DNA of 64,000 nt, taken from Heterocephalus glaber. Taxonomy: Eukaryota; Chordata; Mammalia; Rodentia; Bathyergidae. Shown here piece by piece: positions 1-64,000 of the stretch; within the stretch, counting starts at the first letter, position 1, and every line of letters starts with the position of its first letter. The DNA lies in NCBI RefSeq assembly GCF_000247695.1, contig NW_004624804.1, forward strand, positions 10,663,491 to 10,727,490, given 5' to 3'. The translations under genes were made by a program, and so were the position numbers. Under the pieces are notes generated by a model. That model saw nothing but the letters and a program-made list of their open reading frames with translations. It did not search any database and was not told the origin of the DNA.

Positions 1-1929
1 GTGGTTTTGAGGCCCTCAGCGGAACCACTGAGCTACATCCCCGGCCCCACCTTCTATAGGACTCTACTAGAAGGAACTTCTGGTGCCAAGGGGCCTATGC
101 TCGAAGGCTTCCCACCCCACATCTGAGAAGCCATTATTCAGCTATTCCTAGCTCTCAGTATAATGGGGTCCCCCAACCTTATCTGTCCCTCCCTTGGACT
201 CAGTAAGCCAATCACAATGGCTCGGCCACAAGAGTGCGGTCACCCCTCTTCTCTCCGTGTGATAGTGGTGGTTACTGCAGTCATACGAGGCTCCCTATCT
301 AAACCGAGAAGCCCGCCCTCTGATAGTTTCACTCCTGGACACATGAGCCAGCTTTCTTTAGATATCCACAAGGGTTAATTGCATAATCCTCAAATACACA
401 CATCCCACTTAGTGTTCTGCACCCTAAAAAGCAAAGATGGCAGGCAGGACAGGGAGGTGAGGCAGGGAGGGACACCTGTGTGCAGGATGCCAGGGGAGTG
501 GTGGACAGAGCCTGGGGCTGCAGGCCGATGGCTGGGGAAGGCCGGGGGAGGTCTCCGGACCTCCTGCGGTGCCGCCCCCTCAAGGGGATCAGGTCCAGGC
601 TCCCTGTGCACTGCATGTTCATGACCTGCAATCAGACCGGGTAGGAAGCCGGTCACAGCTCCTTTAACTCTCAGGTTCTCAAAGCCTCCGTGCCCAAGGG
701 CAGAGCTAGATACAAGGCTGGAGAGGATACCAGCTAGGTCACAGCTGCTATGAAGGTTTTTGCAATCAAAAACAGTTCAAAACTAAGATGACAAGAGAAC
801 AAGAAACAATGAAGGGAAGAATGGCAGTGACAAAGATAAGAGAGGCTGATGCCCATAGAGCAAGGAGAGGAAATATTGTTATAAGGCTGTGTGACCAAGG
901 GGCAGAGAGAGAAGATTTGCATGCAAGGCTGAGGAGCAAATCCTGGGCAGCGACCATCCTGGATGAGGCAGGGTGTAAGCAACACTAGCAACTGAAAGGA
1001 AGGAATGTGATTACAAAAGGAAGCCTCCTGAAAGAAGCTGATCTCATCAAGTCCTACAGAGCTCTCCTTTGCCTATGGGTCTTGTACTTAAACCAGAAGA
1101 AAATGAGGTCCAAGCATAAGAGCTCCAGGGAGACCAGTAGATCACAAACACAGGGAAGACATTTAGATGTGAAGATGCAGCTCACTGATGAAAGATGAGG
1201 TGTCATTCTGTCCATTTGATTAAGTTCACAGGGGCATGTAGGGCACTCAGAGGATGATGGATACCGAGTTATACCTACACCGAAGAGAGAAAACAATGCC
1301 TATCCCACCTAAAGAAACTAACCATTCACAATGTCAGTTCCACCTTCAAATAATCAGGAAGTCAAGGATGAGTCCAGAAATGAGACTGTAGTTTGTCTTC
1401 TCAGCTTTCTCTAAAATCTGAACTGTAAAACTCTGGCTGAACCTGTTAAAGTTAGTTACAGATTCTTTTCAGATATCCATAAAATGGAAAAACCAGTTCT
1501 TCTAAGACAGGGACATGGCACAGAGTGAGCTGAGCAGATTCTTGGGTAAGAGCAGTATCCAAGTCAGAGAGCGTTCCCTAGATAGGGGTAAGTCATGGCA
1601 TCAGAAAAGTGTCACTGGGCCAAAGAGAGAAACAGTGTCTCCAGGAACAATACCAGAACAAAACCCCAAGATAGTTAGCTGGACAGGGTATGAGATTAGT
1701 AACAGTTCCTCCTTCTAGACAAACCTCATCAGGAGAGAAAGACAGATAGCTCTCCACACTGATCCTGTTTCTGAAACAGTATAGATGATCTAATGAGAGT
1801 AAAGCGTCAGGCATTTGCTCATTTCTATTGTAATTTTTTACCCAAAGCAACAAAGAGATGGAGCAGCCTTTAATATTACTTGTGCTCTTACTATAGTTAC
1901 TGTTTAATGAATGTTATAAGGTAGACATG

Positions 1930-2050
1930 ACCCACATTTTATACACGAAGGTATAGAGGTGGTGAGGGTTAGAGAAGTTAAAATCTCTATGTAAGTTCAC
2001 ATAACTTCTAAGTTGTGACTGGGATGTCAGCCCAGAATTCAGGCTGTTTC
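1930..2050 (+). repeat. MIR-like ancient SINE fragment
   Basis: Resembles the MIR core and 3' region: text like 'cattttatacacgaagg' then 'gttagagaagttaaaat' and 'cagcccagaattcaggc'. Diverged. Confidence 0.55.
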
Positions 2051-2087
2051 CACTATATTTCCTTTTATTTCATTACTATTACTATTT

Positions 2088-2235
2088 GGGAGGGGGCTTG
2101 AGACAGGGTCCTGCTATGTAGTTCAGGCTGGCACTGAACTCATGATGTAGCCCAGGCTGACTTAGGACTCATGGTGACTGCCTCAGCCTCCAGAGTGCTA
2201 CGGTTACAAGCATGCGCCACCACGTCTGGCTTCTA
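2088..2235 (-). repeat. B1-type SINE
   Basis: Reverse-oriented 7SL-derived SINE: 'gagacagggtcctgctatg' through 'catgcgccaccacgtctgg', with the duplicated internal block seen in long B1 variants. Confidence 0.85.
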
Positions 2236-2528
2236 TTTCCTTTTAAATAACTGCCTTTTCAAATTCACCCAAAGTCCCTCTCAATTTCATTTCTTAAAAC
2301 CCTTATCTCTAGGGAACCTCTCACTGGCAACTCTTTAATATAAGAAGTAGCAATCAGCTTAAAGACAGTTCTCCTGGGGACTAGCTGTGCGAGAGAGATT
2401 GAGCCAAACACATCAGGAAGGGCTGAGAGGACTCTGTTTGAGATCCAAGAGTCTCCTGAGGAGCTTCTGAGGATACAGGGGTACTGCGTCTCCACCTCTT
2501 TGTTTTCTTCCCAAGGCCCTCTCATTAC

Positions 2529-5500
2529 CTCCATAGAGCCAGCTTTCCGGTTACGAATGAGAGGTGATCTCCTAGGGAGCCCAGGGCCCTCAGGCGGCTG
2601 AGGTGAAGTCTGCAGTGCCCGGTCCGGTTCATCTGAGCCCTTCCCCGGGCATAGGTTCTCCATGCTGCCTTGATCTGTTTTCCTCTCTTCATTCTGCTCA
2701 GTGATAGGCATGAATGGCTTCCGCCTCTCAGTCCCAACTTCCCAGGCCTCCAACCACCCTGTACTTGGGTGCTAAGCCCTCCAGTCTCAGGCCCCACCTG
2801 ACCCACCTCAGAAGAGGCTGGACGGAACCCACAGCCAGTGGGGACGCTGCCTTCTTCCTCAACACCTTTCACGCCAGGGCTGAAGTGCAGCTCCACGTGG
2901 AACCGCTCCTCTGACAAGGGGTCCTAGAGGATGCCGCCAAGGAAGGGGCAGTTGAGAGAATCCCAGTATGGGAACCATCTTTCAGGCAGGGGCAAGGAAC
3001 TCAAGAAGATGCATCTTCCCAGGGCTGAGGTTCAGGTCCTTCCCTACCCTTTGACTGCTGTCTGCTAGAGAGCCTCACTCCTTCATGTCCCACCATCTGT
3101 GATTCACCTCTCCACATGACTACAACTTTTCTCATCCATCTCTCGTAACTCATTTTGGAGCAGTGAATACAGCACATTAAAGGTATCTTTGTGGCATCAG
3201 AGGCAGAAGATGTATGTACAACCATGTCTGAGGGGAAAGAACCATATCAGTGTCCCACACCTCCTCCCTAATGCCAGAACTATGCCCTGGGATTAGCTCT
3301 GGGCTCGACATACTTCCTGTCCCAGCAGCAACCTCCTGGATGCTCTGTGTCATTCTGTGCATGGGTGCACACGTAGCTGGACTGCACAGATTCTAAGGAT
3401 AAGAAAGCTTTCTTTTTTAAGGAAAATAGCAAGAGGGGCCTTCTCCTCAGCCCAGCTGTTTGCTCCTCACCTGTGTGTTGTCCTCATAAAGCATGATGAC
3501 AATCTGGGTCATGTAGTTGAGCTCTGAGATGGCGCTCAGGTAAGCCAAAGCTCGCTGCCACTGTGTGTCCTGGGTCTCCTACCAAACACAGAAAGAGCCA
3601 AGCCCGCGCTTAGGACAGGAAGTGAGGGAACGAGCGGGGAACCAAGAACAACAGAAAAAGAAGGGAGAGTGAGAGAAGAATGCTGGGGAAGGATGTCACA
3701 AGCTGAAAGAGGAAGGAGGGTCCTTACATTGAGGAGCCCCCCATAACGGAAGACGCTGAGTAGGGAGTGGACGTGGCTTTCGCTGGTAAAATAGAGCCGT
3801 GTTCGAACGTGGCGGCCTGGGGAGAGCACCCCTCGAGAGTACCTGAGGGGACAGCTCTGTCACACACACCGGCGCCCTGCGGACTCCCATCCTCTCCCTC
3901 CCAGGAGCCCTCCTCCTGGGTTCCCAAGCCATCCTGGCCGTGAGGCCCCAGGGCTCCCGACACGGCCCTCCCTCCAGCCAGCGCCCCTCCCGGCCTCCCT
4001 CACAGGGGGTGCAGCTTGTTGACAGACTCATCCTCGTGGGTTCTCTGCAGGTCAAGCAGTATCTTCCGCAACAGTGGAAGACAGAAGCCGATGGCGATTT
4101 CCAGCTTCTCCTCCCGACTAATCCCGTATTCCTGAGAGGTCATGGGTCAGAGATAAGCTCCTCAATGAGTCTTGCTTTCCTCTGGCCTCACACTCCCAGC
4201 CAAGACCATGCCTGTTCACCTCGGCTCTGGGGCTTCTTTCCTGTGCACGTCCTCCCCCTTCCAGGGGTCTCCTCATTTAGCCTCCTGTTCTCACCCACAG
4301 CCATAGTGGACTCTGGGAATTGCAGCAACTCAACTAATTCCTTCTCTAAGTCTTCTTCCCCTGCTTCCCACATCATCTCCTTCCACCTTCTCTCCTTCCT
4401 TCCCCACACCCTCATCTGCAGGCCAGATGCCCATGTGACACACACCTGGGGAATGACCACATCCGCCAGTGCCTTTGAGAGACGAAGCAGCTCCGCTGTG
4501 CCCTGGAGGCCCAGTCTCCCATTGTGCTGCACATCATACTTGACACAGTCGTAGATGTCAGGGATCTTACTGATATCATAGCGCCCACTCTTCTGCCGAA
4601 AGTCACGCTCTAGCTTGCTCCAGCGCTGCAGCATGAGCTCTAGGGTCTCACTGTGGTAGAGCTGCAGGTCTTGGAGGAAGGCAGGAAGTCAAATAGAGCC
4701 AAACACTGACCTCCAACAAAAGAAGATGCTGACAACTCGAGCACAACCACAAGGGTAATATGCTTTGTCTCAGACAGTTAGGAAAAGACACAGGAGTACC
4801 TGAGAAATGCATCCAACCTGAGACCTTAAAAGGAAAACACTAGCATTTACTCTCACCTACAGACTTGGGATCCTGCATCCGCTCCCGGATCTGGTGAGTG
4901 AGGTTTTCAATCAGGGCAAATACCTGATCACAGACTTTCACAGGGTTCTGAATGATACTCATGGAGTTAAGCAGGGAAGTGCTTCCTGTGGGAGCCAACT
5001 GTGGGGAACAGAGAGAAGAAAAGCAAGATAGGGTTGGTGCCAGTTGCCAGATTCCTGTGAGTTTATTAAAAAGAGACTGGCTGTACTTCAGGCTAACTTC
5101 AAGGAGTACTCTTAGGTTACTGGACATAGAAGTACTTTTAGGGCCTTCAGATGACCGTTCTAGCAGAGTCAACAAAAGGAGCCAATTTTAAACTTCCTGG
5201 AGTTCAAAGAAAATAAAATATACCTAAGTTCTTTTCTTGGAGACTCTAAAATACACATGGAAAATGCTGGGGAGCAAAGATTAAACCTCAAATCCTTCAA
5301 AATCTCTGCAGGACATTTTCATGACTAGATACTAGAGACATCTTTCATGGACCGAGAGTAAAGTATCACCTCGGTCCTGGGTTCCAACTCATGCTTTGAG
5401 GACAGTCACATAAGGAATGGGGAAGGAGAAAGAAGACTGTAGGTAAAATGTATAATGCTACTCAAAGCCTCACACATTTCATTCTTGTTAGCAAAAGGGA

Positions 5501-8500
5501 ACAAAGTAGAAAGGAAAAGTTACTCTAGATTTTTTGATTTAACACTGAACAATGGACTAGAAAACAGGACAGCAAGATTCTGCTCCTCATCAGGTCCTGC
5601 TCAGAGGGGAACACAGCAAATGCAGGCAACATGCTCAGCTGCTGGGCTCATTTAAGGACCTGTTAGAAATAATTACACAACAACGTAAATGTACTTAATG
5701 CCAGTGAACTGTACACCTAAAAACAGTCTAAGTTGTAGTCCAATTTGAAAAGATAATAGCCAGCTATGGTGATTCATGATGGTAGTCCCAGCTACGTGGC
5801 CACCTGAACCCAGGAGTTAGAGGTCAACCAGGACCATATAGTGAGACCCAATCTCAAAATAATATTTTTTTTTAAAACAACCTATTAGAAAGGAGGAGTG
5901 GGGCTGGAGAAAACCACTGCCTGGTTGGGGGTAGCCCGGGTTCCCAGAACACAGGACGAGCCCTCTGCACAGCAGCACCCATGAGGACTAATGCTGAGAC
6001 TCTGGGTTCTGTGGCGGTTACCAGCCTGGGCTCTGTTTGGAGTTAGAAGGTAGGGCTCACACTAGCTATTTATCTTAGAAAAGTTGCTTAAATTTTTTAT
6101 AGTCTAGGTTTCCTCCTTTGAAGAACAGGAGAAAGGTAGTACAGTTCTAACAGCCCTTGTGGTGGATTAAAGATAGCCATTAATTCTTTGTTTTCTCCCT
6201 TCCCTTGAATCTAGGCTGGCCCCATAACTGCTTAACCAATAAAAAACAATGAACTTATATTGTGCTAATTCTGGGCCTATGCTTTAAGAAAGCCAAAAGC
6301 TCCTGCTTTTGGGAAGCCCTAAGCTACCACATATTAAAGTCCATGAGGAATCAGATGAAGAAAATGTGAAGAGGACAGGCCTGAGCAGGCACAGAGCACA
6401 AAGGAGGAGCAAGCTGGCTGTCCCAGAACCCCAGCACAGCCTCCAGATAGCTCCAGCCAGTCCACATCTGGTCTCAAGAGAGACCCCAAGCAAGACTAGT
6501 TGAGCCCAGAACTGCAAGAGAGGATAAAATGGTCATTTTTAGTTACTGATTTTGGGGATCATTTTTTACATCAATTGCTGAAACATTCTTCTATTTGCAT
6601 TGGGATCAGTTGTGTTTTGGAATTGAGAATTTTTTGGACATATGAAGTTAAAACAGTCCACAAGCCATACATCATATGATACCTCCAGTATGGCCTAGGG
6701 CATAGCCAAACATTTATACTTTGGCAGGAAAATGTATGGCTATTTACAGTGAGTGAGAAAAATAAGGCATAAAGTCTTATGATGGCACATGTTAGGTCCA
6801 ACTGCCAAATGAGTCTTGATGCCAAAACTATAGTCTTTTTAATTTTTGAAATTGTAGACATGTACTTATCGCAAAGGGATGCTGTGAGAATTAAATGAGA
6901 CAACATGTGTGAGACATCTGAAACGGTGCCTCTGCCAGAGATTTAGCTTAGTGGTGCTGCACCTGCCTCAATCGCAAGGATCTAAGTTCAAATCCCTGGT
7001 ACCAGAAAACTAAATAAATAAAAATAAAATAAAACAGTGGCCAGTAAATTATTTAGAGGAAGGGGGTGCAAAGATAGGGAGAAGCTGACCTGGTCGTAGT
7101 CCTCGGGGCCAAAGGGTGCATCCTGCTGTAGAATGTGATGGAGCCTGGCCTTCACCCGGTGCTGGCAGCTGCTCAGGGACTCCCCGTCACTGTCCAGGAG
7201 CCCGTTCATGTTGGCACTCTTCACCATTTGTACCAAAATGGGTGTCAGCTCCCCTTCTAGAGCCAGCAGGCCCTGGAAGGGAAGTCCAAGGCAGATTAGT
7301 TTCTCCTCCAGGACAGTCTTTTTAGGCCTTGCTGGTGCCAGAGTCATGAGGGCTGGCTTGAAGAGCTGGGGTTTGGGTCAGGGGCCCATTCCCACCAACC
7401 CTTCTCAGCTCCTCACTAAGAGCTGAGGACAGGGTCAGACACAAGTAGAAACTTCTCTGAGTTGCCATACAAACACCCTGACATTTCCCAACTAGTCGTC
7501 CAAACAGAAGCTGGGACTGTGGAAGAACTACAGTACAGTACCTTGGCAAAGGCAGCAGCCGTCATCTGGACACGGCCCTCATCAGAGGCGTAGATCTTGA
7601 GGTCATGGCGGAAAGTGCTGTGAAGGCGAAGCAGCCCACAACCAGGAAAGCCAGCATAGTCGCCTGAGACAAAGGGGGCCCCAAGAAGAGCCTGCTATGT
7701 TCTTTCCTCTACCTTCCTCACTGCCTCTGCCCTCCACTTCCCCTGGCTTGTGCTATATTCATCTTACCCCAGCCCTGGCAGGCTCTCCACCCCTCCCCCA
7801 GACACTCACCCTGCCCTCCAGGGTACATGCAGCGAAAGGCCCGGCCCAGCTCCTCAGCCTGCACTCGGCCATCAGGAGTCAGCTCTCCACCCCACTTCAG
7901 CACCAGCAACAGGGACGGGGCGAGAGCCACCCTCTGCAGACCTGAGGGAAGATGGGGAGTGACTAGGCCCACATCTAAGGAAAATGCCAGAATGTCCATA
8001 AAAGTAATTTCAGGCAGAGACCATCGTAAGAGATCTGAGTGGGTAATGGAGAAAGCAATGACATTTTACCTTGCCCCTCATTAGAAGCTTTCACTCCATG
8101 AGGGTAGTAAGTCAGCTGCACCTTCCGGTTGATACCTGAGAAGTGGCCGTACCTGCAGGATAAAAGCCACAGTCTTCTTTAGCCCCCAGGACCCCAGCGC
8201 TCCCTGTTATTGGCTCCCTTTTGCTACCCCCTTTCTTACATCTCCAACACAGATTTCAGCTGCTCTAGCTTCCCAGTCTTCTCCTCGATCTCACCACTTG
8301 GCTCTTTCTCCAGTTCAGCCAACAACAGCCGTGTAATGTCCAGTACCTCCTGGAGGAGTTAACAGGGTATTCACACAGGAGGCCAGGTCCTGGCCAGTTA
8401 CTCTTCCATTCCATCACTAGCCAAGGCTACGCCCTCTTCCTTCCCCACAGCAGTACTCCCCCTGCTCAGAGCTCCCACCTTACCTGGAGCTGCTCAGGTC

Positions 8501-11500
8501 GCTTGAGTTTTAATTTCCCAGTCTTGCATCCACCGTGTTTTTCAAATAGTGTGAAAAACCTGAAGTCAGGAGAAGCACCGAGACTACCATAGCTTCTCAG
8601 AGCTGTTTCCCACACACTCTCCCTCGTGAAGACCAAGTAAGGACATGCTTCCTACCTGGGATGTGTCACCTCCATCTTCATCTTCTGCTTGGGGGTGCGA
8701 TCCCCATGACGGATAATTGCAATGACACAGCGCAGTTCCATCCTAAGATCAGGAATGCTCTCAGTGTCTCTCTCACCTCAATCTCACCTCACCATCCATC
8801 CTCATACCCCAGTGGACATATCTCAGAAGATGGGACCAGGGACCCGAGACTAGGGATAAAGGTGGAGTTCAGGGAACTTCCTAAAAGACGCCCAGTCCCC
8901 ACTGGTTCATTCTGCGTAGGGTTACAAAGAAACCATTGGCTGCATGAAGTAATCTCAAGTGTCTCATATAGGTTACTCAAGATTTTTTACTTTTGCTTAC
9001 ATAGTGCCAGATGTGGTAGGGACAATGGGAATATCTTCTGCTTCTGTGGGGATGGACCATGGAATCTGGAACTGGGGAGCAAGCTCTCGCATGATGGTGT
9101 TCCTAGAAGGAGAAGGAAGAGAAAGTTCTGTGAAGATGAGTGAACCAGAGCTACACAGATGAATACAGCTCACAAAGACAAGCATGCTGCAGAAGAATGA
9201 CTCAAACAAAGTCTAGAACTATGCAAACAAATACTATCATATACGTGGTAGAAAAACAGATAAATGCCTGGGAGTGATAAGCCCAGTTAAAGATTGTGGT
9301 TTCCTCTGGGTGTGACAGAGAAGTGACCGGGGAGGAGTAGACAGGGGCTTTGACTATATTCATACTTCTTCCTTGAGCTAACTAGGACTTGGCCACTGTT
9401 ATATTTACAGATGCTCACCATATCTATCATTCCTTTGAATGGTTTAAACATTACATGATGGATGGTTTGGGTTTTTTTTCATGATTTTTTTTAATGTCAA
9501 GTTGCAGAACAGTATCTCAGTATCATCACATTTAGTGAAAGTTTATTTACCCAGGGCAGAAAAGACAATCTGTTACATCTAAAACTGTTACTAGTAGGGC
9601 CGGGGATTTAGCTCAGTGGTTTCGCTGCCTGCTGTGCAAGCGCAAGGACCCAAGTTCGATCCCCGGTACCAAAAAAAAAAAAAAAAATTAAAACTGTTAC
9701 TAGTAACCATATCTGAGGAGTGTAGTGTTGAAGAGACAAAGGGGGTGAGAAACCCTTTTACTTTTAAATTATTTTTATAATATTGAAGATAAAGCAAAAG
9801 CTTTTTAAAATTTTAATTACTTTTATTGGGTTTTTTTGAAGCAAAACATTTATTGGTACATTTTAGATATAATGATCACATTCATCACAGAGAGCTTGTA
9901 CCTGTACACAATGTACCTTAATTCTTTTTTTTTTTGGCACTGGGGATTGAACTCGGGTCCTTGCACTTGCGCGGCAGGTGGTGATTAATTCTTTTTTTTC
10001 TCATTGCTCTTCCCTCCCCTCCCTTCAATCCTTCTTCCACTCCTTTGTTTCCATTTTTTTCCTTCTATTCTTTTTTTTTTTCTCTATTCTCTTTTGACTC
10101 CCCTCTCTAAGCGGACTCTCACCACCCCAGATCATTATGTCTCTTACCCCAGAATCTTGGCACAGTCATCGTAGTATTTCATTGAATTCTTGACAAAACT
10201 GAAGCCATTGACATCACACACAAAGGAGTGACCATTGGCCCGAAGAAGGTCAAAGCCACAAACTGTTTGCTGGAGCCAAAATAGACAAGATGAGAAAAGA
10301 GAACCACTCTTTCTTTGCAGACCCCTGCTCCCATCTCTGTCTCGCATTCCACAATCCCATGCACTCTCTACTACCTTGAAAGCTACGCAGACTTTCCTGG
10401 CCACCAACTTTTCCATGGCAGTCAGCATGACTGGGTATCGAACCTCTTTCCCCTCACTGTCTCGTTCCACCTTCCCATCCAAAGCTGGAGATTTCCTAGC
10501 TTCAGCATGGGCATAATCTGGCCCCACTGTGTACACCTGCAGGTACATAGCATCACTGAGTATGCCCAGAGCTCACCCTGTGTATGAGAAAACAGTATGA
10601 GGACTAGGTCTGCAGGCTAGTTTCAGAGTAAAAAACCAAAGAAACCGTGACCATCAAGAATAAGCAGACTGATTTTATCACTGAGCTCGACGGCAGTAGG
10701 AACATGAAGGCTTCCCCCGGGACTGTGACACTCCACCTGACCCTTAATAAAACGATTCACCCACACCACACCATCCCCAAGCACCCTTGCCATTGCTCTC
10801 ACAGTGAAAATGAGCCTCTCTATTCCCCAATCCTTGTCATCAGCTGAACATGAACCAAACTGACTCACACTGTCTCTTCTTTTTTGTTTGTTTGTCTGTT
10901 TAGTACTGGGGACTGAACTCAGGACCCTGAGCTGACCAGGCCGGTGTGGCACCACTGAGCTACAGGAGGATTGCCGGGCGTTCGAGGCCAGCCTGGGCTA
11001 CACAGGGAGACCCTGTCCCTCAAAAAAACCAAAAAATCCCCGTGCCCAACAGAACCTTGACATCTGTGCCGTCTGTTGGCATGAACTCCTCATAGATGTA
11101 TGACCCTGTCTTCCGGACGCTGCTCTCGGGAGAATAAACGCTGCTTCGGCTGCCGATCTTCGGGAAGGGAAGGGAGAACAGCGGCGTCAGCCTAGCGCCG
11201 CGCCCCGCCCGGTCCCCAGCGCTCCGCTCGGCCGGCCGGCCGGCTCCCCACCTTCCGGAAGAGGCGCTGGCTCCCTCCTCCGGCCGAGCTGGGGTAGTAG
11301 ATGTAGACGTTGTGGTCCTCGGCGCTCACTGGCTTCTCCACGAAGGGCTTGGGGAAGACGGCACCGTTGACCTCGACCTGGTCTTCACCTTCTATCAGGC
11401 TGCACTCTGGAAAGTGGGTGCGGGGGTCCCTCTCAGGGCCGAAGATTGCAGAGCAGTCACCCCGATTCCCTCTTTGCTGCAATGTCAATCTCTACAACCC

Positions 11501-13320
11501 TCAAATCCCTACGGCTGCCTCTTAGGAACAGACACAGAAGCATCTATATATGGTAGGCAGATATGATAATACCTGCATAACAGGCTCTGTCCAGAAAGAC
11601 TGGACTCACACTCTGCCCTAACCCGATGCCCAAGCCCCACAGTATAGGTGGTATACAAGCGAGGCCTAGGGGACAGAAAGTGAGCTAAGTCATCAAGCGC
11701 AAGGCAGGAAAACCATGGGCAGGAATAGATACTCACCCTCGGGCCGGGCAGGGTCACGGTTGAGCACGGCATACCGAGGCAGATCAATACCTTCCTCCTG
11801 CAGGATCCGGTACACCTCCCTCCTGTCACCCCCAAATAAGTTAGCTGGGAGTGGTAGGGGGTGGGTAACTAAGGGGAGAGGCCAGGGGTTTCACTTGCAC
11901 AGGGACTGGAAGACACTGAGGCACAGAACTCCACAGGGAATGGAACAAAAATGAGGTGTGTTTGGCTCTACCCTCTCCAAGCATGTGTTCCCTAAGTGGG
12001 CATGATTTCAGGGTCATCATCCCATGGCTTCACAGAAAGCTATACCTGTCTTGGATGTAATACTGCATGGCCAGATCATTGATAAGAAAGGGGTTTCGAA
12101 GCTTGGAGTAAGCAACAGCCTTGTCCAGAGGAAAGCCTGGGATGGAGAAAGAAAATAGGAAGCAAAGAAAGAAAGCAAAAGAGATGGGGTGAGAAGAGAG
12201 CAGACACAGGGAAACATTTAAAAGCTAATAGCTGCCACTGAGCTCCTCTACCCATTCAACCCACATCACTTCTTCTCCCCAGCTTCTAAGTCTAAGGATA
12301 TTTAGCAGGAAAAACATTTTTAAATTTAGGGTCCTTCCAGAGATCCAATGCTGTTAGAAAGCCCAAGGGCCTTAGAGCTACCCTGGAGACAAAACATGGG
12401 TCTAAGCTCCAGCCAGCCACTCCTCCAAGATATAGGGAAAGCAAACCCCTTGGCATTGTTCCCTATTGTGCTGGAGGAGCTGATGGCCTCTTTACTAACA
12501 AGACGGTAAGAAGCTCATCCTCAGCTCAGCATTTCCCCACCATCTTTCCACTTCTCCTTTCCAGACCCCAACCTTTGGAGTGGAAAGAGATGAGGCAGTG
12601 GCAGGACGGCCAGTTCTCCACAGGTTCATTGAGGATCACATCTTCTCCCAGGATGATCACAGTCAGGTAGTCAAATCTGCAGAGTCGCTCTAGGATTTGG
12701 GTCATTGGCTTAGACTTGGATTTCTTAGTCATGGCACAGATGCCAACAATGATTTGAGGTTCAGGAGGCTGTAGGAGAAAGCACTATCAGGAGTGCAGAA
12801 CTGCTCACTTAGATCACTCCAAGGGAAGGAAACACTGCCTCATCTCCCCAGGGCAGTCTCCCGTCAGGACTGTGAATCTGCAGGTCAAAGGTGCCGACCT
12901 TTGGTCCAGGCTAGGGCATACCTGGGGATCACTGCCTACAGAATAAGAGCCTTCCCACTGCAGGACAGCCAGAGAGCCAGAGACCAGGAGACCACAGGGG
13001 GAGGCCTAAGGATGAGCGCTGAGGAGAGGCAGCCAAGCCCCCCCCCCAGTCTGGGACAGGGCCTAGTCAGGGTAGGGTCTCTGGGCATCTAAAGAGACGT
13101 CTTGGTCCAGCAGAATCACATCTCTCTATGGCAGGAGACCCAACACCAAGTCACACCATCTTCCCACGCTCACCACTTCATCCTCCTCGTCCTCAAGGAG
13201 CTCACTGTCACGCTCTTCTGTCCTCATGCCTGTGCCGCGGGTGCCCAGCCCCGCATCTCCAGCTCCAAGGAAGAAGTGGGCCGTGGTGCTCTCGTCCTCA
13301 CTGGCCGGCAACGACCACAT
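2529..13320 (-). CDS. PPIP5K1: PPIP5K1, inositol hexakisphosphate/diphosphoinositol-pentakisphosphate kinase 1 (C-terminus outside window)
   Basis: Bifunctional cytosolic enzyme: an ATP-grasp kinase makes 1-diphosphoinositol phosphates (InsP7/InsP8), and a histidine-acid-phosphatase-like domain acts in the opposite direction. Exons in coding order: 13320-13174, 12768-12573, 12136-12046, 11822-11737, 11406-11252, 11157-11056, 10536-10375, 10269-10148, 9102-9001, 8742-8656, 8559-8484, 8349-8240, 8152-8070, 7941-7810, 7663-7542, 7272-7090, 4998-4857, 4669-4446, 4131-4004, 3842-3728, 3578-3471, 2923-2807, 2693-2529. They total 2,955 nt (985 codons); all phases join and no stop interrupts. The start [10 protein letters not shown] matches the known N-terminus. 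The kinase region (about 50-385) includes [11 protein letters not shown] with Asp332, the known catalytic position. The phosphatase region (about 388-900) opens with [10 protein letters not shown] and contains [14 protein letters not shown]. The last visible residues, [10 protein letters not shown], precede the long disordered tail, which is not in the window. Identity is very secure; individual boundaries could be off by a few bases. Confidence 0.96.
5757..5880 (+). repeat. Degenerate B1-type SINE
   Basis: Forward copy with a shortened middle; readable parts are 'tagtcccagctacgtgg' and 'gtgagacccaatctcaaaa'. Confidence 0.65.
6150..6600 (+). repeat. Old MaLR/ERVL-type LTR-like fragment
   Basis: A diverged block resembling MaLR-class LTR 3' halves ('tcaagagagaccccaag', 'agttgagcccagaactg', then an AT-rich tail). 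The class is assigned from memory of the pattern; no coding capacity. Confidence 0.4.
6936..7036 (+). repeat. ID-type SINE
   Basis: Diverged forward tRNA-derived head ('gagatttagcttagtgg') with an A-rich tail, 54 bp below (3' of) the PPIP5K1 exon ending at 7,090. Confidence 0.75.
9597..9689 (+). repeat. Young ID-type SINE with perfect target-site duplication
   Basis: Full-length forward copy: A-box and B-box-like tRNA-derived body ending GGTACC and an A17 tail. A perfect 16-bp duplication, aaaactgttactagta, flanks it at 9,581-9,596 and 9,690-9,705. Confidence 0.95.
9832..10110 (-). repeat. L1 3' end fragment
   Basis: On the minus strand this reads as an L1 3' UTR ending in an AATAAA signal (taccaataaatgttttgc) and an A-rich tail at the low-coordinate end. 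A reverse ID SINE is inserted at 9,927-9,990. A sister copy of the same 3' UTR lies at 38,677-39,100. Confidence 0.7.
9927..9990 (-). repeat. ID-type SINE, truncated
   Basis: Reverse copy beginning with a T run and 'ggcactggggattgaactc', lacking the tRNA A-box end; nested in an L1 3' UTR. Confidence 0.85.
10880..11035. repeat. Fused ID and B1 SINE fragments
   Basis: A reverse ID fragment (10,880-10,965) abuts the 3' half of a forward B1 (10,966-11,035), 21 bp from the PPIP5K1 exon at 11,056. Confidence 0.8.
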
Positions 13321-13348
13321 TCCCACCGGAACGCCCACTCATCCCGCT
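13321..13348 (-). other. PPIP5K1: 5' UTR part of PPIP5K1 first coding exon
   Basis: A candidate acceptor (cctctgcag on the minus strand) sits just above 13,348, giving a short leader before the ATG at 13,318-13,320. An upstream ATG in this leader is out of frame, so a small uORF is possible. The boundary is inferred. Confidence 0.5.
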
Positions 13349-14062
13349 CTGCAGAGGTGGGCACCCCATCAGCTCAGAGTCCAAACCCCTCGGCAGTGGA
13401 TGGGAATAGGATATGGAGAGCTAGAAAATAAAGAGGGAACTACAAGGGTACAAGGGGAAACAAGAAACAATGCTATAGGAAGGATGATCAACAAGAAAGG
13501 AGGCCATGGACTATGATTTGAAATGATGTCAGAGCCATGAAAGGAAAGGAAGGTCTTTTTTTTCTTTCCTACTCACTCCACCCCAACCCAGACATCAGTA
13601 AGAAGATTGGGATGGGAAGCCTTACGGTGCTGGCATGTCCCTGATTCTGCCAGCAGGAAATGTTAACTCCAGGCAGCAATGGGAGAGGCAGTTCTTCAAG
13701 GAAGACTACTGTTGACTCCTGCCAGAAGAGAAGATTAGAGTGACACTTCAAATTCTGGGTTCATTTGCAATGCTCTTAGCCCTTCTCCACCTCCCCACAG
13801 CAGTGATGAACTAAAGATTTAACTCAAGAGCAGATGAGAGACAACTCAGTTGCCTCGGTCCTTAAAGTCCATCTCCATTCCTACCAAGGATTAGTTAAAA
13901 AACATTCCTTGAGGGAACCCTCCTTCCTGAGCATTACATCAGACTATGACAGTCCTCTGTGCTTCCAGCTCAGGGAAAGAAGCTTAGTGCTAATCAGATT
14001 GCTGATGATGCAAGCATCTCCACAGCTGACTCTAGTTGATTCTCAAACTGAAACCACATGGG

Positions 14063-14302
14063 CCAGGGATGCAGCTCAGCAGCACCGCACCTGCCTGGTA
14101 AGCGCAAGGTCCTGAGTTCGATTCCCAGTATGGGGGGGTGCTGAACCCACAAGCCAGGTGTGGTGGCCCACGCTTATAATCCTGGCTCTTGGGAGACTAA
14201 AGCAGGAGGATCACTGTGAGTTGAGGCCAGCCTGGGCTATATAGTGAGTTCAAGGCCCCCTGAACTACATGGACAGACCCTGTCTCAAAAAACAAAAACA
14301 AC
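14063..14302 (+). repeat. ID-type SINE followed by B1-type SINE
   Basis: A forward ID copy (14,063-14,136) and a forward B1 copy (14,150-14,302) are adjacent in PPIP5K1 5' intronic sequence. Confidence 0.85.
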
Positions 14303-15039
14303 AGTGTAAACAGAAACCACAGTGTTCTATCCACCATCCCAATACTACAAAACCAGTGTTGGCCTAGGGCAAAGTCTTTCATACCAGGAGCTACAGTGAG
14401 AAAACAAAAAAATCCTGCCTAAAGCCACATCAGTAGGACCATCCTAAAACTATAACAAGTCAGACCAAGCTAGCAGTTTCACTTGCGCATACATACACCC
14501 AGAGATGTAGTTCTCAATCAGCTGTGATTTTCCTGTACAGAAAACATCTGACAGAGACACTTTTGTCTTAGTTGGGATGTTGCTACAGGCATCTAATAAG
14601 TGGAGGGCAAGGGAGTTGTTAAACATTACTGAAAGTATATGATGTTCCCACGACAAAGATGTCAGTATGTCCAAAATGTCAATAGTGCCAAAGTAGAGAC
14701 ATCTTGCTGTACAGAAATGCTTCTCTGTAAGAATACATGTGCAATGCAGTTCTTCACCTTCCTAACCTCATGGCTGCTCATGGAAAAACTGCAAACAATT
14801 CAGATGCCATAAACAGAAGAATGGATAAATACAATGCAGTATATGAAATAACAGACTAATAGTAACTTTAAAAATGAATCAGAGCTACATGTAATGGACA
14901 GCTTCCAAATGCAAACCAGAGATACACACAGACTACAACTCTACTTGTATAAACAATATTACACATTTTATGACTGCATATATAGTTAGAAGTATAAAAA
15001 CATAAAGTGGGAAGAAAGGCAACAAATTTATGATATAAA

Positions 15040-15205
15040 CTGGGCCTGGTGGCACATGCCTGTAATCCCAGCACTCTGGGAGGCTGGAGCAAGAGAATGG
15101 CAAGTTTGAGCCAAGCCTATGAAATTTTGCAAGTTAGCAAGACCCTGTCTCAAAATAAAGAGTTGGGAATGTAGCCCAGTACAAAGGCCCTGGTTTAATT
15201 ACCAG
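15040..15205 (+). repeat. B1-type SINE fused to an ID-like tail
   Basis: Forward B1 (15,040-15,165) runs into a degraded ID-like piece that ends in a CA microsatellite. Confidence 0.75.
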
Positions 15206-15207
15206 TA

Positions 15208-15208
<1 letters not shown>

Positions 15209-15239
<31 letters not shown>
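15209..15239. repeat. (CA)n microsatellite
   Basis: About 15 uninterrupted CA units. Confidence 0.95.
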
Positions 15240-15240
<1 letters not shown>

Positions 15241-16519
15241 ATAGCGGCTACCTTTGAGGAAAAAAGATGAATGGAAGAAAGATTCATGTGGTACTTCACA
15301 GCCTTACCTATCGTGTTTATTTCGATTTTTAAATAGAACTGAAGCAAACAGACAAAAGGCTAACATATGTTAATAGTGAAGTGTAGGAACATGAGCACCC
15401 GTTACTATTTTCCAAAAATAAAACTGAGCCATATATCAGCAACTTCCCATCCTCTCCAAAAGTTCTCGGAAACAATGATGGACGACTCTAATAAAAGCCA
15501 CAAACTCCTTAAGTAAATAAATTAATTTAGTCTTCTAGGCTTTTAAAATAAACTAATAATCACTTTCCCTAGTTTCATTTTAAACTCTCCCATTACAACT
15601 GGGGTTTGCCGCTCTGGTTAGAATGTTACAGGTGACCTTTACACAGGCCTCTTCTTTTCCACTCTTCAGCCTCTCCTATCTCGGTTGCTCAACCACCACA
15701 GCCAGTTGTCCTCCGTGGTCTCACACAGGCTATTTCTTTGAACTTCTTCTCGGGTGACTTGACTCAATTTCCATGACTTGTGGCATTCCCAAGGTTCCTG
15801 CACAGTTTCAGCAATCACAATTTTGTTGCACTCTGACAAAGGAGCTTTTTCTCATGTCTAATACTCCTAACCGTTTTCCCTTTATTCCTTTATTTCTTCC
15901 TGAAAGTAGTCATGCTATTGAAATTCTACCGCAACTCTGTAATGGGGGTGGGGGGGGAGTGGTAAATAATAGGATAGGGAAGAAGAGTCTGTTCACAAAT
16001 ACGGGCTAAAGAGAGATGAAAGGCCAAATCCACAGTTAACAAAGCAAAAATAGAAGTCTGACAGAAACAGCTATGAATAAGCCAAGACTTATTTATATGT
16101 ACCTCTGGGAGAAGCTAGATTTTAACGTGGCGTTCCCGAAACCACGTCTGTTCCCTATGCTCTTTCCCCATCCTCCTCCTCCCCTAGTTGCAAAAGCAAA
16201 CCTCAGCCTCTACCCTGGGCTGCAGGGCAGCTTGTACAGTGAGCAGGGAAAGACAGGCAGGTGGGCGATCTCCCCAAGAACACCCGCGTCAGACCGGCTC
16301 TCCAGAAGGGCCGAGGGAAAGGGGCCGCGCAACTCCTTCGTCCTCCGCAATTCAGGGCTGTTTGTGTAGTCCTACAATTTCTTAAATCTCCTTGCGGTCG
16401 ATGGCAGGTTCGTCACCGGTGAAGGAGTACTTCCAACACAGAAAATCTCCTCAGGCTGCCGACACTCTTCCCTTCAAGCGGCGGCTCCAGGTCTTCCTGA
16501 AGGGCACTTTCAGCCTCCG

Positions 16520-17330
16520 CACTCACGTCTTCTTCAGCCGCAGCTCAACAGCTCCGCCTCTCTCCCCCAGGGGCTCCAAGGCCCCTTCCCCGACCCCGGC
16601 CACCCCCTACCCCCCACCCCGGGACCGGTCCGCCAAGCAGCTAACCCAGCCGACCTCTGTCCGCGGCGCCCGGGACTCAAGCGGCCTTCAGCGCGCGCGG
16701 GCGCCCCACACTCCGTGACACCTTCCCGCCGAGCCCGGGCCCGCAGAGCGCGCGCGGGCGGCCCTCTCCGAGGCCCTTGGCGGGCGCTGCAGCCCCGCGC
16801 CGACCCCCGGGACCACGCCGCCTGCCCCGCGACTCGTGCGCGGGTGAAGCCCTCCATCCCGCCACCTGAGCTCGCCCCTCCCCGCCGCCCCGGCCCCGCG
16901 GCCCGCGCCGAGCCCACCCCGATACCGCCCCCAGCCCAGCCACTCCCCCGCGCCCCCGGCCCGCACTCACCCGCCTCCCTCCGCCGCGCAGCCGAACCTG
17001 CCGGCAGGGACGCCTGACAGCGACCCAATCGGAGCGCGACTTCTTTGCAGTGTCACCAATCAGCGAAGGGGGAGCACCGGCGGCAGGGTCAGGTTGCGTT
17101 GGCCGGCGCTTCGCGCGGACGAGGGTAGCCCCCAGTGGCGCTGGCGGGGAGTACAGCTGATGCCCCTCGGCCTTGAGTTTGTGAGTTCGTCTCCACAGTC
17201 CCAGTCCAGGCGCTTGGGCTCGGGTGGAGACCTTCTGTGGGACCGGGACGCGGGCTTGGGAGCGAAATCCGGGGGGAAGAGGCAGAGTTTGCGCCTTTGC
17301 ACTTCCTTGAGGGCAAAACCGGCTCTTTTG
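16520..17330 (-). promoter_or_regulatory. CpG-rich promoter and probable untranslated first exon(s) of PPIP5K1
   Basis: The region is strongly GC- and CpG-rich, unlike its surroundings. On the minus strand two consensus GTGAGT splice donors occur (reverse complements at 16,521-16,526 and 16,965-16,970), suggesting alternative untranslated first exons spliced to the ATG exon at 13,348. Two CCAAT motifs (17,025-17,029 and 17,056-17,060, read as ATTGG on the transcribed strand) are candidate NF-Y sites just upstream of the 16,970 donor exon. No TATA box is evident. The exact start site cannot be seen. Confidence 0.7.
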
Positions 17331-17499
17331 TAAGATAAAATGTGGTACATATAGGTAAAGAGCCAGTAATATAGGCTGAAAATGTAAGATGTAAAGAGGA
17401 GTGACAGGCAATAAAAAAAAGAAGAGAGGGAGAGAGAGAAGCAGATGAGAAAATTAAAGGAAGAGACAGAGAGACTTAATTATGAAGCATCCAAGAAAA

Positions 17500-17640
17500 T
17501 GGGTGACCATGGAAGACTGGACACGTTGGAACTTCGGAGCTGGGTTCGAATTCTAGCCTTATCTTTAACAGCTGTGCATCTTTGGGCTAGTTACTTACCT
17601 TCCCGGACCCTCCATTTTTTCTAATCGGTGGTAGTGGGAT
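17500..17640 (+). repeat. MIR-like ancient SINE fragment
   Basis: Reads like the MIR core ('gctgggttcgaattctagc', 'ctagttacttaccttcc'). Confidence 0.55.
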
Positions 17641-18221
17641 TAAACCCTTATTTGTATAGAGTTGATTATGTGAAAGCCGTCTGTTGATGTTTGCATTGTT
17701 CCTATTGTCAAACTTGCAGCTTCCCCTGGGTTTCCTGGGTCAGGACAGCCAAGTTCCTGGGGTCTTCTCTGCAGCCTTAGGAATCTTGGCACTCTCTCAA
17801 CCAGGTGTCTTCTGGTACTGACCCCCAAGGCCTCCTGATCAGAGAAAGATGATTCTAAAGACTGCCTCCACCTCTCAAGTCCTTCAAACACTGTTATAGC
17901 CTCTCCCAGGTATTTACCTATTACTGCATGTATTGATCTCCTGGTTCCCAGGCATCAGGGAATGAAGTCAGGAACCGGAGAGAAGGTTAGGGGAGTTTTA
18001 TTGGGAATAGGAAAAGTAACTCTGGATTTCCAGGAAAATCCCAGGTGGGTGGTTCATGGCCCCTCCATTCCAGAGCTAATTATAGATGAACAGAGCACAG
18101 GAATTGCTCAGTTGTTTTGTGGCGACCTATCACAGGTGACTCTGTGGATTTAAAATGACCCATTGGATCTCAGGCTTCTAACTCAGTTCTTCAACATACA
18201 GAGTTAAAAGGAATCTGGTTT

Positions 18222-18368
18222 GTTTGTTTTTTGAGACAAGGTCTCACTATGTAGTTCAGGCTGGCCTTGAACTCACTATGTGGTCCAGGCTGGCCTCAAA
18301 CACACAGTCATCCTCCTGCCTCAGCCTCCAAAGTACTGAGATTACAGGTGTACAGCACCACACTTGGT
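18222..18368 (-). repeat. B1-type SINE
   Basis: Reverse full-length copy with the internal 'tgaactcactatgtgg' duplication. Confidence 0.9.
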
Positions 18369-18532
18369 TTGGAATCTGGGATTTTAAAGGGAAAAAACTG
18401 CTTATTTTGCACTTTAATTTTCTCAGAGTTCAGGAGCTAAGGATGTGGTCTGCATCTCATGTGTCTGAGGAAGCTCATCCTTGGTCCAAAGTCCTAGTTT
18501 ACCATCTATTCTTTTTTAATTCTTATCAATGT

Positions 18533-18690
18533 AGTAGGGCATGGTGGCGAATGCCTGTACTTGGGAAGCACTTGGGAAGCTAAGGCAGGAGGATCACTGT
18601 GAGTCTGAGGCCAGCTTTGGCTACATAGTGAGTTCAAGGCCAGCCCGAATTACAAAATGAGCCCCTGTCTCAAAAAAAGCAAAACAAAAA
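18533..18690 (+). repeat. B1-type SINE
   Basis: Forward full-length copy ending in an A-rich tail at 18,672-18,690. Confidence 0.9.
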
Positions 18691-19365
18691 AATTCTTATC
18701 GATGTGGCTGGCCACCCAACTCTACCTTAAGCCCCTCCCCTATTAGCTGCCTCACTCATAAGCTAAGTAAACTATTTTCTACACTGGGTTCAATCTCCAG
18801 AACCACCAAAAGAAGAAAAAAGGTATACAAATATATGTGTCTTCTCAGCAGAGCTGTTATGCCGATTTGGGCAGCTACTCTCCAAACTTGAGTAATTTTC
18901 TACATCTTCTAGATGTCTTTTTTCTCTTTCTCTTCTTAATTCCCTCATCCCACTCCCTATGTTCTTGTCACCCTATCAGTCAAATAACAACCCTGCTGCT
19001 CTGGAAGATGACCTCCCCCTTTTTTCTGGGTAAATATACATAATTCCAAGGACTGGTAGTTATATTTACTTACTCATAGCTACTCCTTAACCTAGGTAAT
19101 GAGCACCTGCAGCACAGGTAATATTTTCTATCCCTCCCAGAGTAATCACACTCCAACTGCAGAGCTCAACCTGTTCCCTGATATTTGCTGTTTTACCAGG
19201 AGAAGGAGTTAAGAGAGGTGGTTAGCCTTTAAGGGTACCCACAGACAAGGGAGGCAGGAAAGAAAGGCATAAGGGAGGTGAGATGAGTCATCAGTGAGGT
19301 CAGAGGCCAATGTGAAGGGAACTTCTCTTCCTCAAATACTGACTCTTAAACTCCCAGGAGTCTCA

Positions 19366-19508
19366 CTGTCTGAGACAGGGTTTCACTATGTAGTTCAGGC
19401 CGGCCTTAAATTCTCTAGGTAACCCAGGCTGGCTTCGAACTTGTGGCAAACCTCCTGCCTCGGTCTCCCAAGCACTGGGATCACAGACTTGAGCTACCAT
19501 ACCTGGCT
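19366..19508 (-). repeat. B1-type SINE
   Basis: Reverse copy about 0.5 kb upstream of the proposed CKMT1 leader exon. Confidence 0.9.
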
Positions 19509-19899
19509 CAAGCATCTCACTGTCTTGTGGGCATACCATCAGGAGGAGAAGGGAGGGACTCAGAGTCTACTCACCTTAATTGACCCTCCACACTGAAACC
19601 AAACATCCCCCCTTTTTTTGTTGCCAGCATCAGATTTATTTTTGTATTTATTTTAAAGTCTTTGTCAAGTTAATTATAACAAACATCCATTCATTCTCCC
19701 TCCTGCCAGGCCATGCCACAGCCAAGTCCCAGTGTGGAAACAAAGCCCTCCCGGATCTGAATGTGCACCGGCTTTATGCGGGGGGAGGCAGAGATTCTCT
19801 GATGGCCTGATGCCCTAGGACACCAGTCTTCTTTGCACTCTGGATTACAGAGCTTTAGGGGGCTGGGAGAGGAACACAGGTGGGGCCTGGAGGCCTGTG

Positions 19900-20952
19900 C
19901 CTGCCTGTTCCTTTCCACGCCCAGTCCTGTCACCACACCCTTCTCCTCTCCTCCCTTTCTGTTCCCCGGCAGCCCAGGAACTGTGTACGGAGCCGGAGCG
20001 CCGGAGCTGAGGAGAAGGACAAGGAGGAGCAAGCTAACGAGTCCAGCTCAACCCCAGCTTCACACCCCGTGCACCCAGCAGGTAGGCAGGCAAGCTTCAC
20101 AGACTGGCGGAGGGAAGCCTGTGAGTGCGGAGAGGTCTGAGTTGGCAAAGAGAAAGCAAAGGGTCAAAGGTGGGGAAGGGGACCGGGAGAAGTGTGGGGG
20201 AAGTGGGTAGGGGCCTGGAGGAGGCGGTAGGAAGTAGCAGGGCCCAGAGCTGAGGGGAGTAGGGAGGGAGACGCGGCAGGGACGGGATCTGACTGGGTAT
20301 TTCCTGATTGCTCTCAGGGAATTTCTTCTCAGCCTTGTTGGGAAAGCACAAGTGAGGCCTGTGGCTGGGAGGGGCCTTGGTGCTCTTCCTGGTCCTCAGG
20401 AAAAGGTGACCTTGAGCCCGAGGGTGGCTTTCCCAGCGGGGCTCGAACCCTGTGCCTTCTCTGCGTCTTTATTCCGCAGTTTCCTCGCCGCCGCCTCCCC
20501 CGGGAAGATGGGGAAGTCGACAGCAGAGGGATTGGGCAGTCGCCCTCTCACGCTCACAAAATAGAAGGCTCTCGGGGATTTCGGGTTGGGACGAGGGGCT
20601 GGGGGGGGTGTTCTGGCGCGCCAGCCCCGTGGTGCTGTCCTTCGCTCGGTGCTGAAATCCGGGCTCTGTGTCCCAGGGGGTCTCGCACCCTGTGGCGGGG
20701 AGGGAGCCGCGTCCCCTAGGCACCTGCCCGCTGCTGCCGCCCACGCCAGGCCCGGCCCGCATCCCACACGCGGTGGAGGGCGGGGCCTGGAGCCCCACCC
20801 CCGGGCGCTGCGTCTCGGCCGTCTCGGCCTGCTCCCGCCAGCCCCAGCCGCTGCGCCTCTCCTGCACCCCGGCCCCAGCTCCGCCCCGGTCCCCGTCGGC
20901 CCTACTGCATCCTCCCTCCTGACCGTCTCACCAGGTCCTGCTCCCGGGAGCC
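19900..20952 (+). promoter_or_regulatory. CKMT1 promoter region and probable untranslated leader exon
   Basis: GC content rises sharply from about 19,950. A plausible untranslated exon ends at 20,081 (cccagcag then gtaggc). The coding exon has an acceptor at 20,933-20,934 (tctcaccag), leaving an 18-nt leader before the ATG at 20,953. Long GC-rich ORFs across 20,400-21,140 are compositional. The start site is inferred. Confidence 0.5.
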
Positions 20953-25589
<4,637 letters not shown>

Positions 25590-25697
25590 CTCAGCATCTC
25601 CAGCAGATGACTCAAGATCCCCAGGACTTCTGCCCATTTAGGGGTGGATAATTCTACTTGCCCTGAACCTGTCCCCCCCACCCCCCGCCTCCATCCT

Positions 25698-25703
25698 AGT
25701 AAA
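25698..25703 (+). terminator. CKMT1 polyadenylation signal (AGTAAA variant)
   Basis: AGTAAA lies 109 nt after the stop codon, followed by a T/G-rich stretch. It is the common variant of AATAAA and no AATAAA lies nearer. The CKMT1 3' UTR is thus very short and ends about 275 bp from the converging STRC relic. Confidence 0.7.
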
Positions 25704-25975
25704 GACTCCTTGCTATTCTCCAGCTGTCTGTGTTGTTCTATTGGTGGGATGAGGAGGAGCAGCCTCCAGGAAATGAAAAGAAACAGTGGGGGTTTTTTTA
25801 ATGATGGCAGGAGACTAGATACAGCATGCCAGGAAAGCTGGTTCTCAGGTGGGTGGAAAGCATTAGCATTTACCCATATTCTTCACCAGCTTCCTGAGAA
25901 TAATTAAAATGCACTTTATTCATTATGATGTAATGTTTCTCTCCACAGCAGTCTCCCCCAACTATAAAGACAGGC

Positions 25976-27124
25976 TCACAGCAGGTGTCAGGAAAGCTGA
26001 TGGTCAGTGCTAGGGCTCAGGACAGTTGTGGCTGGTTTTGGAGACCCCAGGCTGAGTTTCAACCTATAGTGAGGCAAGGACAGAAGGAACATCACAGTTT
26101 TGCTCCCCAGGATCCACTGATACTTAGAAACTAGCTTAGTACCTGTAGGCCCCTTCACTTGAGGGATCTCCCTTCGTGGTGGGGATGGGGGGGGGTGTCC
26201 TAAGGCCCAGACAGATGAAATTAGGGCTTAGATTCTGGGTCAAGAGACAGGGTTAAGGTGTGCAGTTGGGAACTCACTCTGATGTTCTCGGCTCTCCCTT
26301 CATGCTGAGCCCATGCAATAGCTCATCACTGCTCAGGACTCAAGCCATTTACTCAGATGACAGGCACAGGCTGAACACTGGTGAGACTATATAGCTAGGT
26401 GGGACTGAAAACCACCTGGAGGTAGGGACAGGAATCCGTGCATCCAGTAGCCCCCCGACTCTCCTGTCATCACCCCAGACCCCAGTCCATCGAAGTTTAC
26501 AGCAATTTAGGGGCAAGGATGACAAAAATGGTTAAGAGAGGTCAAGAGCCAAGTCTAGAATCCTAGCTGTTGAAGAAAGGAAGGTGCATCTAAATGTCAT
26601 AGACTGTCCTCCTCTTCATACCTACAGACTGTCTCCCCTACGCCCCCAAAGGACCCTACCACAGGTCTTCCCTAATAGGTCTCGAGCCCCTGACTTAAAT
26701 ACAGTGGGCCCTCAAGTTAGACCGGCCTGACATACGAACAACTTGGGTTAATTAGGTTAATGAAAAATTCATCTGCCTCTTGTTATTTACAGTGTATACC
26801 CAGGTAAACATACAGATTTCAGCTGTATTGACTTAGAACCAACTTGAGTTACAACTAGCCCTCAGGAACTGATTGAGTTGGTAAGTCAAGGGTCCACTGT
26901 ATTTCCTCAGACTTCCACCTTCAGAAATCCAGGACAGTCCTCTGCCCAGTCCACCCAGAGTATGGAAGCCAAACCCTGGCAACTAGCACCAGCAGTGGCC
27001 CAGCCTCCCCACCTGCTGTTGTGCCGATTTCGGTGAAGATCTCAGGCCCACAGTTAATGACTGGGCCAAAGCCACCAGGCAGCACAAGGAAGTCGGCCAA
27101 AGCCTCTAACTGTCCCCCAGAGCA
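25976..27124 (-). pseudogene. STRC: STRC (stereocilin) 3'-end relic: four decayed terminal exons
   Basis: Stereocilin forms horizontal top connectors of outer-hair-cell stereocilia; the intact protein is about 1,800 aa. Only its last four exons are recognisable. (1) 27,124-27,013: in frame, [20 protein letters not shown], proper AG and GT borders. (2) 26,562-26,501: GILDLAL then a shortened middle, then VILAPKLL, corresponding to the GIPDLAL...VIPPPKFA exon. (3) about 26,390-26,278: SPEQ, two consecutive TGA codons where the gene has RR, then AIAWAQHEG. (4) 26,063-25,976: AWGLQ..., then TGA replacing a Trp codon, then LTISF and a 1-nt deletion before the old terminator. Position, order, orientation and convergence on CKMT1 match the STRC locus. 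The roughly 25 upstream exons were not found anywhere before CATSPER2. A MITE sits between exons 1 and 2 of the relic. It could be a duplicate copy rather than the sole locus. Confidence 0.88.
26702..26899. mobile_element. Tigger-like MITE (TcMar DNA transposon relic)
   Basis: About 198 bp with terminal inverted repeats (cagtgggccctcaagtta at the left, complement of taagtcaagggtccactg at the right) bounded by TA on both sides, the target expected for Tc1/mariner-type elements. Non-coding; lies within an intron of the STRC relic. Confidence 0.7.
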
Positions 27125-28682
27125 CTGAAAACAGGTTTCCCAGGAAGAGAGTTGCTTGGCTATGAAAGAGTAGGAAGGAAGGGAGAATTCCCTTTGGTGA
27201 CGGGCTGAGGTCATGAGACTAGAGAAGAGATAACCAAAGTGCTTCCTCCCTCCATGGGACAACTTCAAGATCCTGACTTCCCAGAGAGCCCTCAGCACCA
27301 CCGCACTGTCCCTCTACAGGGGACCTCAACTCCTAACTGCTGCCATGCTGTAGCTCCTCTGGTCACAGCCCACAGAGCACACAGCCCAGGACTGTCAGGT
27401 GAATGAAGCCCAGGTGGTTCACATACCAACCACTCTGCCCTCAAAAAGTGAAGACCACAACCTGGAGCTAGGGAGGGGTGAGAGGCAGGGGCAGAGGATA
27501 AGGGGAGAAGTCATGGGGAATTAATGGGTGGGGCAGTGACCAGGGAGTGGTAGGTAGTAGTGGATTCTATTCTTAAGATCAGAAGATACAATAGCCCTAG
27601 AGAAAGTCAAAGACACCCCCATTCCCTGAGAGAAAAAGAGGATAGAAAAAGAAGAGGGCTCAGAGGAAAATGGCAGGAGAATATTACTGTTTGTGGTTCA
27701 GGGACTCAGCGAATAAAGCAGTAGTGACCCAAGGTCACTAGCATGAGTTACCAAGAAGATAGAAAGCGTGGGCAGGGAAGGTCTTCAGAAAGAGTCCTTG
27801 GGCCTTGGATAAGCTGGAAGATTGGGTCTAGGACAGATGTTTGGGGAGTAGCCGAGAGGGAGGAGAACAATGGTACCTAGACAGAGCTCCAGCCCACTTC
27901 TGCCCCAAGGTACCCAGCACCCACCCCCATCCCTCCTGGGTCTGAGATCCCCGTAACCATGTCACTGCTCTCCTACAGGCATTTACTCTCTTTTTATGTT
28001 CTTTACTTCACTCTGGGGATCAAGGAAATAGCCTCAGTATGTAGAGTGAATACTGGGCATCCAGCTTGCTCTATTTCATCCTACATCCATAACTGTGGTT
28101 TCCTAAATGACAGGAGAAGATAATGGGCTGGGAAGCTAAGAGAACTTTAAGGAAAAAGACACAGTAAAAGTGGGGACTCAGGGGTCCTGGAGACATGAAG
28201 TATATGGAATGGGCTGCCACTGATGATGGTGGTTAAGATGCTCGGTATAGGATAAGTTAGAATCTAAAGTTCCCAAAGGTCCATACCCAAGAACAGGCTC
28301 CTGAAACAGCAGCCATCCCGCCTCTGTGGCAAAGGTCTCTCCTAGGAAGGAGCCCTACAGCTCTTTGTACCAGCTCCACAACCAACATAATGCATGGACA
28401 GTCTGTCCATTAAAGGCTCCTATTCCAGCAGCTGGACAACAGGGGCACTCAGTTAAAACTGAGCCAAGTGGAGAAGGGACCCCGGGACCCCACATGCCCC
28501 AGACAGGCTGTAACATAAGACCAAGTCCTATGACCCTGGACTGGAACTGATATTAAATAAACAGTCCTGAGCTAATTATCACTATTTTCTTGAAGGGCGA
28601 GAACAAAAAGAGTGACATATTTCAAGTCTTCCTGAAAAGAAATAATCCTACCTGATCTAATGGGCTCAAAAACCCCAATACT
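27125..28682. other. Unassigned non-repetitive stretch upstream of STRC relic
   Basis: STRC upstream exons would be expected here on the minus strand. No clear SINE or LTR is seen in most of it and no stereocilin-like peptide could be recognised. It may contain exons decayed beyond eye recognition. Confidence 0.4.
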
Positions 28683-29322
28683 CATATTATAGACAGTTAA
28701 GTTAGAAATTAGTAGGCAGTCAGAGTGGTTCAGGCCCCTGAGGAAGTCAGCGCAGAAGATAAGACACATCAAAATTGTGATTGGAGGCAAATTTTAAAGA
28801 GAGCCAGGCCTCAAGGTGGAGGCCTGATGGCCAGGCCTGCAGGCCTCCCTGGAGATAAAGAGCAGCTTGAGCTTACACTGTAACCAGCGCTGCCTGGTCC
28901 AGGGGCCAGAGAGTACACTGGACTTACAGATGGGTGACCAGGACATCCTGGTCTCTAACCCTATTCCTTTCTAGGAGTCCCTTTGTTCTTTCTACAGTAG
29001 AAGTTATAGATAAGCTAAGATTAATGCTGCAGGCCATACACCCTTGCTGCATGCCTTGCTTCCCTATTAGATCAATATTAACTAAGCAACTGTACTTGTA
29101 ATCCTATAGGTAGTTTGACCCTTAGCTACCCAAGTTGTGATCTTGCTATATAAAATACCCTTGAACAAAGAGCCTCGACAGCCACTCACTTTCGGGATCC
29201 CTTCTGTCGCTCAGGAGATTTCTCTTAATAAACCTTTCCTGCTCTTAACCTCTTTTGTCCTCAAGTCCATTCTTCAGTATCCAGAGACATGAATGCAGCA
29301 CAGCTGATATCTAACAGGGTGG
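28683..29322 (+). repeat. Solo retroviral-type LTR, copy 1
   Basis: LTR-like unit with a TATA box (tatataaaat near 29,148) and an AATAAA signal near 29,230, sharing its whole layout with copies at 32,600-33,240, 34,520-34,830 and 60,965-61,570. No internal coding region adjoins it, so it is a solo LTR. Exact ends are uncertain. Confidence 0.65.
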
Positions 29323-29832
29323 GAGTAACTCCTCACAACACTAAGTGTTATTAAAATTTTCTTATCCCTCTTTCACAAATGAGGAACTTGGGTTTTCTGA
29401 TGCACAGTCCAGTATCTTTCACCTCATCCAGGCCATTGGGATTCTAAATTACCTCAGAAATTTTGTGTTGGCTGGAGGTGAGGAACAAGATGGTGGCGTC
29501 AGAGTGACAGGGCAACGGGCCATCCTAGCTCTCTCAGCGCCCATATCCAGCCGGCAAACAAACAACCTGACTGGGCAGCGGTGGTCGTCAGTCGGGCTGC
29601 CTTGGCAGACTCTGCTGTAAAGTGAGAAGACCTCATTCCAGGTCCTGAGCCTCCTTCGGCTGTGCTCAGGGGACACCACAGAGGACCCAGCTGGGCCCGA
29701 ACTGCAGCTGCCTCTCAGGCCACCTACGACGGCTCCTCTGGGGGCATTTACCAGGTGTTCAACATCACCCACGGGGAGCAAGTGGCCGTGAAGCTTGCCT
29801 CTCGAGCACCAGACACCCCTGTTGTGAACTCT

Positions 29833-29915
29833 TTTTTTTTGGTACCGGTGATCGAACTCGGGTCCTTGTGCTTGTGCAGCAGGCGGCGGCGAAACCACTG
29901 AGCTAAATCCTCAGC
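29833..29915 (-). repeat. ID-type SINE inside CSNK1A1 pseudogene
   Basis: Reverse full-length copy flanked by the duplication cctgttgtgaactct on both sides, splitting the kinase-homologous text. Confidence 0.93.
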
Positions 29916-30076
29916 CCTGTTGTGAACTCTGAGATCCAAGATGCAGCTGGCATCTCCTGCATTGGGTGGTGTGGTCTGGAGAAAGACTGTAACATGCTGG
30001 TCATGGAACTTCTGGCACCCAGTATTGAAGACCTTTTCAGTTTCTACCCAAGAAGATTCACAATGAAAACTGTATT

Positions 30077-30229
30077 ATTTTTTTTTTTTTTGAGACAGGG
30101 CCTCGCTTTGTAGCTCAGGCTAACCTTGAACTCACTATGTAACCCAGGCTGGCCTTGAACTCACAGAGATCCTCCTGCCTCAACCTACCGAGTACTGGGA
30201 TTATGGACATGCCCCACCACGCCTGGCAG
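30077..30229 (-). repeat. B1-type SINE inside CSNK1A1 pseudogene
   Basis: Reverse copy inserted after RRFTMKTV; kinase homology resumes directly after it. Confidence 0.93.
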
Positions 30230-31035
30230 AAAAGTATTTGTGTTAGCTGACCAGATGATCAGTAGATTCCAAAATGTGCATATGAAGAATTTCATACCCA
30301 GAGACATTAACCAAAACAACTTCCTAATGAGTATTGGGTTTTGCTGTAATAAGTTATTCCTCACCAATTTGGGTTTAGCCAAAAAGTACAGACAACAGGA
30401 CAAGGCAATACATACCACACAGAGGAAGTAAGAACCTCACTGGCACTGCCCAATGATCTAGCATCAGTGTACATCTTGATATTGAGCAGAGTCACCAAGA
30501 TGACATGGAATCATTAGAATATGTTTTTATGTATTTTAATAGAACCAGCCTGCCATGGCAAGAACCAAAGGCTGCAACAAAACAGCAAAAATATGAAAAG
30601 ATCAGTGAAGAGAAAGATGTCCATTCCTGTTGAAGTTTCGTATGTGTTCCCTACAGAATTTTCCAAGCACTTGAACTATCGCTGTGAGCTCCACTTTGAG
30701 GACGCCCCAGATATCCTGTCTCTGAGGCAGCTACTCTGCATCATTTTCAAGACCCTGACCCACCAATCTGACTACACATTTGACTGGACACAGCTAAAGC
30801 AGAAAGCAGCACAGTGAGCAGCCTCTTCCAGGGTGCAGCAAGTCCAAACCCCCACCAGCAAGCAAACTGACAAAACCCGAAAGGAACACAAAAGGCTTCT
30901 AAGCATGAATCAAGGAACAGAAGAAGCAGAGCAGATGATGGGAGCAGCATTGCTTCCCCCCAAACCTAGAAATTTTAGTTCAGATCTATTGATTGTGGAC
31001 AACTATTTACTTGGTGTAAAAAACTTAATTTCAGA

Positions 31036-31190
31036 CCAGGAGTGGTGGCACACACCTGTAGTCCCAGCACTGGGGAGGCTAAGGCAGGAGGATCACTGCA
31101 AGTCTGACCCCAGGCTGGGCAACATATAATGATTTCAAGGCCCACCTGAACTGCATAGTGAGATACTGTCAAAAAACAACAATAACAATA
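31036..31190 (+). repeat. B1-type SINE
   Basis: Forward copy in the 3' UTR-like part of the CSNK1A1 pseudogene. Confidence 0.92.
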
Positions 31191-31436
31191 ACAAAATTTT
31201 AGAATAAATTGGCTTTGGGCAGCATTGGTGGTGCTATAGTCTGAGTCATAGCTGGCATAATGTTAAATATTAACTGAGGTAGTGAAACTTGATGTCCAGG
31301 TTATTAATGCATGTTTTCAAGTGGAAAAGTTAAGTAAATGGTTGACATGCATCCAAATTGGTAAAGAAATTCTGCATATGCCAATTGTTGCTTAAAACCT
31401 TTTATTTTGGGGTATACAGCTTTGATATCTCATTTT

Positions 31437-31598
31437 ATTTATTTCTTTGTTTGTTAAGACAAACTCCCACTATGTATTCCAGACTGGTCTTTATCTCACT
31501 ATGCAGGCCAGGCTGTCCTCAAATCAAGGTGATCCTCTTGCCTCAGCCTCCTGACTATTGGGACCACAGGCGTGTGCCACCACGCCTAGCTAGATCTC
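31437..31598 (-). repeat. B1-type SINE
   Basis: Reverse copy; the flanking 'atctcatttta' text is repeated on both sides, consistent with a target duplication. Confidence 0.9.
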
Positions 31599-31832
31599 AT
31601 TTTAGAAGAATGGCATGAACAGTCTTCAGTCACAGTTGTGATGGTCCTAAGTGCTCATAATTGTATTAAAGACAGAATTCTTCTAAAGGCAGTTTTTGCC
31701 TCTATAGCAAGGCTAGAGCAATTAAAAAGTCAAAAGCAAAGAGGAAGAAATTAGGTCTTAGGTAGCATGATTAACATAAGAACCCCACACTTCCTCTTAA
31801 GGAAGTGTGTCCTTAAGTCTAAAATAACTTTC

Positions 31833-31945
31833 AGAGCTGAGGATGTAGCTCAGTGGCACAGCGCCTACACGGCAAGCACGAGGTCCTGGGTCCAATCCCC
31901 AGTACAAAAAACCAAAACCAAAAACAAAAACAAAACTACCTTTCC
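31833..31945 (+). repeat. ID-type SINE
   Basis: Forward, diverged subtype ('gctgaggatgtagctcagtgg') with a long A-rich (aaaac)n tail. Confidence 0.88.
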
Positions 31946-32394
31946 ATAAGCCCCCACCCATACTCAAGAACAGGAAAAAGTCCTGGCCAGAAAAAAGTCC
32001 AAGGTTGGGATGGAAGGCAGCCAGGGAGCCAGTCAGATTCCAGAGGCCTCCGTGAACAGGAGCCTGATAAAAGGAGGTATGGACCAGAAATCTGCCAGTA
32101 TTTCACTTTGGAATACTCCCTACTTGTCCAGAGTAACTGTCTGTCATCTCTCTTCCCCCTTTCCCCACCTTCAAATAAATTGTCTTCTTTTATTTAGAAA
32201 AAAAATTATTTAAATGGTTGGCTTTTGTTTGCAAGCCAGCTGATATGATAGTAACCAAGGATTCTGGTGTCTGAGCCTATGAAAAACTCTGCCTGGTTAA
32301 CTATCCTAGAAATAGCAGCACCCAAAGGGAAACTTAAGAAAAACTCAGTGGCTAGTGGATTATTCTTAGGACTGCATTAAATCTATAATGTTCT

Positions 32395-32525
32395 TTTTGT
32401 TTGTTTGGTTTGGTTTTGGAGACAGGGTCTCACCGTGTAGTTTGTGCTGGCCTTGGATTCCCTGTGGAGCCCAGGCTGGCCTCAAACTTGCAGTGATGCT
32501 CTGGCATCGACCTAAGTGCTGGGAT
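32395..32525 (-). repeat. B1-type SINE
   Basis: Reverse copy preceded by (gttt)n-type tail sequence. Confidence 0.85.
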
Positions 32526-32599
32526 TGATACAGGACCTCCAAATGATATAGGGGAAATAATATAACTCCCAACCTGCTAGATATCCAATATGCTGACTT

Positions 32600-33240
32600 T
32601 GTGTTCCCCAAATTGAATAATGAATTCTGACGAACAGAGTTAAGTTGGAAATTTTTGAGAGAGACAGCTCCTGAGACAGGAGAGGACCTGGAAAATGAGT
32701 CGCTACAGATTGGTACCGGGGATCGAACTCAGGACCTTGCACTTTCGAGGAAGGTGTTGGAACCACTGAGCTAAATCCCTGGTCCTCGGACTCCACTTTA
32801 TAGTGGAAGCATAATAGAGCAAAATCAAGGTGGGTACAACATAGGACAAAACCATGATCAACCGATAAGATTACAAGCATAGCAGTTTAGGTAATATTGA
32901 TCCAATGGGGAAGCAGGTCACATAGCAAGGGTCCATGGAAAGAAAAAGGACGTCTTTTGGAAGAGATGAATCAGGAGGTCCTGGTCCCACCCAGGTAACT
33001 GATGCCTCTCTAGACTTCACTGGTCCAGGCAATACCAACTATAGTATATTCTTTATCCCTAGGGGATGCATGTAGGCCTGGTCATTCCATCTTTATCTTG
33101 AGGCCTGGCCTTGAATGCACCTCCAACTGCAGTAGTAATGTGTTCTTATCTTCCACACTACTTCCAGGGACCAGCCCTGTTTGTTTGCCTATTATACTTC
33201 TACCTAATTTACCTGTCTATAATAGGATTATAGGTGTATG
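32600..33240 (-). repeat. Solo retroviral-type LTR, copy 2 (reverse)
   Basis: Reverse complement of the family seen at 28,683-29,322: shared blocks include 'taatattgatccaatgggg' and 'ttatcttgaggcctggcc'. An ID SINE interrupts it at 32,708-32,790. No internal genes. Confidence 0.6.
32708..32790 (-). repeat. ID-type SINE
   Basis: Reverse copy nested in the reverse LTR. Confidence 0.92.
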
Positions 33241-33298
33241 CTAATACCCCTGGCTCCCATACACATCTTGATTAATCTTTATTATCATAATGTTCTTG

Positions 33299-33390
33299 AT
33301 TTTTTTTTTTTTTTGGTACTGGGGATTGAACTCAGGACCTTCCGCTTTCAAGGCAGGCAGTGGAACCACTGAGCTAAATCCCTGGCCCCA
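33299..33390 (-). repeat. ID-type SINE
   Basis: Reverse copy with a T14 tail; 'ttcttgat' is repeated on both flanks. Confidence 0.93.
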
Positions 33391-33644
33391 TTCTTGATAT
33401 TTTTTAGAAAGTATATTTGTTAAGGAAAAATTAGTTAACATCTTACAACTGAACACTTATGTATGTTACTTAGATAAATGTAATCACTATAAACATCTGT
33501 ATGATCTGAGATTTTATTTTTATTTTGAAATGGTCCCTTTTTTGTTTACATATTCATTAAAAACTAAAAACTTTCTGTGAAAAAAATGAGATGTTTTAAA
33601 GAACAAAACGCCTTGCTGAGTTACTATGAAATAAAAATCTCAAT

Positions 33645-33715
33645 TGGGGGGGGGGGCAATTTTTTTGTGTGTGTGAGGCAGGCAGCAGAACCACTGAGCT
33701 AAATCCCTAACCCTC
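33645..33715 (-). repeat. ID-type SINE, internally deleted
   Basis: A G10 run and T-rich tail lead into the ID head 'gaaccactgagctaaatccc'; the middle is missing. Confidence 0.7.
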
Positions 33716-34417
33716 AATTTTCTGATACACTAAAAAATATCTCAGAGAAGTGAGATATTTCAATGGGTTAGAATGGCATTAGAAAAACAAAGCCTTTCTG
33801 CCCACAAATCAAAAGTGGCATGTAATCTCTACAGGGTTGTCAATTCTGGAATTGGGTCAAGTTGTACAAAACCCAAACTCTGTGTAAAGGCCTATAAAAG
33901 TTAAGTCTGGAGTCAACTGCATTTACCATCATGCCATGCCCAGGAAGACCATAACCCCAGCGTCCTTCTACTCTGACTTACAGTTCAGATGGCAATGGGG
34001 TGGGGTAAAAATGTGACAAGAAGCACATAAATGAAATAAGAATGAACTCCTAGACTCTGGGCTGGAGAAGCCTTAGATCCCTCCCTACAGCCCATACATT
34101 AATCCCTACAACATCCCTGCCATGGGGCCATCTAGTTTAGGCTTGGATGCTCCAGTGATCAGGAGCTCACCTTCTCCATTTTCTTTATATTATGCAAAAA
34201 TCTGATTTTAACTCATTAATCCTGGTCATGCCCAGTGGAACCATTCAGAAATATGCACATATACTACCTACTTGATAGCCCATGGGAATTTGAATGCATT
34301 TATCACTTTTTCTTCATAATTTTCTTTCTATTCACTCTTCTGAACACACTGAGAACCTTGTGCTCTGAGCAGACTGTAGTCCTCCAGGACAGAATTGACT
34401 GGACCTGTTGCCTTCCT

Positions 34418-34505
34418 CATTTTTTTTTTTTTGGTACCGGGGATCAAACTCCAGACCTTGCGCTTGTGAGGCAGGTGGCGGCACCACTGAGCTAAATCCC
34501 TGGCC
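34418..34505 (-). repeat. ID-type SINE
   Basis: Reverse full-length copy flanked by 'ccttcctcattttt' on both sides. Confidence 0.94.
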
Positions 34506-34519
34506 TAGCCTTCCTCATT

Positions 34520-34830
34520 TTTATAAGGACAGGTAGAAATTTTGTAGGCAGTACTGTAGGCCAAGCCCTCAAGAGTCAGTGCAGAAGATGAGAACACATC
34601 AAAACTGGCTGGAGGTGTATCCATTGACTGCCAGGCCTCAAGATAAAGATGAAAGGCCTACATACCTCTGAGGGATAAACAAAGGCTTTAGTGCCACCCT
34701 TTTGAGATCCATAAATGAACCAGTAGCTCCTTAAGGGTGGGGCATCTCTTCCCAACCTCTAAGACTAAGACTGCTAAGACAAAGACAAGACTAAAACTGT
34801 GGTTATCACACCAAGGTTAAAGATGTCATC
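34520..34830 (+). repeat. Partial retroviral-type LTR, copy 3
   Basis: Shares the 5' half of the family at 28,683 and 60,965 (for instance 'agtcagtgcagaagatgag' and 'ccaggcctcaagata'), then diverges. Confidence 0.55.
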
Positions 34831-34849
34831 CATGTAGGTTTGGGAGCTA

Positions 34850-34893
34850 CATCTACCGGGGATGGAACTCGGGACCTTGTGCTTGTGAGGCAG
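34850..34893 (-). repeat. ID-type SINE fragment
   Basis: Only the central block 'accggggatggaactcggga' to 'gaggca' remains. Confidence 0.7.
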
Positions 34894-35486
34894 AGTGGAA
34901 TCTTTTTGACAAATCTTTCTGACTCATGGTTGAATGAATCTGCAGATGTGGAGCCCTGGGAGAGAGTACTGACTACAGAACATGTTGGGTCAGGCAGCTA
35001 CAGGAACAAGGAAGATTCCCCAAACCAGAATGAAATATTTGGCAACCACATGATGCAGTTGGTTAAGTGATCCTTTTGCTGCTCTGGATTCAGGGAATGT
35101 GCTAACTGAGTGGTTAGGTTTTTAGCAAAGGTATCAGCCTGTTTGAATTTTTGTGGTTACTGCTTTTAGTTGCATAAAGTTCAACAAGGGAAAGACAAGT
35201 TCCAACCTATGAATGACAAAAAGCAGAGAAAAACAGACCAGCAAACTGAAATTACAGGGGTCCAGAACAAAACATTAATCATGTGTCCTGCTTGAAATGG
35301 GTGAGGCTGGAGAGATGATTGGAATTCTCTGATCCGGCAATTGGAATGAATATATTCCTAGGAAGGCCAAAGCCGTTGACAATTCTGAAACATCCTCTTA
35401 CAGGGCAACCTCTACCTGACAAAGACAGAGAAGAGATCTCCCTTGGAGATGTCTGATTATTTTTTCCCTTTTTGGTTTGCCCTTTG

Positions 35487-35607
35487 TTTTTTGTTTGTTT
35501 GTTTGTTTGTTTTGGGGGTTTGGGGGTTTTTTGGTACCGGGGATCGAACTTGGGACCTCGCGCTTGCGAGGCAGGTGGCAGAACCACTGAACTAAATCCC
35601 TAGCCCT
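35487..35607 (-). repeat. ID-type SINE with perfect duplication
   Basis: Reverse copy with a (gttt)n tail, flanked by ggtttgccctttg at 35,474-35,486 and 35,608-35,620. Confidence 0.95.
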
Positions 35608-35844
35608 GGTTTGCCCTTTGTGACTGAGACAGTTACTGCCTACAAGCTAATTATTTCCCACAGGTTCCTTGGAGACAGGTGAGCTCAGGCAATGAGCTGT
35701 GTCTAGTGAATTGTAACTGACCACAAAATTGAACAGCTTCCAAATTTCCCTCTGAAAGTCTCTTCCCTGTGGAGGCCACCTGGAAACTGAACATTGAGAT
35801 GACAGCATCATAAGGCCACAATAGCCTGCAGTTCCATATAACCT

Positions 35845-36030
35845 CACAGCACTTAGAGTTGATCCTCATTATCTGCAAGTTCTGTACTGTGATTGCCTAG
35901 TCACTGACTTTACTGTATCCCCCAAATCAACACTTGCAGCATTTTTGAAGTCACCTGAGGGGTCAGAGTTAAATAACAGACACGTGGAGAACACTGAAAA
36001 GTCTGAGTCAGTTGATGCACACATTCCCAG
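35845..36030. repeat. Possible old DNA-transposon-like fragment
   Basis: Text such as 'tcctcattatctgcaagttc' and 'cccccaaatcaacacttgc' resembles an old mammalian DNA transposon; the family is not assigned. Confidence 0.3.
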
Positions 36031-36163
36031 CCAACAAGGCAGTGTTCTGCCTTCTTGTTTCTGCTCCCATACTATAAATTACTGTCCTTTTCCAGGCTAG
36101 TGTCACATTTTTTGCCTTTTTATGCTTTTTGTTGGAAATTTCACTGTTTAAAAATGGCCCTCA

Positions 36164-36250
36164 GGGCCGGGGATTTAGTTCAGGGGTTCTGCCACCTACC
36201 TCGCAAGTGCAAAGTCCCAAGTTCGACCCCCGGTACCAAAAAAAAAAAAA
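36164..36250 (+). repeat. ID-type SINE running into the assembly gap
   Basis: Forward copy whose A tail ends at the first N. Confidence 0.93.
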
Positions 36251-36449
36251 NNNNNNNNNNNNNNNNNNNNNNNNNNNNNNNNNNNNNNNNNNNNNNNNNN
36301 NNNNNNNNNNNNNNNNNNNNNNNNNNNNNNNNNNNNNNNNNNNNNNNNNNNNNNNNNNNNNNNNNNNNNNNNNNNNNNNNNNNNNNNNNNNNNNNNNNNN
36401 NNNNNNNNNNNNNNNNNNNNNNNNNNNNNNNNNNNNNNNNNNNNNNNNN
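36251..36449. other. Assembly gap (199 N)
   Basis: An unsequenced run between an ID A tail on the left and a reverse B1 on the right. Translations across it are meaningless. Confidence 1.
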
Positions 36450-36555
36450 TGAACTCACTATGTAGCACAGGCTGGCCTTGAACTTGCAGCAATCCTCCTG
36501 CCTCTGCCTCCCATGTGCTGGGATTACAGGCACTTGCCACACATACCTGGCTTAA
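36450..36555 (-). repeat. B1-type SINE, truncated by the gap
   Basis: Reverse copy starting at 'tgaactcactatgtagc'; its T-rich start is presumably in the gap. Confidence 0.9.
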
Positions 36556-36862
36556 ATAATATATATTAAATAGGTATCTATAAAAAGAAACACACAAAAA
36601 GAAGGCTATGTATGATCATTTGATAAAAATGTAGTCAGGCAAATGGAGAGGTCAAGTACGTAGCTGAATACTGTAGTTCCCCTGAAGTTTTATAGAGAGG
36701 TCTGGGCTGAAAATGGAATTGAACGTAATTAGCATATATCACATGGTAGCTTGAAACAATAAAAATGGATAAACTTAGCGAGGGTTATAGAGTAAGAGCA
36801 AAAATACCTGAGAACCATACATTTAAAGCTTGGAAAGATGACCTGCAACAAAAATGGAGAGG

Positions 36863-37030
36863 GCCGGGTGTGGGGATGCATGCCTATGATCCCAGTACTC
36901 GGGAGGCTGAGGTAGGAGGAGCGCTGTGAGTTTGAGGCCACCCTGGGGTACACAGTGAGTTCAAGGACAGCCTGGACTATACAGTGAGGCCCTGTCTCAA
37001 AAGAGAGAGAGAGAGAGAGAGAGAGAGAAG
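36863..37030 (+). repeat. B1-type SINE with (GA)n tail
   Basis: Forward full-length copy whose tail has become a GA microsatellite at 37,001-37,028. Confidence 0.93.
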
Positions 37031-37079
37031 GGAAAAAAAAGGAAAGTGGAGGGAAAATCATCCAAAGGAAAACCTGAAG

Positions 37080-37167
37080 GGCCAGGGATTTAGCTCAGTG
37101 GTTCTGCTGCCTGCCTCACAAGCGCAAGCTTCTGAGTTCGATCCCCAGGACCAAAAAAAAAAAAAAA
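37080..37167 (+). repeat. ID-type SINE
   Basis: Forward copy flanked by 'aaaggaaaacctgaa' on both sides. Confidence 0.94.
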
Positions 37168-37179
37168 GGAAAACCTGAA

Positions 37180-38050
37180 AAGAGGTCATTTAGCCAGAAA
37201 AGTAAAAACTTTCAATGAAGGCTCACAGTCAAAACAATCTGTGAGGACTTCTGGGAAAATGGCAGAGCTGCAATTCAGCCTCTCTGATTCAGAATCCAGA
37301 CTCTGGAAAAAAACAACTTGGGGAAGACAAAAAGAGAAAAGTAGATCCCTAGGAATCAGGAAGGATCTGACAGGAAAATTAAAAGCCTGCTGAGAACCGA
37401 AGACACAGAACACAGTATGAGAATGTGTAGAAGGGAAGGGACAGCACTTTCTCCCTGGGTCCGACTCAGCTGATGGGCACAGAAAAGGGACAATGAATTT
37501 ACCGAGGCAAAGTGAAACCCGGGGATGCCAGAGGGCTTTGGAGCGAAATGCAGAGGTGGAACAGACCAGCAGGTACTGTGATCTTCAGGGAGAGCACGGG
37601 ATCCTGCTCCCATGTAAGTCCCTCAGCAACCAAGAGCTGGGGAGGGACTCCATTCCAAGCACCTGCCATACCCCTGGAGAGTGCTGGGTTGGGCACCATT
37701 CCAGGGAAGGGTTGACTGTTTGCACCCAGGACTCAGAGCAGCCTCAGAAAGGGTTCACTTCAGGGCTCCCAGTGTTATGTCTCAAAAGTAACTGGGCAAG
37801 AGGTTGCCGGAGGAGACAGCTGCAGTCAGGGAGGAGGCTGGAAAGAGACACCTTGAGGGGTCTGAGCTGAAGGACACAGGCCCCGCCCCCATGGCCAGAG
37901 GCCAGGCTCAGCCTGAGCTGCTCTGGATTTGAAAGTCTGGGCATTGATGCCCGTTGCCTAATCCTACTGCTGCTGGTGCTTGCATCCAGCACAGATCTTG
38001 GGTCTGATCTCCTTCTTTATCTACCAGCATGAGCAGGGACGTGTTTCAAC
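37180..38050 (+). other. GC-richer unassigned block, possibly an L1 5' UTR fragment
   Basis: The start ('gaggacttctgggaaaatgg') resembles the opening of L1 5' UTRs. The following 800 bp is SINE-free, relatively GC-rich and without a recognised protein. It ends against an ID/B1 pair. Confidence 0.3.
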
Positions 38051-38127
38051 TTGGACACTGCCCCCAAAATTATAGATCCTGGAAGAAAACCACATCTTCA
38101 AAATCACAGAGAAAATTGTCTTTACTC

Positions 38128-38362
38128 TTTTTTGGTACTGGGGATTGAACTTGGGACCTTAGGCTTCGAGGCAGGAGGTGGAACCACTGAGCTAAATCCC
38201 CGGCCCTTCTTTACTTTTTTTAAAGACAAGGTCTCCCTGTGTAGTTCAGGCTGGCCTTGAACTCACTATGTGGCCCAGGCTGGTCTCAAACTCACAGCGA
38301 TCCTCCTGCCTCAGCTTCCTGAGTGCGGAGATTACAGGTGTGCACCACCATGCCTGGACATT
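38128..38362 (-). repeat. ID-type SINE next to B1-type SINE
   Basis: Reverse ID (38,128-38,207) directly followed by reverse B1 (38,215-38,362). Confidence 0.93.
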
Positions 38363-38473
38363 GCTTTGTTTTGCTTTTCATTGTTTTCTTTCCTTTCCTC
38401 CTTTCTTCTTCACCAGTTTATTGAGGTTTGGGGAATATTTTGTCTTTTTTCCTGCTTATCTTTCTTTCTTTCT

Positions 38474-38557
38474 TTCTTTTTTGGTACCGGGGATCAAACT
38501 CCGGTCCTTGCGTTTGCACAACAGGCAGCGAAACCGCTGAGCTAAATCCCCGGCCTC
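38474..38557 (-). repeat. ID-type SINE
   Basis: Reverse copy preceded by a (tttc)n tail; 'cctgcttatct' repeats on both flanks. Confidence 0.93.
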
Positions 38558-39114
38558 CTGCTTATCTCTTACTTCATTTTTTTCTCTTCTGCCTTTTTAT
38601 TTTTCTTCATTTAATTTTTCTGTCTTATTTTTACTTCCCATACAATTCTTTTTTTTATCCCTCTGTTTTTTTCTGGAAGCAAAAGCTTTATTGGTACACT
38701 TTAGATATACGTAACGTTAACACTCATCATAGGGAATTTGCACCTGTACATGCTAAATCCCGGCTCTTCTTTTTTTCCTATTCCCCCTTCCCTTCACCCC
38801 CTCCCATACACAAAAGTTTTGTTTCCATTTTTCCTTCTCTTTTCACTTTTTTCTTGTCCCTTCCTTCCTTTTGCTCTCCCCCTCCTTTGTTCCCTTCTCA
38901 TTTGAAAATTTCTCCCCGTTTCCTAACATCAATTATAGATTTTAGTCCTTGTTTCCACTTTCACACACCAGAGAAAAAATGTGGTATTTAAATACGTGTG
39001 TCCGACTTATTTCACTTAAGAGTATGGTCTCAAGGTCCATCCATTTAGGTATAAATGTCTCCAGCTCATCCTTCTTTATGGCAGATAGTACTGCACTGTA
39101 TTAAAAAAAACCAC

Positions 39115-39220
39115 ATTGGGCCTGGAATTTAGTTCAGTGGTGCCATCGCCTGCCTCGCAAGCACCAGGTCCTGAGTTCGATCCCCAGTACCAAAAAAAAA
39201 AACAAAACAAAAAACCAAAA
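39115..39220 (+). repeat. ID-type SINE in L1 3' UTR
   Basis: Forward copy at the 'ccacat' position of the L1 3' UTR, the same element position hit in another L1 at 50,014. Confidence 0.93.
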
Positions 39221-39324
39221 AAACACATCTCCTTTATCCACTCATCAGTTGATGGGCATCTGGGCTATTTCCAAGATCTAGCTGTTACAAACTATGCTGC
39301 TATAAATACGGGTGTATGCAACAC

Positions 39325-39705
39325 ATCAAGGTGTGGATCAGTTTTGCTCAGTTTGAATTGTATCTGAGGAAAGAAGGGAGTGTAGCCAAATGCAGAAAAA
39401 TTTGCAAAGAAGCTAACAAAACCATGCAGAGCTGTGAAGAAAAGGAACAGAGGCTTATGCTGCTGGAATACTATCGCAGCTTTCAAGAAGAAGCACATCA
39501 AATAAGGAGAGAATGGACAAACTCATGCCTGAGAAAGTCAAGAACAGAAGAAAGGTCCAGGTGGATGATGGGTTCCATACAGGTTGCAAAGAATGTCTTC
39601 AGCTGCTGACCAAGGCCAAGCTCTAGAAGAAACAGCAGCAGGAAAAGGAGTCTGCTGAGCAGGATCTGGATAAGAACATCACTGAGAGTGAATCCTGATA
39701 TTTTG
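39325..39705 (+). pseudogene. CRNKL1P: CRNKL1 (crooked-neck-like 1) 3'-end processed pseudogene
   Basis: A fragment of the C-terminal coding end of the spliceosomal HAT-repeat protein CRNKL1: VWISFAQFEL, EEANKT-like text (KEANKTMQSCEEKEQRLML), then in another frame MPEKVK, an internal deletion, and KKQQQEKESAEQDLDK ending SES-stop. An AATAAA-like stretch near 39,735 may be its signal. Intronless, frameshifted, about 370 bp, inserted into an L1 3' UTR: L1 homology stops at about 39,315 and resumes at about 39,745. Confidence 0.85.
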
Positions 39706-39967
39706 CATATTGACAAATGTATTATTTTAATCAATAAATACTTTGGTGTGCATATATTCCTGTGGTATGATGCTTTTAATTCTTTTGGGAAGATTCCAAG
39801 AAGGGGAATGCCTGGGTCAAATGGAAGCTCCAGTTTTAGTTTTTTGATGAATCTCCATACTGATTTCCATAGTGGTTGCACCTGTCTACACTCCCACCAA
39901 TAGTGGAGAAAGGTTCCTTTTTCCCCACAGGCTGTCCAGCATTTGTTACTGGTTGATTTCTTTCTTT

Positions 39968-40058
39968 CTTTTTTTTTCTTTGCTACGGGGGATCAAACTC
40001 AAGACCTTGCTCTTGCAAGGCAAGTGTGGTGCCACTGACCTAAATCCTCAGCCCTAGG
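39968..40058 (-). repeat. ID-type SINE
   Basis: Reverse copy; 'ggttgatttctt' repeats on both flanks. Confidence 0.92.
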
Positions 40059-40588
40059 TTGATTTCTTGATAACAGCCATTTTTCTGGAGTGAGATGGAA
40101 TCTCAGCACTGTTTTAGATTGCATATCTTCAATGACCAGTGATGCTGAACATTTTTTCATATGTTTATTTGCTGTTTCTACTTCTTCGTCTGAAGTATCT
40201 ATTTGAAATGTCCATTTTTGGATTGGGTCTTTAAAATTGGGAAGTCTGCAGACCACACAGGAAATACTACAAAGAATCAACAACTGAGACTTCACCTTAT
40301 TAAAAAGCTTTTGCACAGCAAGAGAAGCCATCAACAGAGTGAAGAGGCAACCCTTGAGTGTGGGAAAAATTTTTTTTAACCAGCTAGTTAGATAAAGGAC
40401 TATTATCTAGAATATATAAAGAACTCAAAAAAAAATCTGAGCCCCCCAAAATATAAAAAGCCAATCCAAAAATGAGCATCTGAAGTGAAAAGACACTTCT
40501 CAGATGAAGAATTGGAGACAGCAAATAAATATATGAAAACTGTTCAACATCACTGGTCATTCAAGAGATGCAAATTAAAACAACGTTG

Positions 40589-40630
40589 AGAGGGCCAGGG
40601 ATTTAGCTCAGTGGTTTCGTTACCTGCATC
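40589..40630 (+). repeat. ID-type SINE, 5' fragment
   Basis: Only 'gggccagggatttagctcag' through 'gttacctgc' remains; it marks the break between L1 and the next block. Confidence 0.75.
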
Positions 40631-42000
40631 CCCAGCAATCTATGACAAGTTGTGAACTCCAAAGCGGTTGGGTGGCTCCACCCTGCTGTACTGCCGGTGG
40701 TTGTAGCTCCTATAGTTTCTTTCTTTGGCTGGCTTAGCTCCCTTCTTTTAGCTTTCTTTGAATGACCCATGTTCCTAGCTTCTCCAACCTTCTGGGGTCT
40801 CCACTACACCTTCGGCTTCACATAGCTTCACATGGCTCTCTCAGGAGCCTACTGCCCGGCCTCCCAGGCCTCTTCTGAAACCCGGTTGAAAGCCTTCCTG
40901 ACCCCACAATTCTTGCATTCTGTATGCACCTAAACCAACACCATGTGGATGATGCCAAGGTCTGCTGCCAGCTGGAGCAATAGCCAAGCTTCCTTCTCTT
41001 TTGGCTGTAGGGGTCCAGTGCCTATGAACCAAATCCTTAGAAGCAACTTCCCTGGGCCACCACCATTCTGGAACATGGTGCTCTGGCACTCTCTTCTCAA
41101 AGCAAAGTTTTTTACTTTTGCAATTTTGAGGCTCCAAAGGGTGGAGTCCTGCTGCTTCTTGTGATGCCCTCAGGCCATCTTTTCTCCTGTTCCTTCTCAG
41201 CAATCAAGGTCTCCTCTATTCTATCTTTGCAGGCCACAACTTTACTGGAGTTTCCTTTCTGGCCAAATTCAAAATGTTTCAAGTCATTCTCCTGGACTCT
41301 TTAGTCTTGATTCTCAACATAAATCTGGCTAAAAGCCCCCAACAGTAGCCATGCCAATGCCTCAACATTAGACTGCCTTGAAATTTCTTCTGCCAGATTA
41401 ATTAGTCCACCACCCTTAATCTCAGTCTCAGGCACAGTCTTGGGATGTGAACAAAATGCATCTGGAGTCCAACAGCCAATGCAGCCCTTCTTCCCAGTAG
41501 ATACCTCTGTCTTTACTGGCAGGATCTTTTTTTTTTTGGTACCGGGGATCAAACTCAAGTCCTTGTACTTGCACAGCAGGTAACGAAACCATACTGGCAG
41601 GATTTCTATCAGCCTTCTGCTCTTCTGAGCTCTGACCAGAATCGCCCATACAGTATAGCCTCAGGCATTCCAGCTCTATTTTTTTTTAGCTGCCATCTTT
41701 GAACCTTTCCAAACTCTTCCCACAAGTCATTCTCCAAGGCTCCTGAACCACATGTTCAGGTACAGTCACAGCAACAATTCCACTTCCCTACCAAATTTCT
41801 GCCTTAGTTACTTTTCTCATCGCTGAGACAAAATACTCAACATCTACAGTTAAAAGGGAAAAGGTTTCCTTAGCTCACAGTTTGTAGAGGCTTCAGTGTA
41901 TAATCAGCTGACTATAAGGCAGGGTGGCACAGGGCAGAGCAGCAACAGTTCCTGGTGGACAGAAGGTAGCAAAGCAAAAAGGGTGCAAAAGCTTTTAGCA
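40631..42000. other. Unassigned repeat-like block between two L1 segments
   Basis: No coding gene was recognised. The text from about 40,640 to 41,700 reads like decayed internal sequence of an interspersed element, and 41,800-41,990 ('aaaagggaaaaggtttcctt') also looks repeat-derived. The family is not assigned. A reverse ID sits at 41,524-41,595. Confidence 0.35.
41524..41595 (-). repeat. ID-type SINE
   Basis: Reverse, slightly truncated at the head; 'ctggcaggat' repeats on both flanks. Confidence 0.9.
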
Positions 42001-42294
42001 ATTTTTTTTTTTTTTGATACCAGGGATCGAACTTGGGACCTTGCGCTTGGGACCAAGGCAGGTGGGGACACCACTGAGCTAAATCCCCAGCTCAGAAACT
42101 GCGCTGGTTGAGCATCTTTTTTTTTGGTACTGGGGATCGAACTCGGGACCTTGCACTTTCGAGGCAGGTGCCAGAACCACTGAGCTAAATCCCACTAAGA
42201 ATTATTTTTGGTTTTTTTGCCATACTGGGGATCGAACTCAGGACCTTGCGCTTTCGAGGCAGGTGGTGGCACCACTGAGCTAAATCCCTGGCCC
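42001..42294 (-). repeat. Three head-to-tail ID-type SINEs
   Basis: Three reverse copies in a row (42,001-42,094; 42,117-42,196; 42,205-42,294) separated by 8-22 bp. The text 'gcaaaagctttt' occurs before the first and after the last copy, suggesting successive insertions into one site. Confidence 0.93.
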
Positions 42295-42299
42295 CTGCA

Positions 42300-44648
42300 A
42301 AAGCTTTTAAATGAGATCCCAGTTGTTCATTCTTCATGGTATTTCCTGTGCAATTGAGGTTTTGTTCATAAAGTCTTTACCTACACTAATGTCTTCAAGA
42401 GTTCTACCTATTTTTATTTTCCAGCACATTGAGTATCATTGTTTTAATATTTAGATCTTTGATCCATTTTGATTTTAGGTTAGTGCATGGTGAAAGATAT
42501 GAGTCTAGTTTCAATCTTCAGCATGTGGAAAGCCAGTTTTCCCAGCACTATTTATTAAAGAGGCTATCTTTCTTCCAGTGAAGGTGTTTGGCTCCTTTGT
42601 CAAAGATAAGGTGGCTGAGTATATTTGGAGTTGTTTCTGCATCTTCTAATCTGGTCCATTGATCCTCAGGTCTGTTTTTTTGCCAGTACCATGCTGTTTT
42701 TATCACAGTAGCTTTGTAGTCTAATTTCATGTCAGGAATTGTGATACCCGCTGCCTTGCCTTTGTTGCCCAGAATTACCTTTGTTATTCTATGTCTCTTC
42801 TGGTTCCAAATGAACTTTAGGACTGTTGTCTCTAATTCTGCGAGATATGTTTTTGGAATTTTGATTGGGATTGCATTAAATCTGTAAAACAATTTTGGAA
42901 GTATGGTCATTTTCACTATATTGGTTCTTCTTACCCAAGAAGGGATATCTTTTCATTTTCTGATATCCTCTTCAATGTCTTTTTTCAGAACACTATAGTT
43001 TTCAATATAGAGTTCTTTTACTTCCTTCATTAGATTGATTCCTAGGTATTCCATATTTTTGGATGCTATTAGGAAAGGTGTTGTTTCCCTAATTTCTCTC
43101 TCAGTGAGTTTGTTATTCATGTACAGGAAGGCTATTAATTTTTGAGTGTTGAGTTTTTATCCAGCTATGCTACTGAATTAGGTTATCAAATCTAGAAGTC
43201 TTTTGGTGGAGTTTTTGGGGTCTTCTATGTAGAGTATCATGTCATCCATAAATAATGATAATTTAACTTCTTCCTTTCCTATCCTTATTCCTTTTATTTC
43301 ATTCTCTTGTCTGATTATTGTAGCTACTGTTTCCAGAAGTATGTTGAACAAGAGTGGTGACAGTGGACATCCTTGTCTTCCTCCCAATTTTAGACTGAAA
43401 GCTTTCAGTTTTTGTCCATTTAGTGTGATGTTGGCTATTAGTTTGTCATAGATGCCTTTTATCAGCTTGAGATAAAGGATATCTATTCCAATTTTCTGTA
43501 GAGTTTTTTTTTTTATCATGAATGGGTGTATTGTGTTTACAATGGGTGTATTGTGTTTTACAATTAAATTATCATTTAATTGTAGAAACTGTTTAATTTC
43601 TTCTTTAATTTCATCTGTGACTCATTGGTTGGTCAAGAGGGTATTATATAATTTCCACATGTTTATGAAGTTCTTATGGTTTATTTCACCATTGATTTCC
43701 AATTTCACTGCAGTATGGTCTAGTAATATGCATGGGATAATTTTAATTCCTTTGCACTTATTTAAGCATGTTCTATGAGCTAGTATGTGCTCTGTTTTGG
43801 AGAACATCCCATGTACAGCTGAGCAGAATGTGTATTCTGATGTTGTGGTGTGGAACACTCTGTAGACATCTACTAAGTCCATTTGTTCAGATGTTTGGTT
43901 TAGTTGTAATATTTCATTCTTGGGTTTTTTTCTAGTTGATCTGTTTGTGTCAGTGGGGCATTGTCATCCCCCATTACAACTATATTAGTGCTTATATGAT
44001 TTTTCATGTCCATTAATATTTGTTTTATATTTTGAGGGCACAGTATTTGGTGCATATATATTTATGATTGCTATCTCTTTCTCTTGGATTGTTCCCTTTA
44101 CAAGAATGCATTGACATTTTTTTATCTCTGTCAATCAGTCTTGGCTTGAAATTCACTTTACTGCAAATAGAAGTGCTTTTTTCCAGGTTCCTGTCACATG
44201 GAGTATTGTTTTCCATCCTTTGACTTTCAGTCTATGAATGTATTTTTGAATTAAATGTGTTTCTTGTATGCACCACATTGCTGGATCTTACTTCTTGATC
44301 GATTCTGCCGGTCTGTTTCTTTTGATTGGTGAATTGAGACCATTAGCATTGATGGTTATAACTGATATGTATTGACTTATCCCTGTCATGTTATTTTCCT
44401 GTTGTTGGCTCCCTTATTTCCTCCTCTGTTTAATTTTTTGCCTCGCCTGGTGGATTCATTCTGCTGGGGTTCATGGAGTTCTACTCCTTGTTGTCTCTTT
44501 CTAGAATATCCCTCAGAACATTTTTGAGTGCTGGTTTGGTGGTCATACATTTCTTCAGGTGTTCTTTGTCCTGGAAGTATGTTATTTCTCCATCAATTTT
44601 GAAAGATAGTTTTGTGGAGTACATCAATCTTGGCTGAAGGTTCTTTTC
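42300..44648 (-). mobile_element. L1 ORF2 fragment (reverse transcriptase region), inactive
   Basis: Minus-strand peptides typical of L1 ORF2p: [18 protein letters not shown] and the catalytic-type [12 protein letters not shown] box (43,178-43,519), then [11 protein letters not shown] and the C-terminal end WKKDSLFNK (42,548-42,916). Upstream pieces lie at 43,622-43,882 and about 44,025-44,640. Frames are broken by stops and indels. The 5' end stops abruptly at a telomere-like repeat. Confidence 0.9.
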
Positions 44649-44675
44649 TATCCCTATCCCTAACCCTAACCCTAA
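44648..44675. repeat. Interstitial telomeric repeat (CCCTAA)n
   Basis: About 4.7 units (two CCCTAT variants then CCCTAA units) lying exactly where L1 homology ends. Confidence 0.9.
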
Positions 44676-45480
44676 GAGGTTGGGGGGAAAGTACAGAAAG
44701 AGAAGAAGAGATTAGAAACAAGGCTGGAGGACAAAGGAAGATCATGCAAACTTTGGGAAACTAGTGAAGACAAGAGGGAAAGTGAGAAGAAAGAAATAAA
44801 AACAAGAACAGAACAACAACAACAATAAAACTAGAAATAATGTTCATACTCATATAAAAACAAGAACAATCAAGAAAAAACAAAACAAAAACAAGACCAA
44901 GGAAGAAAAAGAAAAGAAGTCTCACCAGGCATGGTGGCTAAGGCAGGAGGATCACCATGAGTTCAGGGCCAGCTAAAGAAGAAAAGAAAAAAAAATGTCC
45001 ACTTCATGGCATGTCTCTGCTGTCACTGGCAGACAGAGTGGGCACACTTGAGCACAGATCTGTGTTGATTAATCCCAGCAAACTAGCCATAGATTTATGG
45101 TGGTGTAGTGGATAATCCTAGCCAACCTGCACCTTTAGTTACACTGAAGTTCAGGGTGGTTTCTGGTTGTGAGGCTGGAACTGGTTTGTTGAGCCTGCAG
45201 CAGTCCATGTGCCTCCTGCTGGCTTGAACTCGGCTCCTTGACTTCCTGCCAGCTTGAACTTGGTACTGCCTCACTCTGACACTAGAAGCCATTAGATGGA
45301 GTCATCCCATAGCTGTTCTGAGTTCCAAGCTCAGTTGGCCCCTCTCCAAGATGGCTACCAGCCAGTCACCCTCTCCTGGGGGAATGTCTGAACCTCGATA
45401 ACTCACCAGCCACTGCAGTCAGCTGTGTACACTGCTCTGTTCCACTGGTGGATTTCTCTGCAAAGGCCTCTGGGGTCACT
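44676..45480. other. Unassigned stretch
   Basis: An A/G-rich 200-bp start, a partial B1 at 44,930-44,990, then ordinary sequence to an L1 3' UTR. No gene recognised. Confidence 0.4.
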
Positions 45481-45902
45481 AGTGGTCACTGCATCTGCCT
45501 ATATGTCTATCAACAGATGAACCAATAAAAGAAAATGTGGTATTTCTTTAGAATGGAGTACTACTGTGCCATAAAGAAGGATAGACTTGAGTTATTTGTA
45601 GAAAAAATGGATGTACATTGACACCACAACGTTAAATGAAAAAATTGGACACAAAAGCTTAAATATCACATGGTTTCTATACAATGAGAAACCCAATATA
45701 TAAAGCATAAAATAAAAGACAATAGGAAAAAAAGCAGAAAATAAAGTTATTGTAATCCATCATGGCCAATGTATCTAAAAGTATACCTTGATTTAGTATA
45801 ATTGTTTTATGTGGGTTTTTTTGGCCTGTTACTCTGGCTGTTAATCTGTGTTTATGATAATTAATTTGATGAAGACTTATAAAATAAATTTGATACTGGT
45901 AA

Positions 45903-45990
45903 AAAAAATTTTTTTTTGTACTGGGGATTAAACTTAGGACCTTGTGCTTGCGAGGCAGGCAATGGAACCACTGAGCTAAATCCCTGGCAA
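45903..45990 (-). repeat. ID-type SINE
   Basis: Reverse copy with 'ggtaaaaaaaa'-type flank. Confidence 0.92.
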
Positions 45991-46123
45991 AAAAAAGTTG
46001 TTTAAGGTGCTAGAGGGAAAGGGAGAAAAAAGAAAGGAAGGAAAAAACAATTGAGATGTATTATGTACATATATCAGTTTCCCACAATGAACATCATTAT
46101 TATATACTATAAACATGTACTGG

Positions 46124-46216
46124 GGCTGGGGATTTAGCTCAGTGGTTCCAGCGCCTGCCTCACAAGTGCAAGGATCTGAGTTCCATCCCCGGAATCAAAA
46201 AAAAAAAAAAAAAACA
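46124..46216 (+). repeat. ID-type SINE
   Basis: Forward copy; 'aaacatgtact' repeats on both flanks. Confidence 0.93.
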
Positions 46217-46399
46217 TGTACTAACAAAAATTTTTTTAAAAGGAAAGAGATCAAGAGAATGATGAAGGGGGAGGAAAGGAAGGGAACAAAGATGAAAAAA
46301 AATTAAAATATATTATGTACATGTACCAATTCCCCACAAGGAATCTACCATAATGTAAACATTGTGTACTACAAATATGCACTAATAAAAAATTTTTTA

Positions 46400-46500
46400 G
46401 GCGGGTGTGGTAGCCGAAGCCTATAATCCCAACACTGGGGTAGGAGGATTCCCGGGAGTTCAAGGCTAGCCTGAACTCCACAGTGAGATCTTGTTTCAAA
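46400..46500 (+). repeat. B1-type SINE
   Basis: Forward copy with an internal deletion, ending in an A tail. Confidence 0.85.
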
Positions 46501-46509
46501 AAATATTTT

Positions 46510-47370
46510 TTTTAATATTAAAAAAACTAAAAGTAGCACCACTGAATGTTGACTTGGAACGAGGATTCCAAGAAGGAGTTCCGATTGCTAGTGTGATAAT
46601 GTACGTTCCAGAGAGGATTGCTGTAGCAGGATATAACAAAGGCATTTCATTTCAAGACCAGCAGATCTTGACCTTATTCAGTTGAATCCTTTTAAACCTC
46701 TGGTGCTAAAACACCATGTCCTGTACTTATACTCAGTGTAAGACCACTAGACTTTCTGGACTTAGAAAAGCCTCTTACATGAGGCAGTAGGATTGCTTCG
46801 AGTTCAAGGCCAGCCTGGGCTACATAGTGAGAGCCTGTCTCAAACAAAAAAAAAGGAAAGAAAAGAAAAACCTCTTACAACCCCTCAAAATGACAAATCT
46901 GTGCAGTTGGCAGGCTAAAAAGAGAGTGCTCTGAGTGAAAATGCTGTTTGCCAAAGGATAGAGATGGTGAAACAATTCTATACAGCACCTGTGTTGCATG
47001 GGGTCTGCTGCCACCACTTCTAATCCTGACATCAAGTACAGCATTTCAAATGCAACTGTGACAGTTGAAGGAGCATCAGGTGACATGATGTTGTAAAAGC
47101 AGCTCCATTAAGATGATAGATAATCAAACTAAACAGACACCTACAACTTCTAGAAGAGACAAACAAAGAACATGCTATAAAAGAAATGGTCGTGTATTCA
47201 ATTACTGCAGCATTCTGGCTGCTTAATAGCTGGCTCTGGTCATTGCTAGTTAATCCCAGCACTCAAATATATTGTCTGAACTGCTGGAAATATAAAGGAT
47301 TTTCAAACTTTTTTGTTTCTATCTTTGCACTGGGGGCAGGGGGCATTGGCCAGAGGTATGTATGAAATGG
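46510..47370. other. Unassigned, partly coding-like stretch
   Basis: Includes a short plus-strand reading (LERGFQEGVPIASVIMYVP, about 46,545-46,605) that looks protein-like but was not recognised, a 3' half B1 (46,780-46,855) and sequence that could be a retrocopy. No function is proposed. Confidence 0.3.
46780..46855 (+). repeat. B1-type SINE 3' half
   Basis: 'gagttcaaggccagcctggg' to an A tail. Confidence 0.88.
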
Positions 47371-47376
47371 ATTGGA

Positions 47377-47468
47377 AGGGCCGGGGATTTAGCTCAGTGG
47401 TTCCGCCGCTTGCCTCGAAAGCACAAGGACCCGAGTTTGATCCCCGGTACCAAAAAAAAAAAGAAAGA
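47377..47468 (+). repeat. ID-type SINE
   Basis: Forward near-consensus copy; 'gaaatggattgga' repeats on both flanks. Confidence 0.95.
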
Positions 47469-47615
47469 AAGAAATGGATTGGAGAGGTAAGGGTCTTTTG
47501 GATCCACAGGCCCAAAACCTCCCTGACCATATGGCTAGATATTAAAAGATAGCCTATAGGGCTGTAAGTCCAAGCAGGATCAAAACACCTTGCCTTAAGG
47601 AATGAATGCTCAAAC

Positions 47616-47704
47616 TTTTTTTTCTTTTTTGATGCTGAGGATCAAACTCAGGACCTTGCGCTTGTGAGGCAGGTGGCGGAACCACTGAGCTAAATCCCTG
47701 GCCT
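47616..47704 (-). repeat. ID-type SINE
   Basis: Reverse copy flanked by 'gaatgctcaaactt' on both sides. Confidence 0.94.
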
Positions 47705-47811
47705 GAATGCTCAAACTTTATCCAAAGAGGAAAGGCAATTTAAGCAATATTTACAATGTTTCTAAAGACATCTGGATGTAAAGTTTCTGAATCTTAACTT
47801 ATTATTGCTAG

Positions 47812-47900
47812 GCTGGGCATGGTGGCATGTATCTGTAGTCTCAGCACTCTGGAGGATGAGGCAGGAGGAACTCACTGTGAGCTAAATCCCTGGCCCCCCC
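47812..47900 (+). repeat. B1/ID hybrid fragment
   Basis: The 5' half of a B1 runs directly into the last bases of a reverse ID ('gagctaaatccctggcc'). Confidence 0.8.
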
Positions 47901-47987
47901 GTCAGTATTTTTACAAAGGCTCAAGCACACACACATGTGAGCCTAAAACTATAAAGCTTAAAGGAACATCATTTCTGTCCTATAATT

Positions 47988-48014
47988 TTCTCTCTCTCTC
48001 TCTCTCTCTCTCTC
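47988..48014. repeat. (CT)n microsatellite
   Basis: About 13 CT units. Confidence 0.93.
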
Positions 48015-48900
48015 CAAGTTTAAAAATAGTCATTCAGGTTCTTTGCTTAGCGATCTAATTTTCTTGCTTGACAATGTGACTAAAATCAATTGTAGTTTTT
48101 GTCTTTCAAGGCGTGTTTTGCTAAGGACTGAAGATCCGTCCTGAAAAAACTTTTGGTTTTGGTCGTCTTTCTTAGCTTGAGATGGTTAGGATTTGACCCT
48201 CTCTCTCCAGGGCAGTTCTCTTTTCTGTGGCTGCTGCCTTTCAGGACCCAGTTTCCAGGGTGGTGTGTTCCCCCTCCCGGTGACCCTTCCAGAATGAAGC
48301 TGACCTTCACTTATCTCTGGACCATATTCTTAAACAAAACTGGTCTGGATTTGACCCTCAGACTCTTAAAGAATAAATGTAAAGGTTTTAATCCAAGTTT
48401 ATCAGCCTTTCTACCCTTAGGGAGAACTGGAAATTAAATCCTCTCTCTTCCCTCTCCCCTCAGGACTGCTGGGGGTCGGGGAGCTGACTGGTTTTTACAG
48501 CAAAGTTAAGTTCATTGATAAAACAAAAAAATATTCCTAGGGATCCTTATGAATTTATTAACAGTTTTAAACAGAAATAGGTCTGTTCCAGTAAGATAAA
48601 CCATCAGCCTAAATCCCTTCTTAATAACAGTCTGTTTTCATAGATGTAAAAGGGTGTTTCCCTTCCGACTCTTACTACAAGAGATCTCTGCTAATTGATG
48701 GCCTATAGGAAAAGTTCGGACTAGTCTGCTTATAGTTACAAACCTATAAACCCTAAAAAGATTATTGTAGTTTAACTTGGCCAATATTATACACTCCAGT
48801 TTAAAGAGAATTGTTTTGTGCGTTTGTATGTTGTCTGTTTAATGTATGTTAAACACTGGTTAAAGCATCTTCAGAGGCCTTGTTTAAGAAAAATATTTTT
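48015..48900. other. Unassigned stretch
   Basis: No SINE, no gene recognised. Uniform texture suggests a decayed interspersed element, possibly retroviral-type internal sequence, but nothing readable supports a family. Confidence 0.3.
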
Positions 48901-48903
48901 TTG

Positions 48904-48985
48904 GGCCAGGGATTTAGCTCAGTGGTTCTGCCGCCTGCCTCTCAAGCACAAGGTCCTGAGTTCAATCCCCAGTACCAAAATAAAA
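48904..48985 (+). repeat. ID-type SINE
   Basis: Forward full-length copy with an A-rich tail; 'aaatatttttt'-like flank. Confidence 0.93.
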
Positions 48986-49209
48986 AGAAAAAATTTTTTT
49001 GAGCTCAACAATTTATTTATTTTTATTCTTTTTTATGTTTCCATGGAAAGACCATTTATATAGGTTTTCAGGATAAACAAACTTAATGTAAAATATTACC
49101 AGATAAAGACTGACATGCTAGAGTCTTACCTAGAAACAAAAGCCTTAAAGTTGAACAACGTAAAGTTTACTGTGTTAACTTTTTTTGTTGTTAAACATTA
49201 GATCCTTAA

Positions 49210-49299
49210 TTTTTTTTTTTTTTCGGTACCGGGGATAGAACTTGGGACCTTGCACTTGTGAGGCAGGCGGCGGAACCACTGAGCTAAATCCCCAGCCCT
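49210..49299 (-). repeat. ID-type SINE with duplication
   Basis: Reverse copy flanked by 'ttagatccttaattttt' on both sides. Confidence 0.95.
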
Positions 49300-49333
49300 T
49301 AGATCCTTAATTTTTATTATATTTTTTTGTTTT

Positions 49334-49419
49334 GTTTTGTTTTTGGTACCAGGAATCGAACTTGGGACCTTGCACTTTCGAGCCAGCCACCAGAACCACT
49401 GAGCTAAATCCCCAGTCCT
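49334..49419 (-). repeat. ID-type SINE
   Basis: Reverse copy with a (gtttt)n tail, 34 bp after the preceding copy. Confidence 0.93.
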
Positions 49420-49529
49420 TTTTGGTTCTTGAAATTAAAATTTAAAAAAAATTTTTTCCCCATTCCCTTACCCTCCCTTTTTCTCCCTCTTTTTTGTTTG
49501 TTTGTTTGTTTGGTTGGTTGGTTGGTTTT

Positions 49530-49716
49530 TTTGTTTTTGGTTCTGGGGGGATCCACTTGTGAGGCAGGTGTTGGCACCATTGAGCTAAATCCTCCATCTC
49601 CTTATTTGAAAAGCTTTGTTTCCATTTTTTCCTTCTTTTTTGTGGTACTGGGGATCAAATTCGGGACCTTGCATTTGCAAGGCAGGCGCCGGAACCACTG
49701 AGCTAACTCCCCGGCT
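49530..49716 (-). repeat. Two ID-type SINEs (one deleted, one full)
   Basis: A 49,530-49,600 copy lacking its middle and a full reverse copy at 49,640-49,716; 'ttttccttctttt' brackets the latter. Confidence 0.88.
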
Positions 49717-50013
49717 TTTCCTTCTTTTGTCATCCCCCCCCCCCGCTTCCTTTCCCTCATCCCTCTTCCTGGTTCCCCTAACCATATGAACATTTTCTTC
49801 CTATTTCACAATATCTATTATACATTTTGGTCCTCATTTACACTTTCAGTTTCTCACACCAGAGAAACAATGTGGTATTTACACGTGTGTTTGATTTATT
49901 TCACTTATGAGTATGGCCTCAAGGTGCATCCATTTAGCTATAAATGTCTAAAGCTAATCCTTCTTTACAGCAGAGTAGTACTCCATTGTATTTTTTAAAA
50001 ACCACATCTTCTT

Positions 50014-50095
50014 GGGCTGAGGATTTAGCTCAGTGGTTTCGATGCCTGCTGCACAAGTGCAAGTACCCAAGTTCGATCCCTGGTACCAAAAACAA
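50014..50095 (+). repeat. ID-type SINE in L1
   Basis: Forward copy flanked by 'aaaaccacatcttctt' on both sides. Confidence 0.94.
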
Positions 50096-50229
50096 CAACA
50101 AAAACAACAAAAAACCACATCTTCTTTATCCACTCCTCAGTTGATGGGCATTTGGACTGTTTCCAAGATTTAGCTATTACAAACTGTGTTGCTATAAATA
50201 TAGGTGTGCATATATTGCTGTGGTATGAT

Positions 50230-50319
50230 GTGCTTTTTTTTTTTTGGTACCAGGGATTGAACTCAGGACCTTGAGCTTGCAAGGCAGGCTCGGTGTCACT
50301 GAGCTAAATCCCTGGCCCT
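50230..50319 (-). repeat. ID-type SINE in L1
   Basis: Reverse copy with a T12 tail; 'gatg' plus T-rich flank repeats. Confidence 0.93.
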
Positions 50320-50989
50320 GATGCTTTTAATTCTTTCAGGAGGATCCCAAGAAGAGGAATACCTAGGTCAAATGGTAGCTCTAGTTTTAGTTCTTTGAGA
50401 AATCTCCACTGATATCCACAGTGGTTGCACCAGTCTACACTCCCACCAGGAGTGGAGAAGGGTTCCTTTTCCTCCACAGTCCCAGCAGCATTTGTTATTG
50501 GTTGATTTCTTAATAGCAGCCATTCTTTCTGCAGTGAGATGGAATCTCTGAGTTGTTTTAATTTGTATCTCTTGAATAACCAGTGATGTTGAACATCTTT
50601 TCATATATTTATTTGCCATTTCTAATTCTTTATCTGAGAAGTGTCTTTATTTCAGATGCTCATTTTTGCAATGGGTTTTTTAATTTGGGGGGGGTCTGAT
50701 TTTTTGAGATCTTTATATATTCTAGATAAAAGTCCTTTATCTGAATAGCTGGCAAAATTCTTTCCCACTCTGTGAGCTGTCTCTTCACTCTGTTGGTGGT
50801 TTCTCTTGCTGTGCAAAAGCTTTTTCTTAAGATGAGGTCCCAGTTGTTGATTCTTTGTAGTATTTCCCAGGTGGTCTGGGTTTTGTTCATGAAGTCTTTG
50901 CCTACTCCTATGTCCTCAAGCATTGTACCCATTCTCTCTTCCAGCAGATTTAGTGTTTCTGTTTTAATATTTATTTTTTATTTTATTTT

Positions 50990-51076
50990 ATTTTATTTTT
51001 GGTACCTGGGATCGAACTCGGGACCTTGCGCTTGCAAGGCAGGTGGCAGAACCACTGAACTACATCCCCAGCCCTG
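50990..51076 (-). repeat. ID-type SINE in L1 ORF2
   Basis: Reverse copy with an (attttt)n tail; 'ctgttttaatattta' repeats on both flanks. Confidence 0.94.
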
Positions 51077-51206
51077 TTTTAATATTTAGATCTTTTCTCC
51101 ATTTTGATTTTAAGTTAATGCATAGTGAAAGATATGTTGTCTAGTTTCAATCTTTAGTGTGTGGAAAGCCAGTTTTCCCAGAACCATTTATTAAAGAGGC
51201 TATCTA

Positions 51207-51305
51207 TGGCCAGGGATTTAGCTCAGTGGTTTCACTGCCTGCCGCGCAAGCACAAGGACCAGAGTTTGATCCCTGGTACCAAAAAACAAACAAACAAACA
51301 AACAA
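51207..51305 (+). repeat. ID-type SINE in L1 ORF2
   Basis: Forward copy with an (aaac)n tail. Confidence 0.94.
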
Positions 51306-51454
51306 AAACAATAAATAGGCTCTTTCTTCCACTGAGTGTGTTTGGTTCCTTTGTCAAAGATAAGGTGGCTGAGTATATTTGGAGTTGTTTCTGCATCTTG
51401 TAATCTGGTCCACTGATCCTCAGGTCTGTTCTTTTGCCAGTACAAGCTGTTTTT

Positions 51455-51537
51455 GTTTTTGTTTTTGGTACCCGGGATGGAACTTGGGACCTTGTGCTTT
51501 CGATGCAGGCGGTGGCACCACTGAGCTAAATCCCTAG
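51455..51537 (-). repeat. ID-type SINE in L1 ORF2
   Basis: Reverse copy between two repeats of 'tgctgttttt'-like sequence. Confidence 0.92.
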
Positions 51538-51974
51538 GTGTACATGCTGTTTTTATTACAGTAGCTTTGTAGTATAATTTCAGGTCAGGGATTGTGATGT
51601 CCCCTGCCTTGCGTTTGTTGCCCAGAATTACCTCTGCTATTCTATGTCTCTTCTAGTTCCAAATGAATTTTAGGATTTTTTTTCTAATTTGGTGAGATAT
51701 TCTGTTGGTATTTTGATTGGTACTGCATTGACTCTGTATAACAATTTTGGAAGTATAACCATTTTTACTATATTGGTTTTTCCTATCCAAGAACAAGGGA
51801 TATCTTTCCATATTCTGATATTCTCTTCAATCTCCTTTCTCAGAGAACTGTAGTTTTCAACGTAGAAGTCTTTTACTTCCTTCGTTAGATTGATTCCTGC
51901 CACCTAAAATTTCATGATCACTAGTATGGATTAAAATAAATTCCTAACAATTAAAAAAAAATCTGTGATGCCAG

Positions 51975-52130
51975 TTGTGGGGTTGTGGTGGCACACGCCT
52001 GTAATCCCAGCACTTGTGATCCTGAGGCAGGAGGATCACCTCGTTTGAAGACCTCCTGGGCTATGTAGTGAATTCAAGGCCAGCCTGAAATACACAGTGA
52101 CACTTTGTCTTCAAATTAAAAAAAAAAAAA
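51975..52130 (+). repeat. B1-type SINE
   Basis: Forward full-length copy; 'aaaaaaaatctgtgat' repeats on both flanks. Confidence 0.92.
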
Positions 52131-52139
52131 ATCTGTGAT

Positions 52140-52618
52140 ACTTTTGAACTTTGCCTGTTTAACTATACTAGGATCAGCCTCCTCCAGAACTCCTTTTCCT
52201 ACACAGCTGTGTCACAGTGTGAGATTTGGGAGGAAAAGGTGAGGCAGTAAAAACCTCTGGTTAGAAGTGAGGAGGGACAAACACAAAGGATGGGGAAAAG
52301 GTCCAGTCTGTCCTAATTGATGAAAGGAAGAAAAACAAGAAGGGAATCAGTCTGATAAAGTATCCTTAGTTGTCCCAAGCAGGCTTTTTTGGGAAAATGT
52401 GCTACTCAGAGGAGTCTACTCAGTTTTCATTGCAGAAACCTAAGTGTTATCTCATACTAGACTAGACCTCAAGCTTCAGGGCAGAGACTAGATCTTGTGC
52501 CTAAAACTATTACAAACACAGTGTTAAATAATTTGTTAAGTAATAAATTGAGCCTACTCCACATATCTGTGGCCCTAGACCTAAAATGTTTGCTTCAGAT
52601 TAGGGACAGCTCTTCTTC
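52140..52618. other. Non-repetitive stretch without gene
   Basis: No SINE, LTR or coding pattern recognised. Confidence 0.4.
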
Positions 52619-52633
52619 ATAAAAGAACTTTGA

Positions 52634-52662
52634 GTGCTTGCTTTGGCAGCACATATACTAAA
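52634..52662 (+). pseudogene. 3'-truncated U6 snRNA retropseudogene with perfect duplication
   Basis: 29 nt match the very 5' end of U6 snRNA (gtgcttgctttggcagcaca, then tatactaaa) with two C-to-T changes. An identical 15-bp duplication, ataaaagaactttga, flanks it at 52,619-52,633 and 52,663-52,677. There is no A tail. It is a 'tailless' truncated insertion, not a transcribable U6 gene. Confidence 0.88.
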
Positions 52663-52811
52663 ATAAAAGAACTTTGATTAACAATTGTTGAAAGAATGGC
52701 AGAAATAGAACCTTACAGTAGTAATTACTGCAAACAAGATCACTGATGAAAGCTAAAATTAGTGGGCAAAACTTTAAGGAGAAACGTGATACTTATATAA
52801 CTTCAAAGTAT

Positions 52812-52935
52812 CTTCAGCTGGGCACAGTGGAGAACGCCTGTTATACCAGCACTAGGGAGGCTGAGACCAGAGGATCACCAGAGTTCAAGGATAGCCTGGA
52901 CTACATAGTGAGACCCAGTCTCAAACAACAAAACA
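52812..52935 (+). repeat. B1-type SINE
   Basis: Forward copy with small deletions. Confidence 0.88.
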
Positions 52936-52971
52936 AAAGTATGACCCTCCCCAAATATTTAATTATCTTGA

Positions 52972-53057
52972 TTTTTTTTTTTTGGTACCAGGCATCGAAC
53001 TCAGGACCTTGTGTGTGTGAGGCAGGCGGTGGCACCACTGAGCTAAATCCTTAGCCC
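52972..53057 (-). repeat. ID-type SINE
   Basis: Reverse copy with a T12 tail. Confidence 0.93.
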
Positions 53058-53094
53058 ATATTTATTAATTATGAAGGGAAAATAGTTAACTTCT

Positions 53095-53560
53095 CATGAG
53101 AGAAGCCTAGCAGACATCATCCTAAGGGATCAAGGTTAACATCACTACTAACGAGCCGCAGCACAGTACAACGCCCTGTGTGATGTGCTGAGAGGGGCTG
53201 CATCCCAGTGGTCATTCTTCTAAAACATCAGTATCATCACAGAAAACATCTGATGAACCCAAATTGAGGCACAGTCTCCAAAACACCAGACTAGAAGCCT
53301 TCCAGTGCACCAAGTGCATAAAAAACAAGGAAAGAGAAAGGCAACTGTACAACTAGAGGAGACTAAGGAGACACTGCAACTAAATACAGTTTAGTCTGGA
53401 CTGGATCCTAGAACAAAACAAGGACATATGGTTTGTTGGGTAGCATTTTACAGTTTTAATTTCTTCATTTTGACCCTTATAATAGAGAAAGCTGGATGAC
53501 AGGCATATGGGAACCATCTCTGCAACTATTCTATAAGTCCAAAAGTGTTTTTAAATAAAT
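53095..53560 (+). repeat. Old L1 3' UTR fragment
   Basis: Motifs 'ctagaggagactaaggagac', 'ggactggatcctagaacaaa' and 'catatgggaaccatctctgc' in this order are typical of an ancient mammalian L1 3' end. Confidence 0.55.
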
Positions 53561-53624
53561 TTCTTTCCTTGTGGAACTGGGGATTGAACCTAGAGATCAC
53601 TAAGCTACATCCCCAGCACTTTTT

Positions 53625-53725
53625 ATTTTATTTTTTTGAAGCAGTCTTATTAAATTGTCCAGGCTGGTTTTAAACTTTCAATTCCCTTTCCTCTTGAGTA
53701 GCTGGACATACATCACCACATTTTT
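53625..53725 (-). repeat. B1-type SINE, diverged
   Basis: Reverse, decayed copy preceded by an ID-like tail at 53,570-53,622. Confidence 0.65.
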
Positions 53726-53764
53726 TATTTAACTGTAAATAAAAAGTTTAAAATGCCTATTTCA

Positions 53765-54265
53765 ATTCGGGCATGATGGTACATACCTGTAGTCCCAGCA
53801 CTCTGGAGGCTGAGGCAGGAGGTTCACTCCAGTTCGAGGCCAGCCTGAACTACATAGCAAGACACATCTCAGAAAAAAAAAAAAAAGAAGAGAAGAAAAG
53901 AAAAGAAAAGAGCCAGAGGGCTGGGAATTTAGCTCAATGGTTCTGGTGCCTGCCTCACAAGCACAAGTTCCTGAGTTCGATCCCCAGTACCAAAAAAAAA
54001 AAAGAAAAAGAAAAGAGCCAGCAATGGTGGCACACAACTGTAGTCCCAGCACTCAGGAGGCTCAAGTGGGAGGATTACTGCAAGTTTGAGGCCAGCGTGG
54101 GCTAGTGAGTTCAAGGCCAGCCTGGGCTACATAGCAAGACCCTGTTAAAAAAACAAAAAAAGGGCCGGGAATTTAGCTCAGTGGTTCTGCCTCCTGCCTC
54201 ACAAGAGCAAGGTCTTGAATTCGGTACCAAACAAAAAAACAAAAAACAAAAACAAAAACAAAAAA
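53765..54265 (+). repeat. Alternating B1-ID-B1-ID SINE array
   Basis: Four forward SINEs end to end: B1 53,765-53,885, ID 53,918-54,004, B1 54,012-54,158, ID 54,163-54,265, each with its own A-rich tail. 'aaaagagccag' occurs around the first ID. Confidence 0.93.
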
Positions 54266-54603
54266 AATAATTTTTCAAAGGAAAACTGGATCCCTTTTTG
54301 GACATTGAGGGCCCGGTTGATGAGAAAAGAATCCTACAGATTATTTGAATTTTGAAACTGTTAGATGGCTGATAAATACTTTTATATTAAATTTGAACAC
54401 AGTGACAATATATAGATCAATTACAATAAGGAAAATTAATATAGATTTATAGTGAATCTATTTTAATATAAAAGTTAAACTTATGGTTAAAATGTCTCTT
54501 GTGACAGGCATGTAACATAGCTAGGGATTACAACCATCTTGCCTCTATCATTGGTTCAGGTTAGGCACTGACCTAACTTCCTGGGGCAGAGTGGTGCTTA
54601 GGT

Positions 54604-54605
<2 letters not shown>

Positions 54606-54645
<40 letters not shown>
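54606..54645. repeat. (GT)n microsatellite
   Basis: About 19 GT units. Confidence 0.96.
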
Positions 54646-54646
<1 letters not shown>

Positions 54647-54659
54647 TTCAACTTATATG

Positions 54660-55081
54660 CCGTGTTATGGTTTAGATCTAGACTGTCCCCCAAAGCCTCA
54701 TGAGTTCAGAGGGGGACTTTTGGAAGGTGACTGGATCATGAGTGAGGGCGCTGTGCTCATCAGTGGATTCATCTACTACTGATGAGTTTGTAGCAGAATG
54801 TGCTGTTAGGGGCAGGGCCTGATGGAGAAGGGGGGTTGGTGGGGGTGTGGCTTGGAAGGGGGCCTCCCCCTCTCCAGCTCCTCCTACTTCTCTCTGCTTC
54901 CTGGCTGCCAGGACAGGAGCAGCTTCCCTCAACTAAGCTCCTCTGTCATGCTGTTTCTGCTTTGGTGCCAGCTTACTATAGGTTGAAATTTCTAAAAACT
55001 ATGAGCCCAAATAAACTTTTCTCCTTTAAATTGTGGGTGTTGGGTATTTTGTCCCATCAAAGAGAAGGTGACTAAGACATA
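54660..55081 (+). repeat. MaLR-type LTR
   Basis: Starts near 'gttatggtttagatct' and ends 'ggtgactaagacata', with an AATAAA signal near 55,010; this layout is typical of ERVL-MaLR LTRs. Non-coding. Confidence 0.65.
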
Positions 55082-55500
55082 CAGTTAATGCCCAAATCAT
55101 AAATGTACTGTTCATTGGATTTTTATAGCTCTATATACCTCGCAGAACAAGTTATAGGACACTGCAGCATTCCAGGTTTCTCAGGCCTCCTCCCAGTCAG
55201 GGGCCTCACTCCAAGAATTTCCACTCTTCTGACCCAGAGCTCAGAAGTTTTGTTCAGTAACCAAGAAATGAGTCACAGTCTCTCTTCTCCTGGATGTGAG
55301 TAAATAGGCATCTAGGCCTAGGAGCTTTGAAAAATCATCTGGCTGCCTGAGTGAAACCAGCCTAGACATAATGTGGACACACAGAAGTAGAGACAAGAGA
55401 ACTGCAAAGAGACAAACCACAACTCTTACAACAGGAAATTTTATATTAAAGAGCCAATAGAGTAAGCTATTTCAGTTTTTAAATTTAATTTTTCTCAACT
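55082..55500. other. Non-repetitive stretch without gene
   Basis: Nothing recognised. Confidence 0.4.
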
Positions 55501-55506
55501 CACAAT

Positions 55507-55745
55507 TTTTTTTTTTTTTTTTTTTTACTGGTATCCGGGATTGAACTCAGGACCTTGCACTTTCGAGGCAGGTGCAGTGCCACTGAGCTAAATCCCTGGC
55601 CCGAGTAAACTTTTTTAAGTCTCAATTTTCTGATCTGTAAAAAATGGGAGAACACGGCCAGGGATTTAGCTCAGTGGTTTCGCCGCCTGCTGCGCAAGCG
55701 CAAGGACCCGAGTTCGATCCCCGGTACCAAAAAAAAAAAAAAAAG
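55507..55745. repeat. Two ID-type SINEs in opposite orientation
   Basis: Reverse copy 55,507-55,602 and forward near-consensus copy 55,654-55,745, the latter flanked by 'gggagaac'. Confidence 0.94.
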
Positions 55746-56027
55746 GGAGAACTATACCTCCCTATGTTGTTATTTTATGGAATATATATACATATTTCAT
55801 ATTCAGAGAGTATGTGAGTGTAGCCTGAATACATATGAACATATATGAAAATATCTTCATACATGTCAAGCACTCCAGGATAGAAAATTTGACCAATAAG
55901 AAAGTCTGAAGACTTCAGGCACCAATAATGAAATGGCCTCCCTTCCAGACAGTAAGTCACCAGTGACTACACATGCAACTGTCAGCTAGAGCCTCACCTG
56001 TCCATGATGTTCTAAAAGGTGTTCCTG

Positions 56028-56091
56028 CTGGGGTGTACCTCAGAGTACAGTGCTTGTTTAGTACCCATGAGACCCCGGGTTCAGTCCCTAG

Positions 56092-56139
<48 letters not shown>
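56028..56139 (+). repeat. Old tRNA-derived SINE with (CA)n tail
   Basis: A diverged tRNA-like head ('ctggggtgtacctcagagta', 'gggttcagtccctagc') followed by about 22 CA units at 56,095-56,139. Confidence 0.75.
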
Positions 56140-56140
<1 letters not shown>

Positions 56141-56607
56141 GTTTCTGTAGAGCACTTACTGCTTTTAACATTCCCCTGACCAATGGCAAAGAAATGGAAT
56201 CAAGAAAGGAATCGTCTTCTGGCCTCAGAGATCAGGATAAGCTGTGTCCCACTGAAGTTCATGCTGCACATGAGAAGCAGCCTTAGCAGAGCAGACCACG
56301 GGAATGACACTTCTCAGTCGGTCACACTGCCGCCTCTGAGGACCTCCTTCTCCCCAGAGGGGCCTGTAGAGACTGCATCAGAGAGGAAAAAAAGTGAAAT
56401 TAGGACTTTTATTTGGAAGTAGAGGCTGCAAGACAGATGAACTAAAATAATAAAATAAAATAAAAAGCACTTAGGTGCTATAAAGAGGGTGGAAAGCCAA
56501 GGACCTCAGGCCCCACTGGTACTAGAACAAATTTTTTGCCTGACCTTAGGCCTTTCAGTATCCCCTATGTTCGAGAGACAATTAATTAACTTACTCAACC
56601 ACAGTAT

Positions 56608-56689
56608 TTTTTTTCCAGGACCAGGGATTGAACTCAGGACCTTGTGCTTGCCAGTCAGGCACAACACCACTGAGCTAAATCCCTGGCCT
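56608..56689 (-). repeat. ID-type SINE
   Basis: Reverse copy; 'ccacagtattt' repeats on both flanks. Confidence 0.92.
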
Positions 56690-56876
56690 TTGGCCACAGT
56701 ATTTATTAGCAGTGTTTATTAGACATCGATATTTTGAATTTTCTAACTATTCCTTCATTATCTTGCTGAGCCCAAGGATCTTGAAGCCATCCATTGTGGG
56801 CTTTATCTGTCTTCAAAGTTCATCAGAACCTGTACTGTAGAGAAATGGACTGTGAAGCTAGAAAGCTGAGGATATA

Positions 56877-56957
56877 TTTTTTTTGATACCGGGAATCGAA
56901 CTCAGGATCTTCCGCTTGTGAGGCAGGCGGTGGAACCACTGAGCTAAATCCGTGGCC
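56877..56957 (-). repeat. ID-type SINE
   Basis: Reverse copy; 'agctgaggatat' repeats on both flanks. Confidence 0.93.
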
Positions 56958-57029
56958 AGCTGAGGATATTTTGAACATATACATGTCTGGTAAAGACCTT
57001 TCTTTTCTGAGTTCTAGATTCCCACACCT

Positions 57030-57182
57030 TTTTTTTTTTTTTTTTGAGACGATGCTTCACTTTTTAGTTCAAGCTGGCCTGGAACTCACTCTGGAGCCCA
57101 GGCTGGCCTCAAACTTGCTGAAATCCTCCTGCCTCAGCCTCTCAAGTGCTGGGATTATTGACATGTGCCACTGTGCCCAGCA
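57030..57182 (-). repeat. B1-type SINE
   Basis: Reverse full-length copy with a T17 tail. Confidence 0.92.
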
Positions 57183-57465
57183 TTAGTTTTTGTTTTTGAG
57201 ACAGGGGACTAATTTTTATTCTAAATTAAGCCATGTCAGTCTGTGTTCTCTTTGGGCACAAACAAGTTAGTCAAATTCAAGAAGCCATTTCCCCTTCTCC
57301 TCCCTTCTCTGTACTCCCAGGAATGAATGGGAAGGTGGGACTAAGAATGACAGGAAAGAGCAAGAGTAACTTCAGGCAACATTATGGTGTGGGCAAAGCC
57401 TTTCTTTGACATCCTGCCCCAAATCTCATGTTCCAGTGTTATTTATTGCCCTCCTGTGCCCACCT

Positions 57466-57466
57466 T

Positions 57467-57509
<43 letters not shown>
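57466..57509. repeat. (TC)n microsatellite
   Basis: About 21 TC units. Confidence 0.95.
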
Positions 57510-57510
<1 letters not shown>

Positions 57511-57671
57511 GGTACCTCTTCCTAATTTCTTATTTTCACACAGAGTTGATTTCAACATGGTATGAGGAAGAAAACTCAGACAACACTAATCCATATTAAA
57601 CTGTTTAAAAGAGAAGAGCTTGCCCATAAACCCAGGACCTTTGTACTGAGCTACAACCAGCCCTTTTTAAA

Positions 57672-57800
57672 TTTATTTTTTAAATCTTGGGACAGGGTCT
57701 CATAAGTCATTAAATTGCCCAGGCTGAGCTTGACCTGTGACCCTCCTGCCTTGGCCTCCCAGAGTACTGAGGTCACAGGTGTGCACCACCATATCCAGGT
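57672..57800 (-). repeat. B1-type SINE, diverged
   Basis: Reverse copy ('gggacagggtctcataagtc' to 'tgcaccaccatatccagg'). Confidence 0.8.
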
Positions 57801-58744
57801 AAAAGTATATTCTGAGCAGTTAGTGCTCAGCTTACATCAGACTCTGTTATTTAAATCACACATTTTCTCTCTGCCTAGACTGACACTAGAAAGGGCTCAC
57901 AGGAAGTGAAACCTTTGATTCAGAAACGTCTGGGGGCTGTGGCAGTGTGCACTTGAGGGCTTTCTGCTCCCTGCCCAATGTCCACAGCTCTCTAAAGGGA
58001 GCCTGAGCCCTGCTGCTCAGGTCTGAACTGTGACTTTCAGAGAGAAAGAGTGCACACAGACAGGAGAGGGCTGCCCACATCAGCAAGGGTCCACTTCATT
58101 CTAATTCCTAGCAACTGGAATTGCACACAAACTCTGAGACCTCGTAGGATCTGGGTGTCCCCTGCTGGAGAAGCAGAGTTTCTAGGTTTTCTCTAAGAGA
58201 AAAGTTAGGACACATGCCTAGAACTTGACACACCAAACCAAGAAACTACCTTGTCTGTGTGGGAGGCAGAGCTGAGAGGCTGAGGGGGCAGAACAGCGAA
58301 TTCTCCCCTTCTCCTCAGTTGTGTATGCTACTCCCACATACTAACTCTTGGTTCCGTGACTGCCTGAAAGCCAGACCTGCCAACTACTGCAACTCCTTCC
58401 ACTTCCCTAGATTATACTGAAGCTTTTCCAGCAACTCAAAATATTGGAAGAGTGAATTTCTGGGCCAAACAATGACTTCACCCTGATCTGTTTCCATTAG
58501 CCCAAGTAGATTCTAGCATACAAGGGTCTCCCTGTCCGACTTCTTACATGTCTACATTTGCAGAGGCTGGAAAAAAGCTGAGAAATCCTACGGCATTTGT
58601 AGAAAGGTAGAGATGGAAGATGAAATGTGGAAATGGAGAAAGGGTATATCACCAGACTACTTTTCACAATGAGCAAAGAGAGTCACAGCTACCCTTATCC
58701 AAGGGGAAGCAGAAGTATAGGGAAATATTACTTATTCTAAATCT

Positions 58745-58828
58745 TTTCTGTGGTGCTGGGAATTGAACCCAGGGCCTCACACGTACTAGGCAAGTGTTCT
58801 ACCACTGAATTACATCCCCACCCACAAA
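58745..58828 (-). repeat. Older ID-type SINE subtype
   Basis: Reverse copy closer to the general rodent ID sequence ('gggcctcacacgtactaggc') than the local young subtype; lies in a CATSPER2 intron. Confidence 0.8.
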
Positions 58829-58934
58829 GGGAAAAGTAAGAAAGACAAAGTAATTGCTGCCAGAAAATCAAAATGGTAGAGAAAATTGGAGTGCAGATAT
58901 AGCAGGAGAGCTGCTCTTTTAAGATTGAGATTCT

Positions 58935-59058
58935 CAGCCAGGTGTGGTAATGCAAGCTTGCAATCCTTACCACTCAGGAAGCTGCGGCAGGAGGACTGGT
59001 GTGTGTCCAAGGTCAGCCTGGGCTACACATCAAGACCCCGTCTCAAAAAAAGAAAAAA
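58935..59058 (+). repeat. B1-type SINE
   Basis: Forward copy ending 46 bp from the CATSPER2 relic exon (c). Confidence 0.88.
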
Positions 59059-59524
59059 GACTAAGATTCTCATAGAGTCTGAATTCAAGTGGAAAAAACT
59101 CACCACTCGCCAATATAATCAGAATGTCCAGATTCTGAAGAGAAAGACGTAGAGGTAGAGGAGGTGAGGAGGAAATGGGAACAATTTTCTTTTTGTCAAA
59201 GACTCTTTTGCTGTTTTTGAAGACACTGACAGTTCCTTTTGAGCAGCACTGTGTTTAGACTCTTTTTCAGAAGCTTCTGCAAAGTCCAAAGATATCCATT
59301 GTGGATTAGCTTCTCCAAAAAGGAAAGGAAAAATTTTATTGTTTCTAATACATTTCCAAGACTGACTAGTTCATTCATTATTTTAGTCCTGGCCAAATTA
59401 GTACCAAACTCTAAGTTTAAGCATTTCCAACCTCATCCCTTATGTCATTCTTAATTATTTTCTTGCTTCCATAACCAGTCCATCAAGAAGTACTATTGGC
59501 TCCGCCTTCAAAATACATCTTTTC

Positions 59525-59705
59525 AGGCTTGGCAGCCTGCTGTAATCCTAGCACTTGGGAGGCTGAGGCAGGAGTAAAGTAGGATAGAAGAAATAAAAAG
59601 TAGGTAGAAAAGAGACAAAGATTCTAAAATTAAGAACTGTACACAGTGCCTGCCTGGCAAGTGGGAGGTCCTGAGTTCAGTCCCCATGTAAAAAAAAAAA
59701 AAGAA
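59525..59705 (+). repeat. B1 and ID SINE fragments
   Basis: A 5' B1 piece at 59,525-59,575 and the 3' half of an ID with A tail at 59,648-59,702. Confidence 0.7.
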
Positions 59706-60004
59706 CTGCAGCTTCTAGACAATTCTTTTTCAAGAAACTCACTCTTCTTCATCAGAAGATCATCACCTCAAAGACACCCCTTAAGTGTACCCCACTCTGG
59801 CTTATAACAGTCTCACTTCTCTGAGCACCTACACTCCAGTCTTCAGTGTGTCCTACAATCTCTGCCTAATAGACTCTACTCATGCCTCTTTTTGATGCAT
59901 GCTGAAAATTCTTTTTTTGCAATAACAGCCAATGAATCTCCAAACTTATTTTAGAAGGGTAGGACAGGTTCCTTATTGCAGCCTTGGGAAACTCTCACAC
60001 TCAG

Positions 60005-60110
60005 CCCCAGTAACAGGAGGATCGCCATGAGTTCAAGGCCAGCCTGGACAATATAGCAAGACCGTGTTTCAAAAAAACAAAAACAAAACAAAACAAAACA
60101 ATACATCTTT
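60005..60110 (+). repeat. B1-type SINE 3' half
   Basis: 'gagttcaaggccagcctgga' then an (aaaac)n tail. Confidence 0.85.
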
Positions 60111-60221
60111 TCTCTGTAGTTCACTGGTATTCTACTGGTCTCTGAGTTTTCATAATCTCTTCTGGACTAAAGCATTGCTCCTCACAGATCTAATACTTCC
60201 CTTGTTCTTTCTTTCTTTCCT

Positions 60222-60355
60222 TTTTTTTTTTTTTAAGACAGGGTCTTTCTAGGTAGCCCAAACTGGCCACAAATTCATTATGTAGCCCAGACTGGCCTCT
60301 TGATCCTCCTGCCTCAGTCTCCTGAGATCACGGGCTTGTGCCACCATGCCTGGCC
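60222..60355 (-). repeat. B1-type SINE
   Basis: Reverse copy with a T-rich tail. Confidence 0.9.
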
Positions 60356-60521
60356 TTCCCTCATTCTTTTATAGTCTGTCCTCAACACAGAAACCAGAGT
60401 AATTCTTTTGTTTTGTTTTGTTTTTTAAGACACTGTGGATTGAACCCATTACTTTACATTGAGCTACATCGCAAGCCCCCCCCCACCCCTTTCTTCTTCT
60501 TCTTGTTGTTGTTTTTTTTTT

Positions 60522-60712
60522 GGTACCAGGGATCAAACTCAGGATCTTGTGCTTTCGAGGCAGGTGGGTGCACCACTGAGCTAAGTCCCTGGCTCTTTTT
60601 TGTTGTTGTTGTTTTTTTTTGACAAGGTCTTGCTGGGCTGGAACTTGCAATCCTCCTATCTCAGATTCCAAGGGTGCTACAGTTACAAGTGAGTGCCACC
60701 AAGCCCAGTTCA
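60522..60712 (-). repeat. ID-type SINE followed by B1-type SINE
   Basis: Reverse ID 60,522-60,595 and reverse, shortened B1 60,615-60,712; a decayed ID-like piece precedes at 60,430-60,480. Confidence 0.88.
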
Positions 60713-60964
60713 TAGTAATCTTTTATTTTTTATTTTATTTTTTTTCATAATAATCCTTTTAAATGTAAGTCATTTCCTGTCACCCCGTTGGCTGTGCTTC
60801 CCATTTCCCTCTGGGTAAAAGCCTAAGTCCCAGCTCTGCCAAATCAGGTCTCCACCCTGCAATCTCTCTGGCCTCATCTCGTGCCACTATTCCCCTGCTC
60901 TCTCTGCTCCAGGCACCACGGTCTCCCTGCTATTTCTCAAAGACACCAGGCATGCTTCCAATTT

Positions 60965-61570
60965 AGCATTACAGATAGCTAAATTAGTTAGAAATTATTA
61001 TATAGTCATCAAGGGATTGGGCTTTCAAGGGAATCAGCACAAAAAAATAAAGACATCAGAACTGTGGCTGGAGACGAATCTGAAGAAGCCCAACCATCAA
61101 TATGGAGATGCAGTGGCCAGGCCTGCAGGGCTCCCTAAGAAATAAACATTGACTTGAGATTATACTGTGATTAGCACCACCTGGTCTGGTGAACCCAGCC
61201 AGGCATCAAATGCCAAGGTGGGTGACCAGAACATCTGGCATCATCCCTTTCCAAAAATGCCTTTGTTCTTCCCATGAACCCTCACTACAAGACTCATTTC
61301 CCTATTGGATCAATATTAGCTAAGCAGCTAAACTTGTAATTCTATAGGTTGATTGTAGTTTGATCCGTGTTGTATTCATATTTGCCATATAAATTACCCT
61401 TGACAAAGGAGCTTGGTGGCCACCCACTCTGGACCCCGCCTGGAAATCCAGGAGCTACTCTTTTTCTCCTTATTTCCAATAAAACTCTCTTAACTTCCTC
61501 CTTTGATTTACAACTTCATTCCTCAATGTTGTGAGACCATGAACTTGCCACATCTGACATTTAACAGGTC
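60965..61570 (+). repeat. Solo retroviral-type LTR, copy 4
   Basis: Most complete copy of the family shared with 28,683-29,322: 'ggatcaatattagctaagca', a TATA-like catataaatta, and an AATAAA at about 61,480. It lies inside a CATSPER2 intron. No internal genes. Confidence 0.7.
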
Positions 61571-61734
61571 AGGCATTAAATTTTTCCTATATCACTGGGT
61601 CTTCCTTCTGCCTCTCATATTTTCCATAGATATCCACATAGAAGTCCCCTCCCCAACTTCAACTCCTTGTTCACATTACTTTTTCAATGAGGACATCCTG
61701 ATTACCCTGTTTCTTTTTCTTTTCTTTTCTTTTC

Positions 61735-61855
61735 TTTTTGGAGACAGGGTCTCATTATGCAGTCCAGGCTGGCCTGGAACTCACCACTATGTAGCGCAGG
61801 CTGGCCTCACCTTCTGGAGTGCTGGAATTACAGATGTTTGTCAACACACTGGCAC
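61735..61855 (-). repeat. B1-type SINE
   Basis: Reverse copy with a small central deletion and a (ttttc)n tail. Confidence 0.88.
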
Positions 61856-62071
61856 CCTATTCCAACTATAACCTATAACCCATATGTAATAACTCATATG
61901 CAATCTCCTTTCACCTATTCTAATTTTAATTTTTCCATAATATTTATCATATATTAGGACACTATTTACCTGTTCATTGCTTATCGTCTCTACCCCTGCT
62001 AGTGTGCAAGCTCTCTTATTCACTCTAAACACTCAGGGCCTAGAACAGTATTCATTTCCTTGAAGGTATTT

Positions 62072-62515
62072 GTATGAGTTTCCTGCAGATGCCATAACAA
62101 ATTACCACAAACTGGGAGTTTAAGAAAAAAACAGAAGTCTGAAATCATAGTGTTGGCAGGGCCATGCCACCTCTGGAGGCTGTAGGAGAAAATGTCCTTG
62201 GCTTCTTGGACTTTCTGGCTGCTGCCCAGCATTTCTCAGCTCCCCTTGGCCTCTGGCTGCCTTGCTGCAGTCTCTACCTGTCTTCACATCACCTTTGCCT
62301 ATCCTCTGTGTCTGTGTCTTCTCTTTTGTCTTCATGATCCTCCTGGTCATGGAATTTAGGGCCCACCTGGATAATCGAGGATGATCACATTTCAAAGTTT
62401 TTAACTTAATCATATCTGCAAAGACCCTTTTCCCAAATAAGGACACATTCTCAAGGTTTTAGAGATTAAGGACATGGACAGATAATTTTAGGTGCTACCT
62501 CTGAACTGACTACAA
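62072..62515 (-). repeat. MLT1-type MaLR LTR
   Basis: Reverse copy of an ancient MaLR LTR: 'ccataacaaattaccacaaa' at the low end and 'gcaaagacccttttcccaaa' inside are diagnostic-looking. Non-coding. Confidence 0.75.
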
Positions 62516-62548
62516 CAAATAGTTATTACTATTATTTGTTTTGGGGGG

Positions 62549-62745
62549 TTTTTTGGTACCGGGGATCGAACTTGGCATCTTGCGCTTGGAAGGCAGGTGC
62601 CGAAACCACTGAGCTAAATCCCTGGCCCTATAATAATAATAATAATAATTATTATTATTATTATTATTACTGGTACCAGGAATCAAACTCAGGGCCTCAC
62701 ACTTGCCAGGTAGGCACTGCACGGCAGAGATACATCCCTAGCAAC
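62549..62745 (-). repeat. Two ID-type SINEs around an (ATA/TTA)n repeat
   Basis: Young reverse copy 62,549-62,629, a self-complementary (taa)n(tta)n tract 62,630-62,668, then an older reverse copy 62,669-62,745. Confidence 0.9.
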
Positions 62746-62911
62746 AAATAGTCATTGAATAGATGGATGTGGATTCTCTCTCAAAGCCAATCTTCATCAT
62801 TGTTGCTCTACCCTCTCCTCCTGTATGTGCATCACATAGACACTGCTAACCTGGCTTTGATTTCACTACAGCTTGACCTCAGTGTTTCATAGGACAGGCT
62901 TTGTCACCTGC

Positions 62912-62913
<2 letters not shown>

Positions 62914-62948
<35 letters not shown>
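62914..62948. repeat. (AC)n microsatellite
   Basis: About 17 AC units. Confidence 0.95.
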
Positions 62949-62950
<2 letters not shown>

Positions 62951-63200
62951 CCGCCAAACAAGAATAACAAAAACCAGAAACAATAAAAGAATGAAGAAAG
63001 TCATACTAAGCTAAAGTACAACAAGAAAAAAAAAAGAATTCAGATCAGCAAATGAAGTAAACTGAATGGGGAGAACAGATTATAGGGAAGGGGTGAAGAA
63101 GAATGGAGCAGCCCCTCACAGTGGATAAAGAATCAGGCAATGTATGAGAGCCAGGGAAGTCTTAAGTCTGTGGGCAAGTCTGTCACAAGGGAAAAAGTAG

Positions 63201-63280
63201 GGCAAAGGATTTAGCTCAGGGGTGCCGTGCCTTCCTCACAAGTGCAAGGTCCTGAGTTTGATCCCCAGTACTGGAAATAA
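63201..63280 (+). repeat. ID-type SINE
   Basis: Forward copy; 'gggaaaaagtaggg' repeats on both flanks. Confidence 0.93.
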
Positions 63281-63665
63281 ATAAACAAGGGAAAAAGTAG
63301 GGTCAAGGCCAAGGGTGGAAAATAGAATGAGGTCAGAAAACACTTGGAAAACAAAGTTTAGTTTGAAAAGCAGGGAGCAGACCTCCTGAGGATCTGCAGC
63401 TTGAGGACATCAGCCTTGTGCTGAGATGCCAGATGTGCCGTCTCCTTGTCCAGCTCATCCCAGATGTCCCAGAAGTTATTAGCTGGATGGGGAGAAATCA
63501 AGTGACATAACCATTCCGGGATGGGAGCCTGCCTGCTACACTAGTTTCTCTCTGCCCACAATGCACTAGTCCCAGCTGTCAGACTCATTCTTCCTGGCCA
63601 CTCCTCCCTCTAAGTTTCCCCAATTTCTGATCACACATCGTGCTTACTAAGATAATGGAGCCCAG

Positions 63666-63770
63666 GGCCGGGGATTTAGCTAGGTAGCACTGAGCCTGCC
63701 TCTCAAGCACAAGGTCCTGAGTTCGATCCCCTGTACTGGGGGGGAAAAAAAAAGAAAGAAAAGAAAAAAT
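63666..63770 (+). repeat. ID-type SINE inserted in CATSPER2 coding exon
   Basis: Forward copy with a perfect 15-bp duplication, gataatggagcccag, at 63,651-63,665 and 63,771-63,785. The duplicated bases encode the LLGSII segment of CATSPER2 on the other strand. Confidence 0.96.
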
Positions 63771-63973
63771 GATAATGGAGCCCAGCAGGACCCAGAGGAT
63801 GACATGGGTGCTGCTGATGACAGAGCTGACTTCTGGCCCCTTCCAGATGTCCTGGAGCAACATGTTCTAGTGATCCATCGTGAAGAGATGAAGACACTCA
63901 TGAGGGAACTTGGCAGGTCCCTGCACAGCAAGGTGTATGGAGAGATGGGAGCAGAGATCAAAGCCTCTCAAAA

Positions 63974-64000
63974 ACTGTATATATATATATATATATATAT
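63974..64000. repeat. (TA)n microsatellite at window end
   Basis: At least 13 TA units, cut by the window edge. Confidence 0.93.

Follow-up and report, generated by a model that had tools for sequence, protein, structure and literature searches.

The window analysed here is a stretch of 64,000 nucleotides on one contig (C75) of the naked mole-rat (Heterocephalus glaber) assembly; three other contigs of that assembly are referred to as C109, C2 and C84. Splice models and frame reading show that PPIP5K1 and CKMT1 are intact in the window while the neighbouring STRC and CATSPER2 are dead (Table 1). An earlier note on this DNA had described the four genes in this way, and its gene identities and synteny are supported. 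The window PPIP5K1 is identical to the H. glaber PPIP5K1 protein P0222 in 978 of 985 alignment columns. The seven mismatching columns all lie at two exon junctions, one modelled junction being slightly off. The same match overturns the castorimorph affinity that the note had assumed, as the naked mole-rat is a hystricomorph. The window CKMT1 is the sole intact one among the four copies read (window, C109, C84 and C2).

Table 1. Positions of the genes, remnants and insertions in the window and of the related genes on contig C2.
Feature	Position	Strand	Remarks
PPIP5K1, N-terminal 984 codons	2541..13320	-	23 exons, GT-AG at 22/22 junctions, stop-free; gene runs past the left window end
CKMT1 (ubiquitous mitochondrial creatine kinase), intact	20953..25589	+	9 exons, GT-AG, 417 aa + stop; creatine kinase U-type matches
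Dead STRC, 3' part including introns	25914..28682	-	Colinear with the living C109 STRC; stops in frame
Furthest DNA-level trace of dead STRC	33734..34420	-	731-base blastn alignment at 70% with C109 2906153-2906851, intronic in the living STRC
Region 3' of the CATSPER2 coding sequence	52216..57177	.	blastn 70-79%; order and orientation as beside the living C2 CATSPER2
Dead CATSPER2, 3' half	56806..63979	-	tblastn and frame reading; colinear with C2 CATSPER2 including introns
CATSPER2 exon pieces	63937-63771, 63477-63382, 59310-59185, 58536-58387, 56835-56806	-	tblastn and frame reading
SINE-like insert, 105 bases, within a CATSPER2 exon	63666..63770	-	Flanked by 15-base target copies at 63785-63771 and 63665-63651
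CATSPER2 on C2	9710765-9720456	-	Open frame
Dead CKMT1 on C2	9724255-9730166	+	Stops
STRC scrap on C2	9731534-9732248	-	Beside the dead CKMT1

At the protein level only about the last quarter of STRC can be recognised, as pieces within 28.44-25.99 kb on the minus strand, and its 231 aligned codons contain 11 in-frame stops. No credible match to STRC residues upstream of about 1303 (Castor numbering) was found anywhere in the window, and a Pfam scan of the stop-masked frames of 25.5-35.5 kb returned no family. Homology to the living STRC at the DNA level extends as far as 34.42 kb and is split by inserted material at 28.7-33.7 kb. In the STRC tree the dead copy falls at the base of the rodents, with weak support, on a long branch and in no starred set.

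The window holds only the 3' half of CATSPER2; the 5' exons would fall past its right end. The remnant carries an in-frame TAG at 63869-63867 and another at 58515-58513, a frame change at 63887 and the SINE-like insert, at the site of which the living exon on C2 is uninterrupted. By tblastn the final piece (56835-56806) gives a weak match (E 4.7), but the DNA around it also matches and supports it. In a tree that includes the C2 gene, the dead CATSPER2 and C2 CATSPER2 are paired with support 100/99. A starred grouping of the dead copy with lagomorphs, seen in the tree without C2, vanished once C2 was added and was rejected as an artefact.

DNA alignments that span introns show that the window, C109, C2 and C84 carry copies of one CKMT1-STRC-CATSPER2 block. 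Homology with C109 covers 21210-28682 of the window and homology with C2 covers 21913-26544 and 52216-63979, introns included. CKMT1 contains stops on C109, C84 and C2, and the C84 STRC is truncated and bears a TGA. The decay is reciprocal: the survivor in the window is CKMT1, that on C109 is STRC and that on C2 is CATSPER2, the remaining copies read being fragments or broken. Homology through introns and intergenic DNA, together with disabling lesions in the dead copy, is what is expected of non-processed pseudogenes. A processed origin is ruled out because the exon pieces are scattered across kilobases in the parental order. The order CATSPER2-CKMT1-STRC on C2 is the junction expected from a tandem duplication of the human type. 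Residue dating is weak here. Seven columns have a state that is common to four or more of 5 hystricognaths and differs from the majority state among 27 other placentals; in these, the dead window copy has the old state in four, a third state in two and the hystricognath state in one, and that single state is common to 11 of the 27 other placentals.

The STRC on C109 was read in its 3' part, where 15 consecutive exons are intact and all 14 of their junctions are GT-AG. All 622 readable residues equal those of the database naked mole-rat stereocilin P0079, on which the 5' part and the full length rest. P0079 changes 9 of 745 columns that are invariant in 31 other placentals, when an odd segment of 60 residues is excluded. 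In the P0079 model some 150 residues are replaced by these 60 unrelated ones, a change that may stem from a gap or be a genuine defect.

The CATSPER2 on C2 joins 11 exons, through 10 junctions that are all GT-AG, into 532 stop-free codons, but its protein is unusually divergent and could thus belong to a decaying copy. It alters 49 of 189 residues that are invariant in 27 other mammals, whereas none of those 27 alters more than 8 of 201, and its mean identity to them is 58.1% (71.9-79.3% for eight others sampled). The T, D and W of the pore motif TxDxW are retained as in all 27, while the adjoining next residue, Tyr in 27/27, is Asn. In S4, two Arg found in 27/27 mammals are Ser, a Lys (26/27) is Gln and an Arg (23/27) is His. 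Two other basic positions are kept, but the charge pattern of S4 departs from that of mammalian CATSPER2.

The decay of both window genes is plain, and the earlier note had raised a fixed loss of the pair in a wild lineage. For the naked mole-rat such a loss would fit the outer-hair-cell bundles, absent or abnormal in their organisation, and the lack of cochlear amplification described in the available text of PMC9277573 (citing Pyott 2020), as well as the degenerate sperm described in that of PMC3247228. We nevertheless consider a true loss very improbable. Both genes are open and spliced in the same assembly, STRC is represented by a database stereocilin, and the hearing claim is contested in print (PMC12189162, available text). 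With readable STRC and CATSPER2 elsewhere in the genome there is no simple loss from the animal, and the class of unitary pseudogenes appears to be ruled out by the open frames on C109 and C2. Lesions produced by assembly or sequencing errors are a negligible prospect, since the window and the living copies differ throughout, introns included (K80 of 0.21-0.32 in 8 of 10 stretches), and errors cannot yield a SINE with a target-site duplication or remove the 5' part of STRC.

Two further explanations accept the duplication and place the working genes differently. The CATSPER2 on C2 might itself be a relic whose frame is still open, the working gene being hidden in unreadable sequence or gone. 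The altered invariant residues and the two lost S4 arginines speak for this, and we regard it as unlikely but the most serious of the competing readings. Against it, 532 codons and their splice sites are intact at a divergence where the window copy has several lesions, and a crude neutral-drift simulation (d = 0.13, before indels) kept a stop-free frame of this length in only 7 of 2000 runs. When all 42 first-look CATSPER2 candidates were scored, C2 had the longest exon coverage and the others were broken or fragments. No hystricomorph name appears among the best 120 of 304 CATSPER2 protein matches, while seven hystricomorph genera are present among the STRC matches. A loss of CATSPER2 inferred from this absence was dropped: the C2 protein scores 603 bits, under the lowest listed score of about 705, as would be expected if the annotated protein is that of C2. 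Alternatively, working STRC and CATSPER2 could lie in tandem just past the window's right end, with the genes on C109 and C2 secondary. The human locus is such a tandem duplication and a tandem-type junction exists on C2, but this arrangement is improbable: genome-wide searches with STRC and CATSPER2 revealed no neighbours of this kind in the sequence that is readable, and in the database the naked mole-rat STRC belongs to a contig of 7.06 Mb (compare C109, 7.05 Mb) and PPIP5K1 to one of 12.06 Mb (compare C75, 12.00 Mb).

We conclude, with a probability of roughly 0.87, that the window STRC and CATSPER2 are redundant dead copies left by an old segmental duplication whose survivors are on C109 and C2. 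This supports the alternative offered in the earlier note, in which the window pair is a dead duplicate and functional copies lie elsewhere. The search of the assembly for other copies that it proposed located the STRC on C109, intact in the part read and of full length in P0079, and the CATSPER2 on C2. Copies of this kind in the same genome are what the note had named as refuting a loss. Its description of the duplicate as tandem, as in humans, is borne out only by half: C2 has a junction like that of a tandem array, but the living copies found are on three different contigs. In the history that we propose, the window would be the PPIP5K1 side of an old family of segmental duplications in the naked mole-rat lineage. 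The CKMT1-STRC-CATSPER2 block would have been duplicated, and one or more of these duplications was probably a tandem one because the CATSPER2-CKMT1-STRC junction persists on C2. Copies of the block would have reached at least four places (C75, C2, C109 and C84). Each gene would then have survived in one copy among those read. This order of events and the great age of the duplication are the likeliest course rather than observations. Survival of STRC on C109 and of CATSPER2 on C2 would make the window pair redundant, with no function lost; judged from sequence, both survivors are probably expressed and functional.

A false lead, the combined loss of STRC and CATSPER2, is thereby replaced by a partition of linked genes among old duplicates. 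There is a practical trap in this, as an automatic annotation that looks where synteny predicts the two genes would score both as lost. Among the matches listed in the literature searches there was no publication on STRC or CATSPER2 copies in the naked mole-rat, which does not prove that there is none. The divergent CATSPER2 on C2 may matter more than the partition itself. We tentatively suggest, from sequence features, that after reciprocal loss had divided the duplicated block among three places, leaving a single open CATSPER2 without much of its S4 charge and without a quarter of the residues fixed across 27 mammals, the CatSper of the naked mole-rat, perhaps of hystricomorph rodents generally, might gate differently or barely work; this is possible, though we would not favour it. 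The gene is a molecular candidate to place beside the sperm of this species, which are reported to be slow as well as degenerate; the available text of PMC3247228 mentions neither hyperactivation nor calcium. The naked mole-rat is among the rodents of a comparison of the ten CatSper subunit proteins (PMC8147001, available text), which speaks indirectly for the reading of the window pair as redundant copies.

In deafness-infertility syndrome STRC and CATSPER2 are deleted together (PMC8755823, available text). The same two neighbours are jointly affected in the window, but this is not a loss, as the naked mole-rat has readable copies of both elsewhere. The pattern also resembles reciprocal (divergent) loss of paralogues, in that each gene is retained by a separate copy; it differs in that three linked genes are split over three copies inside one genome. 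The naked mole-rat is a second lineage, beside human, in which the CKMT1-STRC-CATSPER2 block is duplicated. Human 15q15.3 carries the tandem duplication CKMT1B-STRC-CATSPER2 / CKMT1A-STRCP1-CATSPER2P1. Here too the same three genes were duplicated as a block, a dead STRC-CATSPER2 pair stands beside a living CKMT1, and the CATSPER2-CKMT1-STRC junction is present, in the naked mole-rat on C2. In contrast to the human arrangement, the naked mole-rat copies are probably far older, are more decayed and occupy four or more places on four contigs. Three of the four CKMT1 copies read are dead, whereas both human CKMT1 genes are kept, and the living STRC and CATSPER2 of the naked mole-rat no longer share one block.

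The window lies on contig C75 (12.00 Mb of an assembly totalling 2.594 Gb) and, as the earlier note had described, carries dead STRC and CATSPER2 beside intact PPIP5K1 and CKMT1. The spliced model of PPIP5K1 is open over 23 exons and 984 codons and was identical to the database naked mole-rat protein P0222 at 978 of 985 alignment columns; the seven differing columns all fall at two exon junctions, one of which reflects a fault of the splice model and the other the site of an isoform difference. The next closest protein was that of Fukomys (98%). As the naked mole-rat is a hystricomorph, the match to P0222 contradicts the castorimorph origin that had been suspected. CKMT1 also gave an intact reading. 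Mammalian stereocilin queries (intact proteins, tblastn) recovered only about the last quarter of STRC (28.44-25.99 kb, minus strand), and the 231 codons that align there contain 11 in-frame stops. In the part of CATSPER2 that lies inside the window, the 5' exons being expected outside it, there are one frame change and two stops, and an exon is split by a 105-base SINE-like insert with a 15-base target copy on either side. The inserted material separating the STRC remnants holds a casein kinase I alpha fragment (30228-30431, plus strand), most likely a retropseudogene of CSNK1A1.

The headline of the earlier note was loss of both genes, with a dead duplicate as the alternative. Open copies are present in the same genome, STRC on contig C109 and CATSPER2 on contig C2, so the headline falls and the alternative holds: the STRC and CATSPER2 of the window are redundant dead duplicates. 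When stereocilin queries were run against the naked mole-rat genome, C109 gave the best match, contig C84 gave partial matches and C75 gave the window remnant. On C109, 15 consecutive exons were joined with GT-AG at 14/14 junctions, yielding 644 residues up to a stop codon, of which 22 are unreadable and the remaining 622 are all identical to the database naked mole-rat stereocilin, P0079. The C109 reading represents the 3' exons; the 5' part was taken from P0079 (1670 aa). In P0079, 60 unrelated residues stand in place of about 150 found in Fukomys stereocilin, which reflects either a gap in the assembly or a genuine defect within the living gene. Without this segment, P0079 differs at 9 of the 745 columns that do not vary among 31 other placentals (23 of 767 with it); the same count gave 6/817 for Fukomys, 4/815 for Octodon and 16/827 for Castor. 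Judged from these few changes, naked mole-rat STRC is conserved.

The C84 copy (K80 0.063-0.166 to C109) is partial, carries a TGA and, on these distances, is a younger one. It shares distinctive residues with P0100, a database "putative stereocilin-like" protein. Another database entry, the "LOW QUALITY" stereocilin-like P0094 of Erethizon dorsatum, runs as normal stereocilin and then as unrelated sequence near the C-terminal end; this is either a prediction fault or a damaged porcupine copy.

A Castor CATSPER2 query gave 13 matches in the naked mole-rat genome (all 42 first-look candidates were scored). Coverage was best on C2, with exons spanning residues 47-518, and lesser matches were found on C75 (the window and 8.48 Mb), C109 and C84. 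A separate 26% match at 2.20 Mb on C2 is probably another channel gene. The C2 gene joins 11 exons into 532 codons with no stop and GT-AG at 10/10 junctions; a further short last exon with a stop follows by frame reading alone.

Copies of STRC and CATSPER2 outside the window
Feature	Position	Strand	Remarks
Open CATSPER2	C2:9710765-9720456	-	loci L019, L021, L022, L023, L025, L029
Broken CATSPER2 copy	C75:8476149-8479475		L020; 2.2 Mb from window; several exons fused without introns, hence probably a processed copy; repeats inserted
Truncated younger copy of C109 STRC with dead CKMT1 unit	C84:7471052-7474315		source of P0100

By sequence comparison the surviving CATSPER2 is extraordinarily divergent. 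Against 27 other mammals it averages 58.1% identity, while eight sampled from the 27 average 71.9-79.3% to the rest. Of 189 columns that are the same in all 27, it departs at 49; when each of the 27 was left out in turn, the highest count for any of them was 8 of 201. In S4, two arginines (27/27 in the others) are serine, a lysine (26/27) is glutamine and an arginine (23/27) is histidine, with two other basic positions retained. The pore motif keeps T, D and W; the following tyrosine is asparagine.

A crude neutral simulation (2000 runs per divergence d) argues against pure decay: only 46 (d = 0.07), 11 (d = 0.10) and 7 (d = 0.13) runs ended with no stop in the frame, and about 13 indels would also be expected. 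Among 154 residues comparable between the C2 and window copies, 81 are unchanged, 25 departures are in common and 10 residues changed differently; 24 changed in the window copy only and 14 in the C2 copy only, indicating that the C2 gene has been under constraint, but loosely. The shared departures imply that much of the acceleration is older than the split of the two copies, or that conversion spread them. Seven hystricomorph genera occur among 101 STRC matches and none among the best 120 of 304 CATSPER2 matches, which suggests, but does not show, rapid CATSPER2 evolution across the clade.

Naked mole-rat sperm are described in PMC3247228 as 7% motile and exceptionally slow, with the fibrous sheath absent. 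The inclusion of the species in a ten-subunit CatSper comparison, as presented in PMC8147001, is in line with an annotated CATSPER2. Outer-hair-cell bundles are stated to be missing or abnormally organised, with cochlear amplification lacking (PMC9277573, citing Pyott 2020), and a passage of PMC12189162 contests the claim on hearing physiology. Because STRC is conserved, the window offers no explanation of the hair-bundle phenotype.

The window copies are probably old. Of the 10 window stretches compared, 8 gave K80 values of 0.21-0.32; if the two sides evolve in part neutrally, usual mammalian rates place such distances at tens of millions of years. Between 61870 and 63979, K80 to C2 falls toward the right end (0.211, 0.157, 0.114), suggesting a later gene-conversion tract, as if continuing past the window. 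Seven STRC columns distinguish hystricognaths; the window copy retains the old state in four of them, shows a third state in two and agrees with hystricognaths at one ambiguous column. In a protein tree the window copy falls close to the base of the rodents, a position that is not strongly supported. Columns and tree would favour a split before crown hystricognaths.

DNA alignments, introns included, join window 21210-28682 (CKMT1 and dead STRC) to C109, and window 52216-63979 (dead CATSPER2 and downstream DNA) and 21913-26544 (the CKMT1-STRC end) to C2. CKMT1 has stops on C109, C84 and C2. The order on C2 is CATSPER2 (minus), dead CKMT1 (plus) and an STRC scrap (minus), and C109 read from the opposite strand repeats it, there with CATSPER2 and CKMT1 both dead and STRC living. 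Given this shared junction order, the simplest history is that the CKMT1-STRC-CATSPER2 block was duplicated, probably in tandem, that its copies then dispersed, and that reciprocal loss would have left a single open copy of each gene: CKMT1 in the window (among the four copies in the window, C109, C84 and C2), STRC on C109 and CATSPER2 on C2. What remains of interest is this splitting, by reciprocal loss, of a gene pair known from the clinic, together with its odd surviving CATSPER2. In humans the block lies as a tandem pair, and the order on C2 and C109 is that expected at the junction where two such units meet.
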